From: Lachnospiraceae bacterium | GTDB lineage: Bacteria; Bacillota; Clostridia; Lachnospirales; Lachnospiraceae | Direction of reading: 5' to 3' | Assembly (NCBI GenBank): GCA_017521195.1 | Contig: JAFXGP010000029.1 | Coordinates: forward strand, 1 to 47,329 | DNA length: 47,329 nucleotides | Shown here: positions 1 through 47,329 of the stretch, one piece after another | Layout of the letters: each line of letters opens with the position of its first letter | How positions within the stretch are numbered: position 1 is the stretch's first letter | The notes under the pieces: generated by a model | Told to the model about the DNA's origin: nothing | What the model saw: the letters and a program-made list of their open reading frames with translations, nothing else | Database searches by the model: none | Translations under genes and position numbers: made by a program

Positions 1-35
1 TAAACTGCACCGTAGGACATACGGGAACAGTATAA
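1..35 (+). CDS. tnpB: TnpB (IS200/IS605 family), last codons only
   Basis: Only the last ten codons are in the window, reading NCTVGHTGTV before a TAA at 33-35. This tail resembles the C-terminus of TnpB (OrfB), the RNA-guided nuclease of IS200/IS605-family transposons. The rest of the gene lies outside the window, so intactness cannot be judged. The call is supported mainly by the structured element end that follows immediately. Without that context a ten-residue match would not be enough. Confidence 0.6.
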   Translation, partial: NCTVGHTGTV

Positions 36-141
36 TCTAGCTTGTGGACACTGTGTAAGACATTGCAATATCGTAAGATATTAGCCGATGCTGTAGTGAT
101 TGAAGCAAGAATCCCCCTGCTTTAGCTGTGGGGAGTGTCAA
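36..141 (+). mobile_element. IS200/IS605 right end with omega-RNA-like hairpin
   Basis: About 105 bases of non-coding sequence follow the TnpB stop and end in a hairpin (CCCCC at 113-117, GGGG at 130-133) and a GTGTCAA motif. This is the layout of the right end of an IS605-type element. In this family the region also forms the 3' scaffold of the omega-RNA that guides TnpB; the guide would be read from bases just past the element edge, near 141. The family layout is established knowledge. The exact boundary and that RNA is made here are inference. Confidence 0.65.
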
Positions 142-244
142 TTGATGGTATGACTCTGTATCCTCTATAAGAAAAGACAGTCTAAAAACAAATAGGATTA
201 CATAAAATAGATTGATAACGTTGAAAATCGGGAGAAGTAAGAAA

Positions 245-1069
245 ATGAAAAAACTTCTGCTATTCATGATATCTGTCTGTTTTTTAATTTTACTTTTTTT
301 TATGTCAAAAGAAATGGAAGAAAAAGGAAGAAGAGAACAAAGTCTTAAGGGAGAGCCTTCTTTGAAAGAACTATTAAATATAGCACTCCAGCCTGTGGGA
401 AAAACCATGTATGTCTGGGGAGGAGGCTGGAATGAGGAGGATAATGGTGCAGGAGAAGAGACAAGAAGAATAGGCCTTAGTCCCTTATGGGAAGAGTTTG
501 CCCAAAAACAGGGGGCTTTTTATGATTATGAAACAACCAGATACCAAATTCATCAGGGATTGGATTGCTCCGGCTATATAGGCTGGGTAGTCTATAACCT
601 TTTGGAAACAGAAAACGAAAAAGAGGGCTATGTAACAAAGGCCTCACAAATGGCAAAATCTTTAGCGGATAAAGGTCTGGGAGATTATACGAAAAATAAG
701 CAGGTAACAGACTGGCAGCCGGGAGATGTGATGAGTATGGAGGATCATGTATGGATGGTGGTAGGAGCCTGCCAGGATGGCAGTGTGGTTCTGCTTCATT
801 CCTCACCGCCGGGAGTAACCCTTGCAGGAACAAAGCTTTATGGAAAGGATAAAAGTATGGCAGAAACCCTGGCGGCAAAATATATGGCAAAATATTACCC
901 TCACTGGTACGAAAAATATCCTGACATTAGCTGTGACACAACGTATCTGGAAACTGCCCACAGAATGCGATGGAGTTCAAAGATCCTGCAGGATGCAGAA
1001 GGCTTACGTTATAAAAATGCAGAGGAAATTCTGATGGTTTTATTTGGGGAAACTTACTATATCCCATGA
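245..1069 (+). CDS. Secreted/anchored NlpC/P60-like cysteine peptidase
   Basis: A 274-residue protein with an N-terminal hydrophobic segment (about residues 3-20) that should act as a signal anchor. The rest resembles the NlpC/P60 (CHAP-like) fold of cell-wall amidases and endopeptidases: a YVWGGG segment, the catalytic Cys in GLDCSGYIGW, a His in EDHVWMVVG, and a third polar position near LLHSSPPG. It probably cleaves peptidoglycan stem peptides outside the membrane. The start is ATG 245, preceded by GGGAGAAG at 230-237; an in-frame TTG at 212 lacks a good RBS. The next gene, 109 bases downstream on the same strand, is also exported, so the two may form a surface unit. Substrate is not predictable. 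Confidence 0.75.
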   Translation: MKKLLLFMISVCFLILLFFMSKEMEEKGRREQSLKGEPSLKELLNIALQPVGKTMYVWGGGWNEEDNGAGEETRRIGLSPLWEEFAQKQGAFYDYETTRYQIHQGLDCSGYIGWVVYNLLETENEKEGYVTKASQMAKSLADKGLGDYTKNKQVTDWQPGDVMSMEDHVWMVVGACQDGSVVLLHSSPPGVTLAGTKLYGKDKSMAETLAAKYMAKYYPHWYEKYPDISCDTTYLETAHRMRWSSKILQDAEGLRYKNAEEILMVLFGETYYIP

Positions 1070-1116
1070 TATTCTGGCAAAAAGGGAAAAAATTATTAGA
1101 GGATGAAACTTTCAAA

Positions 1117-1180
1117 ATAAAACTCCATCTATAGATTGAAACGGTTAAACGAAAGCAGACAAAAGAAAAAGGAGTTTTAT
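1117..1180 (+). promoter_or_regulatory. Hairpin pairing with the RBS and start of the next gene
   Basis: ATAAAACTCC at 1117-1126 is a perfect 10-base complement of GGAGTTTTAT at 1171-1180. The right arm contains the Shine-Dalgarno GGAG and the first two bases of the ATG at 1179. The 44-base loop contains its own small palindrome ATCTATAGAT (1127-1136). If formed in the mRNA, the stem would block initiation of the surface-protein gene. The pairing is seen directly; regulation is inferred. Confidence 0.45.
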
Positions 1181-3260
1181 GAAAAAAGGAATACTTTATG
1201 TAAGTTTTACCATAGCAGCAATATGCATGATGCTTGGCAGTTCCATACAGGCAAGAGCTGAAGAAAACAGCAGACAGGTTTATAATTTTCAGGAATTTCA
1301 GGAGGCTTTGATGGAGGCTTCTGTTTCTGAAATCTATTTGCAGGAGGATATTTTCCAGGATAGAGAAGAGCAAGAGCCTTTGGTCATTCCGAGGAGTGTG
1401 ACTATTTATGGAAATGATTATATTTTATCCTTAAGCAGTCAGGCAATGATTTTGGAAGGTGATCTTGTTATTAATGATTGTGATTTAAGATTTACGAAAA
1501 CCTCAGGGAATAGTATCATTTTAAATTACCATGAACTGATCTTAAATAATGTGAGTACCTTATTCAGTGAGAGCCCGGTGGATATTTATGCAGGAGCTTT
1601 TGTACTCCAGGGAACTGCTCTTTACAGAACAGGCGATCATGGAGTAGTGCTTTTATCAGAAAGCACCTTTGTAGATGATATTTATGCAGGAAATTTTACT
1701 GATAATGAGGCGGAGAATGAAAAAGCTTTACCGGTAACGATAATTATCAGCTCACCAAAAGTGCAGCTGGGAACCATAGATGCCTTCATAGGAGAGGAAA
1801 AATCAGCCACTGTTGTTTATAAGGGAAGTGAACAGGAAGAGAAATCTTTTTCTTTGAGAAATGGCGGAAATATAGAGATTTTATCCGGCCATGTAAGTTT
1901 AACTTCCGATTCCTATTTTTATCATGATAAGGCAAGCCTTTTGGTGGAGGCAGGAGCAATTCTTGATTTATCGAAAATAAGAAGCAATCTGAAATTTAAG
2001 GACTATGTGGGAGAGGGAAAGCTTTTTTTAGGAGAAAATCAAACAGCAGATTTTTCTGGGCGCATTGAGGAAGAAGTTTTACCTCAGAAGCCAAAGTCAA
2101 TTCCGGTATCTGTTTCCCGCATTTTAATTGAAGATAAGCTTTACGATGGAACGGTAAACGTAAAGGTAAAAGAGATTTTATTTAGTGACGGAAGTAATCA
2201 TAATCTGATGATTTCCAATGAAGCTGCTGCAAGCTTTAAAGATCCTTCTGTAGGCACAGCAAAAGAAGTACAGGTCGTGATTACCTTGAAAAATACAGAG
2301 TATGAATTAACCCAAAAAGAAATTAAGACTACAGGAAATATCTTGCAAAAGCCTGAGACCATAAGGCCTCAGGAAAAAGTGGAAACAAAGCTGGAGATAA
2401 GAGCCGGCTTCAGTGCAGAGGGAATCACTCCTTCCCTGCAGGAAAAAGGTTTTACCAGCGTATTTAAAATTGAAGATACCCTTTACACCCTGTTAAAAAG
2501 CTTAAATACCGGCTTTGAATCAAAAAATTCCAAGCTTTATGAAGTTTCCCTCCTGGCAAGAAAAAATCAGAAGGAACAGTGGAGAAAAGCCGCTAAGGAG
2601 GAGTTTCCCCAAGATGGAAGACTTAAGGTAAGGATGGCAGTACCGGAAGGAACCAGTGTGGATACCCATGATTATACCGTGCTTCACATGTTCAGTGATC
2701 ACCATTTTTACCGCACAGCAGGCCAGGTGGAAAATCCCAAGGTGGTAGAAATAAAAAAAGATGGCCAGTCCTACCTTGAATTTGAACTTGTGGGAACCTC
2801 TCCTCTTTTAGTCGCCTGGAAGGAAATAAGTAAGCCTGCCGTGGTACAGAATAATTCGCAGACAAATTCCGTAGCGCAAACAAGTCAAAGCACAGCCACA
2901 CAACATTCTCAGCCTGCATCATCCAATACCGGGAAGGTGCAGCCAAAGATTAAAACCATAGATCCTGCCTTAAAAAGCACAAAAAATACAGAGGCCAATT
3001 TTAGCTCTTCCTATAAAAAGGATCAGGATGATGATCAAAAAAATGGAGTAAAAGAAGATCCGGAAGTAGTAAAAAGAGAAAAGGAAACCATTCAAAGTAA
3101 AGAGGCTTTGGCCCAAAAAGCTGATACACAGAGAAAAACTATGGCAGAGATAGAAATCCCTAAGAAGCAAAATTATGGACTTTTCTTCCTGACTTTGGGA
3201 ATCAGTACCGTTGCCTTAATTGCTTTGGGAACAGCAATTTCTATTTTTAGGAATAGATAA
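1179..3260 (+). CDS. Large cell-surface protein with YDG-type domain
   Basis: A 693-residue exported protein. Residues 1-27 form a signal peptide ending near QARAEE. Residues about 35-300 look like a repetitive beta-rich region resembling parallel beta-helix surface proteins. Around residues 310-390 is a YDG-type segment (LYDGTVNVKV, SVGTAKEVQV) of the kind found in adhesin stalks. A Ser/Thr/Gln-rich low-complexity linker (about 555-600) and a charged Lys/Glu-rich region follow. A single C-terminal hydrophobic helix ends in IFRNR. There is no LPxTG before that helix, so it is probably membrane-anchored rather than sortase-linked. The RBS is AAAAGGAG immediately before ATG 1179. A role in adhesion or wall architecture is inference. 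Confidence 0.7.
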   Translation: MKKGILYVSFTIAAICMMLGSSIQARAEENSRQVYNFQEFQEALMEASVSEIYLQEDIFQDREEQEPLVIPRSVTIYGNDYILSLSSQAMILEGDLVINDCDLRFTKTSGNSIILNYHELILNNVSTLFSESPVDIYAGAFVLQGTALYRTGDHGVVLLSESTFVDDIYAGNFTDNEAENEKALPVTIIISSPKVQLGTIDAFIGEEKSATVVYKGSEQEEKSFSLRNGGNIEILSGHVSLTSDSYFYHDKASLLVEAGAILDLSKIRSNLKFKDYVGEGKLFLGENQTADFSGRIEEEVLPQKPKSIPVSVSRILIEDKLYDGTVNVKVKEILFSDGSNHNLMISNEAAASFKDPSVGTAKEVQVVITLKNTEYELTQKEIKTTGNILQKPETIRPQEKVETKLEIRAGFSAEGITPSLQEKGFTSVFKIEDTLYTLLKSLNTGFESKNSKLYEVSLLARKNQKEQWRKAAKEEFPQDGRLKVRMAVPEGTSVDTHDYTVLHMFSDHHFYRTAGQVENPKVVEIKKDGQSYLEFELVGTSPLLVAWKEISKPAVVQNNSQTNSVAQTSQSTATQHSQPASSNTGKVQPKIKTIDPALKSTKNTEANFSSSYKKDQDDDQKNGVKEDPEVVKREKETIQSKEALAQKADTQRKTMAEIEIPKKQNYGLFFLTLGISTVALIALGTAISIFRNR

Positions 3261-3297
3261 GATTAAGAAAATATATTTACCTGAAATTTGCCTTATG

Positions 3298-3383
3298 GGA
3301 GCTGTTGCATTAAGCCAAATATATACAAGATGTACTAGATAAACAACCTGTCTTGTAGTAGTTTTGCTTAGTGCGACAGCTCC
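3298..3383. repeat. 86-nt long imperfect hairpin, MITE-like
   Basis: The 18-base arms at 3298-3315 (GGAGCTGTTGCATTAAGC) and 3366-3383 (GCTTAGTGCGACAGCTCC) pair with only two G-T type exceptions. Inner arms TACAAGA (3324-3330) and TCTTGTA (3351-3357) extend the same stem. It lies between the surface-protein stop and the island's left boundary. It could terminate transcription, but the trailing T-run is short, so a small non-autonomous element or structured RNA is as likely. Confidence 0.5.
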
Positions 3384-3394
3384 TTTATTGATTC

Positions 3395-3410
3395 TTAACA
3401 TAAGTTAAAG
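3395..3410. repeat. Candidate attL core
   Basis: TTAACATAAGTTAAAG matches the copy at 8883-8898 with one difference. Each copy contains the inverted core TTAAC-N4-GTTAA, the symmetry expected where two integrase protomers bind around a crossover region. It sits 63 bases outside the integrase stop codon, a normal place for an attachment site. Confidence 0.55.
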
Positions 3411-3472
3411 TTTTGTTAAATGTGGTAATTTTTCCTTGGAAAATAAGGATTTTTTGATATTGGATTGATGGA

Positions 3473-3955
3473 TTACACCACTTTGACACCAATCGATTGA
3501 TTGTCATTATTCGCTCCGGCTTCAAACTTGCTCATTTCAGATATGAGCATATCGTCTGTTACATGGCAATAGAGATTCATTGTGATTTGGATTGTAGAAT
3601 GTCCCAGAATAATCTGCAATGTTTTGGGGTTCATGCCCCTCTCTATACACCTTGTTGAAAATGTGTGCCTAAGTGTATGCGGTGATAATGGTTCGAATTG
3701 TGGTGTTCTTTTAAAGCAATCCTTTTAAAGATATACTTCATTACTACTGTTGTGTCTCTTGGACTGATTGGTGTATTCTTCGTCGTAGTAAACACCAAGT
3801 CCTCAAAGCCCTCCGATGCTTTGTAGCCTTTTGCTTCAACGCCACGCTTCCAAAGTAGCTGTCTCTTTAAAATCTGATACGCTTTCAAAGTCATCGGTAT
3901 CTTTTCGGGATGCATCGGTTTTCAGTTCATTGATTTCCCGTTGCATCACAATCAG
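3473..3955 (-). pseudogene. int: Tyrosine recombinase/integrase C-terminal remnant, frameshifted
   Basis: Only the catalytic half of a Tn916-type phage integrase is left, spread over three reading frames. From upstream: a piece reading REINELKTDASRK near 3915-3955, then IPMTLKAYQILKRQLLWKRG in a second frame, then SPHTLRHTFSTR and LGHSTIQITMNLYCHV in a third, stopping at 3473-3475. The HxLRH box and the tyrosine nucleophile (NLYCHV) are still recognisable, but at least two frameshifts and the missing N-terminal half mean no active enzyme. Sequence upstream of 3955 runs straight into the methyltransferase remnant, so a deletion joined the two. Confidence 0.85.
3474..3490. repeat. Left copy of candidate integrase arm-type site
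   Basis: TACACCACTTTGACACC matches TACACCATTTTTGACACC at 8743-8760 apart from one base and one gap. The left copy overlaps the last codons of the integrase, and the pair lies just inside both candidate att cores. This resembles the direct-repeat sites bound by the N-terminal domain of Tn916-type integrases. Confidence 0.45.
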
Positions 3956-3965
3956 ATTTAAGCTG

Positions 3966-4344
3966 TTATTCCATCATCTCTTTGCTCCAGTATGTACCTA
4001 CATTCCAACAAACTACTGCATCAAATGAAAACGACGATATTAGATTTTCTCTAAATTCCGCCTCTGCAATATCCACCCTCTAAAAAGACTATTTTTTCTT
4101 TATCGACATTCCTGCTTTGCAACAATCTTTTCGCTTTTTCAATACAGTCCTTATTCTTTTCTATCGCAATTACTCTATGACCATTTTCAATCAAAGATAA
4201 GGTACTATATCCTGTTCCACAACCAATTTCTACTACTATATCATGGTTCTCTATTGCACTCGCCATCCATGTGTAATATCCTCTATCATAAAAATATTTT
4301 GCGCTAACATTCTACTGCTCTGCATATTCCTCAGTAACTCTCAT
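3966..4344 (-). pseudogene. Class I SAM-dependent methyltransferase, broken
   Basis: A start codon at 4344 with a strong RBS (GAGGAGG) opens a reading frame that meets an in-frame TAG after ten codons. It then continues through a clear AdoMet-binding motif I (VVEIGCGTGYSTLSL) and an acidic strand-2 end (VIAIEKNKD). One extra base near 4075 shifts the frame. The next frame continues naturally as DIAEAEFRENLISSFSFDAVVCWN before stopping at 3966. So a small methyltransferase was inactivated by a nonsense change and a frameshift, and its 3' end was lost against the integrase. What it methylated is unknown. Confidence 0.75.
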
Positions 4345-4373
4345 AAAATCCTCCTCATATAGTTATTCCTAAA

Positions 4374-4403
4374 AGGAGATGGCCATATATACGACCATCT
4401 CCT
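4374..4403 (-). terminator. Rho-independent terminator of the ham operon
   Basis: The perfect 9-bp stem AGGAGATGG/CCATCTCCT with a 12-base loop lies 10 bases past the last ham stop codon on the minus strand. It is followed by a short run of T. Confidence 0.75.
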
Positions 4404-4413
4404 AATTGCAAAT

Positions 4414-5304
4414 CTACTTTATCCTTTTATCAACAATCTCCTTTATCACTTTACCGGATACATTTTCAACTTGATAATCAGTTGCATCTATCCCTGCCAC
4501 AATTCCTTTTAATTGCCCAATATGTTCTACACTAATTGGCACTTCTGCGTACTTCTCTTTCAACACCCTCAGAACATTGCCCACCGCAAATCGTGGGACT
4601 CCCAGTTTCGACACGATTACAGCTTCCTTACTGGATACACCATAATAAATATAGGAAGGAAGCATTTGAGCATTCTCAGTCTGCAAATCATAGCTTACTG
4701 CCTGATATATATTCATACCCCATGGCATATAAGATTTCATTTGGCTATTAAGATATCGATTACACAAGGAAATTACTTCTTCATCACTCTGTCCAGCTCT
4801 CTTGATGTTTTTTGCAATATCCCTTACTTTATCGCCATTCACCCATCCCATAAGCAACTTGGCAATACTTTCTGGATCCAAATTACCCTGACCCAACATC
4901 TCAATTTTAATTTCCGGAATTTTTGCAATAATATTTATAATCTCTGTTAAACGCTCAACATTCTTTGTTTGAAGTATGATTTCTGACGCCTTATACTCAT
5001 GATCACCATTTGCTTTCAAACTATTGATAAAAGCTCCTATTATAGATTTAACCTTTGTATAACTTATGTCGCTAATACCTAATTCATCTGCTTTTGCCAT
5101 ATCTTCCTTTTTATTAGCATTAACATGACGAATATACTGTGCTACAAACGTATTCAACTTAGTCTGCGCGTTAATAAAACCTTCTTGCTTGCTCAAACTA
5201 TGATACAAATATGAATCCGTTAATATACCTCTGATTTTAGCAACATCTCTTGGATTAATGTCATAATCATAACTAATATTTAAAATATGGTTTATATATT
5301 GCAA
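4414..5304 (-). CDS. C-terminal part of HamB-like helicase, separated by a frameshift
   Basis: A 296-codon frame opening with TTG at 5304, six bases beyond the helicase stop codon. Read upstream without a start codon, this frame continues as DPENAPILNLL directly opposite the last codons of the helicase (LKDPKMRRY), and that reading is smoother than the helicase's own tail. The C-terminal segment with IYYGVSSKEAVIVSKLGVPR resembles the helical tail of large DEAD/Ski2-type helicases. The likeliest explanation is one helicase gene of about 1080 codons cut by loss of one C in the CCC at 5329-5331. A separate third subunit, translated by coupling, is the alternative. No catalytic motif is visible in this part alone. 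Confidence 0.6.
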   Translation of the reverse strand: MQYINHILNISYDYDINPRDVAKIRGILTDSYLYHSLSKQEGFINAQTKLNTFVAQYIRHVNANKKEDMAKADELGISDISYTKVKSIIGAFINSLKANGDHEYKASEIILQTKNVERLTEIINIIAKIPEIKIEMLGQGNLDPESIAKLLMGWVNGDKVRDIAKNIKRAGQSDEEVISLCNRYLNSQMKSYMPWGMNIYQAVSYDLQTENAQMLPSYIYYGVSSKEAVIVSKLGVPRFAVGNVLRVLKEKYAEVPISVEHIGQLKGIVAGIDATDYQVENVSGKVIKEIVDKRIK

Positions 5305-5309
5305 GAGAT

Positions 5310-7652
5310 TTAATATCGGCGCATTTTCGGGTCTTTCAACACATTATAATCAAGACTTATCGCTGTATTTCCGGTAAAGAAGGCATTCAATGAAGAGATC
5401 ACCTCTTTCAAATCCGATTCGATGTATCTTATTACCGCAGCCTTTGTCTCCTTCGGCGAACTGGCATACGAAAGGATTATATACCCTTCTTTATCCTTGT
5501 ATGCTCTTCCAGCACGTCCAGCTATATTCCAAAACTCAGCGTTAGACAAGTTTCCTTTATTCCGCAATTTAACAGTATCAAAAATGACTGTATTTATTGG
5601 GAAATTCATTCCTTGTGCAAGCGTAGTAGTGGCAAAAATAATCTTAATCTTATTGTTTCTAACCAGTTCCTCAATAGTTTCTTTAACAATACTTGACAGA
5701 CCCGAATTATGATAGCAAATACCAAATTTCAAGAATTCAACTAAAGAATCATCTTCTCCGTTTTCCAATCTTACAATTTCTATTGCTCGTTGAATCTCTT
5801 CATCTTCACTCATATCCGGCAACATATTCTTGGTTTCAAAAAAGCACTTTACATCCAGAGCCAGTTTCAACGTTGTGCTTCTTCCACCACACAATACTAG
5901 AATATTCCCATCTTGTTCAATAAAATCATTTAAAACCACACAAAGTCGAACAGCATTATCAACCCTATCATGATCTAGTTCTGTTTTCACATCTTGCGGG
6001 CTTAAACTCAACGCAATTTCAACATTCTCTGTTCCTAATTGATTTCTTGGTGACTTATAAAACTGAAGGACTGATTCTGTTTTCTTATTATTCAACAAAT
6101 TACAGCCAATGTATTGTTTGGTTGGCGACCATTCTACCGAGATAGTATCTGCATTTCTTGGCGAATCAGCCAACCACTCACTAATTTCCTTCGCATTACT
6201 AATAAAGGGGCTTAGTAACAAGAAATTAGCCTCTTTCATATTCTGCTTTATAGATGATAAAACCAACTCAAATTTAGATCCTCTCGAAGCATCTCCCAGA
6301 TTATGGGCTTCATCCAAGATAACCAAACGTGTATTTTTTATTGATGGATGATTTTGTCTTACAAGCGCTTCCAACTTTTCAGGCGTACTAATCAAAATAT
6401 CAATATGTTCACGCATCAAAATTTCATTTTCAATTTCATCAACATCATAGTATGGCAATGCTGTTTCTATGTTAAAATTGAATTCTTTGAAATCACTTTG
6501 TAAATCTAATTTAACTTGGTCAATCAATGCATTGGTTGGGACTACATAACAAACTGTAGGATTAAACTCCGCTGTTTTATAGTTATGAATACTAAATAAT
6601 ATCTGCATTTCAGCAAGAAATGACTTACCTGCACTCGTTGGCATCCCCACAACAATACTCTTTTTAGGCGTCAATACATCTGAGATAACTTCTCTTTGAG
6701 ATGGCAACAACGAATAAATATATCTGTCTCCTGTTGATAAGTTTTCTTCGATAAATTTTCTTATTAAAGGCGACTTTTCGGCTATATTCCATATTGAATT
6801 TTCTGCCACTCTCTCATATGCATATCTTAACAAATGGCCGATAAGCTTTAAATCAATGCTCTCATTTGTCAATAAATGAAATGCATTATATGAATACATA
6901 TCAATAACACTATAAATATCTTGATTTTCTGAATTATCTATATTTCCACTAAAAAGATATTCCTTTAGAATTGTTGTCAAATAAATAACATTTCCATAAG
7001 AAGCAATTTTCAACCCGATAGATATATCTAATTCTTCTTTTGCAAGTTCTTCTTTTTGAGCCTTTTTTAAATTTTCATTTGCTCTGTCAATAAATGCATT
7101 TAATTGTATTAAGCCTTCATAATTCCTTATATTACTCATTAAAAAAACAATTAAATAATAGGAATCATATTCTAACTTTCGTATCGTCAAAGAATCATTA
7201 TATAAATGCTCTGTCTGAGCCAACTTTGCACTATAATCCTTAATAATCAAGTCCGACATCGTTTGACGATCTGCCATATATGACAACATGCTATACATAA
7301 CCAAATACGGCATATTATTCCAATATTCACTCTCATGCGTCTGCTCTAAAACTTGTTCATATAAAGAGGCTACTGTTCCGCACAAACTTACGAGTAATTC
7401 TTTTCGTTTTTCACTTTCGACTAAATCCATATTCGGATTCTCTAAAATTATTTCTAATAGTGCGTTCAATAAATTTACTTTAGAGAGCAAATCGCTATTT
7501 AAGTATCTTTTCCTTTGTTCCTCAGCAGAAAATTTATCATACAAATGTCCCGCTTCAATATCTGCGAGCATAACAGCAAGCGAAGAAAGATTTTCTTCGC
7601 TTACATCAAATACTTTTTCTATTGAATTTATTATGCTCTTAATATATTCCAT
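5310..7652 (-). CDS. hamB: Hachiman HamB-like Ski2-type DEAH helicase
   Basis: A 780-residue SF2 helicase. The first 310 residues are helical with no recognised domain. Then come a Q-type motif (LLPSQREVI), Walker A GMPTSAGKS, motif Ib near STPEKLEAL, Walker B ILDEAHNLGD, motif III-like LLLSPF, motif V FATTTLAQGMNFP, and motif VI WNIAGRAGRA. The order and spacing fit Ski2-like helicases. In Hachiman systems, HamB is a DNA-tracking helicase that holds the HamA nuclease in check until damaged or invading DNA is sensed. It starts two bases after the hamA stop, so the genes are translationally coupled. The tail after motif VI is short (LKDPKMRRY), and the missing part appears in the next frame at 4414-5331. 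Whether the split protein works is unknown. Confidence 0.7.
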   Translation of the reverse strand: MEYIKSIINSIEKVFDVSEENLSSLAVMLADIEAGHLYDKFSAEEQRKRYLNSDLLSKVNLLNALLEIILENPNMDLVESEKRKELLVSLCGTVASLYEQVLEQTHESEYWNNMPYLVMYSMLSYMADRQTMSDLIIKDYSAKLAQTEHLYNDSLTIRKLEYDSYYLIVFLMSNIRNYEGLIQLNAFIDRANENLKKAQKEELAKEELDISIGLKIASYGNVIYLTTILKEYLFSGNIDNSENQDIYSVIDMYSYNAFHLLTNESIDLKLIGHLLRYAYERVAENSIWNIAEKSPLIRKFIEENLSTGDRYIYSLLPSQREVISDVLTPKKSIVVGMPTSAGKSFLAEMQILFSIHNYKTAEFNPTVCYVVPTNALIDQVKLDLQSDFKEFNFNIETALPYYDVDEIENEILMREHIDILISTPEKLEALVRQNHPSIKNTRLVILDEAHNLGDASRGSKFELVLSSIKQNMKEANFLLLSPFISNAKEISEWLADSPRNADTISVEWSPTKQYIGCNLLNNKKTESVLQFYKSPRNQLGTENVEIALSLSPQDVKTELDHDRVDNAVRLCVVLNDFIEQDGNILVLCGGRSTTLKLALDVKCFFETKNMLPDMSEDEEIQRAIEIVRLENGEDDSLVEFLKFGICYHNSGLSSIVKETIEELVRNNKIKIIFATTTLAQGMNFPINTVIFDTVKLRNKGNLSNAEFWNIAGRAGRAYKDKEGYIILSYASSPKETKAAVIRYIESDLKEVISSLNAFFTGNTAISLDYNVLKDPKMRRY

Positions 7653-7654
7653 AC

Positions 7655-8518
7655 CTATTCACCTATTGCCTCTTCATAAACCTCGGTGCTAAAATCCGTG
7701 AATCGCTTTTCAAATGCCAAGATTATGTTTTCGACATTTTCTCTTTTTACTCGCTGTAAAGAAAAGTTTTTATAATCATCTATGTTCATATCCGAAACAA
7801 TTTTCTCATTATTTCTAAGTAAGAATGGGAAAAACATTATATTTTCTGCTAAGTCTTTCTTTTCTCCAGCAATCAAATGTACTAGAAATCCCACTATTTT
7901 ATCTAACAACTCATCTTGTATTTTAACATTTCTTATACCATGCATGTACTCCAAGATTTCTCTTGAAACCCGATTATCCGCATTATCAATCGCTTTCTGA
8001 ATATCTTCTTGTAAAGATTGTACAGAGTCACATGGTATTTTCGTTGCCTCAGATGCTTTTACTTCACATACTACAAACCGAATCCTATCATTATCTATCC
8101 ATATTCCCGGAACATCTATTCCATCTGTATGTTTATCAATCTCAACAGCCTTCAAATTTATCCTTTTATCTGCTTCATCGTAAAACTTACAGCCATACTC
8201 TTGCTCTAATAAATATTGTGCTATCCACTCTGTTACTCTTTCTCTACGCACATCAAACTGAGGTATTGATGATTTTTTAGGAATGTTTATCCTGGCAACC
8301 TGCTCATTAAACCTCGCCACAAACTCCGGGTCTAAATTTTGTGTTCCATAATATGTCAAATCATATTCTGCTGTATTATGAACCTTAGATATTTTGACTT
8401 TATTTATCAAATATTCTTTTATTTGACTGATACTCTCTTCGCTTTCAATATCATATTCAAAGAGATTAACCTTCAATCCATTTACTTCCGTTTCTAATAC
8501 TTTTTTCACATTTGCCAT
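7655..8518 (-). CDS. hamA: Hachiman HamA-like (DUF1837-type) nuclease
   Basis: A 287-residue protein just upstream of the helicase. The central region has a PD-(D/E)XK-like signature: HTDGIDVPGIW, where Asp can bind metal, followed after a short loop by FVVCEVKAS, the E-x-K strand. A helical C-terminal half follows. HamA proteins carry this nuclease fold and are released by HamB to degrade DNA. The match is by motif and gene pairing, so another nuclease-helicase defence pair cannot be excluded. ATG 8518 is chosen because AAGGTGG sits eight bases before it; the in-frame GTG at 8530 lies inside that RBS. A TATAAT box at 8536-8541 fits a short leader. Confidence 0.6.
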   Translation of the reverse strand: MANVKKVLETEVNGLKVNLFEYDIESEESISQIKEYLINKVKISKVHNTAEYDLTYYGTQNLDPEFVARFNEQVARINIPKKSSIPQFDVRRERVTEWIAQYLLEQEYGCKFYDEADKRINLKAVEIDKHTDGIDVPGIWIDNDRIRFVVCEVKASEATKIPCDSVQSLQEDIQKAIDNADNRVSREILEYMHGIRNVKIQDELLDKIVGFLVHLIAGEKKDLAENIMFFPFLLRNNEKIVSDMNIDDYKNFSLQRVKRENVENIILAFEKRFTDFSTEVYEEAIGE

Positions 8519-8535
8519 TGTATAAACCACCTTCT

Positions 8536-8541
8536 ATTATA
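8536..8541 (-). promoter_or_regulatory. Candidate -10 box for hamAB
   Basis: TATAAT on the minus strand lies 18 bases before the hamA ATG. No good -35 hexamer is present at 16-18 bases, so this is a weak or assisted promoter. Confidence 0.35.
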
Positions 8542-8742
8542 CGCCATGGGCAGACTGCACCTAGCATATATACTGTAGCACATATATTCCTGTTTTTCTA
8601 TACATTTTGCCTATTTTTATCACTTATTTTACCCGTAACTGTTGTTATATTTGATGAATCTTAAATCTAGTCATTCTTTCGTTTCTCATATAGTATCAGA
8701 TAATTCTTTTCGTCTTTTAACTCACTCCATGCGTTAAATTTC

Positions 8743-8760
8743 TACACCATTTTTGACACC
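8743..8760. repeat. Right copy of candidate integrase arm-type site
   Basis: TACACCATTTTTGACACC is the partner of the site at 3474-3490 and lies about 120 bases inside the right att core. It occurs outside any gene, so the match is not explained by shared coding sequence. Confidence 0.45.
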
Positions 8761-8828
8761 ATTCATGCCCCAAACCACACCACTTCACATCAACTTACGA
8801 TATTTCTCCATAATCCCAACCACAAATA

Positions 8829-8860
8829 AAACCTTGAGAAACCGCTATTTCCCAAGGTTT
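8829..8860. terminator. Hairpin terminator near right end of island
   Basis: The arms AAACCTTGAGAAA (8829-8841) and TTTCCCAAGGTTT (8848-8860) form a 13-bp stem with one mismatch. A-rich and T-rich flanks let it work in either direction. No gene stops nearby, so it may shield hamAB from read-through or be left from a lost gene. Confidence 0.5.
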
Positions 8861-8882
8861 TATAACTCATCCCTCTATTCAT

Positions 8883-8898
8883 TTAACATACGTTAAAG
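8883..8898. repeat. Candidate attR core
   Basis: TTAACATACGTTAAAG differs from the left copy at 3395-3410 by one base. It keeps the TTAAC-N4-GTTAA symmetry and marks the likely right edge of the island. Confidence 0.55.
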
Positions 8899-8922
8899 AT
8901 TAGCTAAAGGAGATTGTGATTT

Positions 8923-9065
8923 GTAACTATTCAGAGATAAATGAATTTATAAAGAGAATTGTGTTGAATACTTGCATTCATAAACAATTCTCTTTATAAA
9001 TTCATTTAGCGAGAAGCCACAGCGAGGAAATACAAAGGATTTTCGAGCTTGCTCTGAATAGTTAC
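8923..9065. repeat. Nested inverted repeat with 25-bp perfect stem
   Basis: The outer arms are GTAACTATTCAGAG (8923-8936) and CTCTGAATAGTTAC (9052-9065). Inside, 8938-8962 and 8984-9008 are perfect 25-base reverse complements around a 21-base loop. The unit has defined ends and no reading frame, as expected of a MITE or similar miniature element. It lies 25 bases outside the candidate attR. Confidence 0.65.
9009..9065 (+). repeat. Copy 1 of a ~57-nt dispersed direct repeat
   Basis: This copy runs from GCGAGAAGCC to CTCTGAATAGTTAC and matches 9171-9228 at roughly 50 of 57 positions. It contains a small stem (GGAAAT/ATTTTC). A stub of the same right end, CTCTGAATAGTTGC, occurs at 24622-24635. 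Confidence 0.6.
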
Positions 9066-9093
9066 TGTGATTTAGCAAATTGATAAAAATAGA

Positions 9094-9123
9094 TTGACAT
9101 CTTCTGTAAAATTATATTATAAT
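9094..9123 (+). promoter_or_regulatory. SigA-type promoter of the gntR-ABC operon
   Basis: A perfect -35 TTGACA (9094-9099) and a perfect -10 TATAAT (9118-9123) are separated by 18 bases. The repressor operator begins six bases downstream, and the transcript would start inside or next to it. Confidence 0.8.
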
Positions 9124-9128
9124 ACTAC

Positions 9129-9148
9129 TGTATTAATTAACTAATACA
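9129..9148 (+). promoter_or_regulatory. Candidate operator of the GntR/YtrA repressor
   Basis: The palindrome TGTATTA-N6-TAATACA lies immediately after the -10 box. GntR repressors of the YtrA group usually bind such AT-rich dyads over their own promoters, so autorepression of the operon is likely. Confidence 0.65.
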
Positions 9149-9170
9149 ATAATGATATGTATTTATTGTA

Positions 9171-9228
9171 ACGGGAAGCCAAAACGAGGAAATCCAAAGG
9201 ATTTTCCAGCATGGCTCTGAATAGTTAC
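9171..9228 (+). repeat. Copy 2 of the ~57-nt repeat, in the gntR leader
   Basis: It runs from ACGGGAAGCC to CTCTGAATAGTTAC and lies between the operator and the gntR RBS (AAGGAGGTG at 9242-9250). It would therefore be transcribed as part of the 5' leader. GGAAATCC and GGATTTTCC can pair to make a short hairpin. Confidence 0.6.
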
Positions 9229-9254
9229 CATAATAGGTGATAAGGAGGTGTAAA

Positions 9255-9617
9255 ATGTGGGACTTAGAGGCTAACAGACCTATTTATCTACAGATTGCAG
9301 AACGAATTGAGCTTCAGATCTGCTCCGGAGAATATCAGGCGGGAGATAAGATTTCCAGTGTCAGGGAGCTGGCTCAGGAAGCAGGAGTGAATCCCAACAC
9401 CATGCAAAGAGCACTACAGGAGTTAGAAAGAAAGGGAATTATCGTTACCTTTCGAACCAGCGGCAGAACGGTAACGGAGGATAAGGAGAGGATAAGGGAT
9501 CTGAGAAATCATATGGCCAGAGAACAGATTCAGGATTTTTTAAAGAAAATGAAAGAAATGGGATTTGAAAAAGAAGAGATTCTGGAATTCATCAGAGAAG
9601 AGAAAGGGGAAGAATAA
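9255..9617 (+). CDS. GntR-family regulator, YtrA subgroup
   Basis: A 120-residue repressor. Residues 1-70 form a winged helix-turn-helix of GntR type: RPIYLQIAERIELQI, ISSVRELAQEAGVNPNTMQR and ALQELERKGIIV. Only a short helical tail follows rather than a large effector domain, which is characteristic of the YtrA subgroup controlling adjacent ABC transporters. The start is ATG 9255 with AAGGAGGTG five bases upstream; an in-frame GTG at 9237 has no RBS. It leads an operon with the next two genes and faces a perfect palindrome at 9129-9148. The inducing signal is unknown; relatives respond to wall-active compounds. Confidence 0.88.
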   Translation: MWDLEANRPIYLQIAERIELQICSGEYQAGDKISSVRELAQEAGVNPNTMQRALQELERKGIIVTFRTSGRTVTEDKERIRDLRNHMAREQIQDFLKKMKEMGFEKEEILEFIREEKGEE

Positions 9618-9620
9618 CCG

Positions 9621-10331
9621 ATGGAAGATTTGATTGTAATCAAGGACTTAAGCTACACCTACCATTCCTATCGAAAGGAAAATTATGTATTTGATGAGTT
9701 TAATATCAGCTTTACCAAAGGAAAGGTGGTTGGACTATTAGGACCAAACGGAAGCGGTAAATCCACCTTAATTAAATTAATGAATGGATTACTTAGTCCC
9801 ACCAAAGGAGAAATCTTAATTCATGGCCATAAGCCCGGGGTAGAGACAAAAGCAGTGGTGTCCTATCTTCCGGAGAGAACCTATCTTCAGGCAGGAAAAA
9901 CGGTGAAGCAAATGCTGGATTATTTTGAAGATTTCTATCAGGATTTTGACAAAGGCAGGGCAAGGCAGATGCTGCAAAATCTGGGTATTGATGAGAAGGC
10001 ACCGTTAAAGACCCTTTCCAAGGGAACCAGAGAGAAGGTTCAGCTGATTCTGGTGATGAGCAGAAGGGCTCTTGTTTATATTTTAGATGAGCCCATTGCC
10101 GGTGTAGATCCGGCAGCCAGAGATTATATTATCCGAACAATTATTCAAAATTATAATGAAGAGGCTGTGGTACTTTTAGCAACCCATTTAATTACAGATG
10201 TAGAATCGATATTGGATGAGGTAGTATTTATTAAAAATGGAAAGGTAATCCTGCAGTCTTCGGTAGATGAAGTAAGAGAAACTCACCATAAGAGTATTGA
10301 TGCATATTTCAGGGAGGTGTTCGCATGTTAG
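9621..10331 (+). CDS. ABC transporter ATP-binding protein
   Basis: A 236-residue ABC ATPase with Walker A GLLGPNGSGKST (about residues 34-45), a modified signature LSKGTREKVQL in place of LSGGQ, Walker B VYILDEPIAGVD and a switch His in LLATHL. The LSKG variant and size fit the CcmA/BcrA/YtrB type that drives ABC-2 exporters. It starts three bases after gntR and overlaps the permease gene by seven bases, so the three are one operon. It energises export of an unidentified substrate, plausibly a cationic peptide or lipid-active compound. Confidence 0.88.
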   Translation: MEDLIVIKDLSYTYHSYRKENYVFDEFNISFTKGKVVGLLGPNGSGKSTLIKLMNGLLSPTKGEILIHGHKPGVETKAVVSYLPERTYLQAGKTVKQMLDYFEDFYQDFDKGRARQMLQNLGIDEKAPLKTLSKGTREKVQLILVMSRRALVYILDEPIAGVDPAARDYIIRTIIQNYNEEAVVLLATHLITDVESILDEVVFIKNGKVILQSSVDEVRETHHKSIDAYFREVFAC

Positions 10332-11146
10332 GAAAATTAATGAAGCATGAATGGCTCAGAATGTGGAAGGTTCCCACCTTACTTTTGGTTTTTCTGAATA
10401 TAATGGCTATCATAGCAGGCATGACCACATCTACCAGAGTATGGGGAATTGGAGTGGTGGGCGAAAACTTTTTTCGAGAGCTTATCATGGTTTTATTTAT
10501 TGCCGGTGTAATTGGAGTAGCCTTTTCAGCTTATGTATATTTTGCCGTAAATTTTTATAAAAGTACCTATTCCGATGAAGGCTATTTACTGCATACCTTA
10601 CCGGTAACGCCAAGACAGATTTTAATTACCAAAACAGTAATGATAGCCCTTTGGCAGGTTATTGTATTTGTGGGGGTAATTTCAGCACTGTTTCTTTGGC
10701 TGGTAATCGGAGGAAAAAATTTAGGCCTTAACTGGCAGGAGGTTGTGGTGGGAATATCCCTGTTAAAAACAGAGCTGAAAGCAGTCTTTGCAGAATCCTA
10801 CCCTTCCGTTGAAGCGGTGATCATTCTTATGCTTTTACAGTCCTTGGTGAGTGTGATTTATACCGGTGTTTTTTTGACCTCCTCTATTACCTTTGGACAG
10901 CTGGCAAAGAAGCATCGAATTGGAGCAGCTATTTTGGCAGGAGTAGCAAGTAACGTGGTCATTTCAAGTGTAGTAAGCTTTTGCCAGATTCCTTTTTTTG
11001 CCGGAACTCTTGTGGATAGTACTACCATGGGAATACAAAGCTTTTTTCTCAGTATTCTTGTGGGAATGATTATCCAAATACTAGCCACAGTACTTCTTTA
11101 TATGATAAGTGAATATATTCTTACAAAAAAATTAAATCTGGAATAA
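10325..11146 (+). CDS. ABC-2 type transporter permease
   Basis: A 273-residue integral membrane protein with about six hydrophobic segments. It begins with a cytoplasmic amphipathic KLMKHEWLRMWKVP stretch, common in the first part of ABC-2 permeases. Its start codon lies within the end of the ATPase gene. It should form the membrane channel as a homodimer with two copies of the ATPase. No partner permease is encoded here. The substrate cannot be told from sequence. Confidence 0.8.
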   Translation: MLGKLMKHEWLRMWKVPTLLLVFLNIMAIIAGMTTSTRVWGIGVVGENFFRELIMVLFIAGVIGVAFSAYVYFAVNFYKSTYSDEGYLLHTLPVTPRQILITKTVMIALWQVIVFVGVISALFLWLVIGGKNLGLNWQEVVVGISLLKTELKAVFAESYPSVEAVIILMLLQSLVSVIYTGVFLTSSITFGQLAKKHRIGAAILAGVASNVVISSVVSFCQIPFFAGTLVDSTTMGIQSFFLSILVGMIIQILATVLLYMISEYILTKKLNLE

Positions 11147-11267
11147 AATAGAGATTTTTACATAAATAAGAGATAGAAGAAAATTTACTCCGGTAATAAG
11201 GATACAACAATATCATAAAGAAAATATCATAAGCAAATTTTAGGATAAGGAAATGTAAGGGGAAAAA

Positions 11268-11945
11268 ATGGAACCATTAATCATAATTAAGGATATGTAC
11301 AAGATATACAATCCTGGAGAAAATGAGGTCCGGGCATTGGATGGGATTAATCTTACCATAAATAAAGGGGAATATGTGGCCATTATCGGACAGTCCGGCA
11401 GCGGTAAATCTACCCTCATGAATATGTTAGGCTGTCTGGATATTCCCACCGGCGGAACATATTATTTAAACGGACAGAAAACGGAGTGCCTTAGTGATAA
11501 TGAGCTGTCAGACATCAGAAATCGGGAAATCGGATTTATTTTTCAAGGTTTTAACCTAATTCCCGGGTTAAATGCGCTGGAAAATGTGGAGCTGCCTCTA
11601 TTGTATCGAGGGGTGGAAAAGGAAGAAAGAAGAAGATTGGCCAGGGAGGCATTGTCTAAGGTGGGACTAGCACAAAGAATGGATCATAAACCCTCCCAGC
11701 TTTCCGGAGGACAGCAGCAAAGAGTAGCCATTGCCAGAGCCATAGCCCAGGCTCCTCCTGTAATTTTGGCAGACGAGCCTACGGGAAATCTGGATTCAGG
11801 CTCCACCACAGAGATTATGGGAATATTAAAAAATCTCTATGAAGAAGGACATACCCTCATCATGATTACCCACGATGATGAAATAGCCTCCCAGGCACCC
11901 AGAGTGGTACGTATGCGAGATGGAAAAATCATAGAGGATAAGTAA
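11268..11945 (+). CDS. MacB-like ABC transporter ATP-binding protein
   Basis: A 225-residue ABC ATPase of the LolD/MacB group: Walker [11 protein letters not shown]-loop [22 protein letters not shown], signature [14 protein letters not shown], Walker [14 protein letters not shown] and switch His MITHDD. The TGNLDS after Walker B is typical of ATPases partnered with FtsX/MacB-type permeases. Its RBS is GTAAGGGG. It precedes the adaptor and permease genes with short gaps and no terminator, making a three-gene efflux or mechanotransmission set. Confidence 0.9.
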
Positions 11946-11973
11946 TTTTTTAAGAAGATAATAGGAGAAAAAG

Positions 11974-13407
11974 GTGAAAAAATTATTTAGTAAAAAAGAA
12001 GAAAACAGGGAAGAAGATACGCAGAAAGGGAAGAAAAATAAGAAAAAGCTATGGATAATCACCGGGATTCTTTGTCTGGGAATTGTGGGAAGTATCTTTC
12101 TCTTTGGAGGAAGCAAGGAGCCGCCCATAGAAACCGTAACCGTAGAGCGAAAGGATCTTTTTCAAAAGTTAAGTACTACGGGAACAGTGGTTTCTCAGGA
12201 AAGCTACCATTTCTTTTCTCCCCTTTCCACAGAAATAGGAGAGATTAAGGTGAAAAAAGGGGAAGCAGTAGAGAAAGGGAGTACAATCCTTAACTATGAA
12301 CCCCAGACTCTTGCAGAATTAAAGACATTGACCCAATTAAACTTAACGGCCGGTCGGTCGGGACTTGAGGATCAGCTGAATAAAAATAATAAAAATCAGG
12401 GACTGTATCAGGAGGCTACGGTAAATCAGGAGGTACTAAAGCAGCAGATTAAAGATACCCAAGCTTATATTGATGGTCTGGAAAAAAAGATTGCGGATAA
12501 GCAGGTAGAATTGGAGCACCACGGAATGCTGTTGGAATTAAGTCGTCTGGAATGGGCCGATGAGCCCCAAAGCGAAGTGTACCAGAACCTGTTAAAGCTG
12601 ATTCAGCAAAACGCCTACGAACAAAAAAATCATAAAGATATTCTTGGCTGGAAAGACGAGCTTAAGGTATATAATAAGATGTTGGAGGATTATAAAACCT
12701 ACGAAGCAGAAATGAAAAGCCAGGAAAGCAGTTCCGATGCAGGAAGACTTACCAATGAGGGAAAGGAGCAGGCAAAAGCCAGTGCAGAAGCAGAAATATT
12801 AAGGCAGGAAAATACCCTGGAGGAGATAACAGCATATGAGAAGGGAGTGACGGCTCCTTTTTCCGGAATTCTGACCTCCATAGAGGCTGTAGAAGGAAAA
12901 ACAGTGCAGCAAGGGGAATTACTGTTTACGTTGGAAAGTCTGGAGGAGGTAGCAGTCTCTCTTTTGGTCAGCAAGTACGATCTGGAGAAAATTAAGGTGG
13001 GACAGTCGGCAGAAATAACCGTAGCAGGAAAAATCTACAAGGGAGAAGTAGACAGCATCCAGCAAATGGCAACCAAAAACAGCACCGGAGCAGCTGTGGT
13101 TGAGGCAGCAGTAAAAATAAAAAATCCTGATGAAAACCTGTTTCTGGGAGTAGAAGCCAAGGTGAAGATTGACACCCAGGAGGCAAAAGCCGTGCTTACT
13201 CTTCCTTCGGCAGTCATCAATATCGATACCCGGGGAAGCTTTGTCTATGTGCTAAAGGATGGCGTAGTGGAAAGAAGAGATATTGTTACCGGACTTTCCA
13301 CGGAGCTGGAAACAGAAGTAAAGGAAGGATTGGAAGAAGGAGAAGAGGTGGTAAGTGAAATTACACCACAGCTTACAGGGGAAGAGTCCATAACCCCGGA
13401 ATTGTAA
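11974..13407 (+). CDS. MacA/HlyD-like membrane fusion protein
   Basis: A 477-residue adaptor. A Lys-rich cytoplasmic head is followed by one membrane helix (about residues 27-45). Then come a first lipoyl half (VVSQESYHF to KGEAVEKG), a long coiled-coil hairpin (about 115-280), the second lipoyl half (VTAPFSGILTSIEAVEGKTV), and beta-barrel and membrane-proximal domains. In Gram-positives such proteins sit on the outer face of the membrane and guide substrate from a MacB-like permease. The start is GTG at 11974 after AGGAG. The hairpin is long for a monoderm adaptor. Confidence 0.85.
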   Translation: MKKLFSKKEENREEDTQKGKKNKKKLWIITGILCLGIVGSIFLFGGSKEPPIETVTVERKDLFQKLSTTGTVVSQESYHFFSPLSTEIGEIKVKKGEAVEKGSTILNYEPQTLAELKTLTQLNLTAGRSGLEDQLNKNNKNQGLYQEATVNQEVLKQQIKDTQAYIDGLEKKIADKQVELEHHGMLLELSRLEWADEPQSEVYQNLLKLIQQNAYEQKNHKDILGWKDELKVYNKMLEDYKTYEAEMKSQESSSDAGRLTNEGKEQAKASAEAEILRQENTLEEITAYEKGVTAPFSGILTSIEAVEGKTVQQGELLFTLESLEEVAVSLLVSKYDLEKIKVGQSAEITVAGKIYKGEVDSIQQMATKNSTGAAVVEAAVKIKNPDENLFLGVEAKVKIDTQEAKAVLTLPSAVINIDTRGSFVYVLKDGVVERRDIVTGLSTELETEVKEGLEEGEEVVSEITPQLTGEESITPEL

Positions 13408-13485
13408 GGCGGAATAAATTAGAGCAGTATAATGAATCATCAATAGAAAATCCGGGACATTGATGACTAGGAGGCAAAGAAATTT

Positions 13486-14703
13486 TTGATCAACGTATTA
13501 AATTTACTGGAATATTTAAAAATTGCAATGCAAAATATTAAATCCAATAAAGGACGCTCCCTTCTTACCATGCTGGGGATTATTATCGGAATTTCTTCTG
13601 TTATCATGGTAATGACGGTGGGAAATGGAGTAAGCAACCAGATGAGCTCTGAATTAGAGGCCTTGGGGGCAGGACAGATTTATCTGGGAGTAGATACCCA
13701 AAATTCTACCATTGAATTTACCCAGGAGGATTTTGAATTTTTAGAGCAAAATCTGGAACATTTAAAAGCCGTTACACCAAACTTCAGTGCTTATGGTACA
13801 GCCCTTGGACCAAAGGGAAACTTTGACACCTCCATCAGCAGTGGAAGTGAAGGTCTTTACTATGCACTGAAAGACCCCATTGTGAAAGGAAGATACTTTA
13901 CAAAAGAGGAATCCCAGGTAGGAAAACGTATTTGTGTCATTACAGAAAACAGTGCCAGGCTATTATTTGGTACTACAGATGTAATCGGCCTAAGTTTTGA
14001 ACTGAGTCTTTATGGACTTAGCAGTGAAGTAACTATTGTAGGGTTAAGAAAAGACAGTGCAGGAGCCCTGATCAATGCTACCTCCAAGGACACCGTGTCG
14101 GTGGAGCTTCCGTATACCATTATGGGAAATGATTTTAAGTATGATATTGATGGATTTAACGGTATTTATCTTATTGCCCAGTCCAGTCAGGTGAGTAACG
14201 AAGTAGCCAAAAAAGCAGTATCACTTTTGGAAAATAAATATTCGGTAAAGGGCGAGAATCAAATTATCGTACAAAGCTTTGCCGATGTCAGCAGCCAGAT
14301 TAACGAAATTATGGATATGGTAACCTTATTTATTGCTTTTGTGGCAGCTATCTCCCTTTTGGTAGGAGGCATTGGAGTAATGAATATTATGTTGGTTTCC
14401 GTAACAGAAAGAACAAGAGAAATCGGAATCCGAAAGGCACTGGGGGCAAGAACAGGATCCATTCTTCTTCAATTTATGGCAGAGGCAGGTATGATTACCT
14501 TACTGGGAGGAATAATTGGGATTCTTTTGGGAAGCCTGGGAGGGCTTTTGGTCTGTGCCCTGGTGAAGGTAACACCGGCACTCTCTGTATTTACCGTTTT
14601 GGGAGCAGCCTTGTTTTCTTCCGGTATTGGACTGTTTTTTGGAATATATCCGGCGAAAAAGGCAGCGGCCTTAAGTCCTATCGAGGCATTGCGGCATGAG
14701 TAA
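13486..14703 (+). CDS. MacB-like FtsX-family ABC permease
   Basis: A 405-residue permease with the MacB plan: an amphipathic start and first helix (SNKGRSLLTMLGIIIGISSVIMVMTVG), a roughly 230-residue external MacB_PCD domain, then three C-terminal helices (about 280-400) with the conserved RTREIGIRKALGA loop and the end SPIEALRHE. The start is TTG 13486, supported by AGGAGG at 13469-13474. The external domain probably contacts the adaptor encoded upstream. Transported compounds may be antimicrobial peptides, lipopeptides or signals. The hairpin terminator after the gene closes the unit. Confidence 0.88.
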   Translation: MINVLNLLEYLKIAMQNIKSNKGRSLLTMLGIIIGISSVIMVMTVGNGVSNQMSSELEALGAGQIYLGVDTQNSTIEFTQEDFEFLEQNLEHLKAVTPNFSAYGTALGPKGNFDTSISSGSEGLYYALKDPIVKGRYFTKEESQVGKRICVITENSARLLFGTTDVIGLSFELSLYGLSSEVTIVGLRKDSAGALINATSKDTVSVELPYTIMGNDFKYDIDGFNGIYLIAQSSQVSNEVAKKAVSLLENKYSVKGENQIIVQSFADVSSQINEIMDMVTLFIAFVAAISLLVGGIGVMNIMLVSVTERTREIGIRKALGARTGSILLQFMAEAGMITLLGGIIGILLGSLGGLLVCALVKVTPALSVFTVLGAALFSSGIGLFFGIYPAKKAAALSPIEALRHE

Positions 14704-14723
14704 GAGGAATAAGAAGAAGTAAA

Positions 14724-14751
14724 AATACATCCCAAGGGGTGTATTTTTTTT
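14724..14751 (+). terminator. Rho-independent terminator after the MacAB-like genes
   Basis: AATACATCCC and GGGGTGTATT pair over about ten positions (one G-T) around a tiny loop and run into eight T residues. Confidence 0.88.
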
Positions 14752-15076
14752 AGAATGGAGGAAAAGACAAAAAAACAGGGACAAAAACTTTATTAACGTA
14801 ACCCGTACCCACTTAAAAAAGTAGGAGAATACAGAGAAAATAAAAATTTCACTACAAAAATCCCAAGAAATATAGTAGAATAAACTATGTATGTGAAAAA
14901 ACACATTTTTCCTTTTCCGAAAAGAGGAGGAGGAAAGGAGAAAAGGTTTATCGAGGGAGAAGGAAGGTTATACTATAGCCAAGTAGTAAAAAAAGGGATG
15001 AAGCAGGCAGAATACTTGAAAGAGCAAAATGTATAATAAGGGTTACAAAAAGATTTTTTGAGGAGTAAAGGTAAAT
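14752..15076 (+). other. Intergenic leader upstream of pyk
   Basis: There is no coding frame of note. A TATAAT at 15032-15037 could be the -10 box for pyk, but the nearest TTGAAA (15016-15021) is only ten bases away, so no standard promoter can be assigned. A weak ATGTG/CACAT hairpin followed by T residues lies at 14891-14910. The pyk RBS GAGGAG is at 15059-15064. Confidence 0.4.
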
Positions 15077-16489
15077 ATGAGAAAAACAAAAATTATTTGT
15101 ACTATCGGACCGGCATCCCAAAGTCCGGAAATGATTCGTGAGATGATTCTTAATGGAATGAACGTATGTCGTTGTAACTTTTCTCACGGTTCTTATGAAG
15201 AACAAAAAGCTAAAATGATGAATGTAGTCAGTATCAGTGAAGAGCTGGGAATTCCCGTTGCCACTCTCATCGATACTAAGGGACCGGAGATTCGTCTTCG
15301 TACCTTTGAAAAAGAAAGAATTATGTTAGAGGAAGGACAAGCCTTCACTCTTACCACAAGGGATATTCAGGGAAATCAGGATATAGTATCCGTAACCTAC
15401 GAAAATATCGTTAAGGACGTACAGGTGGGAGGCTCTGTTCTCATTGATGATGGTTTGATTGAACTAAGGGTAGAAAAAATTACAGACACAGATTTGGTAT
15501 GTCGTGTTTTAAACGGCGGTCCGGTATCCGATAAAAAAGGTGTAAACCTTCCCGGAGCCAATTTGTCCATGCCCTTTATCAGTGAGCAGGACAGAAAAGA
15601 CATTAACTTTGGTATTGACTGCGGCTTTGATTTTATTGCTGCTTCCTTTGTACGCTGTAAGGAAGATATTCTGGAAGTAAGAAAGCTGTTGGATGCAAAG
15701 AAAAGCCCCATGAAGGTAATTGCCAAAATTGAAAATATGCAGGGAATTAACAACCTGGATGAAATCCTGGATGTGGCAGACGGTATTATGGTTGCCCGTG
15801 GAGATATGGGAGTAGAAGTTCCCATGGAAGATGTTCCTGTGATTCAGAAGGAATTGATTCGTAAGGCTAATGCCAAAGGAAAGCAGGTAATTACGGCAAC
15901 CCAGATGCTGGAGTCTATGACAAAAAACCCAAGACCTACCAGAGCGGAGACTACCGACGTTGCCAATGCTATTTATGACGGAACAACAGCGATTATGTTA
16001 TCCGGGGAAAGTGCCAACGGAAAATATCCGGTAGAAACCTTAAAAACCATGTCCCGTATTGCACAGCGTACGGAAGGTGATATTAAATATTACGATCGAA
16101 TGAAACGAATCCGCTGTACAGAAGAAGCACAGGTTACGGAAGCTATTTCTCATGCTACCTGTTCTATTGCAGCAGATTTAAAGGCAGCAGCTATTATTAC
16201 CGTAACCATGTCCGGCTTTACCGCAGAAAAGGTAGCCCGTTTTAAACCGGTTTGTCCCATTATCTGCTGTAGTGTAAATCCCAGAGTACTGCGTCAGGCA
16301 GCTCTTCTTTGGGGGGTGAAGCCCATTCTCATTGAAAAGAAGGCCACAGCAGAGGATTTATTCCAGGAAGCCTTGTGGCAGGCAGAGAAAAAGGGACTGG
16401 TGAAAAAAGGAGACAAGGTAGTTCTCACGGCAGGAGTACCTCTTGGCGTTTCCGGAAATACCAATATGGTTCGAGTAGTAGAATTATAA
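15077..16489 (+). CDS. pyk: Pyruvate kinase
   Basis: A 470-residue pyruvate kinase, converting phosphoenolpyruvate and ADP to pyruvate and ATP at the end of glycolysis. Visible hallmarks are KIICTIGPASQSPEMI at the N-terminus, the substrate loop NFSHGSYEE, the TKGPEIRLR motif, the ExK active-site region MKVIAKIENMQGINNLDEI, the MVARGDMGVEVP loop and ITATQMLESM. The length is normal for the type lacking the extra C-terminal PEP-utiliser-like domain found in Bacillus enzymes. It stands 370 bases from the preceding gene with its own leader. The next gene is only 39 bases downstream. Confidence 0.97.
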   Translation: MRKTKIICTIGPASQSPEMIREMILNGMNVCRCNFSHGSYEEQKAKMMNVVSISEELGIPVATLIDTKGPEIRLRTFEKERIMLEEGQAFTLTTRDIQGNQDIVSVTYENIVKDVQVGGSVLIDDGLIELRVEKITDTDLVCRVLNGGPVSDKKGVNLPGANLSMPFISEQDRKDINFGIDCGFDFIAASFVRCKEDILEVRKLLDAKKSPMKVIAKIENMQGINNLDEILDVADGIMVARGDMGVEVPMEDVPVIQKELIRKANAKGKQVITATQMLESMTKNPRPTRAETTDVANAIYDGTTAIMLSGESANGKYPVETLKTMSRIAQRTEGDIKYYDRMKRIRCTEEAQVTEAISHATCSIAADLKAAAIITVTMSGFTAEKVARFKPVCPIICCSVNPRVLRQAALLWGVKPILIEKKATAEDLFQEALWQAEKKGLVKKGDKVVLTAGVPLGVSGNTNMVRVVEL

Positions 16490-16528
16490 AAACTATTGAG
16501 TAGCAGAAATAGAAAGGAGGCAGGGTAA

Positions 16529-16969
16529 ATGGATATTAGAGTACAAAATATTACTCAGCCGGCAGTTGTTGAACAGCAGAATGCACCAAAGCCTACAGAC
16601 GGCAGTTTTAAATTTACCCTGGCCAGCCATATTCAGGAGGCAGACCTGCAGGCCAGACTGAACGGACTGATGGAAGAAATTACGATGCAGGGAGATCGAT
16701 TATCTAAGAAAAGAGATATTCGTGATATGAAAAAATACCGTGGACTGATTAAGGAGTTTTTAAATGAAATCGTTAATCGGTCCCACCAGTTTTCTCGTGA
16801 AAACTTTTTGGACAGAAGAGGACGCCACCGGGTATACGGCATTATTCGTTTGATGGATGAAAAATTAGATGAACTAGCTCAGGAGCTGGTAAAGGATGAG
16901 AAGGATAATTTGGCAATTCTTGCAAAAATAGGGGAAATACGAGGATTGCTTCTTGATATTTTTACATAG
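16529..16969 (+). CDS. yaaR: YaaR-like protein (DUF327)
   Basis: A 146-residue, largely helical protein of the YaaR family, recognised by [20 protein letters not shown], the [18 protein letters not shown] stretch and its position directly before holB, as in Bacillus (yaaR-holB-yaaT). Its biochemical role is not established. The N-terminal 30 residues are low in structure. An AGGAGG RBS precedes ATG 16529, and holB starts eight bases after its stop. Confidence 0.88.
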
Positions 16970-16977
16970 GGGGATTT

Positions 16978-17970
16978 ATGGCAGGCTTTCAGGAGATTAT
17001 CGGACAAGAACATATTAAAGAACATTTACTTCATGCCATGGAGCAAAATAAGGTATCCCATGCTTATTTGCTGCAAGGAGAACTGGGAGCAGGAAAGGAA
17101 TTCATAGCCAAAGCCTTTGCTGCATCCTTGCAGTGTGAGAGAGGCACTGGCAATGCCTGTGGGCAGTGTCGATCCTGTAAGCAGATTGAGTCCAGGAATC
17201 ATCCTGATGTGATCTGGGTAACTCATGAGAAACCCAATACCATCGGTGTAGAAGATATTCGTACACAGCTAAATCAGGATATTGAGATAAAGCCCTATTA
17301 CGGACCCAAAAAAATCTATATTATCAGCGAATGTGAAAAAATGACTGTACAGGCCCAGAATGCCCTGTTAAAAACCTTAGAGGAACCACCCTCCTATGGA
17401 TTGATTATCCTGTTGACTACCAATGCAGAAGCTTTGCTGTCTACCATTTTAAGCCGATGTGTAGTATTAAGAATGCGTCCTGTAGAGGATAGTAAAATAG
17501 AAGAATATTTAATGAATAAGCTGCAGATCCCGGACTATAAGGCCAGAGTATGTGCAGCCTTTGCCAGAGGAAATATAGGGAAAGCCAAAGCCCTGGCAGA
17601 AAGTGAAGATTTTGAACATATTAAGGAAGAAGCAGTTTCCTTATTAAAATATATTCAGGATATGGAAATATCAGAAATTATTGCTGCCATAAAAAAAATC
17701 AATGATTATAAGTTTGACATCAGCAATTATCTTGATATTATTATGGTATGGTTTAGAGATATCCTGCTGTTTAAAGCAACAAAGGATCCCAATGCACTAA
17801 TCTTTAGTGAAGAAATTGGCCCAATTAAGAAAATTGCAGACAGAAGTTCCTATGAAGGCATTGAGATGATTTTGGAATCCCTGGAAAAGGCCCAGAATCG
17901 CTTAAGTGCCAATGTAAATTTTGAACTTACCATGGAGCTTTTGTTTTTAACCATAAAAGAACAATCATAA
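16978..17970 (+). CDS. holB: DNA polymerase III delta-prime subunit
   Basis: A 330-residue AAA+ clamp-loader subunit. It opens GFQEIIGQEHIKEHLLHA, has a P-loop-like GELGAGKEF where Lys-Glu replaces the usual Lys-Thr/Ser, a zinc-binding cluster CGQCRSC, the sensor region QNALLKTLEEPP and the SRC motif LSRCVVLRM. In the clamp loader the delta-prime subunit supplies the arginine finger and does not need to hydrolyse ATP, which fits the altered P-loop. It is translationally close to yaaR and ricT. Confidence 0.93.
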   Translation: MAGFQEIIGQEHIKEHLLHAMEQNKVSHAYLLQGELGAGKEFIAKAFAASLQCERGTGNACGQCRSCKQIESRNHPDVIWVTHEKPNTIGVEDIRTQLNQDIEIKPYYGPKKIYIISECEKMTVQAQNALLKTLEEPPSYGLIILLTTNAEALLSTILSRCVVLRMRPVEDSKIEEYLMNKLQIPDYKARVCAAFARGNIGKAKALAESEDFEHIKEEAVSLLKYIQDMEISEIIAAIKKINDYKFDISNYLDIIMVWFRDILLFKATKDPNALIFSEEIGPIKKIADRSSYEGIEMILESLEKAQNRLSANVNFELTMELLFLTIKEQS

Positions 17971-18004
17971 ACAATTAGAAAGAACCAAGAGGAAACTAAA
18001 ATAC

Positions 18005-18913
18005 ATGATAAAAGTGATTGGTGTAAGATTTCGCAGGGCAGGAAAAATTTATTTTTTTGATCCTGTAGACTTTCAGGTAAAGCGTGGAGACCACGTCATT
18101 GTAGAAACTGCCAGAGGAGTAGAATACGGTACGGTAGTAAGCTCTCCCAGAGAGGTAGAGGAAGAAAAAGTAATTCAGCCGTTAAAGCAGGTGCTGAGAG
18201 TGGCCAGTGAAAAGGACGACCAGCAGGAAAAGCTGAATAAAGAAAAGGAAAGAGAGGCTTACCGTGTTTGCTTGGAAAAAATCCGTAAGCATAATCTGGA
18301 AATGAAGCTGATTGATGCAGAATATACCTTTGACAATAATAAGGTATTGTTTTACTTTACTGCAGACGGAAGAATTGATTTCCGTGAACTGGTAAAGGAT
18401 TTAGCCTCTGTTTTCAAAACAAGAATTGAGCTTCGCCAAATTGGAGTAAGAGATGAAACTAAGATTTTGGGAGGAATCGGAAGCTGCGGAAGACCCCTTT
18501 GCTGCCATACCCATTTATCTGAGTTTATTCCTGTTTCCATTAAGATGGCAAAGGAACAAAATCTGTCCTTAAATCCCACAAAAATCAGTGGGGTATGCGG
18601 ACGTTTAATGTGCTGCTTAAAGCATGAAGAAGAAACCTACGAGGAACTGAATAAACAGCTTCCCAATGTGGGCGATATGGTACATTGTCCTGAGGGAGTA
18701 AAGGGTGAGGTTCACAGTGTTAATGTGCTTCGCCAGCTGGTGAAGGTTGTAGTAGAAGAAAATGACGAAAAAGAAATCAGAGAATATCCTGCTGCTCAGA
18801 TTCGCTTTAAACGTAAGTTTAAAAAAGAAAAGCATGATGTTCATGATAAGGAGCTTCAGAAATTAGAGAAGCTGGAAAAACAGGGACATAAATCGAAACT
18901 GGATGAAAATTAA
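18005..18913 (+). CDS. ricT: PSP1 domain protein RicT (YaaT)
   Basis: A 302-residue PSP1-domain protein. The cysteine motifs SCGRPLCCHTHL and GVCGRLMCCLKHEEETY are those through which Bacillus RicT joins RicA and RicF to bind iron-sulfur clusters and stimulate RNase Y-dependent mRNA maturation. A C-terminal Lys/Glu-rich tail follows. It lies after holB in the conserved Firmicute order, but the yabA gene usually found next is absent. The RBS is AGAGGAAAC. Confidence 0.92.
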   Translation: MIKVIGVRFRRAGKIYFFDPVDFQVKRGDHVIVETARGVEYGTVVSSPREVEEEKVIQPLKQVLRVASEKDDQQEKLNKEKEREAYRVCLEKIRKHNLEMKLIDAEYTFDNNKVLFYFTADGRIDFRELVKDLASVFKTRIELRQIGVRDETKILGGIGSCGRPLCCHTHLSEFIPVSIKMAKEQNLSLNPTKISGVCGRLMCCLKHEEETYEELNKQLPNVGDMVHCPEGVKGEVHSVNVLRQLVKVVVEENDEKEIREYPAAQIRFKRKFKKEKHDVHDKELQKLEKLEKQGHKSKLDEN

Positions 18914-19051
18914 GCTAACTTAAGGATAGAGGTAAATAACAAAAATTTATCCTGATCATGAAATAGAGTTTATGATGAAGGAAATTCACCTTATTATAGA
19001 TCTGTTTCAAAAGAAGGAAAATATTCGTAAGTTAGATAAGGTAAGCTTAAC

Positions 19052-19801
19052 ATGAATGTAGAAATAAAAGCACAGGAAAGAATCGATGAACTTGGAAGAA
19101 ACGGTTATCGGATCCTTCAGGATCCGGACCGTTTTTGTTTTGGAATGGATGCTGTACTTCTGTCAGATTTTGCCAAGGTAAAAAGGGGAGCAAAGGTAAT
19201 TGATTTTTGTACCGGAACAGGAATTATTCCCATTTTAATGGAAGCAAGAAATGAAACAGCTTCTTTTGAAGCCTTGGAAATTCAGGAAGAAAGTGCGGAT
19301 ATGGCAGAACGCAGCGTGGCCATGAATGGTTTACAAAATAAAATTAAGGTGATTATAGGAGATGTAACCAAGGCAAGAGACTATTTTTCTTGTGATAGTT
19401 ATGATGCCATTACCTGTAATCCGCCTTATATGGTAGGACAGCATGGTTTGGTCAATCCTACCAGTCCAAAAGCCATTGCCCGTCATGAGCTTCTTTGTAC
19501 CTTGGAGGATATCTTAAGAGAAGGGGCTAAGTTGTTAAAGCAAGGAGGAAGCTTTTATCTTGTCCATCGTCCTTTTCGTCTTACAGAGATTATCACCCTA
19601 TGTATAAAGTATAAACTGGAGCCAAAGCGAATGCGCATGGTCTATCCTTATACAAATAAAGAACCTAATATGGTATTGCTTCAGGCCATAAAGGGAGGAA
19701 AACCAAGACTTACGGTAGAGTCTCCCCTAATTGTGTATGAGAAACCGGGAACATATACAAAAGAAATTTATGACATTTACGGTATGGAGCAGGAGAAATA
19801 G
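19052..19801 (+). CDS. trmN6: tRNA1(Val) A37 N6-methyltransferase-like protein
   Basis: A 249-residue class I methyltransferase with motif I VIDFCTGTGIIPI, acidic motif II ALEIQEESADMA, and NPPYM, the catalytic motif of N6-adenine and glutamine methyltransferases. The short N-terminal DELGRNGYRILQDPDRFCFGMDAVLLSDF is characteristic of TrmN6/YabB, which methylates A37 of tRNA1(Val). Its place after ricT matches yabB in Bacillus. The 138 bases before it contain no yabA-like gene. Confidence 0.9.
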   Translation: MNVEIKAQERIDELGRNGYRILQDPDRFCFGMDAVLLSDFAKVKRGAKVIDFCTGTGIIPILMEARNETASFEALEIQEESADMAERSVAMNGLQNKIKVIIGDVTKARDYFSCDSYDAITCNPPYMVGQHGLVNPTSPKAIARHELLCTLEDILREGAKLLKQGGSFYLVHRPFRLTEIITLCIKYKLEPKRMRMVYPYTNKEPNMVLLQAIKGGKPRLTVESPLIVYEKPGTYTKEIYDIYGMEQEK

Positions 19802-19864
19802 AAAGAGGCAATGGAGAGATAGTTTACATCGTTTTGCAGAAAAAAGAAGAGAAGGAGAGAAAGT

Positions 19865-20734
19865 ATGAACTATGAACTTTTAGTAAAAAATATTTTAAAA
19901 CGGTATCAGGGAATGAACGAAGAAGCCTTTCGTGCCATTCTTTGCCCTACATTAATTCCCATAAAAAAAATTGTAAATAATGTATTTTTGATGCCCGGAC
20001 AGCAGCACTGGAGAGCATCCTTTCAGATTGAAATTAAAGAAGAATATGCAGATTTAATTACTGAAACAAGGGAAGGAATCTTTGTTCCTTCTTCCTATGC
20101 TTTGGGAGAAGGGGAATGGAAAAATCTGGCCAAGGGAAGAATCATTAACGTAGATAGAGAAAATCACATTGCTTACGGAGAAATTCTTTTTGGAAATACA
20201 AAGGAAGAACTGGAAGAAGCACTGCAGCGTTTAAGTGAAGAGGATTATTTTGAAATTGAAGAATACGGAATCTCTGAAAAAATCACGGCTTCCTTAATTG
20301 AATATAATCTGGCAGAACTGGCAAAAAAAGAAGGATATACCGTCACTAAGCTTCCCAATACAAGAGGAAAGGCGGCCGATTTGCAGGATGAGTATCCCTT
20401 TGAATTTACAAAAAATGGAGTGACAAAACGAATTCAGGTAAAATCTTTGTGGTTGCAAGATACAAGATATGCCCGTCTGATTGATCTAAAGAGCAATCGC
20501 TATTTAACCAGCAGCTGTAAGTTTGATGCACAGGATATTTTTGCTGTAAGCCTTTATCCAAGAACAGGAAATACCATGGACTTTGCCTTTGCAAAATCCA
20601 TATCCAAAACCCAGGATCCCCTTCATGGGCTGGAGGAAGCAAGAGGGTTTACAGGCTTTGTCACACAAAATCCGGAATGTACAATTGATAATACCGTTTG
20701 GTTTGATACCTTGGATGGTGTGTGGGAAGTATAA
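19865..20734 (+). CDS. Unknown protein, possible PD-(D/E)XK nuclease fold
   Basis: A 289-residue soluble protein I cannot name. The C-terminal half has features of the restriction-endonuclease fold: a helix LIEYNLAELAKKEGYTV, an Asp in KAADLQDEYPFEF, and a beta strand RIQVKSLWL with a Q-x-K active-site triad, as in Mrr and Holliday-junction resolvase relatives. The N-terminal half is mixed alpha/beta with no motif. It has a strong RBS (AAGGAGAG), is intact, and follows trmN6 by 63 bases, so it could be a stand-alone nuclease or a DNA-repair factor. There is no adjacent methyltransferase or helicase of restriction type. Confidence 0.45.
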   Translation: MNYELLVKNILKRYQGMNEEAFRAILCPTLIPIKKIVNNVFLMPGQQHWRASFQIEIKEEYADLITETREGIFVPSSYALGEGEWKNLAKGRIINVDRENHIAYGEILFGNTKEELEEALQRLSEEDYFEIEEYGISEKITASLIEYNLAELAKKEGYTVTKLPNTRGKAADLQDEYPFEFTKNGVTKRIQVKSLWLQDTRYARLIDLKSNRYLTSSCKFDAQDIFAVSLYPRTGNTMDFAFAKSISKTQDPLHGLEEARGFTGFVTQNPECTIDNTVWFDTLDGVWEV

Positions 20735-20834
20735 AATATGATTTTTAAAAGGTGAACTATCAGGGAAAACCGGCCGATATATAAGATAACTTAAGAGGGA
20801 ACTAAAGTTGTTATAGATTCAAGGAGGGATTGCC

Positions 20835-21566
20835 ATGATTTCATCACAGACCATTACAAATGCCGTTAATTTTTATGAGAATAAAATCCAGACCCAGAAG
20901 AAAGATACTGCTTCTGTAAAGACAAAGGAGAAAGCAACAGATACAAAAAAAACAACAAAAGCCAATGAAGAACAGTTAAGTACCGATGCCAAAAAGCTTT
21001 TGGACAGCTTAAGAAAAAAATATAAAGAGTATGATTTTATGGTATCTGCCGCCGGCGATGATAAGAAAGCATTACTAAGTGGCAGTAAAAAAGAGTTTTC
21101 TGTTCTCTTTTCCAAGGATGAATTGGAGAAAATGGCCCAGGATGAAAGCTATGCAAAAGAAAAAATAAGAACTATGGAAACGGCAGTGAAAATGTCCAAG
21201 AGAATTAACGAAGAGTTTGGATTACTTCCTACCGGTGAAACTCAGGATGTGAAAGACCAGATGATTAATAAAATCGGAATTTCCTTTAATGAAGACGGAA
21301 CCATGTCCTTATTTGCAGAGCTGGAAAAGGTATCCGAAAGTCAAAAGGCTTATCTGGAAAAAATGAAAGAAAATAAGGCCGCTCAGAAAAAAGAAGAGGC
21401 CAAAGAAGCAGAAAAGAAAGCCTCTGCAAAAGACAAGGAGGCTTCTGTTAAAAAGGTTACCGTAGAAGCTTCTACAGAAGAAGAGCTGGTGGAAAAAATT
21501 AAAAATGTGGATTGGAATAAGGTCATAGGAGAAAGCGTAGGAGCCAGATTTGATCTTACCATTTAA
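20835..21566 (+). CDS. DUF6033-like hypothetical protein
   Basis: A 243-residue, highly charged protein without signal peptide or membrane helices. The start MISSQTITNAVNFYENKI, a middle region with LLSGSKKEFSVLFSKDELEKMA, and a Lys/Glu/Ala-rich coiled-coil-like stretch (about 170-210) resemble a family found mainly in Lachnospiraceae and known only as DUF6033. An excellent RBS (CAAGGAGGG) precedes the ATG. Its function is unknown. Confidence 0.55.
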   Translation: MISSQTITNAVNFYENKIQTQKKDTASVKTKEKATDTKKTTKANEEQLSTDAKKLLDSLRKKYKEYDFMVSAAGDDKKALLSGSKKEFSVLFSKDELEKMAQDESYAKEKIRTMETAVKMSKRINEEFGLLPTGETQDVKDQMINKIGISFNEDGTMSLFAELEKVSESQKAYLEKMKENKAAQKKEEAKEAEKKASAKDKEASVKKVTVEASTEEELVEKIKNVDWNKVIGESVGARFDLTI

Positions 21567-21644
21567 AAGATGGGATAAAAAATATAAATAGAAGAAATTC
21601 CAATGTAGGCAGAAGTTATATAAAAAATAGAAATTAGGTAAAAG

Positions 21645-21795
21645 GGGGTACTCATAAAGATGGGTACCCCTAAAATGTTGTCTATTTGGTGTCTTTATAA
21701 AAAAGAAGTTTTTCTTATCCCGGGGAACCTTTAATAAGTCCAGAGCTTTATCTAAGGAGATATTCATGTTTTTCATAAGATGGTAAAGCAGCTTG
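21645..21795 (-). pseudogene. C-terminal fragment of an Rpn-family protein, copy 1
   Basis: On the minus strand the bases encode ISLDKALDLLKVPRDKK, nearly identical to ISLDQALDLLKVPEDKR at 23751-23951. The natural stop is lost by a frameshift, and no start codon or upstream domain remains. The fragment ends in a GGGGTAC/GTACCCC hairpin (21645-21670) matching the one after copy 2. Confidence 0.7.
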
Positions 21796-21813
21796 TAAAA
21801 AGAAAGTTATTTC

Positions 21814-21842
21814 TTGTTTCTTATCAGTAAGAAAGATATAAT
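21814..21842 (+). promoter_or_regulatory. SigA-type promoter for the GGDEF gene
   Basis: TTGTTT (21814-21819) and TATAAT (21837-21842) have 17-base spacing. The block beginning TTCTTG and ending AAGAAAGATATAAT is closely matched before the membrane-protein gene at 25841-25872. Confidence 0.65.
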
Positions 21843-21891
21843 AAAATAAGTAACTTTTATAAGTCGGGGATTGGTATATAGGAGAAAAATA

Positions 21892-23589
21892 ATGGTTAAA
21901 ATTTTAGGTACAGAAAGCTGTGTTTTCCTTTCTGTAGTAATCTTTAGCATGGTATATTTTGGTTTATTAAATAAGTTAATGGTGGGACAGTCCCAAAAAA
22001 GAAGAAGATTACCTCAGATTTTATTTTCCTTCTTTAATGGGGGAATTGCTGTTTATATAGAAATTATCAGCCAGGGAAGAAGTAATCTGGCAGTAATCTC
22101 CTTAATTACCCTTGTCTTAACCTTGGAAATGTATTTGATCAATAGGAAAAAGGAAAAATTTTACCTTTATTTTCATGGATATTGGCTCACCTCACTGCAG
22201 TTTCAAACAGCCTATCTGTTTGCCTGTGCATTGGTAAACCTGTTTATTTCTCAGCTGTGGATAACAGGAAGTATGGGACATCGCTTTGCCATATTTAATG
22301 TAACCCTCCTTTGGGGAGCCCTTAATTTTGCCCTGCAGCTGAAGGTGCCAAAAAGATTTATGCTTCTTTTAAGTGATATACTGACGAAACGCTCCAATAC
22401 CTACCTTTTGGGGATCTATACCATGACTTCCACCACCATTTTGGCTGTCAGTGGAAGCTTAATCTCCCGAATGCTTTATGAAGAGGTGGAACTGGAGGTA
22501 AAAACCATTATGTATCCTGACCTTATCCTGAAGAATCTGCTGATTCTGGGAGGAAGTCTGTTGATTATTGTTTACCTTGTGCGTCAGGAAATGGCAGTAA
22601 GAGAAACCTTAGAGTTAAATGAAGAATTGGAAACGGAAAAGGAATTTCGGGAAAAATTCCATAGCAATGCTTTACTTAGCTACTGTGCCAATATCACTAA
22701 GGACTGCTTTGTAAAGGAAAAAAGTGAATTTGTTATTCCGGAGACTGTAGGCTATCGAGAAAGTATAATGGACTTCATTATGGAAACTGTTCATCCGGAG
22801 GATATGGAAAGATTATCCGGCCTGATTACGGAAGAATATTATGAAAAACGGTTAAAAGAAAATCCAAGATATAGTATAAAAATCAGAGTAGCACCTAAGG
22901 CCATTTTAGCTCTGGTAAATAACCGATTAACAGAAGAAGAGAAAAGCCGCTTAAAGGAAAATCGGGAATGGATCTGGGTGGAATTTCATGTAACTATTGT
23001 ACGGGAAGCCAGAACCAGTGATATTCTTACCTATATCTCTTTAAGTAATATTGATGAAGAAATGATGGAAAAAGAACAGCTTGCACAAGCCATTAATACA
23101 GATTCCCTTACGGGACTGTTGAATCGAAGCGGATTGGAGAACTTTTTGACAGAACATCTTCAGAGAGTGCCTAACGGAGGAACTTTGTTTATGATCGATA
23201 TGGATCATTTTAAAAGTGTAAATGATCAGTTGGGACATCCCATGGGAGATAAAGTATTAAAAGATACAGCAGATATTCTGCGCTCTGTTTTTCGTGATGG
23301 AGATTATATTTGCCGCCTGGGAGGAGATGAATTTTGTGTCTTTGCCAGAAATCTGGAGGATAAAAATATTGTAATAACCCGTGCTCGTGAGCTGGGGAAG
23401 AGAGGAAGACGAACTTATACCTCAGAAGCGGGGAATATTCATGTCAGTGTATCCTTTAGTATTGGTGTTGCCATTAGTCAAAATGGTAAGAAAACTACAT
23501 ATGAGGAGCTTTATGAGCAGGCAGATCAGATGCTGTATAAGGCTAAGGAAAAAGGCAGAGACTGTTATGTGATAAGAGAAGAGAGGTAG
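21892..23589 (+). CDS. Membrane-bound diguanylate cyclase (GGDEF)
   Basis: A 565-residue protein. Residues about 5-235 hold six or seven membrane helices of a MASE-like sensor region, then a short coiled coil (RETLELNEELETEKEFREKF). About 130 residues with PAS-like character follow, and then a GGDEF domain beginning DSLTGLLNRSGLENFL. The active site is intact (RLGGDEF), and an RDGD inhibitory site lies five residues upstream, so it should make cyclic di-GMP with product feedback. ATG 21892 follows AGGAG; a longer in-frame start at 21871 lacks an RBS. The ligand sensed is unknown. It stands alone between Rpn remnants. Confidence 0.9.
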   Translation: MVKILGTESCVFLSVVIFSMVYFGLLNKLMVGQSQKRRRLPQILFSFFNGGIAVYIEIISQGRSNLAVISLITLVLTLEMYLINRKKEKFYLYFHGYWLTSLQFQTAYLFACALVNLFISQLWITGSMGHRFAIFNVTLLWGALNFALQLKVPKRFMLLLSDILTKRSNTYLLGIYTMTSTTILAVSGSLISRMLYEEVELEVKTIMYPDLILKNLLILGGSLLIIVYLVRQEMAVRETLELNEELETEKEFREKFHSNALLSYCANITKDCFVKEKSEFVIPETVGYRESIMDFIMETVHPEDMERLSGLITEEYYEKRLKENPRYSIKIRVAPKAILALVNNRLTEEEKSRLKENREWIWVEFHVTIVREARTSDILTYISLSNIDEEMMEKEQLAQAINTDSLTGLLNRSGLENFLTEHLQRVPNGGTLFMIDMDHFKSVNDQLGHPMGDKVLKDTADILRSVFRDGDYICRLGGDEFCVFARNLEDKNIVITRARELGKRGRRTYTSEAGNIHVSVSFSIGVAISQNGKKTTYEELYEQADQMLYKAKEKGRDCYVIREER

Positions 23590-23750
23590 GATAATGTGGA
23601 ATATATAGAAATTAAAGACAGGAGATATTAAATATCCTATACTTGTCCAAAGGGAATTTCATACAATGCAATAAATGATACACTGTATGAAGAAAATACA
23701 ATACAGAAAGATAAGAGGGGTACATGAAAAATGTACCCCTAAAATATTAC

Positions 23751-23951
23751 CTATTTAGTGTCTTTAGAAAAAAGTAGTTTTCTCTTATCCTCAGGAACCT
23801 TTAATAAGTCCAAGGCTTGGTCTAAGGAGATTCCCATGGTTTCCATAAGATTCTTGATGTTAGCCTTCATTCCTTGCTCCAAGCCAGCCTGAAATTCAGC
23901 CTCGCGAAGCAGTTTAAGTTCTTTTTCCTCATCATATTCAAAGATACTCAT
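23751..23951 (-). CDS. Small Rpn C-terminal protein, copy 2
   Basis: A 66-residue frame with its own start (MSIFEYDEEKELKLLREAEF) and good RBS (AAGGAGAT) encoding only the C-terminal tail of an Rpn-type nuclease: an acidic amphipathic helix, a Gly-rich turn (GLEQGM), and ISLDQALDLLKVPEDKR. No nuclease domain precedes it. It is either a remnant or a free C-terminal domain; in some Rpn families a separately translated C-terminal product binds and restrains the nuclease. A GGGGTACAT/ATGTACCCC hairpin (23717-23739) follows on its downstream side. Confidence 0.5.
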   Translation of the reverse strand: MSIFEYDEEKELKLLREAEFQAGLEQGMKANIKNLMETMGISLDQALDLLKVPEDKRKLLFSKDTK

Positions 23952-24073
23952 TTTGGTAATCTCCTTTCGGTTGGCAGTTAAGAAATCCCGTAGAATATTT
24001 TCAGTTATCCATCCTCTGTTAAGGCTTATTTATCATTTGCAAAAACAGATAAAAACCTATTTCCTAAGAGGAG

Positions 24074-24105
24074 GCCGTAGGGGTAAGTTTATTACCCGGC
24101 TTTTT
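24074..24105 (+). terminator. Hairpin followed by T-run, no obvious gene upstream
   Basis: GGGTAA (24081-24086) and TTACCC (24092-24097) pair, GCC/GGC extend the stem past a bulge, and CTTTTT follows. The nearest plus-strand gene ends 480 bases earlier, so it may end a long 3' UTR or an unrecognised small RNA. Confidence 0.4.
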
Positions 24106-24291
24106 AGTGGAAAAGCTTCTGCCTATGTTGATTTTGCTTAGCATGAGATTTTCCAAGAATTGAAGATAGAAATGAAGTTTCGAAAGTTTAGAATTTCTTA
24201 TGCTTAAGGAAAGGGTATCATAGGAATAAAGGGTTGTAAAGCAGTTCATAAAAAGAAAATAAACTAAGTGTAAATAGTAAGAACAAAGAAG

Positions 24292-24444
24292 AAAAAGTAT
24301 CTGAGGGAGTAAAAAGCAAGCCAGTACCCAAAAGCAAACGACAAAAAGTATCCAGGAAAGCAAAAAGTAATCCAAGACCCAAAGAGAGGGGATAAAAAGT
24401 ATCCGAACGAACAAAAAGTAAGCCAGTACCTAAAACAAATAAAA
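24292..24444. repeat. Three 51-nt degenerate tandem repeats
   Basis: The units start at 24292, 24343 and 24394, each opening AAAAAGTATC and containing AAAAGYAAKCCA-type and CCYAA-type blocks at the same offsets. Fifty-one bases is 17 codons, and the last two units read as KKYPxxQKV on the plus strand. An in-frame stop in unit 1 and the lack of a start argue against a working gene. Confidence 0.65.
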
Positions 24445-24560
24445 AATAAAAAGAAGCCATTGCCTAGATGCCATAAAGCTGATAATAGCTTTCAAATTAT
24501 TGTGATAGGGGGCATAGGACTGAACGGGAACTAAGAAGGTAAAAACTAAAAACACAAAGA

Positions 24561-24575
24561 TAGGAATTCCTCGTT
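24561..24575. repeat. Inverted repeat, left copy, flanking the Rpn gene
   Basis: TAGGAATTCCTCGTT is the perfect reverse complement of 25589-25603. The two copies enclose the Rpn gene in a 1.04-kb interval. The core AGGAATTCCT is self-complementary, which reduces the weight of the match. Confidence 0.45.
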
Positions 24576-24668
24576 AAATGTGAAATTAATTGTTTGGAGT
24601 CAAATGTAAAACGCCTCTGACTCTGAATAGTTGCAAATTAATAAATGAAATGATTACATATGAAAAAG

Positions 24669-24692
24669 AAGTAAGAAATCATCTTACTTATG
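24669..24692 (-). terminator. Terminator of the Rpn gene
   Basis: Read on the minus strand, AAGTAAG and CTTACTT pair around seven bases and are followed by CTTTTTC. The stem overlaps the stop codon of the Rpn gene. Confidence 0.65.
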
Positions 24693-25574
24693 ATAGGGGA
24701 AAGAGATGCTGTCCATAAACTCTTCTAAAGAACCTGCTCTAGAAGCTTTCTTAAGCCAAGATTGTAAAGTATCCGGATTTTTCTCATTAGAAATAAAAGC
24801 CGTAAGTTCGGCAGGAACCGGATCGAAATCTTCCAGCAATTCCAGAATACTTTCGATTCTACCTTTAGTCAGACCTTCAGTCAGACCCTCAGTCTTACCT
24901 TCACGATATTTTTCATCTAACATAATTTCCAATAGCATAAAGCGACTCCCTAATTCCTTACTTCGTTTGATTTGATAAATGGTATCCTGTAATTGTGTAA
25001 CATAAGCATCGTGATAATCTCTTAGATCTTCAGGCTGATTTTCTCTGATGAACGTGAGAAAGCTAAGAAGCTCCGGAGATATGTCTGAAGAATTGTTTCC
25101 TTTGGTACTTAGAAAAATACTCTTACTGCCATCACCTAAAGATAACGTGGTATCTTCAAGACAACGACATTCAAAGTTGTAGCAATACCGTTGCAGACCA
25201 AAGGGATCAAAGTCACAGATAAAGATGACATAAGTATCGGGAAGAGTATCGTAAGATTCCCCTGAACTAAGTAACTCCATATCCATCTGACTGTGATAAT
25301 AGCGACTTCGTTTGGGGAGCTTGTCAGATAAGACCTGCATTTCAATGTTGTAGCAAATATGATCGTCACCCTTTGCATAAACATCCAAACGAATTCCCTT
25401 GTACTCCGGATTGTAAATAATCGTTTTCTCGTAGAGAATGTCAATTCTATTAATCTTAAACTTAAGAAGCATCTCTAAAAACTTCTTGCAGTTGTCTCCC
25501 TGCTGCATAACGGCAGCAAAAAGAAAATTATCTCGAATGGTTAAATCCTGTAATGTTTTCTTTGTGTTACTCAT
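24684..25574 (-). CDS. Rpn-family PD-(D/E)XK nuclease/transposase-like protein
   Basis: An intact 296-residue member of the Rpn group (transposase_31/PDDEXK_2-like). The N-terminal half carries the nuclease core: TIRDNFLFAAVM, the metal-binding Asp in GIRLDVYAKGDD, and the E-x-Q strand YNIEMQV. A helical C-terminal part follows with a Gly/Thr/Glu repeat (GKTEGLTEGLTKGR). Such proteins cut DNA with little specificity and promote RecA-independent recombination in E. coli. The start is ATG 25574 after GGAGG. It is flanked by 15-bp inverted repeats and two C-terminal relics lie nearby, so the family has multiplied here. Confidence 0.82.
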   Translation of the reverse strand: MSNTKKTLQDLTIRDNFLFAAVMQQGDNCKKFLEMLLKFKINRIDILYEKTIIYNPEYKGIRLDVYAKGDDHICYNIEMQVLSDKLPKRSRYYHSQMDMELLSSGESYDTLPDTYVIFICDFDPFGLQRYCYNFECRCLEDTTLSLGDGSKSIFLSTKGNNSSDISPELLSFLTFIRENQPEDLRDYHDAYVTQLQDTIYQIKRSKELGSRFMLLEIMLDEKYREGKTEGLTEGLTKGRIESILELLEDFDPVPAELTAFISNEKNPDTLQSWLKKASRAGSLEEFMDSISFPYHK

Positions 25575-25588
25575 ATCGATTCCTCCAA

Positions 25589-25603
25589 AACGAGGAATTC
25601 CTA
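25589..25603. repeat. Inverted repeat, right copy, flanking the Rpn gene
   Basis: AACGAGGAATTCCTA pairs perfectly with 24561-24575. It lies just upstream of the Rpn RBS. Confidence 0.45.
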
Positions 25604-25843
25604 AGTGGATTTTAACATAAAGAAAGAGAAAGTTATAGTATAAAATGGTAAAGAAAAAGTTTAGAGAGAAAACAGAGGATCTGATAAAAATGGATAAGGT
25701 TGAAAAGGGTGGGTGTTGTCTGGATACTATAAATCAACGATAACTTCTACAATGTTGAAATAGAAAGTAAAAGTATAAAAATCACTAAAATTATAGAAAT
25801 AAACAGGTGTACAAAAAGAAATGCAACTTTAAAATCTACTTTC

Positions 25844-25872
25844 TTGCTCCCTATTATTAAGAAAGGTATAAT
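25844..25872 (+). promoter_or_regulatory. SigA-type promoter for the membrane-protein gene
   Basis: TTGCTC (25844-25849) and TATAAT (25867-25872) have 17-base spacing and sit 50 bases before the ATG. Most positions from TTCTTG to TATAAT match the block at 21811-21842. Confidence 0.6.
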
Positions 25873-25922
25873 AAAAAAGACAGTGCCAATGGCTACAAAA
25901 AATATACATAGGAGAAAATAAA

Positions 25923-26822
25923 ATGGAGATAGAAGTAATATTAAGTTCAGTTGTTATAACGACAATTATAAGTAGTGTAATTTCTTTTTTTATTTCAAGA
26001 AGAGAAAGTAATCTTCATTATATAACAGGAGAAAGAAAAGAATGGCGAGAAAAAATAAGATATATCAGCTGTGAATTGCAGGATGCAAATTATAAGAAGA
26101 CAATCAAAATATTAACAGACTTAAAAGTTAGGATTAATGCTTTTGGAAATAGAGAAAATATAATTAGCTATAATAGTGATGTACATATATGGGAGATTAT
26201 TGGTGAAATTGAAAAAGAAGAATTAAATATAAAATATTTACGACAAAAGCAAAAACAACTAATAGAATATTTAGCACTATTATTAAAGTTTGACTGGGAA
26301 AAATCAAAAAAAGAAACCAGAGGAAATATTTGTAGTATAATAAGTCTTGTGCTACTATTAGTATCAGAATTATTTTTTGTAATTTCTGTATGTTATTTAC
26401 ATGTACAGAAAATAAAAAATTTTGAATGGATTTCTACATTGATTACATTTTTCGTATTAATGCTGTTTTTTTACTTTTTAGTTAAAATACAGGCTAAACT
26501 TATATGTACATCCTACTTGAATGGAGTTCATGGTGGTAAGGTTAAAGAATATAAGAAAATTAAGCTATGGGTAAGCGATCTTATATGTTGGATAAGTGGT
26601 ATTATGTTAATGTTAGTATATATAGATAATTTAAAAGAAGTGTTACGTGTTGTTTCATGTGGAGAAAATAATTTATTGATTATGTTAATTACATCCTTAC
26701 TTTATTTCTGCGGTCTTATACTTATGGGATGGGCTGAAGTAATGGAGGTTGATACAATATACTACTACAATAGAGGAATAAATAAAATAAAACTTTATTA
26801 TGAACAGAATAAAGCTAGCTAA
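25923..26822 (+). CDS. Orphan multi-pass membrane protein
   Basis: A 299-residue protein of unknown family. One N-terminal membrane helix (about residues 5-25) is followed by a roughly 110-residue cytoplasmic helical domain (RRESNLHYITGERKEWREKI onwards). Four more hydrophobic segments (about 140-162, 168-190, 220-240, 250-275) come next, then a short charged tail. The arrangement recalls small membrane sensors or effectors with a helical cytoplasmic insert, some of which belong to phage-defence or stress loci, but there is no enzyme motif and no partner gene. It is AT-rich, unlike the housekeeping block. The RBS is AGGAG before ATG 25923. Confidence 0.55.
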   Translation: MEIEVILSSVVITTIISSVISFFISRRESNLHYITGERKEWREKIRYISCELQDANYKKTIKILTDLKVRINAFGNRENIISYNSDVHIWEIIGEIEKEELNIKYLRQKQKQLIEYLALLLKFDWEKSKKETRGNICSIISLVLLLVSELFFVISVCYLHVQKIKNFEWISTLITFFVLMLFFYFLVKIQAKLICTSYLNGVHGGKVKEYKKIKLWVSDLICWISGIMLMLVYIDNLKEVLRVVSCGENNLLIMLITSLLYFCGLILMGWAEVMEVDTIYYYNRGINKIKLYYEQNKAS

Positions 26823-26867
26823 AAGTAGTATTTGATATTCCTTAATTAAGAAAAAATAATAGTTAAG

Positions 26868-26886
26868 ACTTTTCACAGTGAAAAGT
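26868..26886. terminator. Bidirectional hairpin after the membrane-protein gene
   Basis: ACTTTTCAC and GTGAAAAGT pair about a single central base, so the real loop is about five bases. AATAAT/ATTATT extend it outward. It is followed by an AT-rich tail rather than a clean T-run. Confidence 0.5.
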
Positions 26887-27092
26887 TCAATTATTATATA
26901 AAACATAGTATATGATATTATTGTAAATATACAATATGATATAATCTTATATAATCACAAAAATAACCGATAAATATTACAGCAGAATAATAAGAGATAA
27001 TTGAGGGATAGGAAACTTATATGTTGATTATCACAAAATACTAAATAGAGATAGGCAAGGCGGCCGTAAGTAATCAAGGAGGATTAAAAAAG

Positions 27093-27138
27093 AACGATAG
27101 TCGTATGCTATTTTTATGCAAAAAACTATCGTTTTTTA
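27093..27138 (+). terminator. Terminator-like hairpin in the glycan-operon leader
   Basis: AACGATAGT (27093-27101) and ACTATCGTT (27125-27133) pair perfectly over nine bases around a 23-base loop, followed directly by a T-rich run. It lies 16 bases before the first gene, where it could act as an attenuator for the long operon. Processive antitermination by a LoaP/NusG-type factor is one known way such loci are controlled, but no antiterminator gene is in the window. Confidence 0.6.
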
Positions 27139-27153
27139 TTTATAAATAGAAAG

Positions 27154-27858
27154 ATGAATACAGCATTAATATTAGCAGGTGGTACAGATCCCAGATTTAA
27201 GATGGATATACCCAAACAATTTGTAAATGTAAATAATCGACCTATTATTATCTATACTCTGGAAATATTTCAAAGCCATCCGGAAATAGATGAAATTATA
27301 GTTACATGCCTAGATGGATGGCAGGAATTTGTGAAGGTTTATGCCAAACAGTTTAATATAACAAAATTAAAAGAGATTATTCCTGGAGGAAAGGACGCGC
27401 AAGAGTCGACTTATCACGGACTACAGTTATTAAAAAGTAGAGCGGAGCAAGGGGATATTATTGTAATTCATGATGCAATTCGTCCTATGGTATCAGAAAA
27501 AAATATTAGTGACAGCATTGACATATGTAGAAAAAAGGGGATGGGTGTGGCAGCAACTTATATTATGGATACAATAATGCATTCTGGAAATGGAAAAGAA
27601 GGGTATCAGAGTCTTAATCGTTATGAAATTATGAAAGTTCAGACTCCGCAAGCCTTTGATTTCAGCCTAATTTGGCAAATGCATGAGAGAGCAATTCGGG
27701 AAAATTGTATGGGAGCCTGGGATAACAGCTCTTTAATTACAAGATTGGGAGAAAAAGTATACTTTTCCAAAGGTTCTGATTTGAATCTGAAAATTAATAG
27801 CATAGAAGATGTGGAAATGTTCAAGGCACTTTATAAGATGAAAGATGAGTTATCATAG
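27154..27858 (+). CDS. IspD/TarI-like cytidylyltransferase
   Basis: A 234-residue nucleotidyltransferase of the IspD/TarI group, which joins CTP to a phosphorylated sugar or polyol. The N-terminus ALILAGGTDPRFKMDIPKQF has Asp-Pro where the family usually has Gly-x-Arg-rich spacing (GGxGxR), a notable change in the nucleotide loop. The catalytic IVIHDAIRP and KVQTPQAF motifs are intact. In a surface-glycan cluster it more likely makes a CDP-sugar or CDP-polyol than the isoprenoid intermediate. It is the first gene of the locus. Confidence 0.8.
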   Translation: MNTALILAGGTDPRFKMDIPKQFVNVNNRPIIIYTLEIFQSHPEIDEIIVTCLDGWQEFVKVYAKQFNITKLKEIIPGGKDAQESTYHGLQLLKSRAEQGDIIVIHDAIRPMVSEKNISDSIDICRKKGMGVAATYIMDTIMHSGNGKEGYQSLNRYEIMKVQTPQAFDFSLIWQMHERAIRENCMGAWDNSSLITRLGEKVYFSKGSDLNLKINSIEDVEMFKALYKMKDELS

Positions 27859-27869
27859 GGAGACAGACG

Positions 27870-28181
27870 ATGAATATTGCTCTGATTCTGGCGGGAGGAA
27901 GCGGAAGCAGAACTGCACAGGATATACCAAAACAATTTATAAATATTTATGATAAACCTTTAATAATATATACATTGGAGAATTTCCAAAGATATCCCGA
28001 AATAGATGGAATTCTTGTGGTATGTATCGATGGTTGGCACGAAGTACTTCGCGTGTATGCAAAACAGTATAAAATTACCAAATTGAAATGGATTGTCAGT
28101 GGCAGTATGGATGGACAAGAATCTACTCAAAAAGGAGTGGAAGCGTTGTTGAAAATAGAAAGAGAAGAATGGATTAAATAG
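27870..28181 (+). pseudogene. Truncated twin of the IspD-like cytidylyltransferase
   Basis: A 103-residue frame closely matching the first 105 residues of the preceding gene (IPKQFINIYDKPLIIYTLEN against IPKQFVNVNNRPIIIYTLEI). It has the normal nucleotide loop LAGGSGSRTAQ but stops after QKGVEALLKIEREEWIK, just before the metal-binding HDAIRP. The missing two thirds is not found in other frames downstream. It was probably created by tandem duplication and deletion. A stable half-protein is conceivable but would lack catalytic residues. Confidence 0.7.
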
Positions 28182-28185
28182 AACA

Positions 28186-29589
28186 ATGAGAAAAAAGCAG
28201 AAACAGGAAATACTGGAGTTTGTTGCCAGTTTACAGGAAGCACATAAGAAAATAAAAGAGATACTGGAACAGGGAAACGTGACAGAAGGTCAGAATATGC
28301 TCTGTGATTGTCAGGAATGTGCCATTGAATTGGGGAATATTATTGAAACTTTTGAAGGGGAAGGGGCTGTTACTGTTTCTTATATTGAGAAGTATTGTGA
28401 GCTTTTATATCATTATTATGAAAAGTTAAATACGACAACAAAGACAGAGCTTTTAAGTAATAAAAAGATTTCAAAGAAGTTAATTGATACTCTTAATAAA
28501 CAGCTTTCCAATATGGAAAACAGCATTAAGAATGATATTAAAACAAAAAAAGAAATTGTATTCTTTCCATACAAAGCCTCTATGTGGGATTCTTTGGAAA
28601 GCGTGTATTTGGCCGCAAAAGAAGATGAAAATTGTGATGCTTATTGCGTACCTATTCCGTATTATGATAAAAATCCTGATGGCAGTCTGGGAAAAATGCA
28701 TTACGAAGGAAGGGAATATCCTGAAAATATTGAGGTTATAGACTGGAGAACCTATGATGTTAAAGAGCGAAAACCGGATGTGGTTTATATTCATAATCCG
28801 TATGATAATTGCAATATTGTAACTAGTGTACACCCGGATTATTATGCGGAGAAGCTAAAGCAATACACTGATAAACTGGTTTATATTCCTTATTTTGTGC
28901 TACAAGAGATTGAACCGGATAATCAGGAGGCAATTGATAATATACAGCATTTTATCTGGACACCGGGGGTAATTTATTCGGATCAGGTAATTGTTCAATC
29001 TGAAAAAATGCGACAAATCTACATTAACGAATATCTCAAGGCTGCCAAAAAGAACGGATGGATAGGAGTTCGTTTAGATAGGGCAAGCTTAGAAAAGAAA
29101 ATTCTTGGAACCGGTTCACCAAAGCTGGAAAAGGCGAAAAATAGCAAAAAAGAAGATTATGAGCTTCCGGAAGAATGGATTCGGATTATTCAGAAGCCGG
29201 ATGGAAGCTGGAAAAAGATTGTATTATATAACACAGGAGTTTCCGCACTATTGGGATATGGTGAAGAGTGGGTTGATAAAATAGAAAATACGCTGAAGGT
29301 ATTTCAGGAAGAACAAGATAAAATTGTATTGCTTTGGAGACCCCATCCACTGATAGAAAACACTATGAAAACCATGCGCCCGGAAACCTTGAAGAAATAT
29401 AGGAAGATAAAGGAAAGGTATGTGCAAGAAGGCTGGGGAATTTATGATGAATCCACGGATATGAATCGTGCAGTTGCTATTAGTGATGCCTATTATGGAG
29501 ACGGAAGTAGCATGGTGGAATTGTATCGAAGTCAGGAGAAACCGGTGATGATACAGAATCCTAAGATTTTAAATGCGATAGAAGAGTAG
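28186..29589 (+). CDS. CDP-glycerol glycerophosphotransferase-like protein
   Basis: A 467-residue protein. The first 125 residues are helical and coiled-coil-like. The C-terminal 330 residues form a two-lobed Rossmann-like fold with KEIVFFPYKASMWDSLESVY, VVYIHNPYDN, a central VLYNTGVSALLGY, VLLWRPHPL, and DAYYGDGSSMVELYRSQEKPV near the end. The HPL plus GDxSS pattern is that of CDP-glycerol glycerophosphotransferases and related teichoic-acid enzymes, consistent with the cytidylyltransferase upstream. It probably transfers a phospho-polyol or sugar phosphate onto a glycan at the inner membrane face. The substrate is uncertain. Confidence 0.65.
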   Translation: MRKKQKQEILEFVASLQEAHKKIKEILEQGNVTEGQNMLCDCQECAIELGNIIETFEGEGAVTVSYIEKYCELLYHYYEKLNTTTKTELLSNKKISKKLIDTLNKQLSNMENSIKNDIKTKKEIVFFPYKASMWDSLESVYLAAKEDENCDAYCVPIPYYDKNPDGSLGKMHYEGREYPENIEVIDWRTYDVKERKPDVVYIHNPYDNCNIVTSVHPDYYAEKLKQYTDKLVYIPYFVLQEIEPDNQEAIDNIQHFIWTPGVIYSDQVIVQSEKMRQIYINEYLKAAKKNGWIGVRLDRASLEKKILGTGSPKLEKAKNSKKEDYELPEEWIRIIQKPDGSWKKIVLYNTGVSALLGYGEEWVDKIENTLKVFQEEQDKIVLLWRPHPLIENTMKTMRPETLKKYRKIKERYVQEGWGIYDESTDMNRAVAISDAYYGDGSSMVELYRSQEKPVMIQNPKILNAIEE

Positions 29590-29602
29590 GATAAGAAAAA
29601 TA

Positions 29603-30184
29603 ATGCTGAAGAATGAATATGTGAAGGAACTGATTTCATTATTAGAAAGAACAGAAATTTGGATTAATCATAATCAAGAAGATATAGGTTATGATAAGGG
29701 AATAGAATATTTATTTGAAAAATTTTCTTATCATAAAAAACAAAATTCTCAGGTGTTTTTTATTGGAAATGGAGGAAGTTCCGCTATAGCCAGTCATATG
29801 ACAGCTGATTTTATGAAAAATGGAGGCATGAAAACTTATAGTCTGTATGATAATGCAGTTACTACATGTATGGGCAATGATTATGGTTATGAGTATGTGT
29901 TTTCCAAGCCGCTGGAATTTTTGGGAAATGAAAATGATTTGTTGGTGGCTATCAGTAGCTCGGGAAATTCTTTAAATATATGTAATGCCATTGAAGTTGC
30001 GAAGAACAAGAAAATGGGCGTCATTACACTTACAGGCTTTAGAAGCGATAATAAAGTGAAGCAATTGGGGAATGTGAACATATATATTCCTTCTGAAAAA
30101 TACGGATATGTAGAAAGTATTCATAATTTAATGCTACAACAAATTGTGGATATGATTTTGGAAAGAGATGGAGCTAGAATTTAG
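29603..30184 (+). CDS. gmhA: Phosphoheptose isomerase-like SIS protein
   Basis: A 193-residue SIS-domain protein with FFIGNGGSSAIASHMTADF, VAISSSGNSLNICNAIEVAK and IESIHNLM-like C-terminal residues (YVESIHNLMLQQIVD). This is the GmhA pattern, converting sedoheptulose 7-phosphate to D-glycero-D-manno-heptose 7-phosphate. It is the first step of heptose activation, and the later steps (gmhB, hldE) follow in the same operon. Its stop overlaps the GTG start of gmhB by one base. A related sugar-phosphate isomerase is the alternative. Confidence 0.85.
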   Translation: MLKNEYVKELISLLERTEIWINHNQEDIGYDKGIEYLFEKFSYHKKQNSQVFFIGNGGSSAIASHMTADFMKNGGMKTYSLYDNAVTTCMGNDYGYEYVFSKPLEFLGNENDLLVAISSSGNSLNICNAIEVAKNKKMGVITLTGFRSDNKVKQLGNVNIYIPSEKYGYVESIHNLMLQQIVDMILERDGARI

Positions 30185-30726
30185 TGAAAAAACCAGTAGT
30201 CTTTTTAGATAGAGATGGTGTTTTGACCGTAGAAAAAGGGTATATTTTACCTTTAGAAGAGGTAGAATGTTACCCATTCGTAAAAAAATGCATTGAAGAA
30301 ATTCATCAGAAAGGTTACTTAGCAATAGTGGTTACTAATCAGGGTGCAGTAGCAAGAGGTTATTTTACGGAAGAAAAGTTAATCTATTTGCATGAACAAA
30401 TAAAAAGAGAAATAAACGTTGATGCCATTTATTATTGTCCACATCATAAAGAAGGAAAAGTGGAGAAATATGCAGTAGATTGTAACTGTAGAAAGCCGAA
30501 GCTTGGGATGATTGAGCAGGCCTGTAACCAATTTGAAATTGATATGGAGAACTCCTATATGGTGGGAGACCGGGCAAGCGATATAGAGTTAGGAAAAAAT
30601 GCGGGAGTCAAAACAATATTAGTAGAAAGTGGCTACGGCAGTAAAAAGATGGAATATGATATTCAGGCAGATTTTACAGTGGAAGATTTAAGGGAAGCTG
30701 TGAAAATAATAGAAAATAGACAGTAG
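30184..30726 (+). CDS. gmhB: Heptose bisphosphate phosphatase-like HAD protein
   Basis: A 180-residue HAD-family phosphatase with motif I FLDRDGVLTVEKGYI, motif II VVTNQG, a zinc-binding loop YYCPHHKEG to DCNCRKPKLGMI, and motif IV MVGDRASDIELGKNAG. The zinc loop and size are specific for GmhB, which removes the 7-phosphate of heptose 1,7-bisphosphate. Translation starts at GTG 30184 within the gmhA stop (TAGTG), so production is coupled. Confidence 0.88.
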   Translation: MKKPVVFLDRDGVLTVEKGYILPLEEVECYPFVKKCIEEIHQKGYLAIVVTNQGAVARGYFTEEKLIYLHEQIKREINVDAIYYCPHHKEGKVEKYAVDCNCRKPKLGMIEQACNQFEIDMENSYMVGDRASDIELGKNAGVKTILVESGYGSKKMEYDIQADFTVEDLREAVKIIENRQ

Positions 30727-30744
30727 ACAAAAGGAGTTTATAGA

Positions 30745-31731
30745 ATGATTTCATTGGTAACAGGTGGATGTGGATTTATAGGATCCCATATGGTAGACAG
30801 ATTATTAGCAGAAGGACATACAGTTCGTGTCATTGATAACTGGTCAACAGGTAGGCCAGCGAATCTGGAACATCAGAAAGATAATATGAATTTAACAGTA
30901 TATCACATGGATATTCGCAATAGGGAAGAAATAGAGCCCATTTTTCAGGGGGTAGATTATGTGTTTCATTTTGCAGCATTGGCAGATATTGTTCCGTCCA
31001 TTCAAAAACCGTGGGAATACTATTCTTCCAACGTACTTGGAACCTATAATGTAGTGGAATGTGCGAAGAATGCTAATATTAAAAAATTAGTATATGCGGC
31101 GTCTTCTTCCTGTTATGGGATTCCGGACGAATATCCAACAAAGGAAAGCGCAGAGATTCGTCCTCAGTATCCTTATGCATTAACCAAAAGATTAGGAGAA
31201 GAGACGGTTCTTCATTGGGGACAGGTGTATGGCTTACCGGTGGTAACTTTAAGATTATTTAATGTATATGGAACACGCTCCAGAACCAGCGGAACCTATG
31301 GTGCTGTATTTGGTGTATTTTTAGCACAAAAATTGGCAGGAAAGCCATTTACTGTAGTAGGAGATGGTAACCAGACCAGAGACTTTACTTATGTTACTGA
31401 TATTGCAGATGCATTTTATACAGCGGCGGTGTCAGATGTGGTACAGGAAACCTTTAATGTGGGAAGTGGAGGAACTTATTCTGTTAACCGTTTATGCGAG
31501 TTATTGGGCGGAGAAATTACTCATATTCCAAAACGTCCGGGGGAACCGGATTGTACCTTTGCAGATACCACAAAAATTCAGGAGCAGCTTGGTTGGAAAG
31601 CGAAGGTAACTTTTGAAGAAGGTGTACAGAAAGTATTAGACAATATTGATTATTGGCGTGAAGCTCCTGTGTGGACACCGGACAGTATTGGTGTGGCTAC
31701 GCAGGATTGGTTTAAATATTTAGGGAAATAG
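30745..31731 (+). CDS. NAD-dependent sugar epimerase/dehydratase (extended SDR)
   Basis: A 328-residue extended short-chain dehydrogenase: TGGCGFIGSHMVDRLL (cofactor-binding GxxGxxG), DNWSTG, the SSS-C-Y catalytic region (AASSSCYGIP), YPYALTKRLGEE with Tyr-x3-Lys, and the NVGSGGTYSV C-terminal segment. It resembles UDP-glucose/UDP-GlcNAc 4-epimerases more than typical HldD, but its place between gmhB and hldE makes a nucleotide-heptose epimerase possible. No transmembrane segments. Confidence 0.8.
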   Translation: MISLVTGGCGFIGSHMVDRLLAEGHTVRVIDNWSTGRPANLEHQKDNMNLTVYHMDIRNREEIEPIFQGVDYVFHFAALADIVPSIQKPWEYYSSNVLGTYNVVECAKNANIKKLVYAASSSCYGIPDEYPTKESAEIRPQYPYALTKRLGEETVLHWGQVYGLPVVTLRLFNVYGTRSRTSGTYGAVFGVFLAQKLAGKPFTVVGDGNQTRDFTYVTDIADAFYTAAVSDVVQETFNVGSGGTYSVNRLCELLGGEITHIPKRPGEPDCTFADTTKIQEQLGWKAKVTFEEGVQKVLDNIDYWREAPVWTPDSIGVATQDWFKYLGK

Positions 31732-31740
31732 GATGAAGGC

Positions 31741-33273
31741 ATGGCTGATATTATTTCAAAACAAGAGTTTAAAGAGAATATAAGACTATCCTTAAAGGCG
31801 GAGGGAAAGACCATTGCGTTGTGTCATGGTGTATTTGATTTAGTACACCCGGGACATATTATTCATTTGGAACAAGCAAAAGCAATGGCAGATGTTTTGG
31901 TGGTTTCTATTACTGCAGCCAAGTTCGTTAGAAAAGGTCCCGGAAGACCTTATTTTAATGATGAAATGAGGTTGAAGTTCTTATCTGCAATAGAATATAT
32001 CGATTATGTAATGATATCCGATGGACATACAGTAGATGATATTGTAGAAAGTGTGGAACCGGACATCTATGTAAAAGGTGAGGAATACGCCAAGGAAAGC
32101 GAAGATGTTACCGGAAAAATCCGTGAAGAGAGAGAATTGGTAGAGAAGCATGGCGGACAGATTCGTTATACGACGGGAGACGTGTTCAGTTCTACCAAGT
32201 TGATAAATACAGCTATGTCAGGTTTACCTGAGGATGTCATTCAATTCATGGAAGCTTTTAAACAAAAATATTCCATGAAGGATATCAAAGAAGCTACTGC
32301 AAAAATAGAAGATTTAAAAGTCTTAGTGGTTGGAGATGTTATTATTGACAAATACAGTTACTGTAATGTACAGGGACTTATGAGTAAGGATATGGGATAT
32401 TCCACCAGATTAAAATATTCAGAGGAATATTACGGAGGTTCTCTTGCAATTACAAGACACATTAGTAGCTTTTGCAACAATGTAACACTAATGTCTATTA
32501 TAGGAAATGAAAGGCATATCTTAGAAGATTTGCAGGATAATTTGCCGGACAACATCGAACTTCAGTTACATAGAAGTGAAGTATTTCCAACCATAGTAAA
32601 ACATCGATATTTAACAAAGAATACAAAAAGAGAAGAATATCGTAAAATATTTGCAGTGAATAATATTCCTTGTCAAATGGAATATGAAAAAGAAGTAAAA
32701 GAAAGCTTTCAAGAACAACTAAAGATTGTGTTAAAGGATTATGACGTAGTATTTTTGTGTGATTTTGGTCATGGTTTGATTGATGAAAAAACACAGCAAA
32801 TAATAGAAGAGAATGCAAAGTATTTGGTGTTGAACTGCCAGACAAATTCCACGAATCATGGGATGAATATTATTACAAAATATAATCGTGCCGATGCGTT
32901 CACTTTGGATCAAAAAGAATTGCAGTTAGCATATCCAATGTTCGTTTTTGATGAACATGAGGCGTTAAAAAGCTTAAGTGACAAGTTAGGTGGAAGTGGA
33001 TGGCTTACCAGAGGAGCCAAAGGTGCATTAGGAATTCAGAATCAAGAGATACAGGAATGTCCGGCATTTACTTTAACAGTGAAAGATACCATTGGAGCTG
33101 GGGACGCTTTTTTTGCAGTGGCTGGGTTATATGTTGCAAGCGGACAGAAAAATGATATGGGATTAGTTATGGGTAATATCGCAGGAGCTTTGGGAGCGAA
33201 TATTGTTGGAAATAAGGACAGGATAGAAAAGGTTAATGTGCTGAAGTATGCCAGTACGTTGATGAATGTATAG
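31741..33273 (+). CDS. hldE: HldE-like nucleotidyltransferase-kinase fusion, domains reversed
   Basis: A 510-residue bifunctional protein. Residues about 20-155 are a nucleotidyltransferase with GVFDLVHPGHIIHLEQAK (HxGH) and the KxxSSTKLI-type end (FSSTKLINT). Residues about 195-505 are a PfkB/RfaE sugar kinase with LKVLVVGDVIIDKY, YYGGSLAITRHI and the catalytic DTIGAGDAFFAV. Escherichia HldE has the kinase first and the transferase last, so the order here is reversed. Together the domains should phosphorylate heptose 7-phosphate at C1 and add a nucleotide. The nucleotide (ADP, CDP or GDP) cannot be read from sequence. Confidence 0.82.
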   Translation: MADIISKQEFKENIRLSLKAEGKTIALCHGVFDLVHPGHIIHLEQAKAMADVLVVSITAAKFVRKGPGRPYFNDEMRLKFLSAIEYIDYVMISDGHTVDDIVESVEPDIYVKGEEYAKESEDVTGKIREERELVEKHGGQIRYTTGDVFSSTKLINTAMSGLPEDVIQFMEAFKQKYSMKDIKEATAKIEDLKVLVVGDVIIDKYSYCNVQGLMSKDMGYSTRLKYSEEYYGGSLAITRHISSFCNNVTLMSIIGNERHILEDLQDNLPDNIELQLHRSEVFPTIVKHRYLTKNTKREEYRKIFAVNNIPCQMEYEKEVKESFQEQLKIVLKDYDVVFLCDFGHGLIDEKTQQIIEENAKYLVLNCQTNSTNHGMNIITKYNRADAFTLDQKELQLAYPMFVFDEHEALKSLSDKLGGSGWLTRGAKGALGIQNQEIQECPAFTLTVKDTIGAGDAFFAVAGLYVASGQKNDMGLVMGNIAGALGANIVGNKDRIEKVNVLKYASTLMNV

Positions 33274-33291
33274 GATAAAAATGAAAGGAAC

Positions 33292-34407
33292 TTGCGGAAG
33301 AACTTAGTTGGTTTAGTAAGTAGCAAGATAAATGCAATAGGTAATATGGCAGACAATATTAGAATGGATTCTCATAAGTTAATTTATCATCCGGAAACAG
33401 TGGGAAGATGGCTTAGGGGAGAGAATATATATCCGATAGAAATAGAGATTTCACCCAGTGGGTTATGTAATCACAGATGTGTTTTTTGTGCAGTGGATTA
33501 CATTGGCTATCAAGCAAATTTTTTAAATCAAGATGTTATTTTGAGAGATATACAGCAAATGAGTAAAAAGGGATTGAAAAGTGTAATCTGTTCAGGAGAG
33601 GGAGAACCTCTGTTAAATCCTAATATGCCGAATATCGCCAATGGAATTAAATCAACAGGTGTGGATGTAGCAATGAGTACAAATGGAGCACTATTTGATC
33701 ACGACAAGGCAAAAGCATGTTTAAGAGCTTTTACCTGGGTGCGATTTAGCGTGGCTAGCATGGAAGAGAGTTCCTATGATGAAATCCAGAGAGGAAAACG
33801 CGGAGATTTAGAGCGAGTAACGGAAAATATTAGTAACTGTGTTAAAGTCAAAAAAGATGGTAATTTAACTACTACTTTGGGGGTGCAATGTTTGTTGCTA
33901 CCAAACAATATGGAACAATTACCATATATGGCGAAATCATTAAAAGAAATAGGAGTAGATTATCTTACCATTAAGCCGTATTCTCAGCATTTACATAGTG
34001 AAAATAAGTTTGAAATAGATTACAGTCAACTTCTAGACTTAGAACGAAAAATAAAAGAATACGAAACAGCGGATTTTAAGATTTATTTTCGGGCTAATGC
34101 TATGAAGAAAATGCATCAGAGGAAATGCTATACGCAGTGCTATGGTTTGCCATTTATGACACATATTGATGCGAAAGGTAACGTATGGCCTTGCGTAGCC
34201 CATATTGGAACAGAAGAATTTTGTTACGGGAATATTAATGAGGATACTTTTGAGGAAATATGGGAAGGTAGTAGGCGACAGGAAGTCATTAATAAATTAA
34301 ATCAGTTAGATATTAATAAAGTATGTAGAGAAGCATGTAGACTGGATGAGATTAACAAGTATTTGAATGAGTTGAAGCATCCAGGGGAACATGTGAATTT
34401 TATTTAA
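33292..34407 (+). CDS. Radical SAM/SPASM enzyme 1
   Basis: A 371-residue radical SAM protein. The cluster motif CNHRCVFC (CxxxCxxC) follows IEIEISPSGL. GEGEPLL is the AdoMet-contacting GGE-like motif. A SPASM-like region near the C-terminus has CYTQCYG, WPCVAHIG and VCREAC, offering cysteines for extra iron-sulfur clusters. The protein ends HVNFI, a tail shared with the two other radical SAM proteins of the locus. SPASM dehydrogenases oxidise alcohols on sugars and cyclitols (BtrN) or modify peptides; with sugar genes on both sides a sugar substrate is likelier. TTG 33292, with AAAGGA upstream, is the assumed start. Confidence 0.8.
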   Translation: MRKNLVGLVSSKINAIGNMADNIRMDSHKLIYHPETVGRWLRGENIYPIEIEISPSGLCNHRCVFCAVDYIGYQANFLNQDVILRDIQQMSKKGLKSVICSGEGEPLLNPNMPNIANGIKSTGVDVAMSTNGALFDHDKAKACLRAFTWVRFSVASMEESSYDEIQRGKRGDLERVTENISNCVKVKKDGNLTTTLGVQCLLLPNNMEQLPYMAKSLKEIGVDYLTIKPYSQHLHSENKFEIDYSQLLDLERKIKEYETADFKIYFRANAMKKMHQRKCYTQCYGLPFMTHIDAKGNVWPCVAHIGTEEFCYGNINEDTFEEIWEGSRRQEVINKLNQLDINKVCREACRLDEINKYLNELKHPGEHVNFI

Positions 34408-34417
34408 GGGAAAGACA

Positions 34418-35521
34418 ATGGAAATCAAAGCTACTAAACCAGTAATGCCATTATTTGAGGATTATGTGAATGAAATACGGTCTATTTGGGATACGGGTAT
34501 TTTAACTAATAATGGAGAAAAAGTTCAAAGGTTTTCAGAAAAGTTAAAAACATATTTGGACTGTGAAAATATTGACTTATTTGTTAATGGGCATTCGGCT
34601 CTGTATTTAGCAATAAAAGTAATGGATTTGGAGGGGGAAGTAATTACCTCACCATTTACTTTTGTATCTACAACAAATGCTATTGTTCAAAATGGCTTGA
34701 CACCGGTATTTGGAGATATAGATGAAAATTATAATTTGGATCCAAATTCAATTGAAGATTTAATTACAGAAAAGACATCAGCAATCATTACCCCACATAT
34801 TTTTGGAATTCCTTGTGATGTAAAAAGTATAGAGGAAATAGCGAAGAAATATAATTTGAAAGTAATATACGATGCGGCGCAGGCTTTTGGGACAAAAATT
34901 AATGGGAAATCAATTGCTCACTATGGTGATGCAACTATGTTTAGTTTTCATGCAATTAAGGTGTTTAATTCGATAGAGGGTGGTGCTGTTGTATATCGAA
35001 ATTCTAAATTAAAAGAGAAATTTGAACTGTATAGAAATTTTGGGATTTCATATGGAGAAACGAATGATGTGTTAGTATCCGGAATAAATGCAAAAATGAA
35101 TGAGTTTCAAGCAGCTATGGGAATTCTTAATTTAAGTAGCTTGGAACAAGAAATTGCAAAAAGAAAAAAGATTGCGCAACAATATATTAATACTCTTAAA
35201 CATGTAGAGGGAATAGAAACATACAGTTATAAAAATAATATTGAGTATAATTATGCGTATTTTCCAATTATAGTTACACAGAAATATGGAAGGAGTAGAG
35301 ATGAATTGTGGAAACATCTGAAAGATGTGGGTATAGGAAGTAGAAAGTTATATGATTTGCTAACATGTGACTATTCACTGTACCAGAATTGTGGTTATGT
35401 GAATCATATAGAAAAAGCAAATTATATAAAAAAAATATGCTTGGATATGCCTATGTATGCAGGGTTGACTTATAAGGAAATACAATATATATGTGATGAA
35501 ATTAAAATGTACAGAAAATAA
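34418..35521 (+). CDS. DegT/DnrJ-type sugar aminotransferase 1
   Basis: A 367-residue PLP-dependent aminotransferase of the DegT/DnrJ/EryC1 family. Visible are VNGHSALYLAIKVMD, ITSPFTFVSTTNAI, the PLP-contacting IYDAAQAFGT, and MFSFHAIKVFNSIEGGAVV with the Schiff-base Lys. These enzymes place an amino group on a keto-sugar nucleotide using glutamate. It starts ten bases after the radical SAM gene. A matching pair would be a radical SAM dehydrogenase making the ketone and this enzyme aminating it, as in aminocyclitol pathways. Confidence 0.88.
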   Translation: MEIKATKPVMPLFEDYVNEIRSIWDTGILTNNGEKVQRFSEKLKTYLDCENIDLFVNGHSALYLAIKVMDLEGEVITSPFTFVSTTNAIVQNGLTPVFGDIDENYNLDPNSIEDLITEKTSAIITPHIFGIPCDVKSIEEIAKKYNLKVIYDAAQAFGTKINGKSIAHYGDATMFSFHAIKVFNSIEGGAVVYRNSKLKEKFELYRNFGISYGETNDVLVSGINAKMNEFQAAMGILNLSSLEQEIAKRKKIAQQYINTLKHVEGIETYSYKNNIEYNYAYFPIIVTQKYGRSRDELWKHLKDVGIGSRKLYDLLTCDYSLYQNCGYVNHIEKANYIKKICLDMPMYAGLTYKEIQYICDEIKMYRK

Positions 35522-35643
35522 TACTACTAGTACAAATATACCAGCATTCTTAATGTTGTAATATGTCTATTTTGAATATTGTTACGATATTTATGGTAAA
35601 AATATATTGAAAAGTTTTTGTAGTATAAATGGAGTTAGTTGTA

Positions 35644-36360
35644 ATGTCTAATAGAATAGCTATAATGCAGCCACATTTTTTCCCGTATTTAGGATATTTT
35701 TCTTTAATAGAAAACACCGATTTTTTTATATTTTTTGATACGCCCCAATTTAAAAACAAAGGCTGGATGAATCGTGTTAAAATTTTAAATCAGCACGGGG
35801 AATCTACATATATCACTGTGCCAATAATGAATCATAAAAGAGATACATGCATTAATGAAATTACGATTAGTAATAATACGAATTGGAAGGACAGTGTATA
35901 CGGAAAATTAAGTGTATACAGAAGAAAGGCACCGCACTATGAAAAGGTTCTTGGTATTGTCGAAGAAACATTTGATAATTGTGAAGGGAATATGATTAGT
36001 GATTTAGATATTGAGAGTATAAAGGCGGTTTGCAATTATCTGAAAATGGATTTTAAGTATCAGAAATATTCAAAAATGAGCATTGAAATTGAAGAAGTGA
36101 ACAATCCGGATGAGTGGGCACTGAATATATGTAAAGCCTTGGGTATAAAGGAATATGTAAATTTGCCAGGAGGGCAAAAATTTTTTGATAGAAATAAATA
36201 CTTTGATAATGGGGTTAGTCTTGAATTTATTCAGAATAATTTGAAACCTTATGTACAAAAAACAGGAATATTTTGTCCGGGCCTTTCTATATTGGATGCA
36301 TTAATGTTTTGTGAAATTGAACAAGTATTATTGATGGTAGAAGATTATAAGATTTTTTAA
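35644..36360 (+). CDS. WbqC-family protein
   Basis: A 238-residue WbqC-like protein, recognised by IAIMQPHFFPYLGYFSLIEN, the FDTPQFKNKGWMNRVKI segment, and NLPGGQKFFDRNKYFDNGVSLEF. WbqC proteins occur in O-antigen and capsule loci beside DegT aminotransferases and are thought to help modify amino sugars, but the reaction is not established for most of them. ATG 35644 with GGAG upstream is preferred to the ATG at 35629. The 120 bases before it hold no gene. Confidence 0.82.
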   Translation: MSNRIAIMQPHFFPYLGYFSLIENTDFFIFFDTPQFKNKGWMNRVKILNQHGESTYITVPIMNHKRDTCINEITISNNTNWKDSVYGKLSVYRRKAPHYEKVLGIVEETFDNCEGNMISDLDIESIKAVCNYLKMDFKYQKYSKMSIEIEEVNNPDEWALNICKALGIKEYVNLPGGQKFFDRNKYFDNGVSLEFIQNNLKPYVQKTGIFCPGLSILDALMFCEIEQVLLMVEDYKIF

Positions 36361-36419
36361 AAGGAGGATATTGACTATAGTGCAAATAATTTAATTTTAA
36401 ATTTTATTCAAGAAGAATA

Positions 36420-36675
36420 TATGGAATGATTTTATTGTGTAAGAGATGCATTACTGTTTGTTTTATAAGAACTATCCCGAAATAACAAAATTTCAAAAAT
36501 GTTTGTTGCCTGCTTACACATGCGATACTATAGTTTTGCATTTTATTGTTCATGGATGGGAAATAGAGTTTTATCAAATTGATAGTGATTTACAGATAGA
36601 GATACATGATTTAAAAGAATTATTGAGATAGATACTATAACAAATTTGGTTGAATACAAGCCATATGGTTTAAAT
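36420..36675 (+). pseudogene. Remnant of a third DegT-like aminotransferase
   Basis: Pieces of one protein in different frames: FYCVRDALLFVL followed by a stop, then KCLLPAYTCDTIVLHFIVHG and EIEFYQIDSDLQIEIHDLKELL, then EYKPYGLNS. These align in order with residues about 48-125 of the aminotransferase at 38027-39202 (RDAIFLAL; KCCLVPIYICDMVLIPFQVL; DIVYYHIDKDMQPKI; YKPNVVF). The catalytic lysine region is gone. It is the wreck of a duplicated copy. Confidence 0.75.
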
Positions 36676-36701
36676 AGTTTTTGAGAGAGAAGAGGAAAAA
36701 A

Positions 36702-37844
36702 ATGTATAAAATTGTTGATGGGTATTATGAACCACAGGATATAATGGATAGAATATTTAGAAATGAAGGCGTTGAAGTAAAAACCGAGATGTCATCATTT
36801 GAATTAGCTTTTGTGTGCGGATTACTAAAGGAAAAAAGACCTAAGAAAATTGTAGAGGTAGGTGTGTCAGCAGGGGGAACATCTGCTGTAATACTCAATT
36901 GTTTGTCAAAGTTGAATATTAAAACAGAAATGTATTCAGTTGACTTGGTGGATTATTATTATCGAGAGCCTCAAAAAGAGATGGGGTATTTAATAGATGT
37001 TGCAAAGAAATACTTGGATAATTCCGAGATAAATCATTATAAATACAGTGGTGGTATAGGAAGTCATATTGAGGAAATTGGAGAAAATAAAGATATTGAA
37101 TTTTTAATATTAGATACAAAACATGCTCTACCAGGGGAAGTGCTGGAATTTTTGGTATGTTTACCGTATTTAAGTGAAGGCTGTATTGTAGTATTACATG
37201 ATGTAAATGTACATCATATAGAAATGTGTAATAGTTATGTAACGAATGTTCTTTTTGCAAGTGTGTCAGCAAATAAGTATTATACATATGATGATAAGGC
37301 AATGTATGGTATGCCGAACATAGCAGCATTTCAAGTGACGAAAGATACAAAAAGATACGTAGAAGACATTATTTTAGGGTTATCTATTCCATGGCAATAT
37401 AAAATTGATGATAGAATGATGGAACAGTATTGGAATGTTATTAAAAATAATTATAGTAAGTCTACAGTAGATTTATTTGCGAGAGTTTATAACACACAGC
37501 AACATGCATTTTTAGTTAAAGATATTTTATCACGCCATAATTGTACTTTATATGAATTTAAAACTACATGGAATAATTCAGAAAATGTTGTAATATACGG
37601 AGATGGGTATTGGGGAACTGCGTATAGAGAATTTGCAAAAAGAGAAAAATTACAGGTAGATGCCATAGTTATTTCTGATGGCGAAGAAATATGCCAAAAA
37701 GATAGAGATGGGATACCGATATACCATCTTTCGGAGTTGCCGTTAGAAAAAGACAATACTACGTTTATATTTGCGATAGAGGAAAAAAATATTTCTCTTT
37801 TAAAGAATAATGCAGAAAAAGCAGGGTATGAGAAGTTCTTATAA
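36702..37844 (+). CDS. CmcI-like methyltransferase with C-terminal Rossmann module
   Basis: A 380-residue protein. Residues about 25-200 form a methyltransferase of the cephalosporin hydroxylase (CmcI) family: KKIVEVGVSAGGTSAVIL (AdoMet loop), MYSVDLVDYY, FLILDTKHALPGEVLEFLV and VVLHDVNVH. Members in polysaccharide loci are sugar O-methyltransferases. The last 85 residues are a separate small Rossmann module (VVIYGDGYWGTAYREFAK) like the N-terminus of the protein at 44074-45999. ATG 36702 follows AGAGG; the TTG at 36681 lacks an RBS. Confidence 0.75.
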   Translation: MYKIVDGYYEPQDIMDRIFRNEGVEVKTEMSSFELAFVCGLLKEKRPKKIVEVGVSAGGTSAVILNCLSKLNIKTEMYSVDLVDYYYREPQKEMGYLIDVAKKYLDNSEINHYKYSGGIGSHIEEIGENKDIEFLILDTKHALPGEVLEFLVCLPYLSEGCIVVLHDVNVHHIEMCNSYVTNVLFASVSANKYYTYDDKAMYGMPNIAAFQVTKDTKRYVEDIILGLSIPWQYKIDDRMMEQYWNVIKNNYSKSTVDLFARVYNTQQHAFLVKDILSRHNCTLYEFKTTWNNSENVVIYGDGYWGTAYREFAKREKLQVDAIVISDGEEICQKDRDGIPIYHLSELPLEKDNTTFIFAIEEKNISLLKNNAEKAGYEKFL

Positions 37845-37929
37845 TAAAATCATTATAATTAAATAATGAATATTAAAATATCATTTCAAAGACTATATTA
37901 CATAAGAATAAGATATATATTCTGCAAAA

Positions 37930-38052
37930 TTGAAGGAATTATTGGAGAAAGTTAGTGCGAAAATTCCAATATGGGGTGCTGGAAAATTTGGTACATATGT
38001 TGGAGAAGAATTAAAAGGAAAATATAATGTATTATGTTATCCCAGTTGTTGA
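37930..38052 (+). pseudogene. Fragment of a small Rossmann module
   Basis: Forty codons reading LKELLEKVSAKIPIWGAGKF and on to a TGA at 38050-38052, with no start. The PIWGAGKFG pattern matches IYGDGYWG at 37600 and IIWGNGYYG at 44090. It overlaps the start of the next gene in another frame, so it is a relic of a longer gene cut during rearrangement. Confidence 0.6.
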
Positions 38053-39202
38053 AGGGAGTGGAAATTTATTAATGATAAAAGAAATTGGAAGTTTTATGGA
38101 ACAAGGTATTTCTTATTTAGAACATACAGATAACGATGAGAATATTGTTTTAAAAGAGGTTGATAAATATAAGAAAAAGTATACTTATTATACAGCTACA
38201 GGACGAGATGCTATTTTCTTGGCATTAGATACAATTAGTAAAACTTATCTATCGGAGAGAAAATGTTGTTTAGTACCGATATATATATGTGATATGGTGC
38301 TGATTCCATTTCAGGTATTGCAGTGGGATATTGTTTATTATCATATAGATAAAGATATGCAGCCCAAAATAGATGAAATGAAAAAATTATTGCAGTTATA
38401 TAAGCCGAATGTAGTTTTTTTGAACGATTATTTTGGAAGAAGAATAAATTCCAGGGTTTGGAAAATTCTGGAACCATATAGAGATAGTACTATAATTATA
38501 GAGGATGTGACACAATCTTATTATATTCACGAAAGTCATATAAAGGGAGATTATATTATTGGTAGTATAAGAAAATGGTATCCGATACCGGATGGAGGAT
38601 TTTTGACATGCAATGATAAAATTTCCGTAGAATGTATAAATTTTAATAATGAACAATACGTGCAAGAAAGATTAGAGATTATGAATCAAAAATATGCTTA
38701 TTTGCAAGGGAATATAAAGGAGGAAAAAGAGAAGAAAGAGAGTAAAAAAAGATTTTTAAACAATTATTATCAATTAGAAGAGAATTTAAATGAATATGCT
38801 AGAAATGCGATGATATCACCAATATCAAATATGTCTAAATGTATAATAAATCAGCTAGATCTTGAATACTACAGACAAAAACGCTATGAAAATTGCAGCT
38901 ATCTTAAGGAGCAATTATTACTTAAAAATAAGGATTATAAATTGATATATAGTGAGGAAAATGTTCCGATGGGATTATATTTTCCTCTATTAATAAAAAA
39001 TAGAAAAGAGTTTCAGACAGCTCTAATTGAACAAAATATATTTACTTCTATAGTATGGCCTTTTACTGATGAATATTCACAATATTTTACGGAAGAAGAG
39101 AAGTACTTACAAGAACATGTAATTTCAATACCGGTTGATGCGAGGTATGACATAAACGATATGGAAAGAATTTTGAAAGCTATAGAAGAGTTTTCCAATT
39201 AG
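38027..39202 (+). CDS. DegT-like aminotransferase 2, divergent
   Basis: A 391-residue PLP-type I enzyme related to DegT/DnrJ aminotransferases but divergent. TATGRDAIFLALDTI precedes the cofactor region, IIEDVTQSYYI holds the Asp that contacts the pyridine nitrogen, and GSIRKWYPIPDGGFL has the Lys expected for the Schiff base. The translation MYYVIPVVEG from ATG 38027 reads over the preceding fragment. The methionine at 38072 (MIKEIGSFMEQG), with GGGAGTGG upstream, is an equally good start and fits family length better. It probably aminates a keto sugar different from that of the 34418 enzyme. Confidence 0.72.
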   Translation: MYYVIPVVEGSGNLLMIKEIGSFMEQGISYLEHTDNDENIVLKEVDKYKKKYTYYTATGRDAIFLALDTISKTYLSERKCCLVPIYICDMVLIPFQVLQWDIVYYHIDKDMQPKIDEMKKLLQLYKPNVVFLNDYFGRRINSRVWKILEPYRDSTIIIEDVTQSYYIHESHIKGDYIIGSIRKWYPIPDGGFLTCNDKISVECINFNNEQYVQERLEIMNQKYAYLQGNIKEEKEKKESKKRFLNNYYQLEENLNEYARNAMISPISNMSKCIINQLDLEYYRQKRYENCSYLKEQLLLKNKDYKLIYSEENVPMGLYFPLLIKNRKEFQTALIEQNIFTSIVWPFTDEYSQYFTEEEKYLQEHVISIPVDARYDINDMERILKAIEEFSN

Positions 39203-39235
39203 ATAGTATTTGGTGTAGAAAGGTAGATCAATAAC

Positions 39236-40306
39236 ATGAATAGATTGAGCGAAAATAAATTAAAATATCACGTTGATAGGTTATTAGATATTAAAGAAAA
39301 AGGAGAAACTTATCCGGTACATATAACAATAGGATTGACGGAATATTGTTGCCATAAGTGTGTTTTTTGTCATTCGGAGTTTGCTACATCAGACACCACA
39401 AGAAATGCAACTATGCAACGAGAGCAATTGATAAGCTTTTTAAAAGAAGCTTATGAGTGCGGAGTAAAGTCAGTGACACTAGTTGGAAGCGGAGAACCTT
39501 TATTACATCCGGAAATTGAGGAAATACTTAGAGATATAAAAAATATTGGTTTAGAAATTGGTATTTTTACAAATGGTTCGAAGGCAAAAGGAACGCTTTT
39601 AAATACAATTATAGATACTTGTACTTTTGTACGATTTTCAATTAATGCAGGAGACTCAAAGGAGCATGAAAAAGTTCATGGTGTAGTGGGTGATTTTGAG
39701 AACATTGTGTCAAATGTGTCAGAGATGGTGAAAAAAAAGAAAGAAAAAAATTTAAAATTTCCAACGATAGGAACTCAAATGGTGTTTTATGAGGGGAATT
39801 ATCGTTCAATGGTTAAAGCTGCAAAAATGTGGGGGGAGATTGGTGTAGATTATTTTGAGATTAAGCCGGTTATAGCAGGTGAAGGTAATCAGGTAGATAA
39901 AACTGTTTTTCCGGCAAAAGATAAAGAAGAAGTTCATAAACTAATGGATGAAGCAAAGCAATACGAAACAAACACATATAATGTGTATACGAAATATAAT
40001 CAGTATATTGTAACTCAAGATACAAATAATCGCCAATATACAAAATGTTATGGATCATTATTAGACATGAATTTGTGGGCAGATGGCAATATTTTTGTTT
40101 GCGCAAATCTAGAACATGAGAGATATATTATAGGCAATATCTATAAAAATACTTTCAAAGAGATATGGAATGGGGAACAGAAGAAAAAAATAAGACAAAG
40201 TATTAATTTAAAAGCTTGTCCTAAAGGATGTAGATGTCATTTTATGAATGAATATATATGGGACTATTTGCATCCAGATAAGGAGATTCATCCGAATTTT
40301 GTATAA
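39236..40306 (+). CDS. Radical SAM/SPASM enzyme 2
   Basis: A 356-residue radical SAM protein with CCHKCVFC (CxxxCxxC), VGSGEPLLHPE in the GGE position, and a C-terminal SPASM-like set: CYGSLLDM, FVCANLEH and CPKGCRCHFM. The tail is IHPNFV, akin to HVNFI in its two relatives. The opening (KLKYHVDRLLDIKEKGETYP) matches that of enzyme 3 (ELKIFHHIDRIEGLLEGERV), showing a common subfamily. Likely role: redox or carbon-centred modification of a sugar intermediate. Confidence 0.8.
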   Translation: MNRLSENKLKYHVDRLLDIKEKGETYPVHITIGLTEYCCHKCVFCHSEFATSDTTRNATMQREQLISFLKEAYECGVKSVTLVGSGEPLLHPEIEEILRDIKNIGLEIGIFTNGSKAKGTLLNTIIDTCTFVRFSINAGDSKEHEKVHGVVGDFENIVSNVSEMVKKKKEKNLKFPTIGTQMVFYEGNYRSMVKAAKMWGEIGVDYFEIKPVIAGEGNQVDKTVFPAKDKEEVHKLMDEAKQYETNTYNVYTKYNQYIVTQDTNNRQYTKCYGSLLDMNLWADGNIFVCANLEHERYIIGNIYKNTFKEIWNGEQKKKIRQSINLKACPKGCRCHFMNEYIWDYLHPDKEIHPNFV

Positions 40307-40364
40307 ATTAAAACCCCAAAAAGGTTATATATTTAGATGAGAGATTGCAGAATGGGAGGTTATT

Positions 40365-41432
40365 ATGAAAGACTATTCAGGATATAGCGAACTAAAAATA
40401 TTCCATCATATAGATCGAATAGAAGGATTACTGGAGGGTGAGCGTGTAGCTCCGATTTATGTAAGAATTAAACCAACAAATGTATGTAATCAGCGATGTT
40501 ACTATTGTGGTTATGCTGATAACAATGTGATAGAAGATCGAAATGTAGATAATAGGGAGTCGATTGATTGGGGACTATTGAAAAACACACTTTATGAGTT
40601 ACATGAAATGGGAACAAAAGCAGTCACTTTTAGTGGAGGGGGAGATCCTCTTTGTTACAGTTCAATAAAAGAAACACTTTCATTAGTTGCCGAATTAGGA
40701 TTTGATTATTCTTTGATTACAAATGGTCAAGCATTAAAGGATGACAAGATTGAATTATTGAAAGGTGCAAAGTGGGTAAGAGTATCGCTGGATGCGTCAA
40801 ATGCAAATACATATAAAAGAATAAGGAATGTAGATTCTTATAGCCAAGTTATCAGAAATATAGAATCTTTTGCAGAGAAGAAAAATCAGGATTGCACGTT
40901 AGGTATTAACTGTGTGATTAGTAAAGAAAATCATAAAGAAATATATGATATATGTAGGCTTGTTAAAGAAATTGGAGTGGATAATATCAAGCTATCGCCA
41001 GTGATTGAAAAAAAGAACAACGAAGAATATCATCAAGAAATTAGCTTTTCTGTACAGGAGCAATTGCAGAGGGCAATTGATAATCTGGAAACAGATAAGT
41101 TTAAAATTGTAGATGGATATACAAATAATATTAGTTCCATAAAAACGTATTGTCGACCATACAAAAGGTGTTTAATACAAGAATTTTTTGCTGTAATTGG
41201 AGCGGATGCAAAAGTATATAGATGTCATGAAACTGCTTACAGAAAACAAGGAATATTAGGAGATCTTAATAAGGAAAGTTTTCGTCAAATTTGGTATAAA
41301 CCAGAAACTATAGAATCAATAAAAAAATATGATGTAAATGAAAATTGTACACATAAGTGTGCTTTTAACAATAGGAATATTATATTAAATAGTTTTCTTA
41401 ATATAGATAAGAATCATGTTAACTTTATATGA
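40365..41432 (+). CDS. Radical SAM/SPASM enzyme 3
   Basis: A 355-residue radical SAM protein: IRIKPTNVCNQRCYYCGYAD region with CxxxCxxC, TFSGGGDPLCY as the AdoMet GGE-like motif, and SPASM-like cysteines at CRPYKRCL, YRCHETAY and CTHKCAFNN. It ends NHVNFI. An AGGAGG-like GGGAGG precedes ATG 40365. The C-terminus is followed after 19 bases by the transketolase start. Substrate unknown; three related enzymes in one sugar locus suggest successive or alternative steps on one scaffold. Confidence 0.8.
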   Translation: MKDYSGYSELKIFHHIDRIEGLLEGERVAPIYVRIKPTNVCNQRCYYCGYADNNVIEDRNVDNRESIDWGLLKNTLYELHEMGTKAVTFSGGGDPLCYSSIKETLSLVAELGFDYSLITNGQALKDDKIELLKGAKWVRVSLDASNANTYKRIRNVDSYSQVIRNIESFAEKKNQDCTLGINCVISKENHKEIYDICRLVKEIGVDNIKLSPVIEKKNNEEYHQEISFSVQEQLQRAIDNLETDKFKIVDGYTNNISSIKTYCRPYKRCLIQEFFAVIGADAKVYRCHETAYRKQGILGDLNKESFRQIWYKPETIESIKKYDVNENCTHKCAFNNRNIILNSFLNIDKNHVNFI

Positions 41433-41451
41433 TTTATATGAAAGGTCAGCA

Positions 41452-42258
41452 ATGGAAAGTATAGAAAATAAAATCAAACAGATTAGATATAGGATGGCAA
41501 AAATAGCATATGAAACCAAAAGAGGACATCTAAGTTCAGCTTACTCATCATTAGAAATAATTTTTGCTTTATATTATATGAAAGTGATGAGGTATAAGGT
41601 TGATGACCTTGATTGGAATGAGCGTGATAGATTTATTTTAAGTAAAGGTCATGCAGGATTGGCATTGTATTGTGTGTTGCAAGATGTAGGAGTGTTGGAT
41701 ATAAATGCATTAAATAATTTTGCAGGGAAAATGTCAGATTTTTCTACGCATCCAGTAAGTAATATAAAGTATGGTATAGAAATGTCAGCAGGTTCCTTGG
41801 GACACGGAATGGCATTTGCTATAGGTCATGCATATAATGCGATTTTAGAAAATAAAGATTATAGAGTTTATGTATTATTGGGTGATGGAGAATTACAGGA
41901 AGGAAGTAATTGGGAAGCCTTTTTATTGGTCAGTGCTTTAAAGTTGAATAACATTACTGTGATAATCGATTATAATAATAGGCAAATTGCAGGTAAAGTT
42001 GATAATATTGTACCATTGGGAGATTTGTCAAAAAAAATGGAAAGTTTTGGCTTTGAAACATATGAAGTAGATGGTCATGATGTGAGTGCATTGGAGTGTA
42101 TTCTAAAAAAGAAAGATAAGAAACCAATAGCGGTAGTGGCACATACCACAAAAGGAAAAGGATTGTCATTTATGGAAGATTTGGATAATTGGCATGGAAG
42201 AGGTTTAACGGAGGAAGAATGGAGTAAGGCAAAACAAGAATTGGGTAATGGTGAATAA
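41452..42258 (+). CDS. Transketolase N-terminal (ThDP pyrophosphate-binding) subunit
   Basis: A 268-residue half-transketolase with KRGHLSSAYSSLEIIFALYY, LSKGHAGLALYCVL, GSLGHGMAFAIGHA and the ThDP-magnesium motif GDGELQEGSNWEA ending in an Asn (IIDYNN). It must pair with the next gene product to make an active two-subunit enzyme that moves two-carbon units between keto and aldo sugars. Such split forms in biosynthetic loci feed specialised pathways rather than the pentose cycle. ATG 41452 is used; the in-frame ATG at 41416 lies within the previous gene. Confidence 0.9.
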   Translation: MESIENKIKQIRYRMAKIAYETKRGHLSSAYSSLEIIFALYYMKVMRYKVDDLDWNERDRFILSKGHAGLALYCVLQDVGVLDINALNNFAGKMSDFSTHPVSNIKYGIEMSAGSLGHGMAFAIGHAYNAILENKDYRVYVLLGDGELQEGSNWEAFLLVSALKLNNITVIIDYNNRQIAGKVDNIVPLGDLSKKMESFGFETYEVDGHDVSALECILKKKDKKPIAVVAHTTKGKGLSFMEDLDNWHGRGLTEEEWSKAKQELGNGE

Positions 42259-42260
42259 AT

Positions 42261-43178
42261 ATGATAAATACATTTGAAAAAGCATTTAGTGAATTATTTA
42301 AAGATAACGAAAATATTGTATTAATTGTACCGGACGATGATAAATTGTATTCATCAAGTAGGCGATATGTGAATGTGGGGATAGCTGAATGTAATGCAAT
42401 AGGGATGGCAGCAGGGTTAGCTAGTTGTGGTAAGATTCCCTTTGTCAAAGGTGGGGGAAGTTTTCTGGCACATCGAAGTAATGAATTTATCAGAGATGAC
42501 GTATCGATGCAAAATCGAAATGTAAAAATTATTGCAACCGGAGCAGGGATTGCTATCAATGCATTAGGAAATACACAACATATGACTGAGGATATGTCTT
42601 CTTTACGAGCTATGCCTAATATGGTTATTGTAACTCCTGCTACACCTACTGAAGTTGCATTGGCTGTTCCGAAGATTGCGGAAATAAATAAACCGGTATA
42701 TATGCGTATTGGTCGACACGAGGGAATAGATGTTTATGACCATAATAATTTAACGTTTGAAATTGGGAAAGGTCAGATGATAAAAGAAGGATGGGATGTT
42801 ACAATAATTACGACAGGAACCATTTTATCGGATGTTTTACAAGTTATACCAAGATTAGAAGAGAATAATATACATGTAGAAGTTATAAATATGCATACGA
42901 TTAAACCTATAGACGAAGATATGATTATCCAATCAGGGGAAAAAACAGGAAAGATTTTAACAATAGAGGAACATTCGGTGATAGGGGGATTAAAAAGTGC
43001 AGTTGCAGAAGTACTTGCCGATAGAGGAAGTGCTGTTAAATTGTATGGTATGGGATTACAAGATTGTTTTGCTAAAGGATATGGAACATACAAGGAAATT
43101 AAAGAAACAAATGGTCTAGGACAGGAAGATATATATGAAACAGTGAAAAATATAGTCAATAAAGTAGAAGAGTTTTAG
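42261..43178 (+). CDS. Transketolase C-terminal (pyrimidine-binding) subunit
   Basis: A 305-residue partner of the preceding subunit. NVGIAECNAIGMAAGLA has the conserved Glu that activates ThDP, GGGSFLAHRSNEFIRDD and GNTQHMTEDMSSLRAMPNM line the active site, and the C-terminal domain (VTIITTGTILSDVL, TIEEHSVIGGLKSAV) is standard. It starts two bases after the first subunit's stop, so 1:1 synthesis is expected. Deoxyxylulose 5-phosphate synthase is excluded by length and split. Confidence 0.9.
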   Translation: MINTFEKAFSELFKDNENIVLIVPDDDKLYSSSRRYVNVGIAECNAIGMAAGLASCGKIPFVKGGGSFLAHRSNEFIRDDVSMQNRNVKIIATGAGIAINALGNTQHMTEDMSSLRAMPNMVIVTPATPTEVALAVPKIAEINKPVYMRIGRHEGIDVYDHNNLTFEIGKGQMIKEGWDVTIITTGTILSDVLQVIPRLEENNIHVEVINMHTIKPIDEDMIIQSGEKTGKILTIEEHSVIGGLKSAVAEVLADRGSAVKLYGMGLQDCFAKGYGTYKEIKETNGLGQEDIYETVKNIVNKVEEF

Positions 43179-43194
43179 AGAAAGAGGTATTCAG

Positions 43195-44067
43195 TTGAAA
43201 ATATTGGTAACAGGAGCAGGAGGAGTTGTTGGTAGTTATCTAGCGAGAGAATTAGCAAGAGAACATAACGTAGTCGGCACTATTCATAATACAATTCCCA
43301 AAGGTGTAGAAATAATTGATAAGTTATGGAAAATAGACTTGTCCATGGATATGTTACCGGAACAAACATTTGACGTCATTATTCATGTGGCAGCATTATT
43401 ATATGGTAATACGGAAGATCTAGTTAGAAATAATATTACGGCAACACAAAGGCTTATTGATTATGCGCTAAGAACGAAAACAAAAAGATTTATATATATT
43501 TCTACAGTATCGGTGTATGGTCAAGTAGAGGGAGAACTAGAAGAAAGTACACAAAAAAAATGCGACGAATCGTATGGATTAACAAAACTCATAGCTGAAA
43601 ATCTTGTAGTTGAATCAAATATAGAAGAGAAACTTATTATACGATTGCCCAGAATGTTGAGCGAAGATATGAAGCTGGATATTGAACATTCGGGAATGTG
43701 TAAAATGATTAAACAACTTTTAGATGATGCGGATGTAGTATGTGATATACCATTTGAATTATATAACAATTATATGCACGTTAGTCAATTACATAAGTTT
43801 GTTGAGAGACAATTATATAGAAAGAATTGGGAGAAGATGTGTGAGACAGTTAACCTAGGAGCAACTCAAAATATTACCATGTACGAGATATTAGATGCTT
43901 TAAAAAAAGGAATGGATAGTAATGCTAAGATATTAACAAAAGCAAAAACAGAAAGAACAATGTGTGCAAGAGTCAATGTTAAGAAAGCGGTACAGATGGG
44001 GTTAGAGGTAATAGATGAGGTAGCAATGTTAGAGAGATTTGCTGAAAATCTTACAAAGAGGAGATAG
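43195..44067 (+). CDS. NAD-dependent epimerase/dehydratase family protein (SDR)
   Basis: A 290-residue extended SDR: KILVTGAGGVVGSYLARELA (GxxGxxG cofactor loop), DVIIHVAALLYG, IYISTVSVYGQ and a Tyr-x3-Lys pair in CDESYGLTKLIAE. It is shorter than dTDP-glucose dehydratases and nearer to reductases/epimerases that finish nucleotide-sugar synthesis. The start is TTG 43195 with AAAGAGG upstream. Its neighbours are transketolase and a glycosyltransferase-like gene, so it may reduce the transketolase product. Confidence 0.78.
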   Translation: MKILVTGAGGVVGSYLARELAREHNVVGTIHNTIPKGVEIIDKLWKIDLSMDMLPEQTFDVIIHVAALLYGNTEDLVRNNITATQRLIDYALRTKTKRFIYISTVSVYGQVEGELEESTQKKCDESYGLTKLIAENLVVESNIEEKLIIRLPRMLSEDMKLDIEHSGMCKMIKQLLDDADVVCDIPFELYNNYMHVSQLHKFVERQLYRKNWEKMCETVNLGATQNITMYEILDALKKGMDSNAKILTKAKTERTMCARVNVKKAVQMGLEVIDEVAMLERFAENLTKRR

Positions 44068-44073
44068 TAGGAA

Positions 44074-45999
44074 ATGAAACAGATTATTATATGGGGGAAT
44101 GGTTATTATGGAAGGCAGTGTTTGCAGTATATTAACCAAAATGTTTGTGAAGTTAAAGGTATCATAGAAACGCACCCCCAAAATAGTATGTATAATGGAA
44201 TAGAAATAAGTTCACCAACGATATTAAATACAATAGAGTATGATTATTTAATTATAGCGAATTCTTATGTAGAAGAAATAAAAGAACTTCTAGAAAAATT
44301 GAACAAAAATGATAATAGAATCGTTGTGTGGATAGATATGATAAAAAATCCATTTTTGCATAGAAACATTTTATTAAAAATTGTAAGAGACGATTTTTGG
44401 TTAAACTACTCTCCCTACATTTTAAAAGAGGATGAAGAACAGGAGAAAGTGAACGATTTTAAATATTCACATAACAAAGTAATTTATATTATCGATTTAC
44501 GGATTAACGAGAAGAATATTATTATTAGCAGATTGTTTGAATTATTGATTCAATGTAAAAAAGATAAAACAAAATCTTTAATATTTATACCGAATGAAAA
44601 TCTTATGGATGAAGAATGGTACCATAATATGTTATATGAGCTCGGAAAAGAATATATGATTTTATGGGAAGACAGAAGAAAACAATTTCAATACATAATC
44701 CAAGCGTATGCTCAAATATTTGATTATCAGTATATATCATATTTAATAGGTGAAACACAGATAAATCGGCTTTATAAAGCGAGCAAATATTTTAAGATAA
44801 ATACTAATTTTGATTTTTGCGAAGTTGAAGATGAAATTATGGAAGCAGAAAGTCTAACTATTTTTAGCTTATATGCATCTAGAGTTGGAGAAACAATTAT
44901 TAGAATTATGTATTTGATTGATAGAGGGTTAGCATGTGATAATTCAATTTTATTGATTCCGGAAGAATATGGCGGAACACTGTCTCATGGAACAAATGCA
45001 GTGTTAATGGAATTAATAAACAGGAAATTTCGAATGGTTCGTAATGTATCGGAAATACATTATTGGATACGTTTAATAATCAATTATAAAAACGATATTG
45101 AGATAAATAAAGAGATTAACTATCAGGATAAATTATTTAAAATGGGAGATTGCAAAAAACAACGCCATATCGATTTTCGAGAATGTGAATTACAGCAGGG
45201 GAAAAAATTGTTATATGAGCAGTTTCCTGTAGAAGAAAAAAAGTATATTTGTGTTCTTTTGCGAGACAAACTCTATTTGGACAAAACTTTACCTAATGGC
45301 GGAGATGCGAGCAATAACATCAGAAATATGCCTACGAATATATTAAATAAAGCAGTGGAGTATATATCAAGTGAAGGTATGAAAACAGTTAGGATTGGTC
45401 AAGCAATAGAAGACAATTTAGATTTACCGGGTTATATAGAGCATTGTCAAAAAGGATATGATGAATTTGTTGATATTATGCTTCATAGGCAGTGTAAATT
45501 TACTTTTGGCAATTTGTCTGGAGGGATGCTTTTATCAACATTTATGGGAACACCGGTTGCATTATTATCAGACATGTATCCATTTTTGATGCCTTTATCA
45601 GGATATAAAACAACTGATTTGATAATGTTTCGAAAAATGAAAGAGTATGCAACAGGACGAGTACTTACTTTTAAAGAAAATTTGACGTACTATTGTAAAT
45701 TCCAAATAGAAGGGGTCTACCATCTCGGATATTTTAAAAAGCAAGGTATTGAATTAATTCCTTTTACAGAAGAAGAAGTTTATGGATTAGTGTATGAAAT
45801 GAATTGCAGACTGGATGGGGTGTGGAGGCAAAATGCAGAGGATGATGAATTAGTAGAGAAATTTGAACGCATGGTTTTTGAAGTAAGTGCATCTATGGGT
45901 ATAGATTTATCTCGGTACCCTCAGCCCAAAATATCTACGACATTTCTAAAAATGAATAAGAACTTAATGAGTGAAAGTAACCAAATAAGTTTAATTTAA
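44074..45999 (+). CDS. TIGR04372-like glycosyltransferase with Rossmann head
   Basis: A 641-residue two-part protein. The first 85 residues are a small Rossmann module (QIIIWGNGYYGRQCLQYI) shared with the C-terminus of the methyltransferase at 36702-37844. The remainder, especially the last 260 residues (KKYICVLLRDKLYLDKTLP, DASNNIRNMPTN, KTVRIGQAIEDN, FTFGNLSGGMLLSTFMGTPV), resembles the TIGR04372 family of putative glycosyltransferases, which have a GT-B-like second half. It probably transfers the finished sugar. No membrane helix is visible. The family name is from memory and the reaction is unproven. Confidence 0.6.
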   Translation: MKQIIIWGNGYYGRQCLQYINQNVCEVKGIIETHPQNSMYNGIEISSPTILNTIEYDYLIIANSYVEEIKELLEKLNKNDNRIVVWIDMIKNPFLHRNILLKIVRDDFWLNYSPYILKEDEEQEKVNDFKYSHNKVIYIIDLRINEKNIIISRLFELLIQCKKDKTKSLIFIPNENLMDEEWYHNMLYELGKEYMILWEDRRKQFQYIIQAYAQIFDYQYISYLIGETQINRLYKASKYFKINTNFDFCEVEDEIMEAESLTIFSLYASRVGETIIRIMYLIDRGLACDNSILLIPEEYGGTLSHGTNAVLMELINRKFRMVRNVSEIHYWIRLIINYKNDIEINKEINYQDKLFKMGDCKKQRHIDFRECELQQGKKLLYEQFPVEEKKYICVLLRDKLYLDKTLPNGGDASNNIRNMPTNILNKAVEYISSEGMKTVRIGQAIEDNLDLPGYIEHCQKGYDEFVDIMLHRQCKFTFGNLSGGMLLSTFMGTPVALLSDMYPFLMPLSGYKTTDLIMFRKMKEYATGRVLTFKENLTYYCKFQIEGVYHLGYFKKQGIELIPFTEEEVYGLVYEMNCRLDGVWRQNAEDDELVEKFERMVFEVSASMGIDLSRYPQPKISTTFLKMNKNLMSESNQISLI

Positions 46000-46077
46000 A
46001 AATGGGGCGGGTATTTGTAGAAAATCTGTAAGCATTTATAAAATGTAGAATAATTTTTGCGAAAGGAAAGTTGTACT

Positions 46078-47130
46078 ATGCAAGAAAACTATATTCATTC
46101 AATGAGTGGTTGTCACCTTGATAGAGAAAAAGCCTGGTTCATTGATGGAAATATGAATTATTTAATAAGCGAGGATATGGTTACTCATTCTATTCAATTT
46201 GTAAAGAAAGTATTTAAAAAATATAATTCAAAGAGAAGGTTATATTGTGGTGTTGTAAAAAAAAATGAAAAGATATATTTGTTTCCAAATGGTGCAGAAA
46301 AAATGTTGGTATATAACACAGAGACAGCAGAAACAACTGAGATAGATGTTGATTTTCAATCTAATACACATAATAAATCCGGCAATTCCTATTTTGGATG
46401 GCAAGAGGGCAATGAATTATATTATTTTCGTAGGGGCTACAAATCATTATATTGCATGGATACAACTAATATGGCTTTCTTTACAATAGACTGTAATAAG
46501 AATAGTAGTTTAGATGACGAGTGGGCATGTTATTGGAATTGGCGAACAGAAAAATATAAAGATAAAGTGCTTTTATACAGTTTAATTGATAAATGTTTTT
46601 TTATTTACGACCAAGAGAATAAAAAACTAATAAGTACTATGCAACATAGCGAAACCGTTGACGACTATACTGTATGGGGTGAAAAGATTGTATTCATAAA
46701 TAAAAAGTATGAATTGTGGATTTATGATGGTACTGTATGTAACATGATAGCAGATTTAATGAAATATGGTTATCAAAAAAATAATGGTTTATCATTGTAT
46801 GTTAAAGATAATCAGTTGTATTTAATTGATAGAAAAACAGGTAGTGTTGGAAAAGTAGATTTAGAGGCAGAATTCTCAATGGAGAAAGTGAGAGAAGGAA
46901 ATAGTGACAATGAGATTGTTACTATTGCAATTCGTCAGAGCAATGGATTTGTGCAAAGAAAAGATGGTACATTATATTGTTATAATGGCACCAATCATTT
47001 TCAAGGAATAGTTCAAAGTAATATGGAGAATATTCCGGAAGAGGTCTACAAATTTGATATGATAACAGAATGTTCAGAGTATACTATTAAAGATTTATTT
47101 AAATGTGTAACTTTGGATAAAGCAGAATAA
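46078..47130 (+). CDS. Beta-propeller-like protein of unknown function
   Basis: A 350-residue protein built of repeated short strands with aromatic ends ([95 protein letters not shown]). About six such blades suggest a beta-propeller, often a carbohydrate- or protein-binding scaffold. There is no signal peptide, so it should be cytoplasmic. ATG 46078 follows GAAAGGAAAG. Similar propeller proteins accompany surface-glycan loci, but no function is known. Confidence 0.5.
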
Positions 47131-47185
47131 GAGTTGTGTGGGGATTTTATGTGCTGCACCATCAAGAGATAGGAAAGTAGAAATA

Positions 47186-47329
47186 ATGAAAATTTTAATC
47201 ACAGGCGCAGATGGATTTATTGGAAGTCACTTAACAGAAGAACTAGTAAAAAAAGGATATGAAGTAAAAGCATTTGTTTATTACAATTCCTTTAATACAT
47301 GGGGATGGTTAGATACTTTACCTGCGGAA
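47186..47329 (+). CDS. LegB-like nucleotide-sugar 4,6-dehydratase, start only
   Basis: Forty-eight codons are in the window, still open at the edge. [20 protein letters not shown] gives the extended-SDR cofactor loop, and [13 protein letters not shown] is the segment typical of LegB-type dehydratases that act on UDP- or GDP-amino sugars early in legionaminic acid synthesis. AGGAAAG lies before ATG 47186. If correct, legionaminic-type genes should lie just past the window. Confidence 0.75.

Follow-up and report, generated by a model that had tools for sequence, protein, structure and literature searches.

The window analysed here, a stretch of 47,329 nucleotides, is one contig of a Lachnospiraceae assembly with 133 contigs that is 82% complete. 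One of its loci, at positions 27154-47130, comprises 19 genes, all co-directional on the + strand, and every gene named in the original prediction was found there on that single strand. Spacing between open reading frames ranges from -17 to +58 bp, the exceptions being 107 bp before the WbqC gene, 320 bp before the methyltransferase gene and 182 bp before the second DegT-like gene. The locus may be incomplete, as its last gene stops 199 bp short of the end of the window. No tRNA turned up in a tRNA scan, and a repeat search near the island border returned one inverted pair of AT-rich 20-mers. The genes are as follows.

27154..27858, + strand: IspD-like cytidylyltransferase, between the IspD and ribitol-5-phosphate cytidylyltransferase models (PF01128, 128 bits)
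27870..28181, + strand: second IspD-like gene, truncated (103 aa), N-terminal half only (PF01128 positions 2-90 of 221)
28186..29589, + strand: protein without a significant Pfam, NCBIfam or PDB match
29603..30184, + strand: phosphoheptose-isomerase-like SIS protein, GmhA-like (PF13580)
30184..30726, + strand: GmhB-like HAD phosphatase (NF006506, TIGR01656)
30745..31731, + strand: SDR1, GalE-like extended SDR with the epimerase-type motif SSSCYG...YALTK
31741..33273, + strand: HldE-like fusion with its domains inverted, nucleotidyltransferase at 28-155 and PfkB sugar kinase at 193-460
33346..34407, + strand: radical SAM 1 (RS1), Twitch-type (PF04055 and PF13186); open frame from 33292, probable start ATG 33346
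34418..35521, + strand: DegT-family aminotransferase (PF01041, 297.5 bits, cut-off 19.8) with the PLP lysine motif SFHAIK
35629..36360, + strand: WbqC-like protein (PF08889, 210 bits)
36681..37844, + strand: class I methyltransferase, weakly CmcI-like (PF13578, 34.5 bits)
38027..39202, + strand: putative divergent DegT-fold protein, from a two-sequence profile with relative L021
39236..40306, + strand: radical SAM 2 (RS2), Twitch-type (C271, C289, C328, C332)
40365..41432, + strand: radical SAM 3 (RS3), Twitch-type (Cys set in 15/15 of its group)
41416..42258, + strand: transketolase N subunit, TPP domain (PF00456, 124 bits)
42261..43178, + strand: transketolase C subunit, substituted in the substrate site (G for H461, L for D469 and Q for H473)
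43195..44067, + strand: SDR2, NDP-sugar reductase/epimerase-like (PF01370, 80 bits)
44074..45999, + strand: TIGR04372 family glycosyltransferase (118 bits, cut-off 45)
46057..47130, + strand: last gene of the window, protein of unknown family with no matches in profile or PDB searches

A scan for relatives of the inverted HldE-type fusion confirmed 542, and all locus counts below refer to the loci of the best 80, which come from many phyla; 48 of them span 8 kb on both sides, and their group labels are those of the record titles, mostly metagenome bins. A GmhA-like isomerase is present in 56 of these best 80 loci, an SDR1 homologue of at least 380 bits in 50 (64 for the wider cluster), a two-subunit TPP enzyme in 45, DegT in 30 and RS1 in 24, with a TPP pair present in 18 of the 24 RS1 loci. 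As a point against the pathway proposed below, no TPP pair was seen in the fetched stretch of 35 of the 80, or within 20 kb at the fusion locus of genome G094. The pair is of transketolase type in 28 loci and of dehydrogenase-E1 type in 17, with no overlap, and RS1 (24 loci) likewise never coincides with a second SDR group (36 loci), a pattern that points to two slots with alternative enzymes in each. We rejected the idea that the E1 pairs are ordinary dehydrogenase-complex parts, as no lipoyl or E2 family appears among the top Pfam families of their neighbours (the 25 most frequent of 85 families, found in 95 of 100 selected ORFs).

As controls, we hand-picked 40 DegT-centred loci of the same family from high-scoring DegT matches, one per genome and away from contig starts (6 of the 40 measure 10.6-16.5 kb, the others about 19-20 kb). 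The isomerase, the fusion, RS1 and the transketolase pair occur in 0/40 of them (the count covers transketolase-type, not E1-type, pairs), and among the controls one has a radical SAM match, weak at 53 bits, and one a WbqC. Independent swapping of these genes without co-occurrence had been named at the outset as the pattern that would speak against a single pathway; we found instead that, in many phyla, the fusion occurs together with the SDR, the isomerase, RS1 and the TPP pair, and the control loci agree.

The genes on either side of the activation module are assigned with varying precision. Two IspD-like genes and the protein without a family match precede the GmhA-like gene; the first of them scores 162.6 bits against TIGR00453 (cut-off 181.3), and relative L017 carries two longer IspD-like genes (250 and 236 aa) in the same place. 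The product of 28186..29589, for which the PDB search gave chance-level matches only, is possibly a glycerophosphotransferase-like glycan transferase, a label read by eye; homologues of 366-573 bits occur in L011, L012, L014, L015 and L017-L019, 7 of the best 80 of 542 loci, in which the gene lies ahead of GmhA. The predicted methyltransferase holds, but a PF04989 score of 21.4 bits against a cut-off of 23.2 makes the CmcI label weak. DegT had been counted twice: the first is clear, but the protein at 38027-39202 reaches DegT only remotely. By itself it scores 12.4 bits against PF01041 (E 0.09, cut-off 19.8), and neither Pfam nor BLASTP nor the PDB gave anything significant, the PDB matches being at chance level; a profile built from this protein and the single close relative picks up true DegT proteins at E 2e-8.

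We give roughly even odds (a probability of about 0.5) to the reading that this locus produces an unusual nucleotide sugar, oxidised, aminated and/or C2-branched, for a surface glycan. We infer the substrate, each reaction, the order of the steps and the polymer as follows. The GmhA-like, inverted HldE-like and GmhB-like proteins would convert a ketose phosphate to an NDP-heptose, the starting compound most probably being sedoheptulose 7-phosphate, and SDR1 would epimerise the NDP-heptose. RS1, with one auxiliary cluster, would take hydrogen from the sugar to leave a ketone, which DegT would aminate, with decoration by WbqC and the methyltransferase; in addition or instead, the two-subunit transketolase-like enzyme would add a two-carbon glycolyl branch to give a branched nine-carbon sugar. 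Further oxidation or reduction steps may fall to RS2, RS3 and SDR2, and transfer of the final sugar would be the task of the TIGR04372 protein.

Since the presence of DegT is independent of that of the TPP pair (both occur in 17 of the best 80 of 542 loci; p 1.0, odds ratio 1.03, Fisher values that are descriptive only because some of the loci are close kin), the amino sugar and the branched sugar may be two products. It is a serious possibility, if not a probable one, that the island houses two pathways in parallel, RS1-DegT-WbqC leading to the amino sugar and RS2/RS3-transketolase-SDR2 to the branched sugar, from the same or different NDP-sugars and for the same glycan. The three genes after RS1 fit this arrangement, holding in the 24 RS1 loci either DegT (3/24, next after RS1) or a TPP-enzyme gene (15/24, on the opposite strand in L018 and with only the C/beta subunit recognised in L063), never both. 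On the other hand, the heptose-type genes and RS1 are common to both kinds of locus, and RS3 relatives lie directly after RS1 in 7 of the 24, followed directly by the transketolase pair in 5 of those 7. The window carries both DegT and TPP-enzyme genes.

The identity of the activated sugar bears on any such pathway. The module resembles the ADP-L-glycero-D-manno-heptose pathway (GmhA, HldE, GmhB, HldD) in its adjacent isomerase, kinase/nucleotidyltransferase fusion, 7-phosphatase and SDR. It differs in that genes for radical SAM and TPP enzymes come next, Asp replaces Glu in the isomerase, SDR1 scores higher with GalE models than with heptose-epimerase models, and the fusion is inverted: its residues 4-158 align to positions 322-471 of the NF008454 profile, so the predicted GmhA-, GmhB- and HldE-like genes are present but the last departs from HldE in domain order. 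Both active-site motifs of the fusion, HGVFDLVHPGH and GAGD, are intact. A heptose substrate, as first proposed, is likely from these resemblances rather than proven, the proteins falling below the curated cut-offs for GmhA (TIGR00441, 103.8 against 209 bits), GmhB (NF006506, 158.4 against 178, with the broader TIGR01656 domain cut-off of 84 exceeded at 117) and HldE (NF008454, 146 against 521). Asp stands in the window isomerase where 1tk9 has the Glu after GNGGS, which we take to be the catalytic residue of GmhA, and among the 56 linked isomerases of the best 80 of 542 loci the position is Asp in 53, Glu in 1 and Arg in 1, the motif not being found in 1. The scores and this substitution mean that the sugar may not be a heptose, and the nucleotidyltransferase half has its best PDB matches among cytidylyltransferases. 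We nevertheless find it unlikely that the module activates another ketose phosphate, such as an octulose or pentulose, and that the GmhA and HldE names mislead: the best 13 of the isomerase's 16 matches to solved chains are phosphoheptose isomerases, the nearest solved relative of the kinase half is heptose 7-phosphate kinase, and the GmhA-, GmhB- and HldE-like genes jointly resemble the heptose route. NDP-sugar 4,6-dehydratases carry Asp-Glu in the catalytic motif, and this assignment was ruled out for SDR1, whose SSSCYG motif does not fit; DE is absent from all SDR1 and second-SDR motifs read in the best 80 of 542 loci (6 of 50 and 3 of 38 sequences unread).

The window transketolase shows clear homology to the split enzymes of Carboxydothermus (PDB 6yaj) and Lachnospiraceae, and its N subunit has intact TPP-binding motifs (GHLS, KGHA, THP, GDGE and WHG). 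Its division into two subunits, listed in the original prediction among the features of an unusual pathway, was rejected as a mark of oddity; it is the family norm, ordinary here because the housekeeping transketolase is split too. H461 and D469 are transketolase substrate residues (PMC4601599, in part). Unlike the Carboxydothermus enzyme and the housekeeping split transketolases checked in the family (17/17), which keep both residues, the window enzyme and its clade lack them, as do 27/27 aligned linked relatives from the best 80 of 542 loci; H473 is kept in those 27 and is Q in the window C subunit (residue and tree counts omit the short C subunits of L046 and L080 and a 121-aa piece on contig C119 of the same genome). 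The window transketolase falls in a glycan-locus clade in which four members adjoin a CDP-glucose 4,6-dehydratase, in loci with RfbF and RfbG and, for two of the four, RfbH; one member in the CDP-sugar loci has its N subunit fused to an SDR, and heptose genes were not found in the fetched stretches round the four CDP-sugar members. From these neighbourhoods we infer by analogy that the window enzyme may transfer a C2 unit to a keto NDP-sugar. We rejected the loss of H461 and D469 as proof of a nucleotide-sugar acceptor: four split transketolases of the plasmid set lack both, and three of these belong to catabolic loci with an adjacent sugar kinase, so residue loss alone does not show such an acceptor. 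The clade and its CDP-sugar neighbourhoods favour the branched or higher-carbon part of the predicted product.

The catabolic enzymes, the retained TPP motifs and the co-occurrence with GmhA-like genes would also suit a transketolase that is merely a local source of sedoheptulose 7-phosphate for GmhA. We consider this improbable, since contig C119 of the same genome carries a second N subunit with a higher PF00456 score, related genomes carry canonical split transketolases, the substrate residues are lost in the clade, an E1-type pair, not expected to make sedoheptulose 7-phosphate, takes its place in 17 of the best 80 of 542 loci, and clade members lie in CDP-glucose loci without heptose genes in the fetched stretch.

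SPASM radical SAM proteins have a seven-Cys motif and two auxiliary clusters, and the function of Twitch/SPASM enzymes is hard to predict from sequence (PMC6231123, in part). The reactions of Twitch and SPASM enzymes are diverse, a point that counts against the role proposed for RS1. The RS1 group has seven invariant Cys in 27/27 sequences, window included, among them a conserved C-terminal set of four (C283, C301, C345 and C349; 27/27). The predicted SPASM assignment thus stands as a Pfam match but not as a true seven-Cys SPASM domain: only four C-terminal Cys are conserved, indicating a one-cluster Twitch domain, and by sequence RS1 has the CxxxCxxC motif plus Cys for one auxiliary cluster. 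In the RS2 group of 6, C328 is present in 83%. The shared tail noted earlier is real, all 27 RS1-group sequences ending in NFI, with H367, N369, F370 and I371 invariant in a 25-sequence alignment; the AF2 model of RS1 has a pLDDT of 86.5. Like the Twitch dehydrogenase BtrN, RS1 has four conserved Cys that would suffice for one fully ligated auxiliary cluster; unlike BtrN, which belongs to butirosin synthesis, RS1 matches no BtrN chain in the PDB, its two matches, at 28 bits, being solved chains of DesII, an enzyme of sugar metabolism. Orthologues of RS1 lie in those fusion loci among the best 80 of 542 that are titled as Bacillota families, Omnitrophota, Elusimicrobiales, Nitrosomonadaceae, Methylococcaceae, Gammaproteobacteria and Nanoarchaeota, and also on a Solidesulfovibrio plasmid. 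A plasmid search with RS3 returned 50 records, all below 60% identity, and pointed to Solidesulfovibrio and Azospirillum islands. It is very hard to credit that the radical SAM proteins mature peptides (RiPPs) and lie in a glycan island by chance: many NCBIfam matches are maturase-type, but all those listed are far below cut-off, RS1 recurs in fusion loci of distant groups and in 0/40 control DegT loci, and the only solved chains it matches are those of DesII.

Branching by TPP enzymes has precedents in other sugar pathways. YerE uses the RfbF/G/H product. A single TPP-dependent flavoprotein, YerE puts C2 branches on sugars (PMC4753412, in part). By analogy, the locus would share with the yersiniose route a TPP enzyme and a C2 branch, four relatives of the window enzyme sitting with RfbF and RfbG; unlike YerE, the window enzyme is a two-subunit transketolase type and its sugar would be of heptose type. 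AviB1/AviB2 are E1-like. They form a two-protein complex whose proposed role is to add an acetyl branch at C-4 (PMC4753412, in part). The E1-type pairs that fill the TPP slot in 17 of the best 80 of 542 loci recall AviB1/AviB2 and Pau11/Pau12 of avilamycin and paulomycin, which, unlike the transketolase-type window enzyme, are E1-type and concern an octose in an antibiotic. No relevant paper on the gene combinations of the locus was found by title in the open literature searched, and the combination of heptose activation, radical-enzyme oxidation and amination or two-carbon branching is absent from the open papers searched.

The heptose, radical SAM and branching gene set is common, in pieces, to very distant bacteria. 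We tentatively propose, at somewhat less than even odds, a phylum-spanning, undescribed route to branched nine-carbon NDP-sugars, in which an inverted HldE-type fusion would activate heptose, either an SDR or a Twitch radical SAM enzyme would form the ketone, and a two-subunit TPP enzyme (the new transketolase clade or an E1-type pair) would join a two-carbon unit directly to the nucleotide sugar; the same clade would branch CDP-4-keto-deoxyhexoses elsewhere. If this is true, proteins now called 'transketolase', 'PfkB family carbohydrate kinase' and 'radical SAM protein' would become parts of one defined branched-sugar route for surface glycans, spanning gut Lachnospiraceae to cyanobacteria, and transketolase-type enzymes, best known from central metabolism, would be a second solution for placing carbon branches on nucleotide sugars.

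The window derives from an assembly of 2.54 Mb in 133 contigs (82% complete) and carries nineteen genes that run in a single direction from 27154 to 47130. Their products, assigned with Pfam and NCBIfam, are listed in gene order after a gene near the border of the run.

Genes of the run and its border
24684-25574, minus strand: Rpn-family nuclease/transposase gene near the border of the run
27154-47130, genes 1-5: IspD-like, truncated IspD-like, no-hit protein, GmhA-like, GmhB-like
27154-47130, genes 6-10: GalE-type SDR (SDR1), HldE-like fusion, radical SAM protein RS1, DegT, WbqC
27154-47130, genes 11-14: methyltransferase, DegT-like protein without significant match, radical SAM proteins RS2 and RS3
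27154-47130, genes 15-19: transketolase N subunit (TKN), transketolase C subunit (TKC), second SDR (SDR2), TIGR04372 glycosyltransferase, no-hit protein

The second IspD-like gene (27870-28181) encodes the N-terminal half alone (103 aa), with the next gene 4 bp downstream; in the relative L017 this place is taken by a pair of longer IspD-like genes, of 250 and 236 aa. GC content drops from about 0.38 to 0.29 where the run begins (window about 24600-27000) and ranges from 0.29 to 0.38 inside it. Given this drop, the Rpn-family gene at the border, and pyruvate kinase and DNA polymerase III delta' among the genes upstream, the nineteen-gene run looks like an acquired island. Its heptose-type proteins score below the curated cut-offs for GmhA (104 vs 209), GmhB (158 vs 178) and HldE (146 vs 521). 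The HldE-like fusion has its nucleotidyltransferase at the N-terminus and its PfkB kinase at the C-terminus, reversing the order of the HldE model (residues 4-158 match profile positions 322-471 of 475), and the best PDB match for the nucleotidyltransferase half is to cytidylyltransferases.

Two plasmids with annotated relatives, one of Azospirillum oryzae and one of Solidesulfovibrio carbinolicus, encode this fusion (35% and 33% identity, 97% of its length covered). In both it lies on an island that also carries SIS, SDR and radical SAM genes and genes for a two-subunit TPP enzyme. A three-sequence fusion alignment run against the genome collection returned at least 588 pattern matches and at least 542 confirmed relatives, the best 80 of which constitute loci L009-L088. 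Their titles include Lachnospiraceae, Selenomonas, cyanobacteria, Verrucomicrobia, Elusimicrobia, Omnitrophota, Chlamydiae, alpha- and gammaproteobacteria, Pelagibacteraceae and, besides further groups, two archaeal bins: L074 and L079, the module-bearing loci under the titles Pacearchaeota and Nanoarchaeota. Locally the fusion is rare, being found in 3 of 200 same-family genomes and 2 of 299 genomes of the phylum sample, own genome counted in each.

Among these best 80 of at least 542 relatives, SDR1 at 380 bits or more accompanies the fusion in 50 loci (64 for the wider SDR1 similarity cluster), an isomerase in 56, a second SDR group in 36, the radical SAM cluster in 36 (RS1 at 280 bits or more in 24), DegT in 30 and GmhB in 22. 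A two-subunit TPP enzyme is present in 45 of the same best 80, as a transketolase-type pair in 28 and a dehydrogenase-E1-type pair in 17; for loci with at least 8 kb on each side, the figure for either pair is 32/48. L009-L088 also include a class I methyltransferase group (29/80), a B12-binding radical SAM group (14/80) and an APH-type kinase group (12/80, 10 of the 12 with transketolase-type pairs). As a control we picked 40 DegT-centred loci from among the matches listed for the family, each from a different genome and none from own genome (750 kb in total). None of the 40 contained a GmhA-like protein, the fusion, RS1, an SDR1 homologue of at least 400 bits or a transketolase pair, the TPP-pair count here covering the transketolase type; a weak radical SAM match and WbqC were each found in 1/40. 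Bacillota-titled fusion loci (n = 20) held GmhA in 17, RS1 in 16, SDR1 in 19 and the transketolase pair in 11 (Fisher 5e-7, this and all other P values being descriptive only because loci are not independent).

Two sets look like alternative enzymes, each for a single step: transketolase-type with E1-type pairs, and RS1 with the second SDR group. Overlap was 0/80 both between the two pair types (28 vs 17 loci, p = 3e-4) and between RS1 and the SDR group (24 vs 36 loci, p = 1e-8). TPP pairs were present in 18/24 RS1 loci vs 27/56 loci without RS1 (p = 0.03); DegT was unassociated with them (both in 17/80 loci, p = 1.0). A TPP-enzyme gene lies within three genes downstream of RS1 in 15 of the 24 loci, a count that takes in L018 (opposite strand) and L063 (only the C/beta subunit recognised), and DegT directly follows RS1 in three. 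For the other six, the transketolase pair lies further along (L014), the contig ends (L017), SDR1-GmhA-fusion follows RS1 (L060, L065, L076) or an E1 pair is on the opposite side of RS1 (L079). The window combines RS1-DegT and RS3-transketolase.

The RS1 group (n = 27 with that of the window) takes in Solidesulfovibrio, Omnitrophota, Elusimicrobiales, Nitrosomonadaceae and one Nanoarchaeota-titled bin, and all 27 sequences keep seven cysteines (CxxxCxxC, C283, C301, C345 and C349) and an NFI C-terminal end. An AF2 model of RS1 from 25 sequences was confident (pLDDT 86.5, pTM 0.85). Passages of one paper describe SPASM as a seven-cysteine, two-cluster domain and Twitch as its one-cluster form, give the BtrN auxiliary cluster full ligation by four cysteines and a suggested role as oxidant of the radical intermediate, and caution that function in this group is hard to read from sequence networks (PMC6231123).

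The substrate site, not the split, distinguishes the window's transketolase. Split transketolases are ordinary in the same family, with frames of about 305-365 aa for nearly all among the matches listed, and another contig of own genome encodes a further N subunit, next to which the C subunit is cut down to 121 aa by the end of the contig. The substrate residues named in a transketolase paper are His461, Asp469, Arg520, Ser384, Arg357, His28 and His263, with His473 in contact with TPP (PMC4601599). H461, D469 and H473 are kept in 17/17 housekeeping copies, the next-best among the matches listed. In the 27 fusion-linked relatives that could be aligned (L097 and 26 of the 28 loci with the pair), H461 and D469 are absent from all and H473 is kept in all; position 461 holds G (25) or S (2) and position 469 L (24), M (2) or N (1). 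The window has G, L and, at H473, a Q found in none of these 27, and shares R520 with housekeeping copies, this column being mostly K or T in linked copies. The window and the linked copies form one clade (28 sequences, support 0.999).

This clade extends beyond the fusion. A profile of linked C subunits, searched against the 299 phylum genomes, placed G228 (Selenomonas, taken as the same locus as L019, which is from the cultured Selenomonas ruminantium ATCC 12561) and own genome at the top. Among twelve high-scoring regions compared (L156 being G228), two that lack the fusion, L157 and L160, carry the glycine-type site, and the fusion search of the 299-genome sample gave no match in either of their genomes; the remaining nine hold ten C subunits, with H461 kept in 9/10 and GEDG also in four. 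Both L157 and L160 encode glucose-1-phosphate cytidylyltransferase (448 and 396 bits, cut-off 300) and CDP-glucose 4,6-dehydratase (507 and 367 bits, cut-off 278), and L157 encodes RfbH (741 bits, cut-off 423). A plasmid search with the L157 C subunit gave 229 records and a further plasmid search 100; the analysis covered nine of these records and, in addition, the plasmid from Solidesulfovibrio. The two top-ranked of the 229, from Methylovirgula and Paenibacillus cellulosilyticus, both have RfbF and RfbG annotated: the former in the order RfbF-RfbG-SDR-RfbH-TKN-TKC, the latter beside a single 635-aa ORF (L168, 7097-9004) that joins an SDR (18-241, 23 bits to SDR1) to an N subunit (375-630, 162 bits). 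Fusobacterium and Enterococcus plasmid matches were canonical transketolases. In a 59-sequence tree, RfbF/RfbG-linked copies, fusion-linked copies and the window fall in one clade (34 members, support 0.95), whose sister, in which the two sites read S and L, comprises three transketolases beside FGGY sugar kinases and one unannotated Streptomyces copy; this sister clade argues against exclusivity. The Solidesulfovibrio carbinolicus plasmid pDCAR1 has two split transketolases in its glycan island (6252-7184 and 16350-17288 of L004), of which one is canonical and the other belongs to the glycan clade, together with PseB/PseC and an MptE-like (Maf-like) protein.

The individual enzyme kinds are already known. 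Searches for the gene combinations gave no paper, or none relevant by title, in 5.39 million open PMC papers (a set with the subscription literature outside it), and within that open literature there appears to be no description of the module, of the inverted fusion that marks it, or of the transketolase clade.

The substrate for yersiniose is the product of the RfbF/RfbG/RfbH route, and AviB1/AviB2 is E1-like. The TPP-dependent flavoprotein YerE puts the C-4 acetyl branch on yersiniose, and the same branch is proposed for the pyruvate-using AviB1/AviB2 complex in avilamycin, according to portions of one paper (PMC4753412). The RfbF/RfbG operon placement of the clade and the exchange of transketolase-type for E1-type pairs in fusion loci fit the transfer of a C2 unit to a nucleotide keto-sugar. 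For the window's pathway, a ketose phosphate would be converted to NDP-heptose or perhaps to another ketose-derived NDP-sugar, with SDR1 as putative epimerase and RS1 as putative oxidising enzyme, or alternatively as an epimerase; the oxidised NDP-heptose would be the keto-sugar, to which TKN/TKC may transfer a glycolyl unit. DegT would carry out amination, giving one product or two, RS2, RS3 and SDR2 may serve later oxidation or reduction, and glycosyl transfer would follow. Own genome has six flagellin-domain matches, which make flagellin a possible acceptor; a capsule is another.
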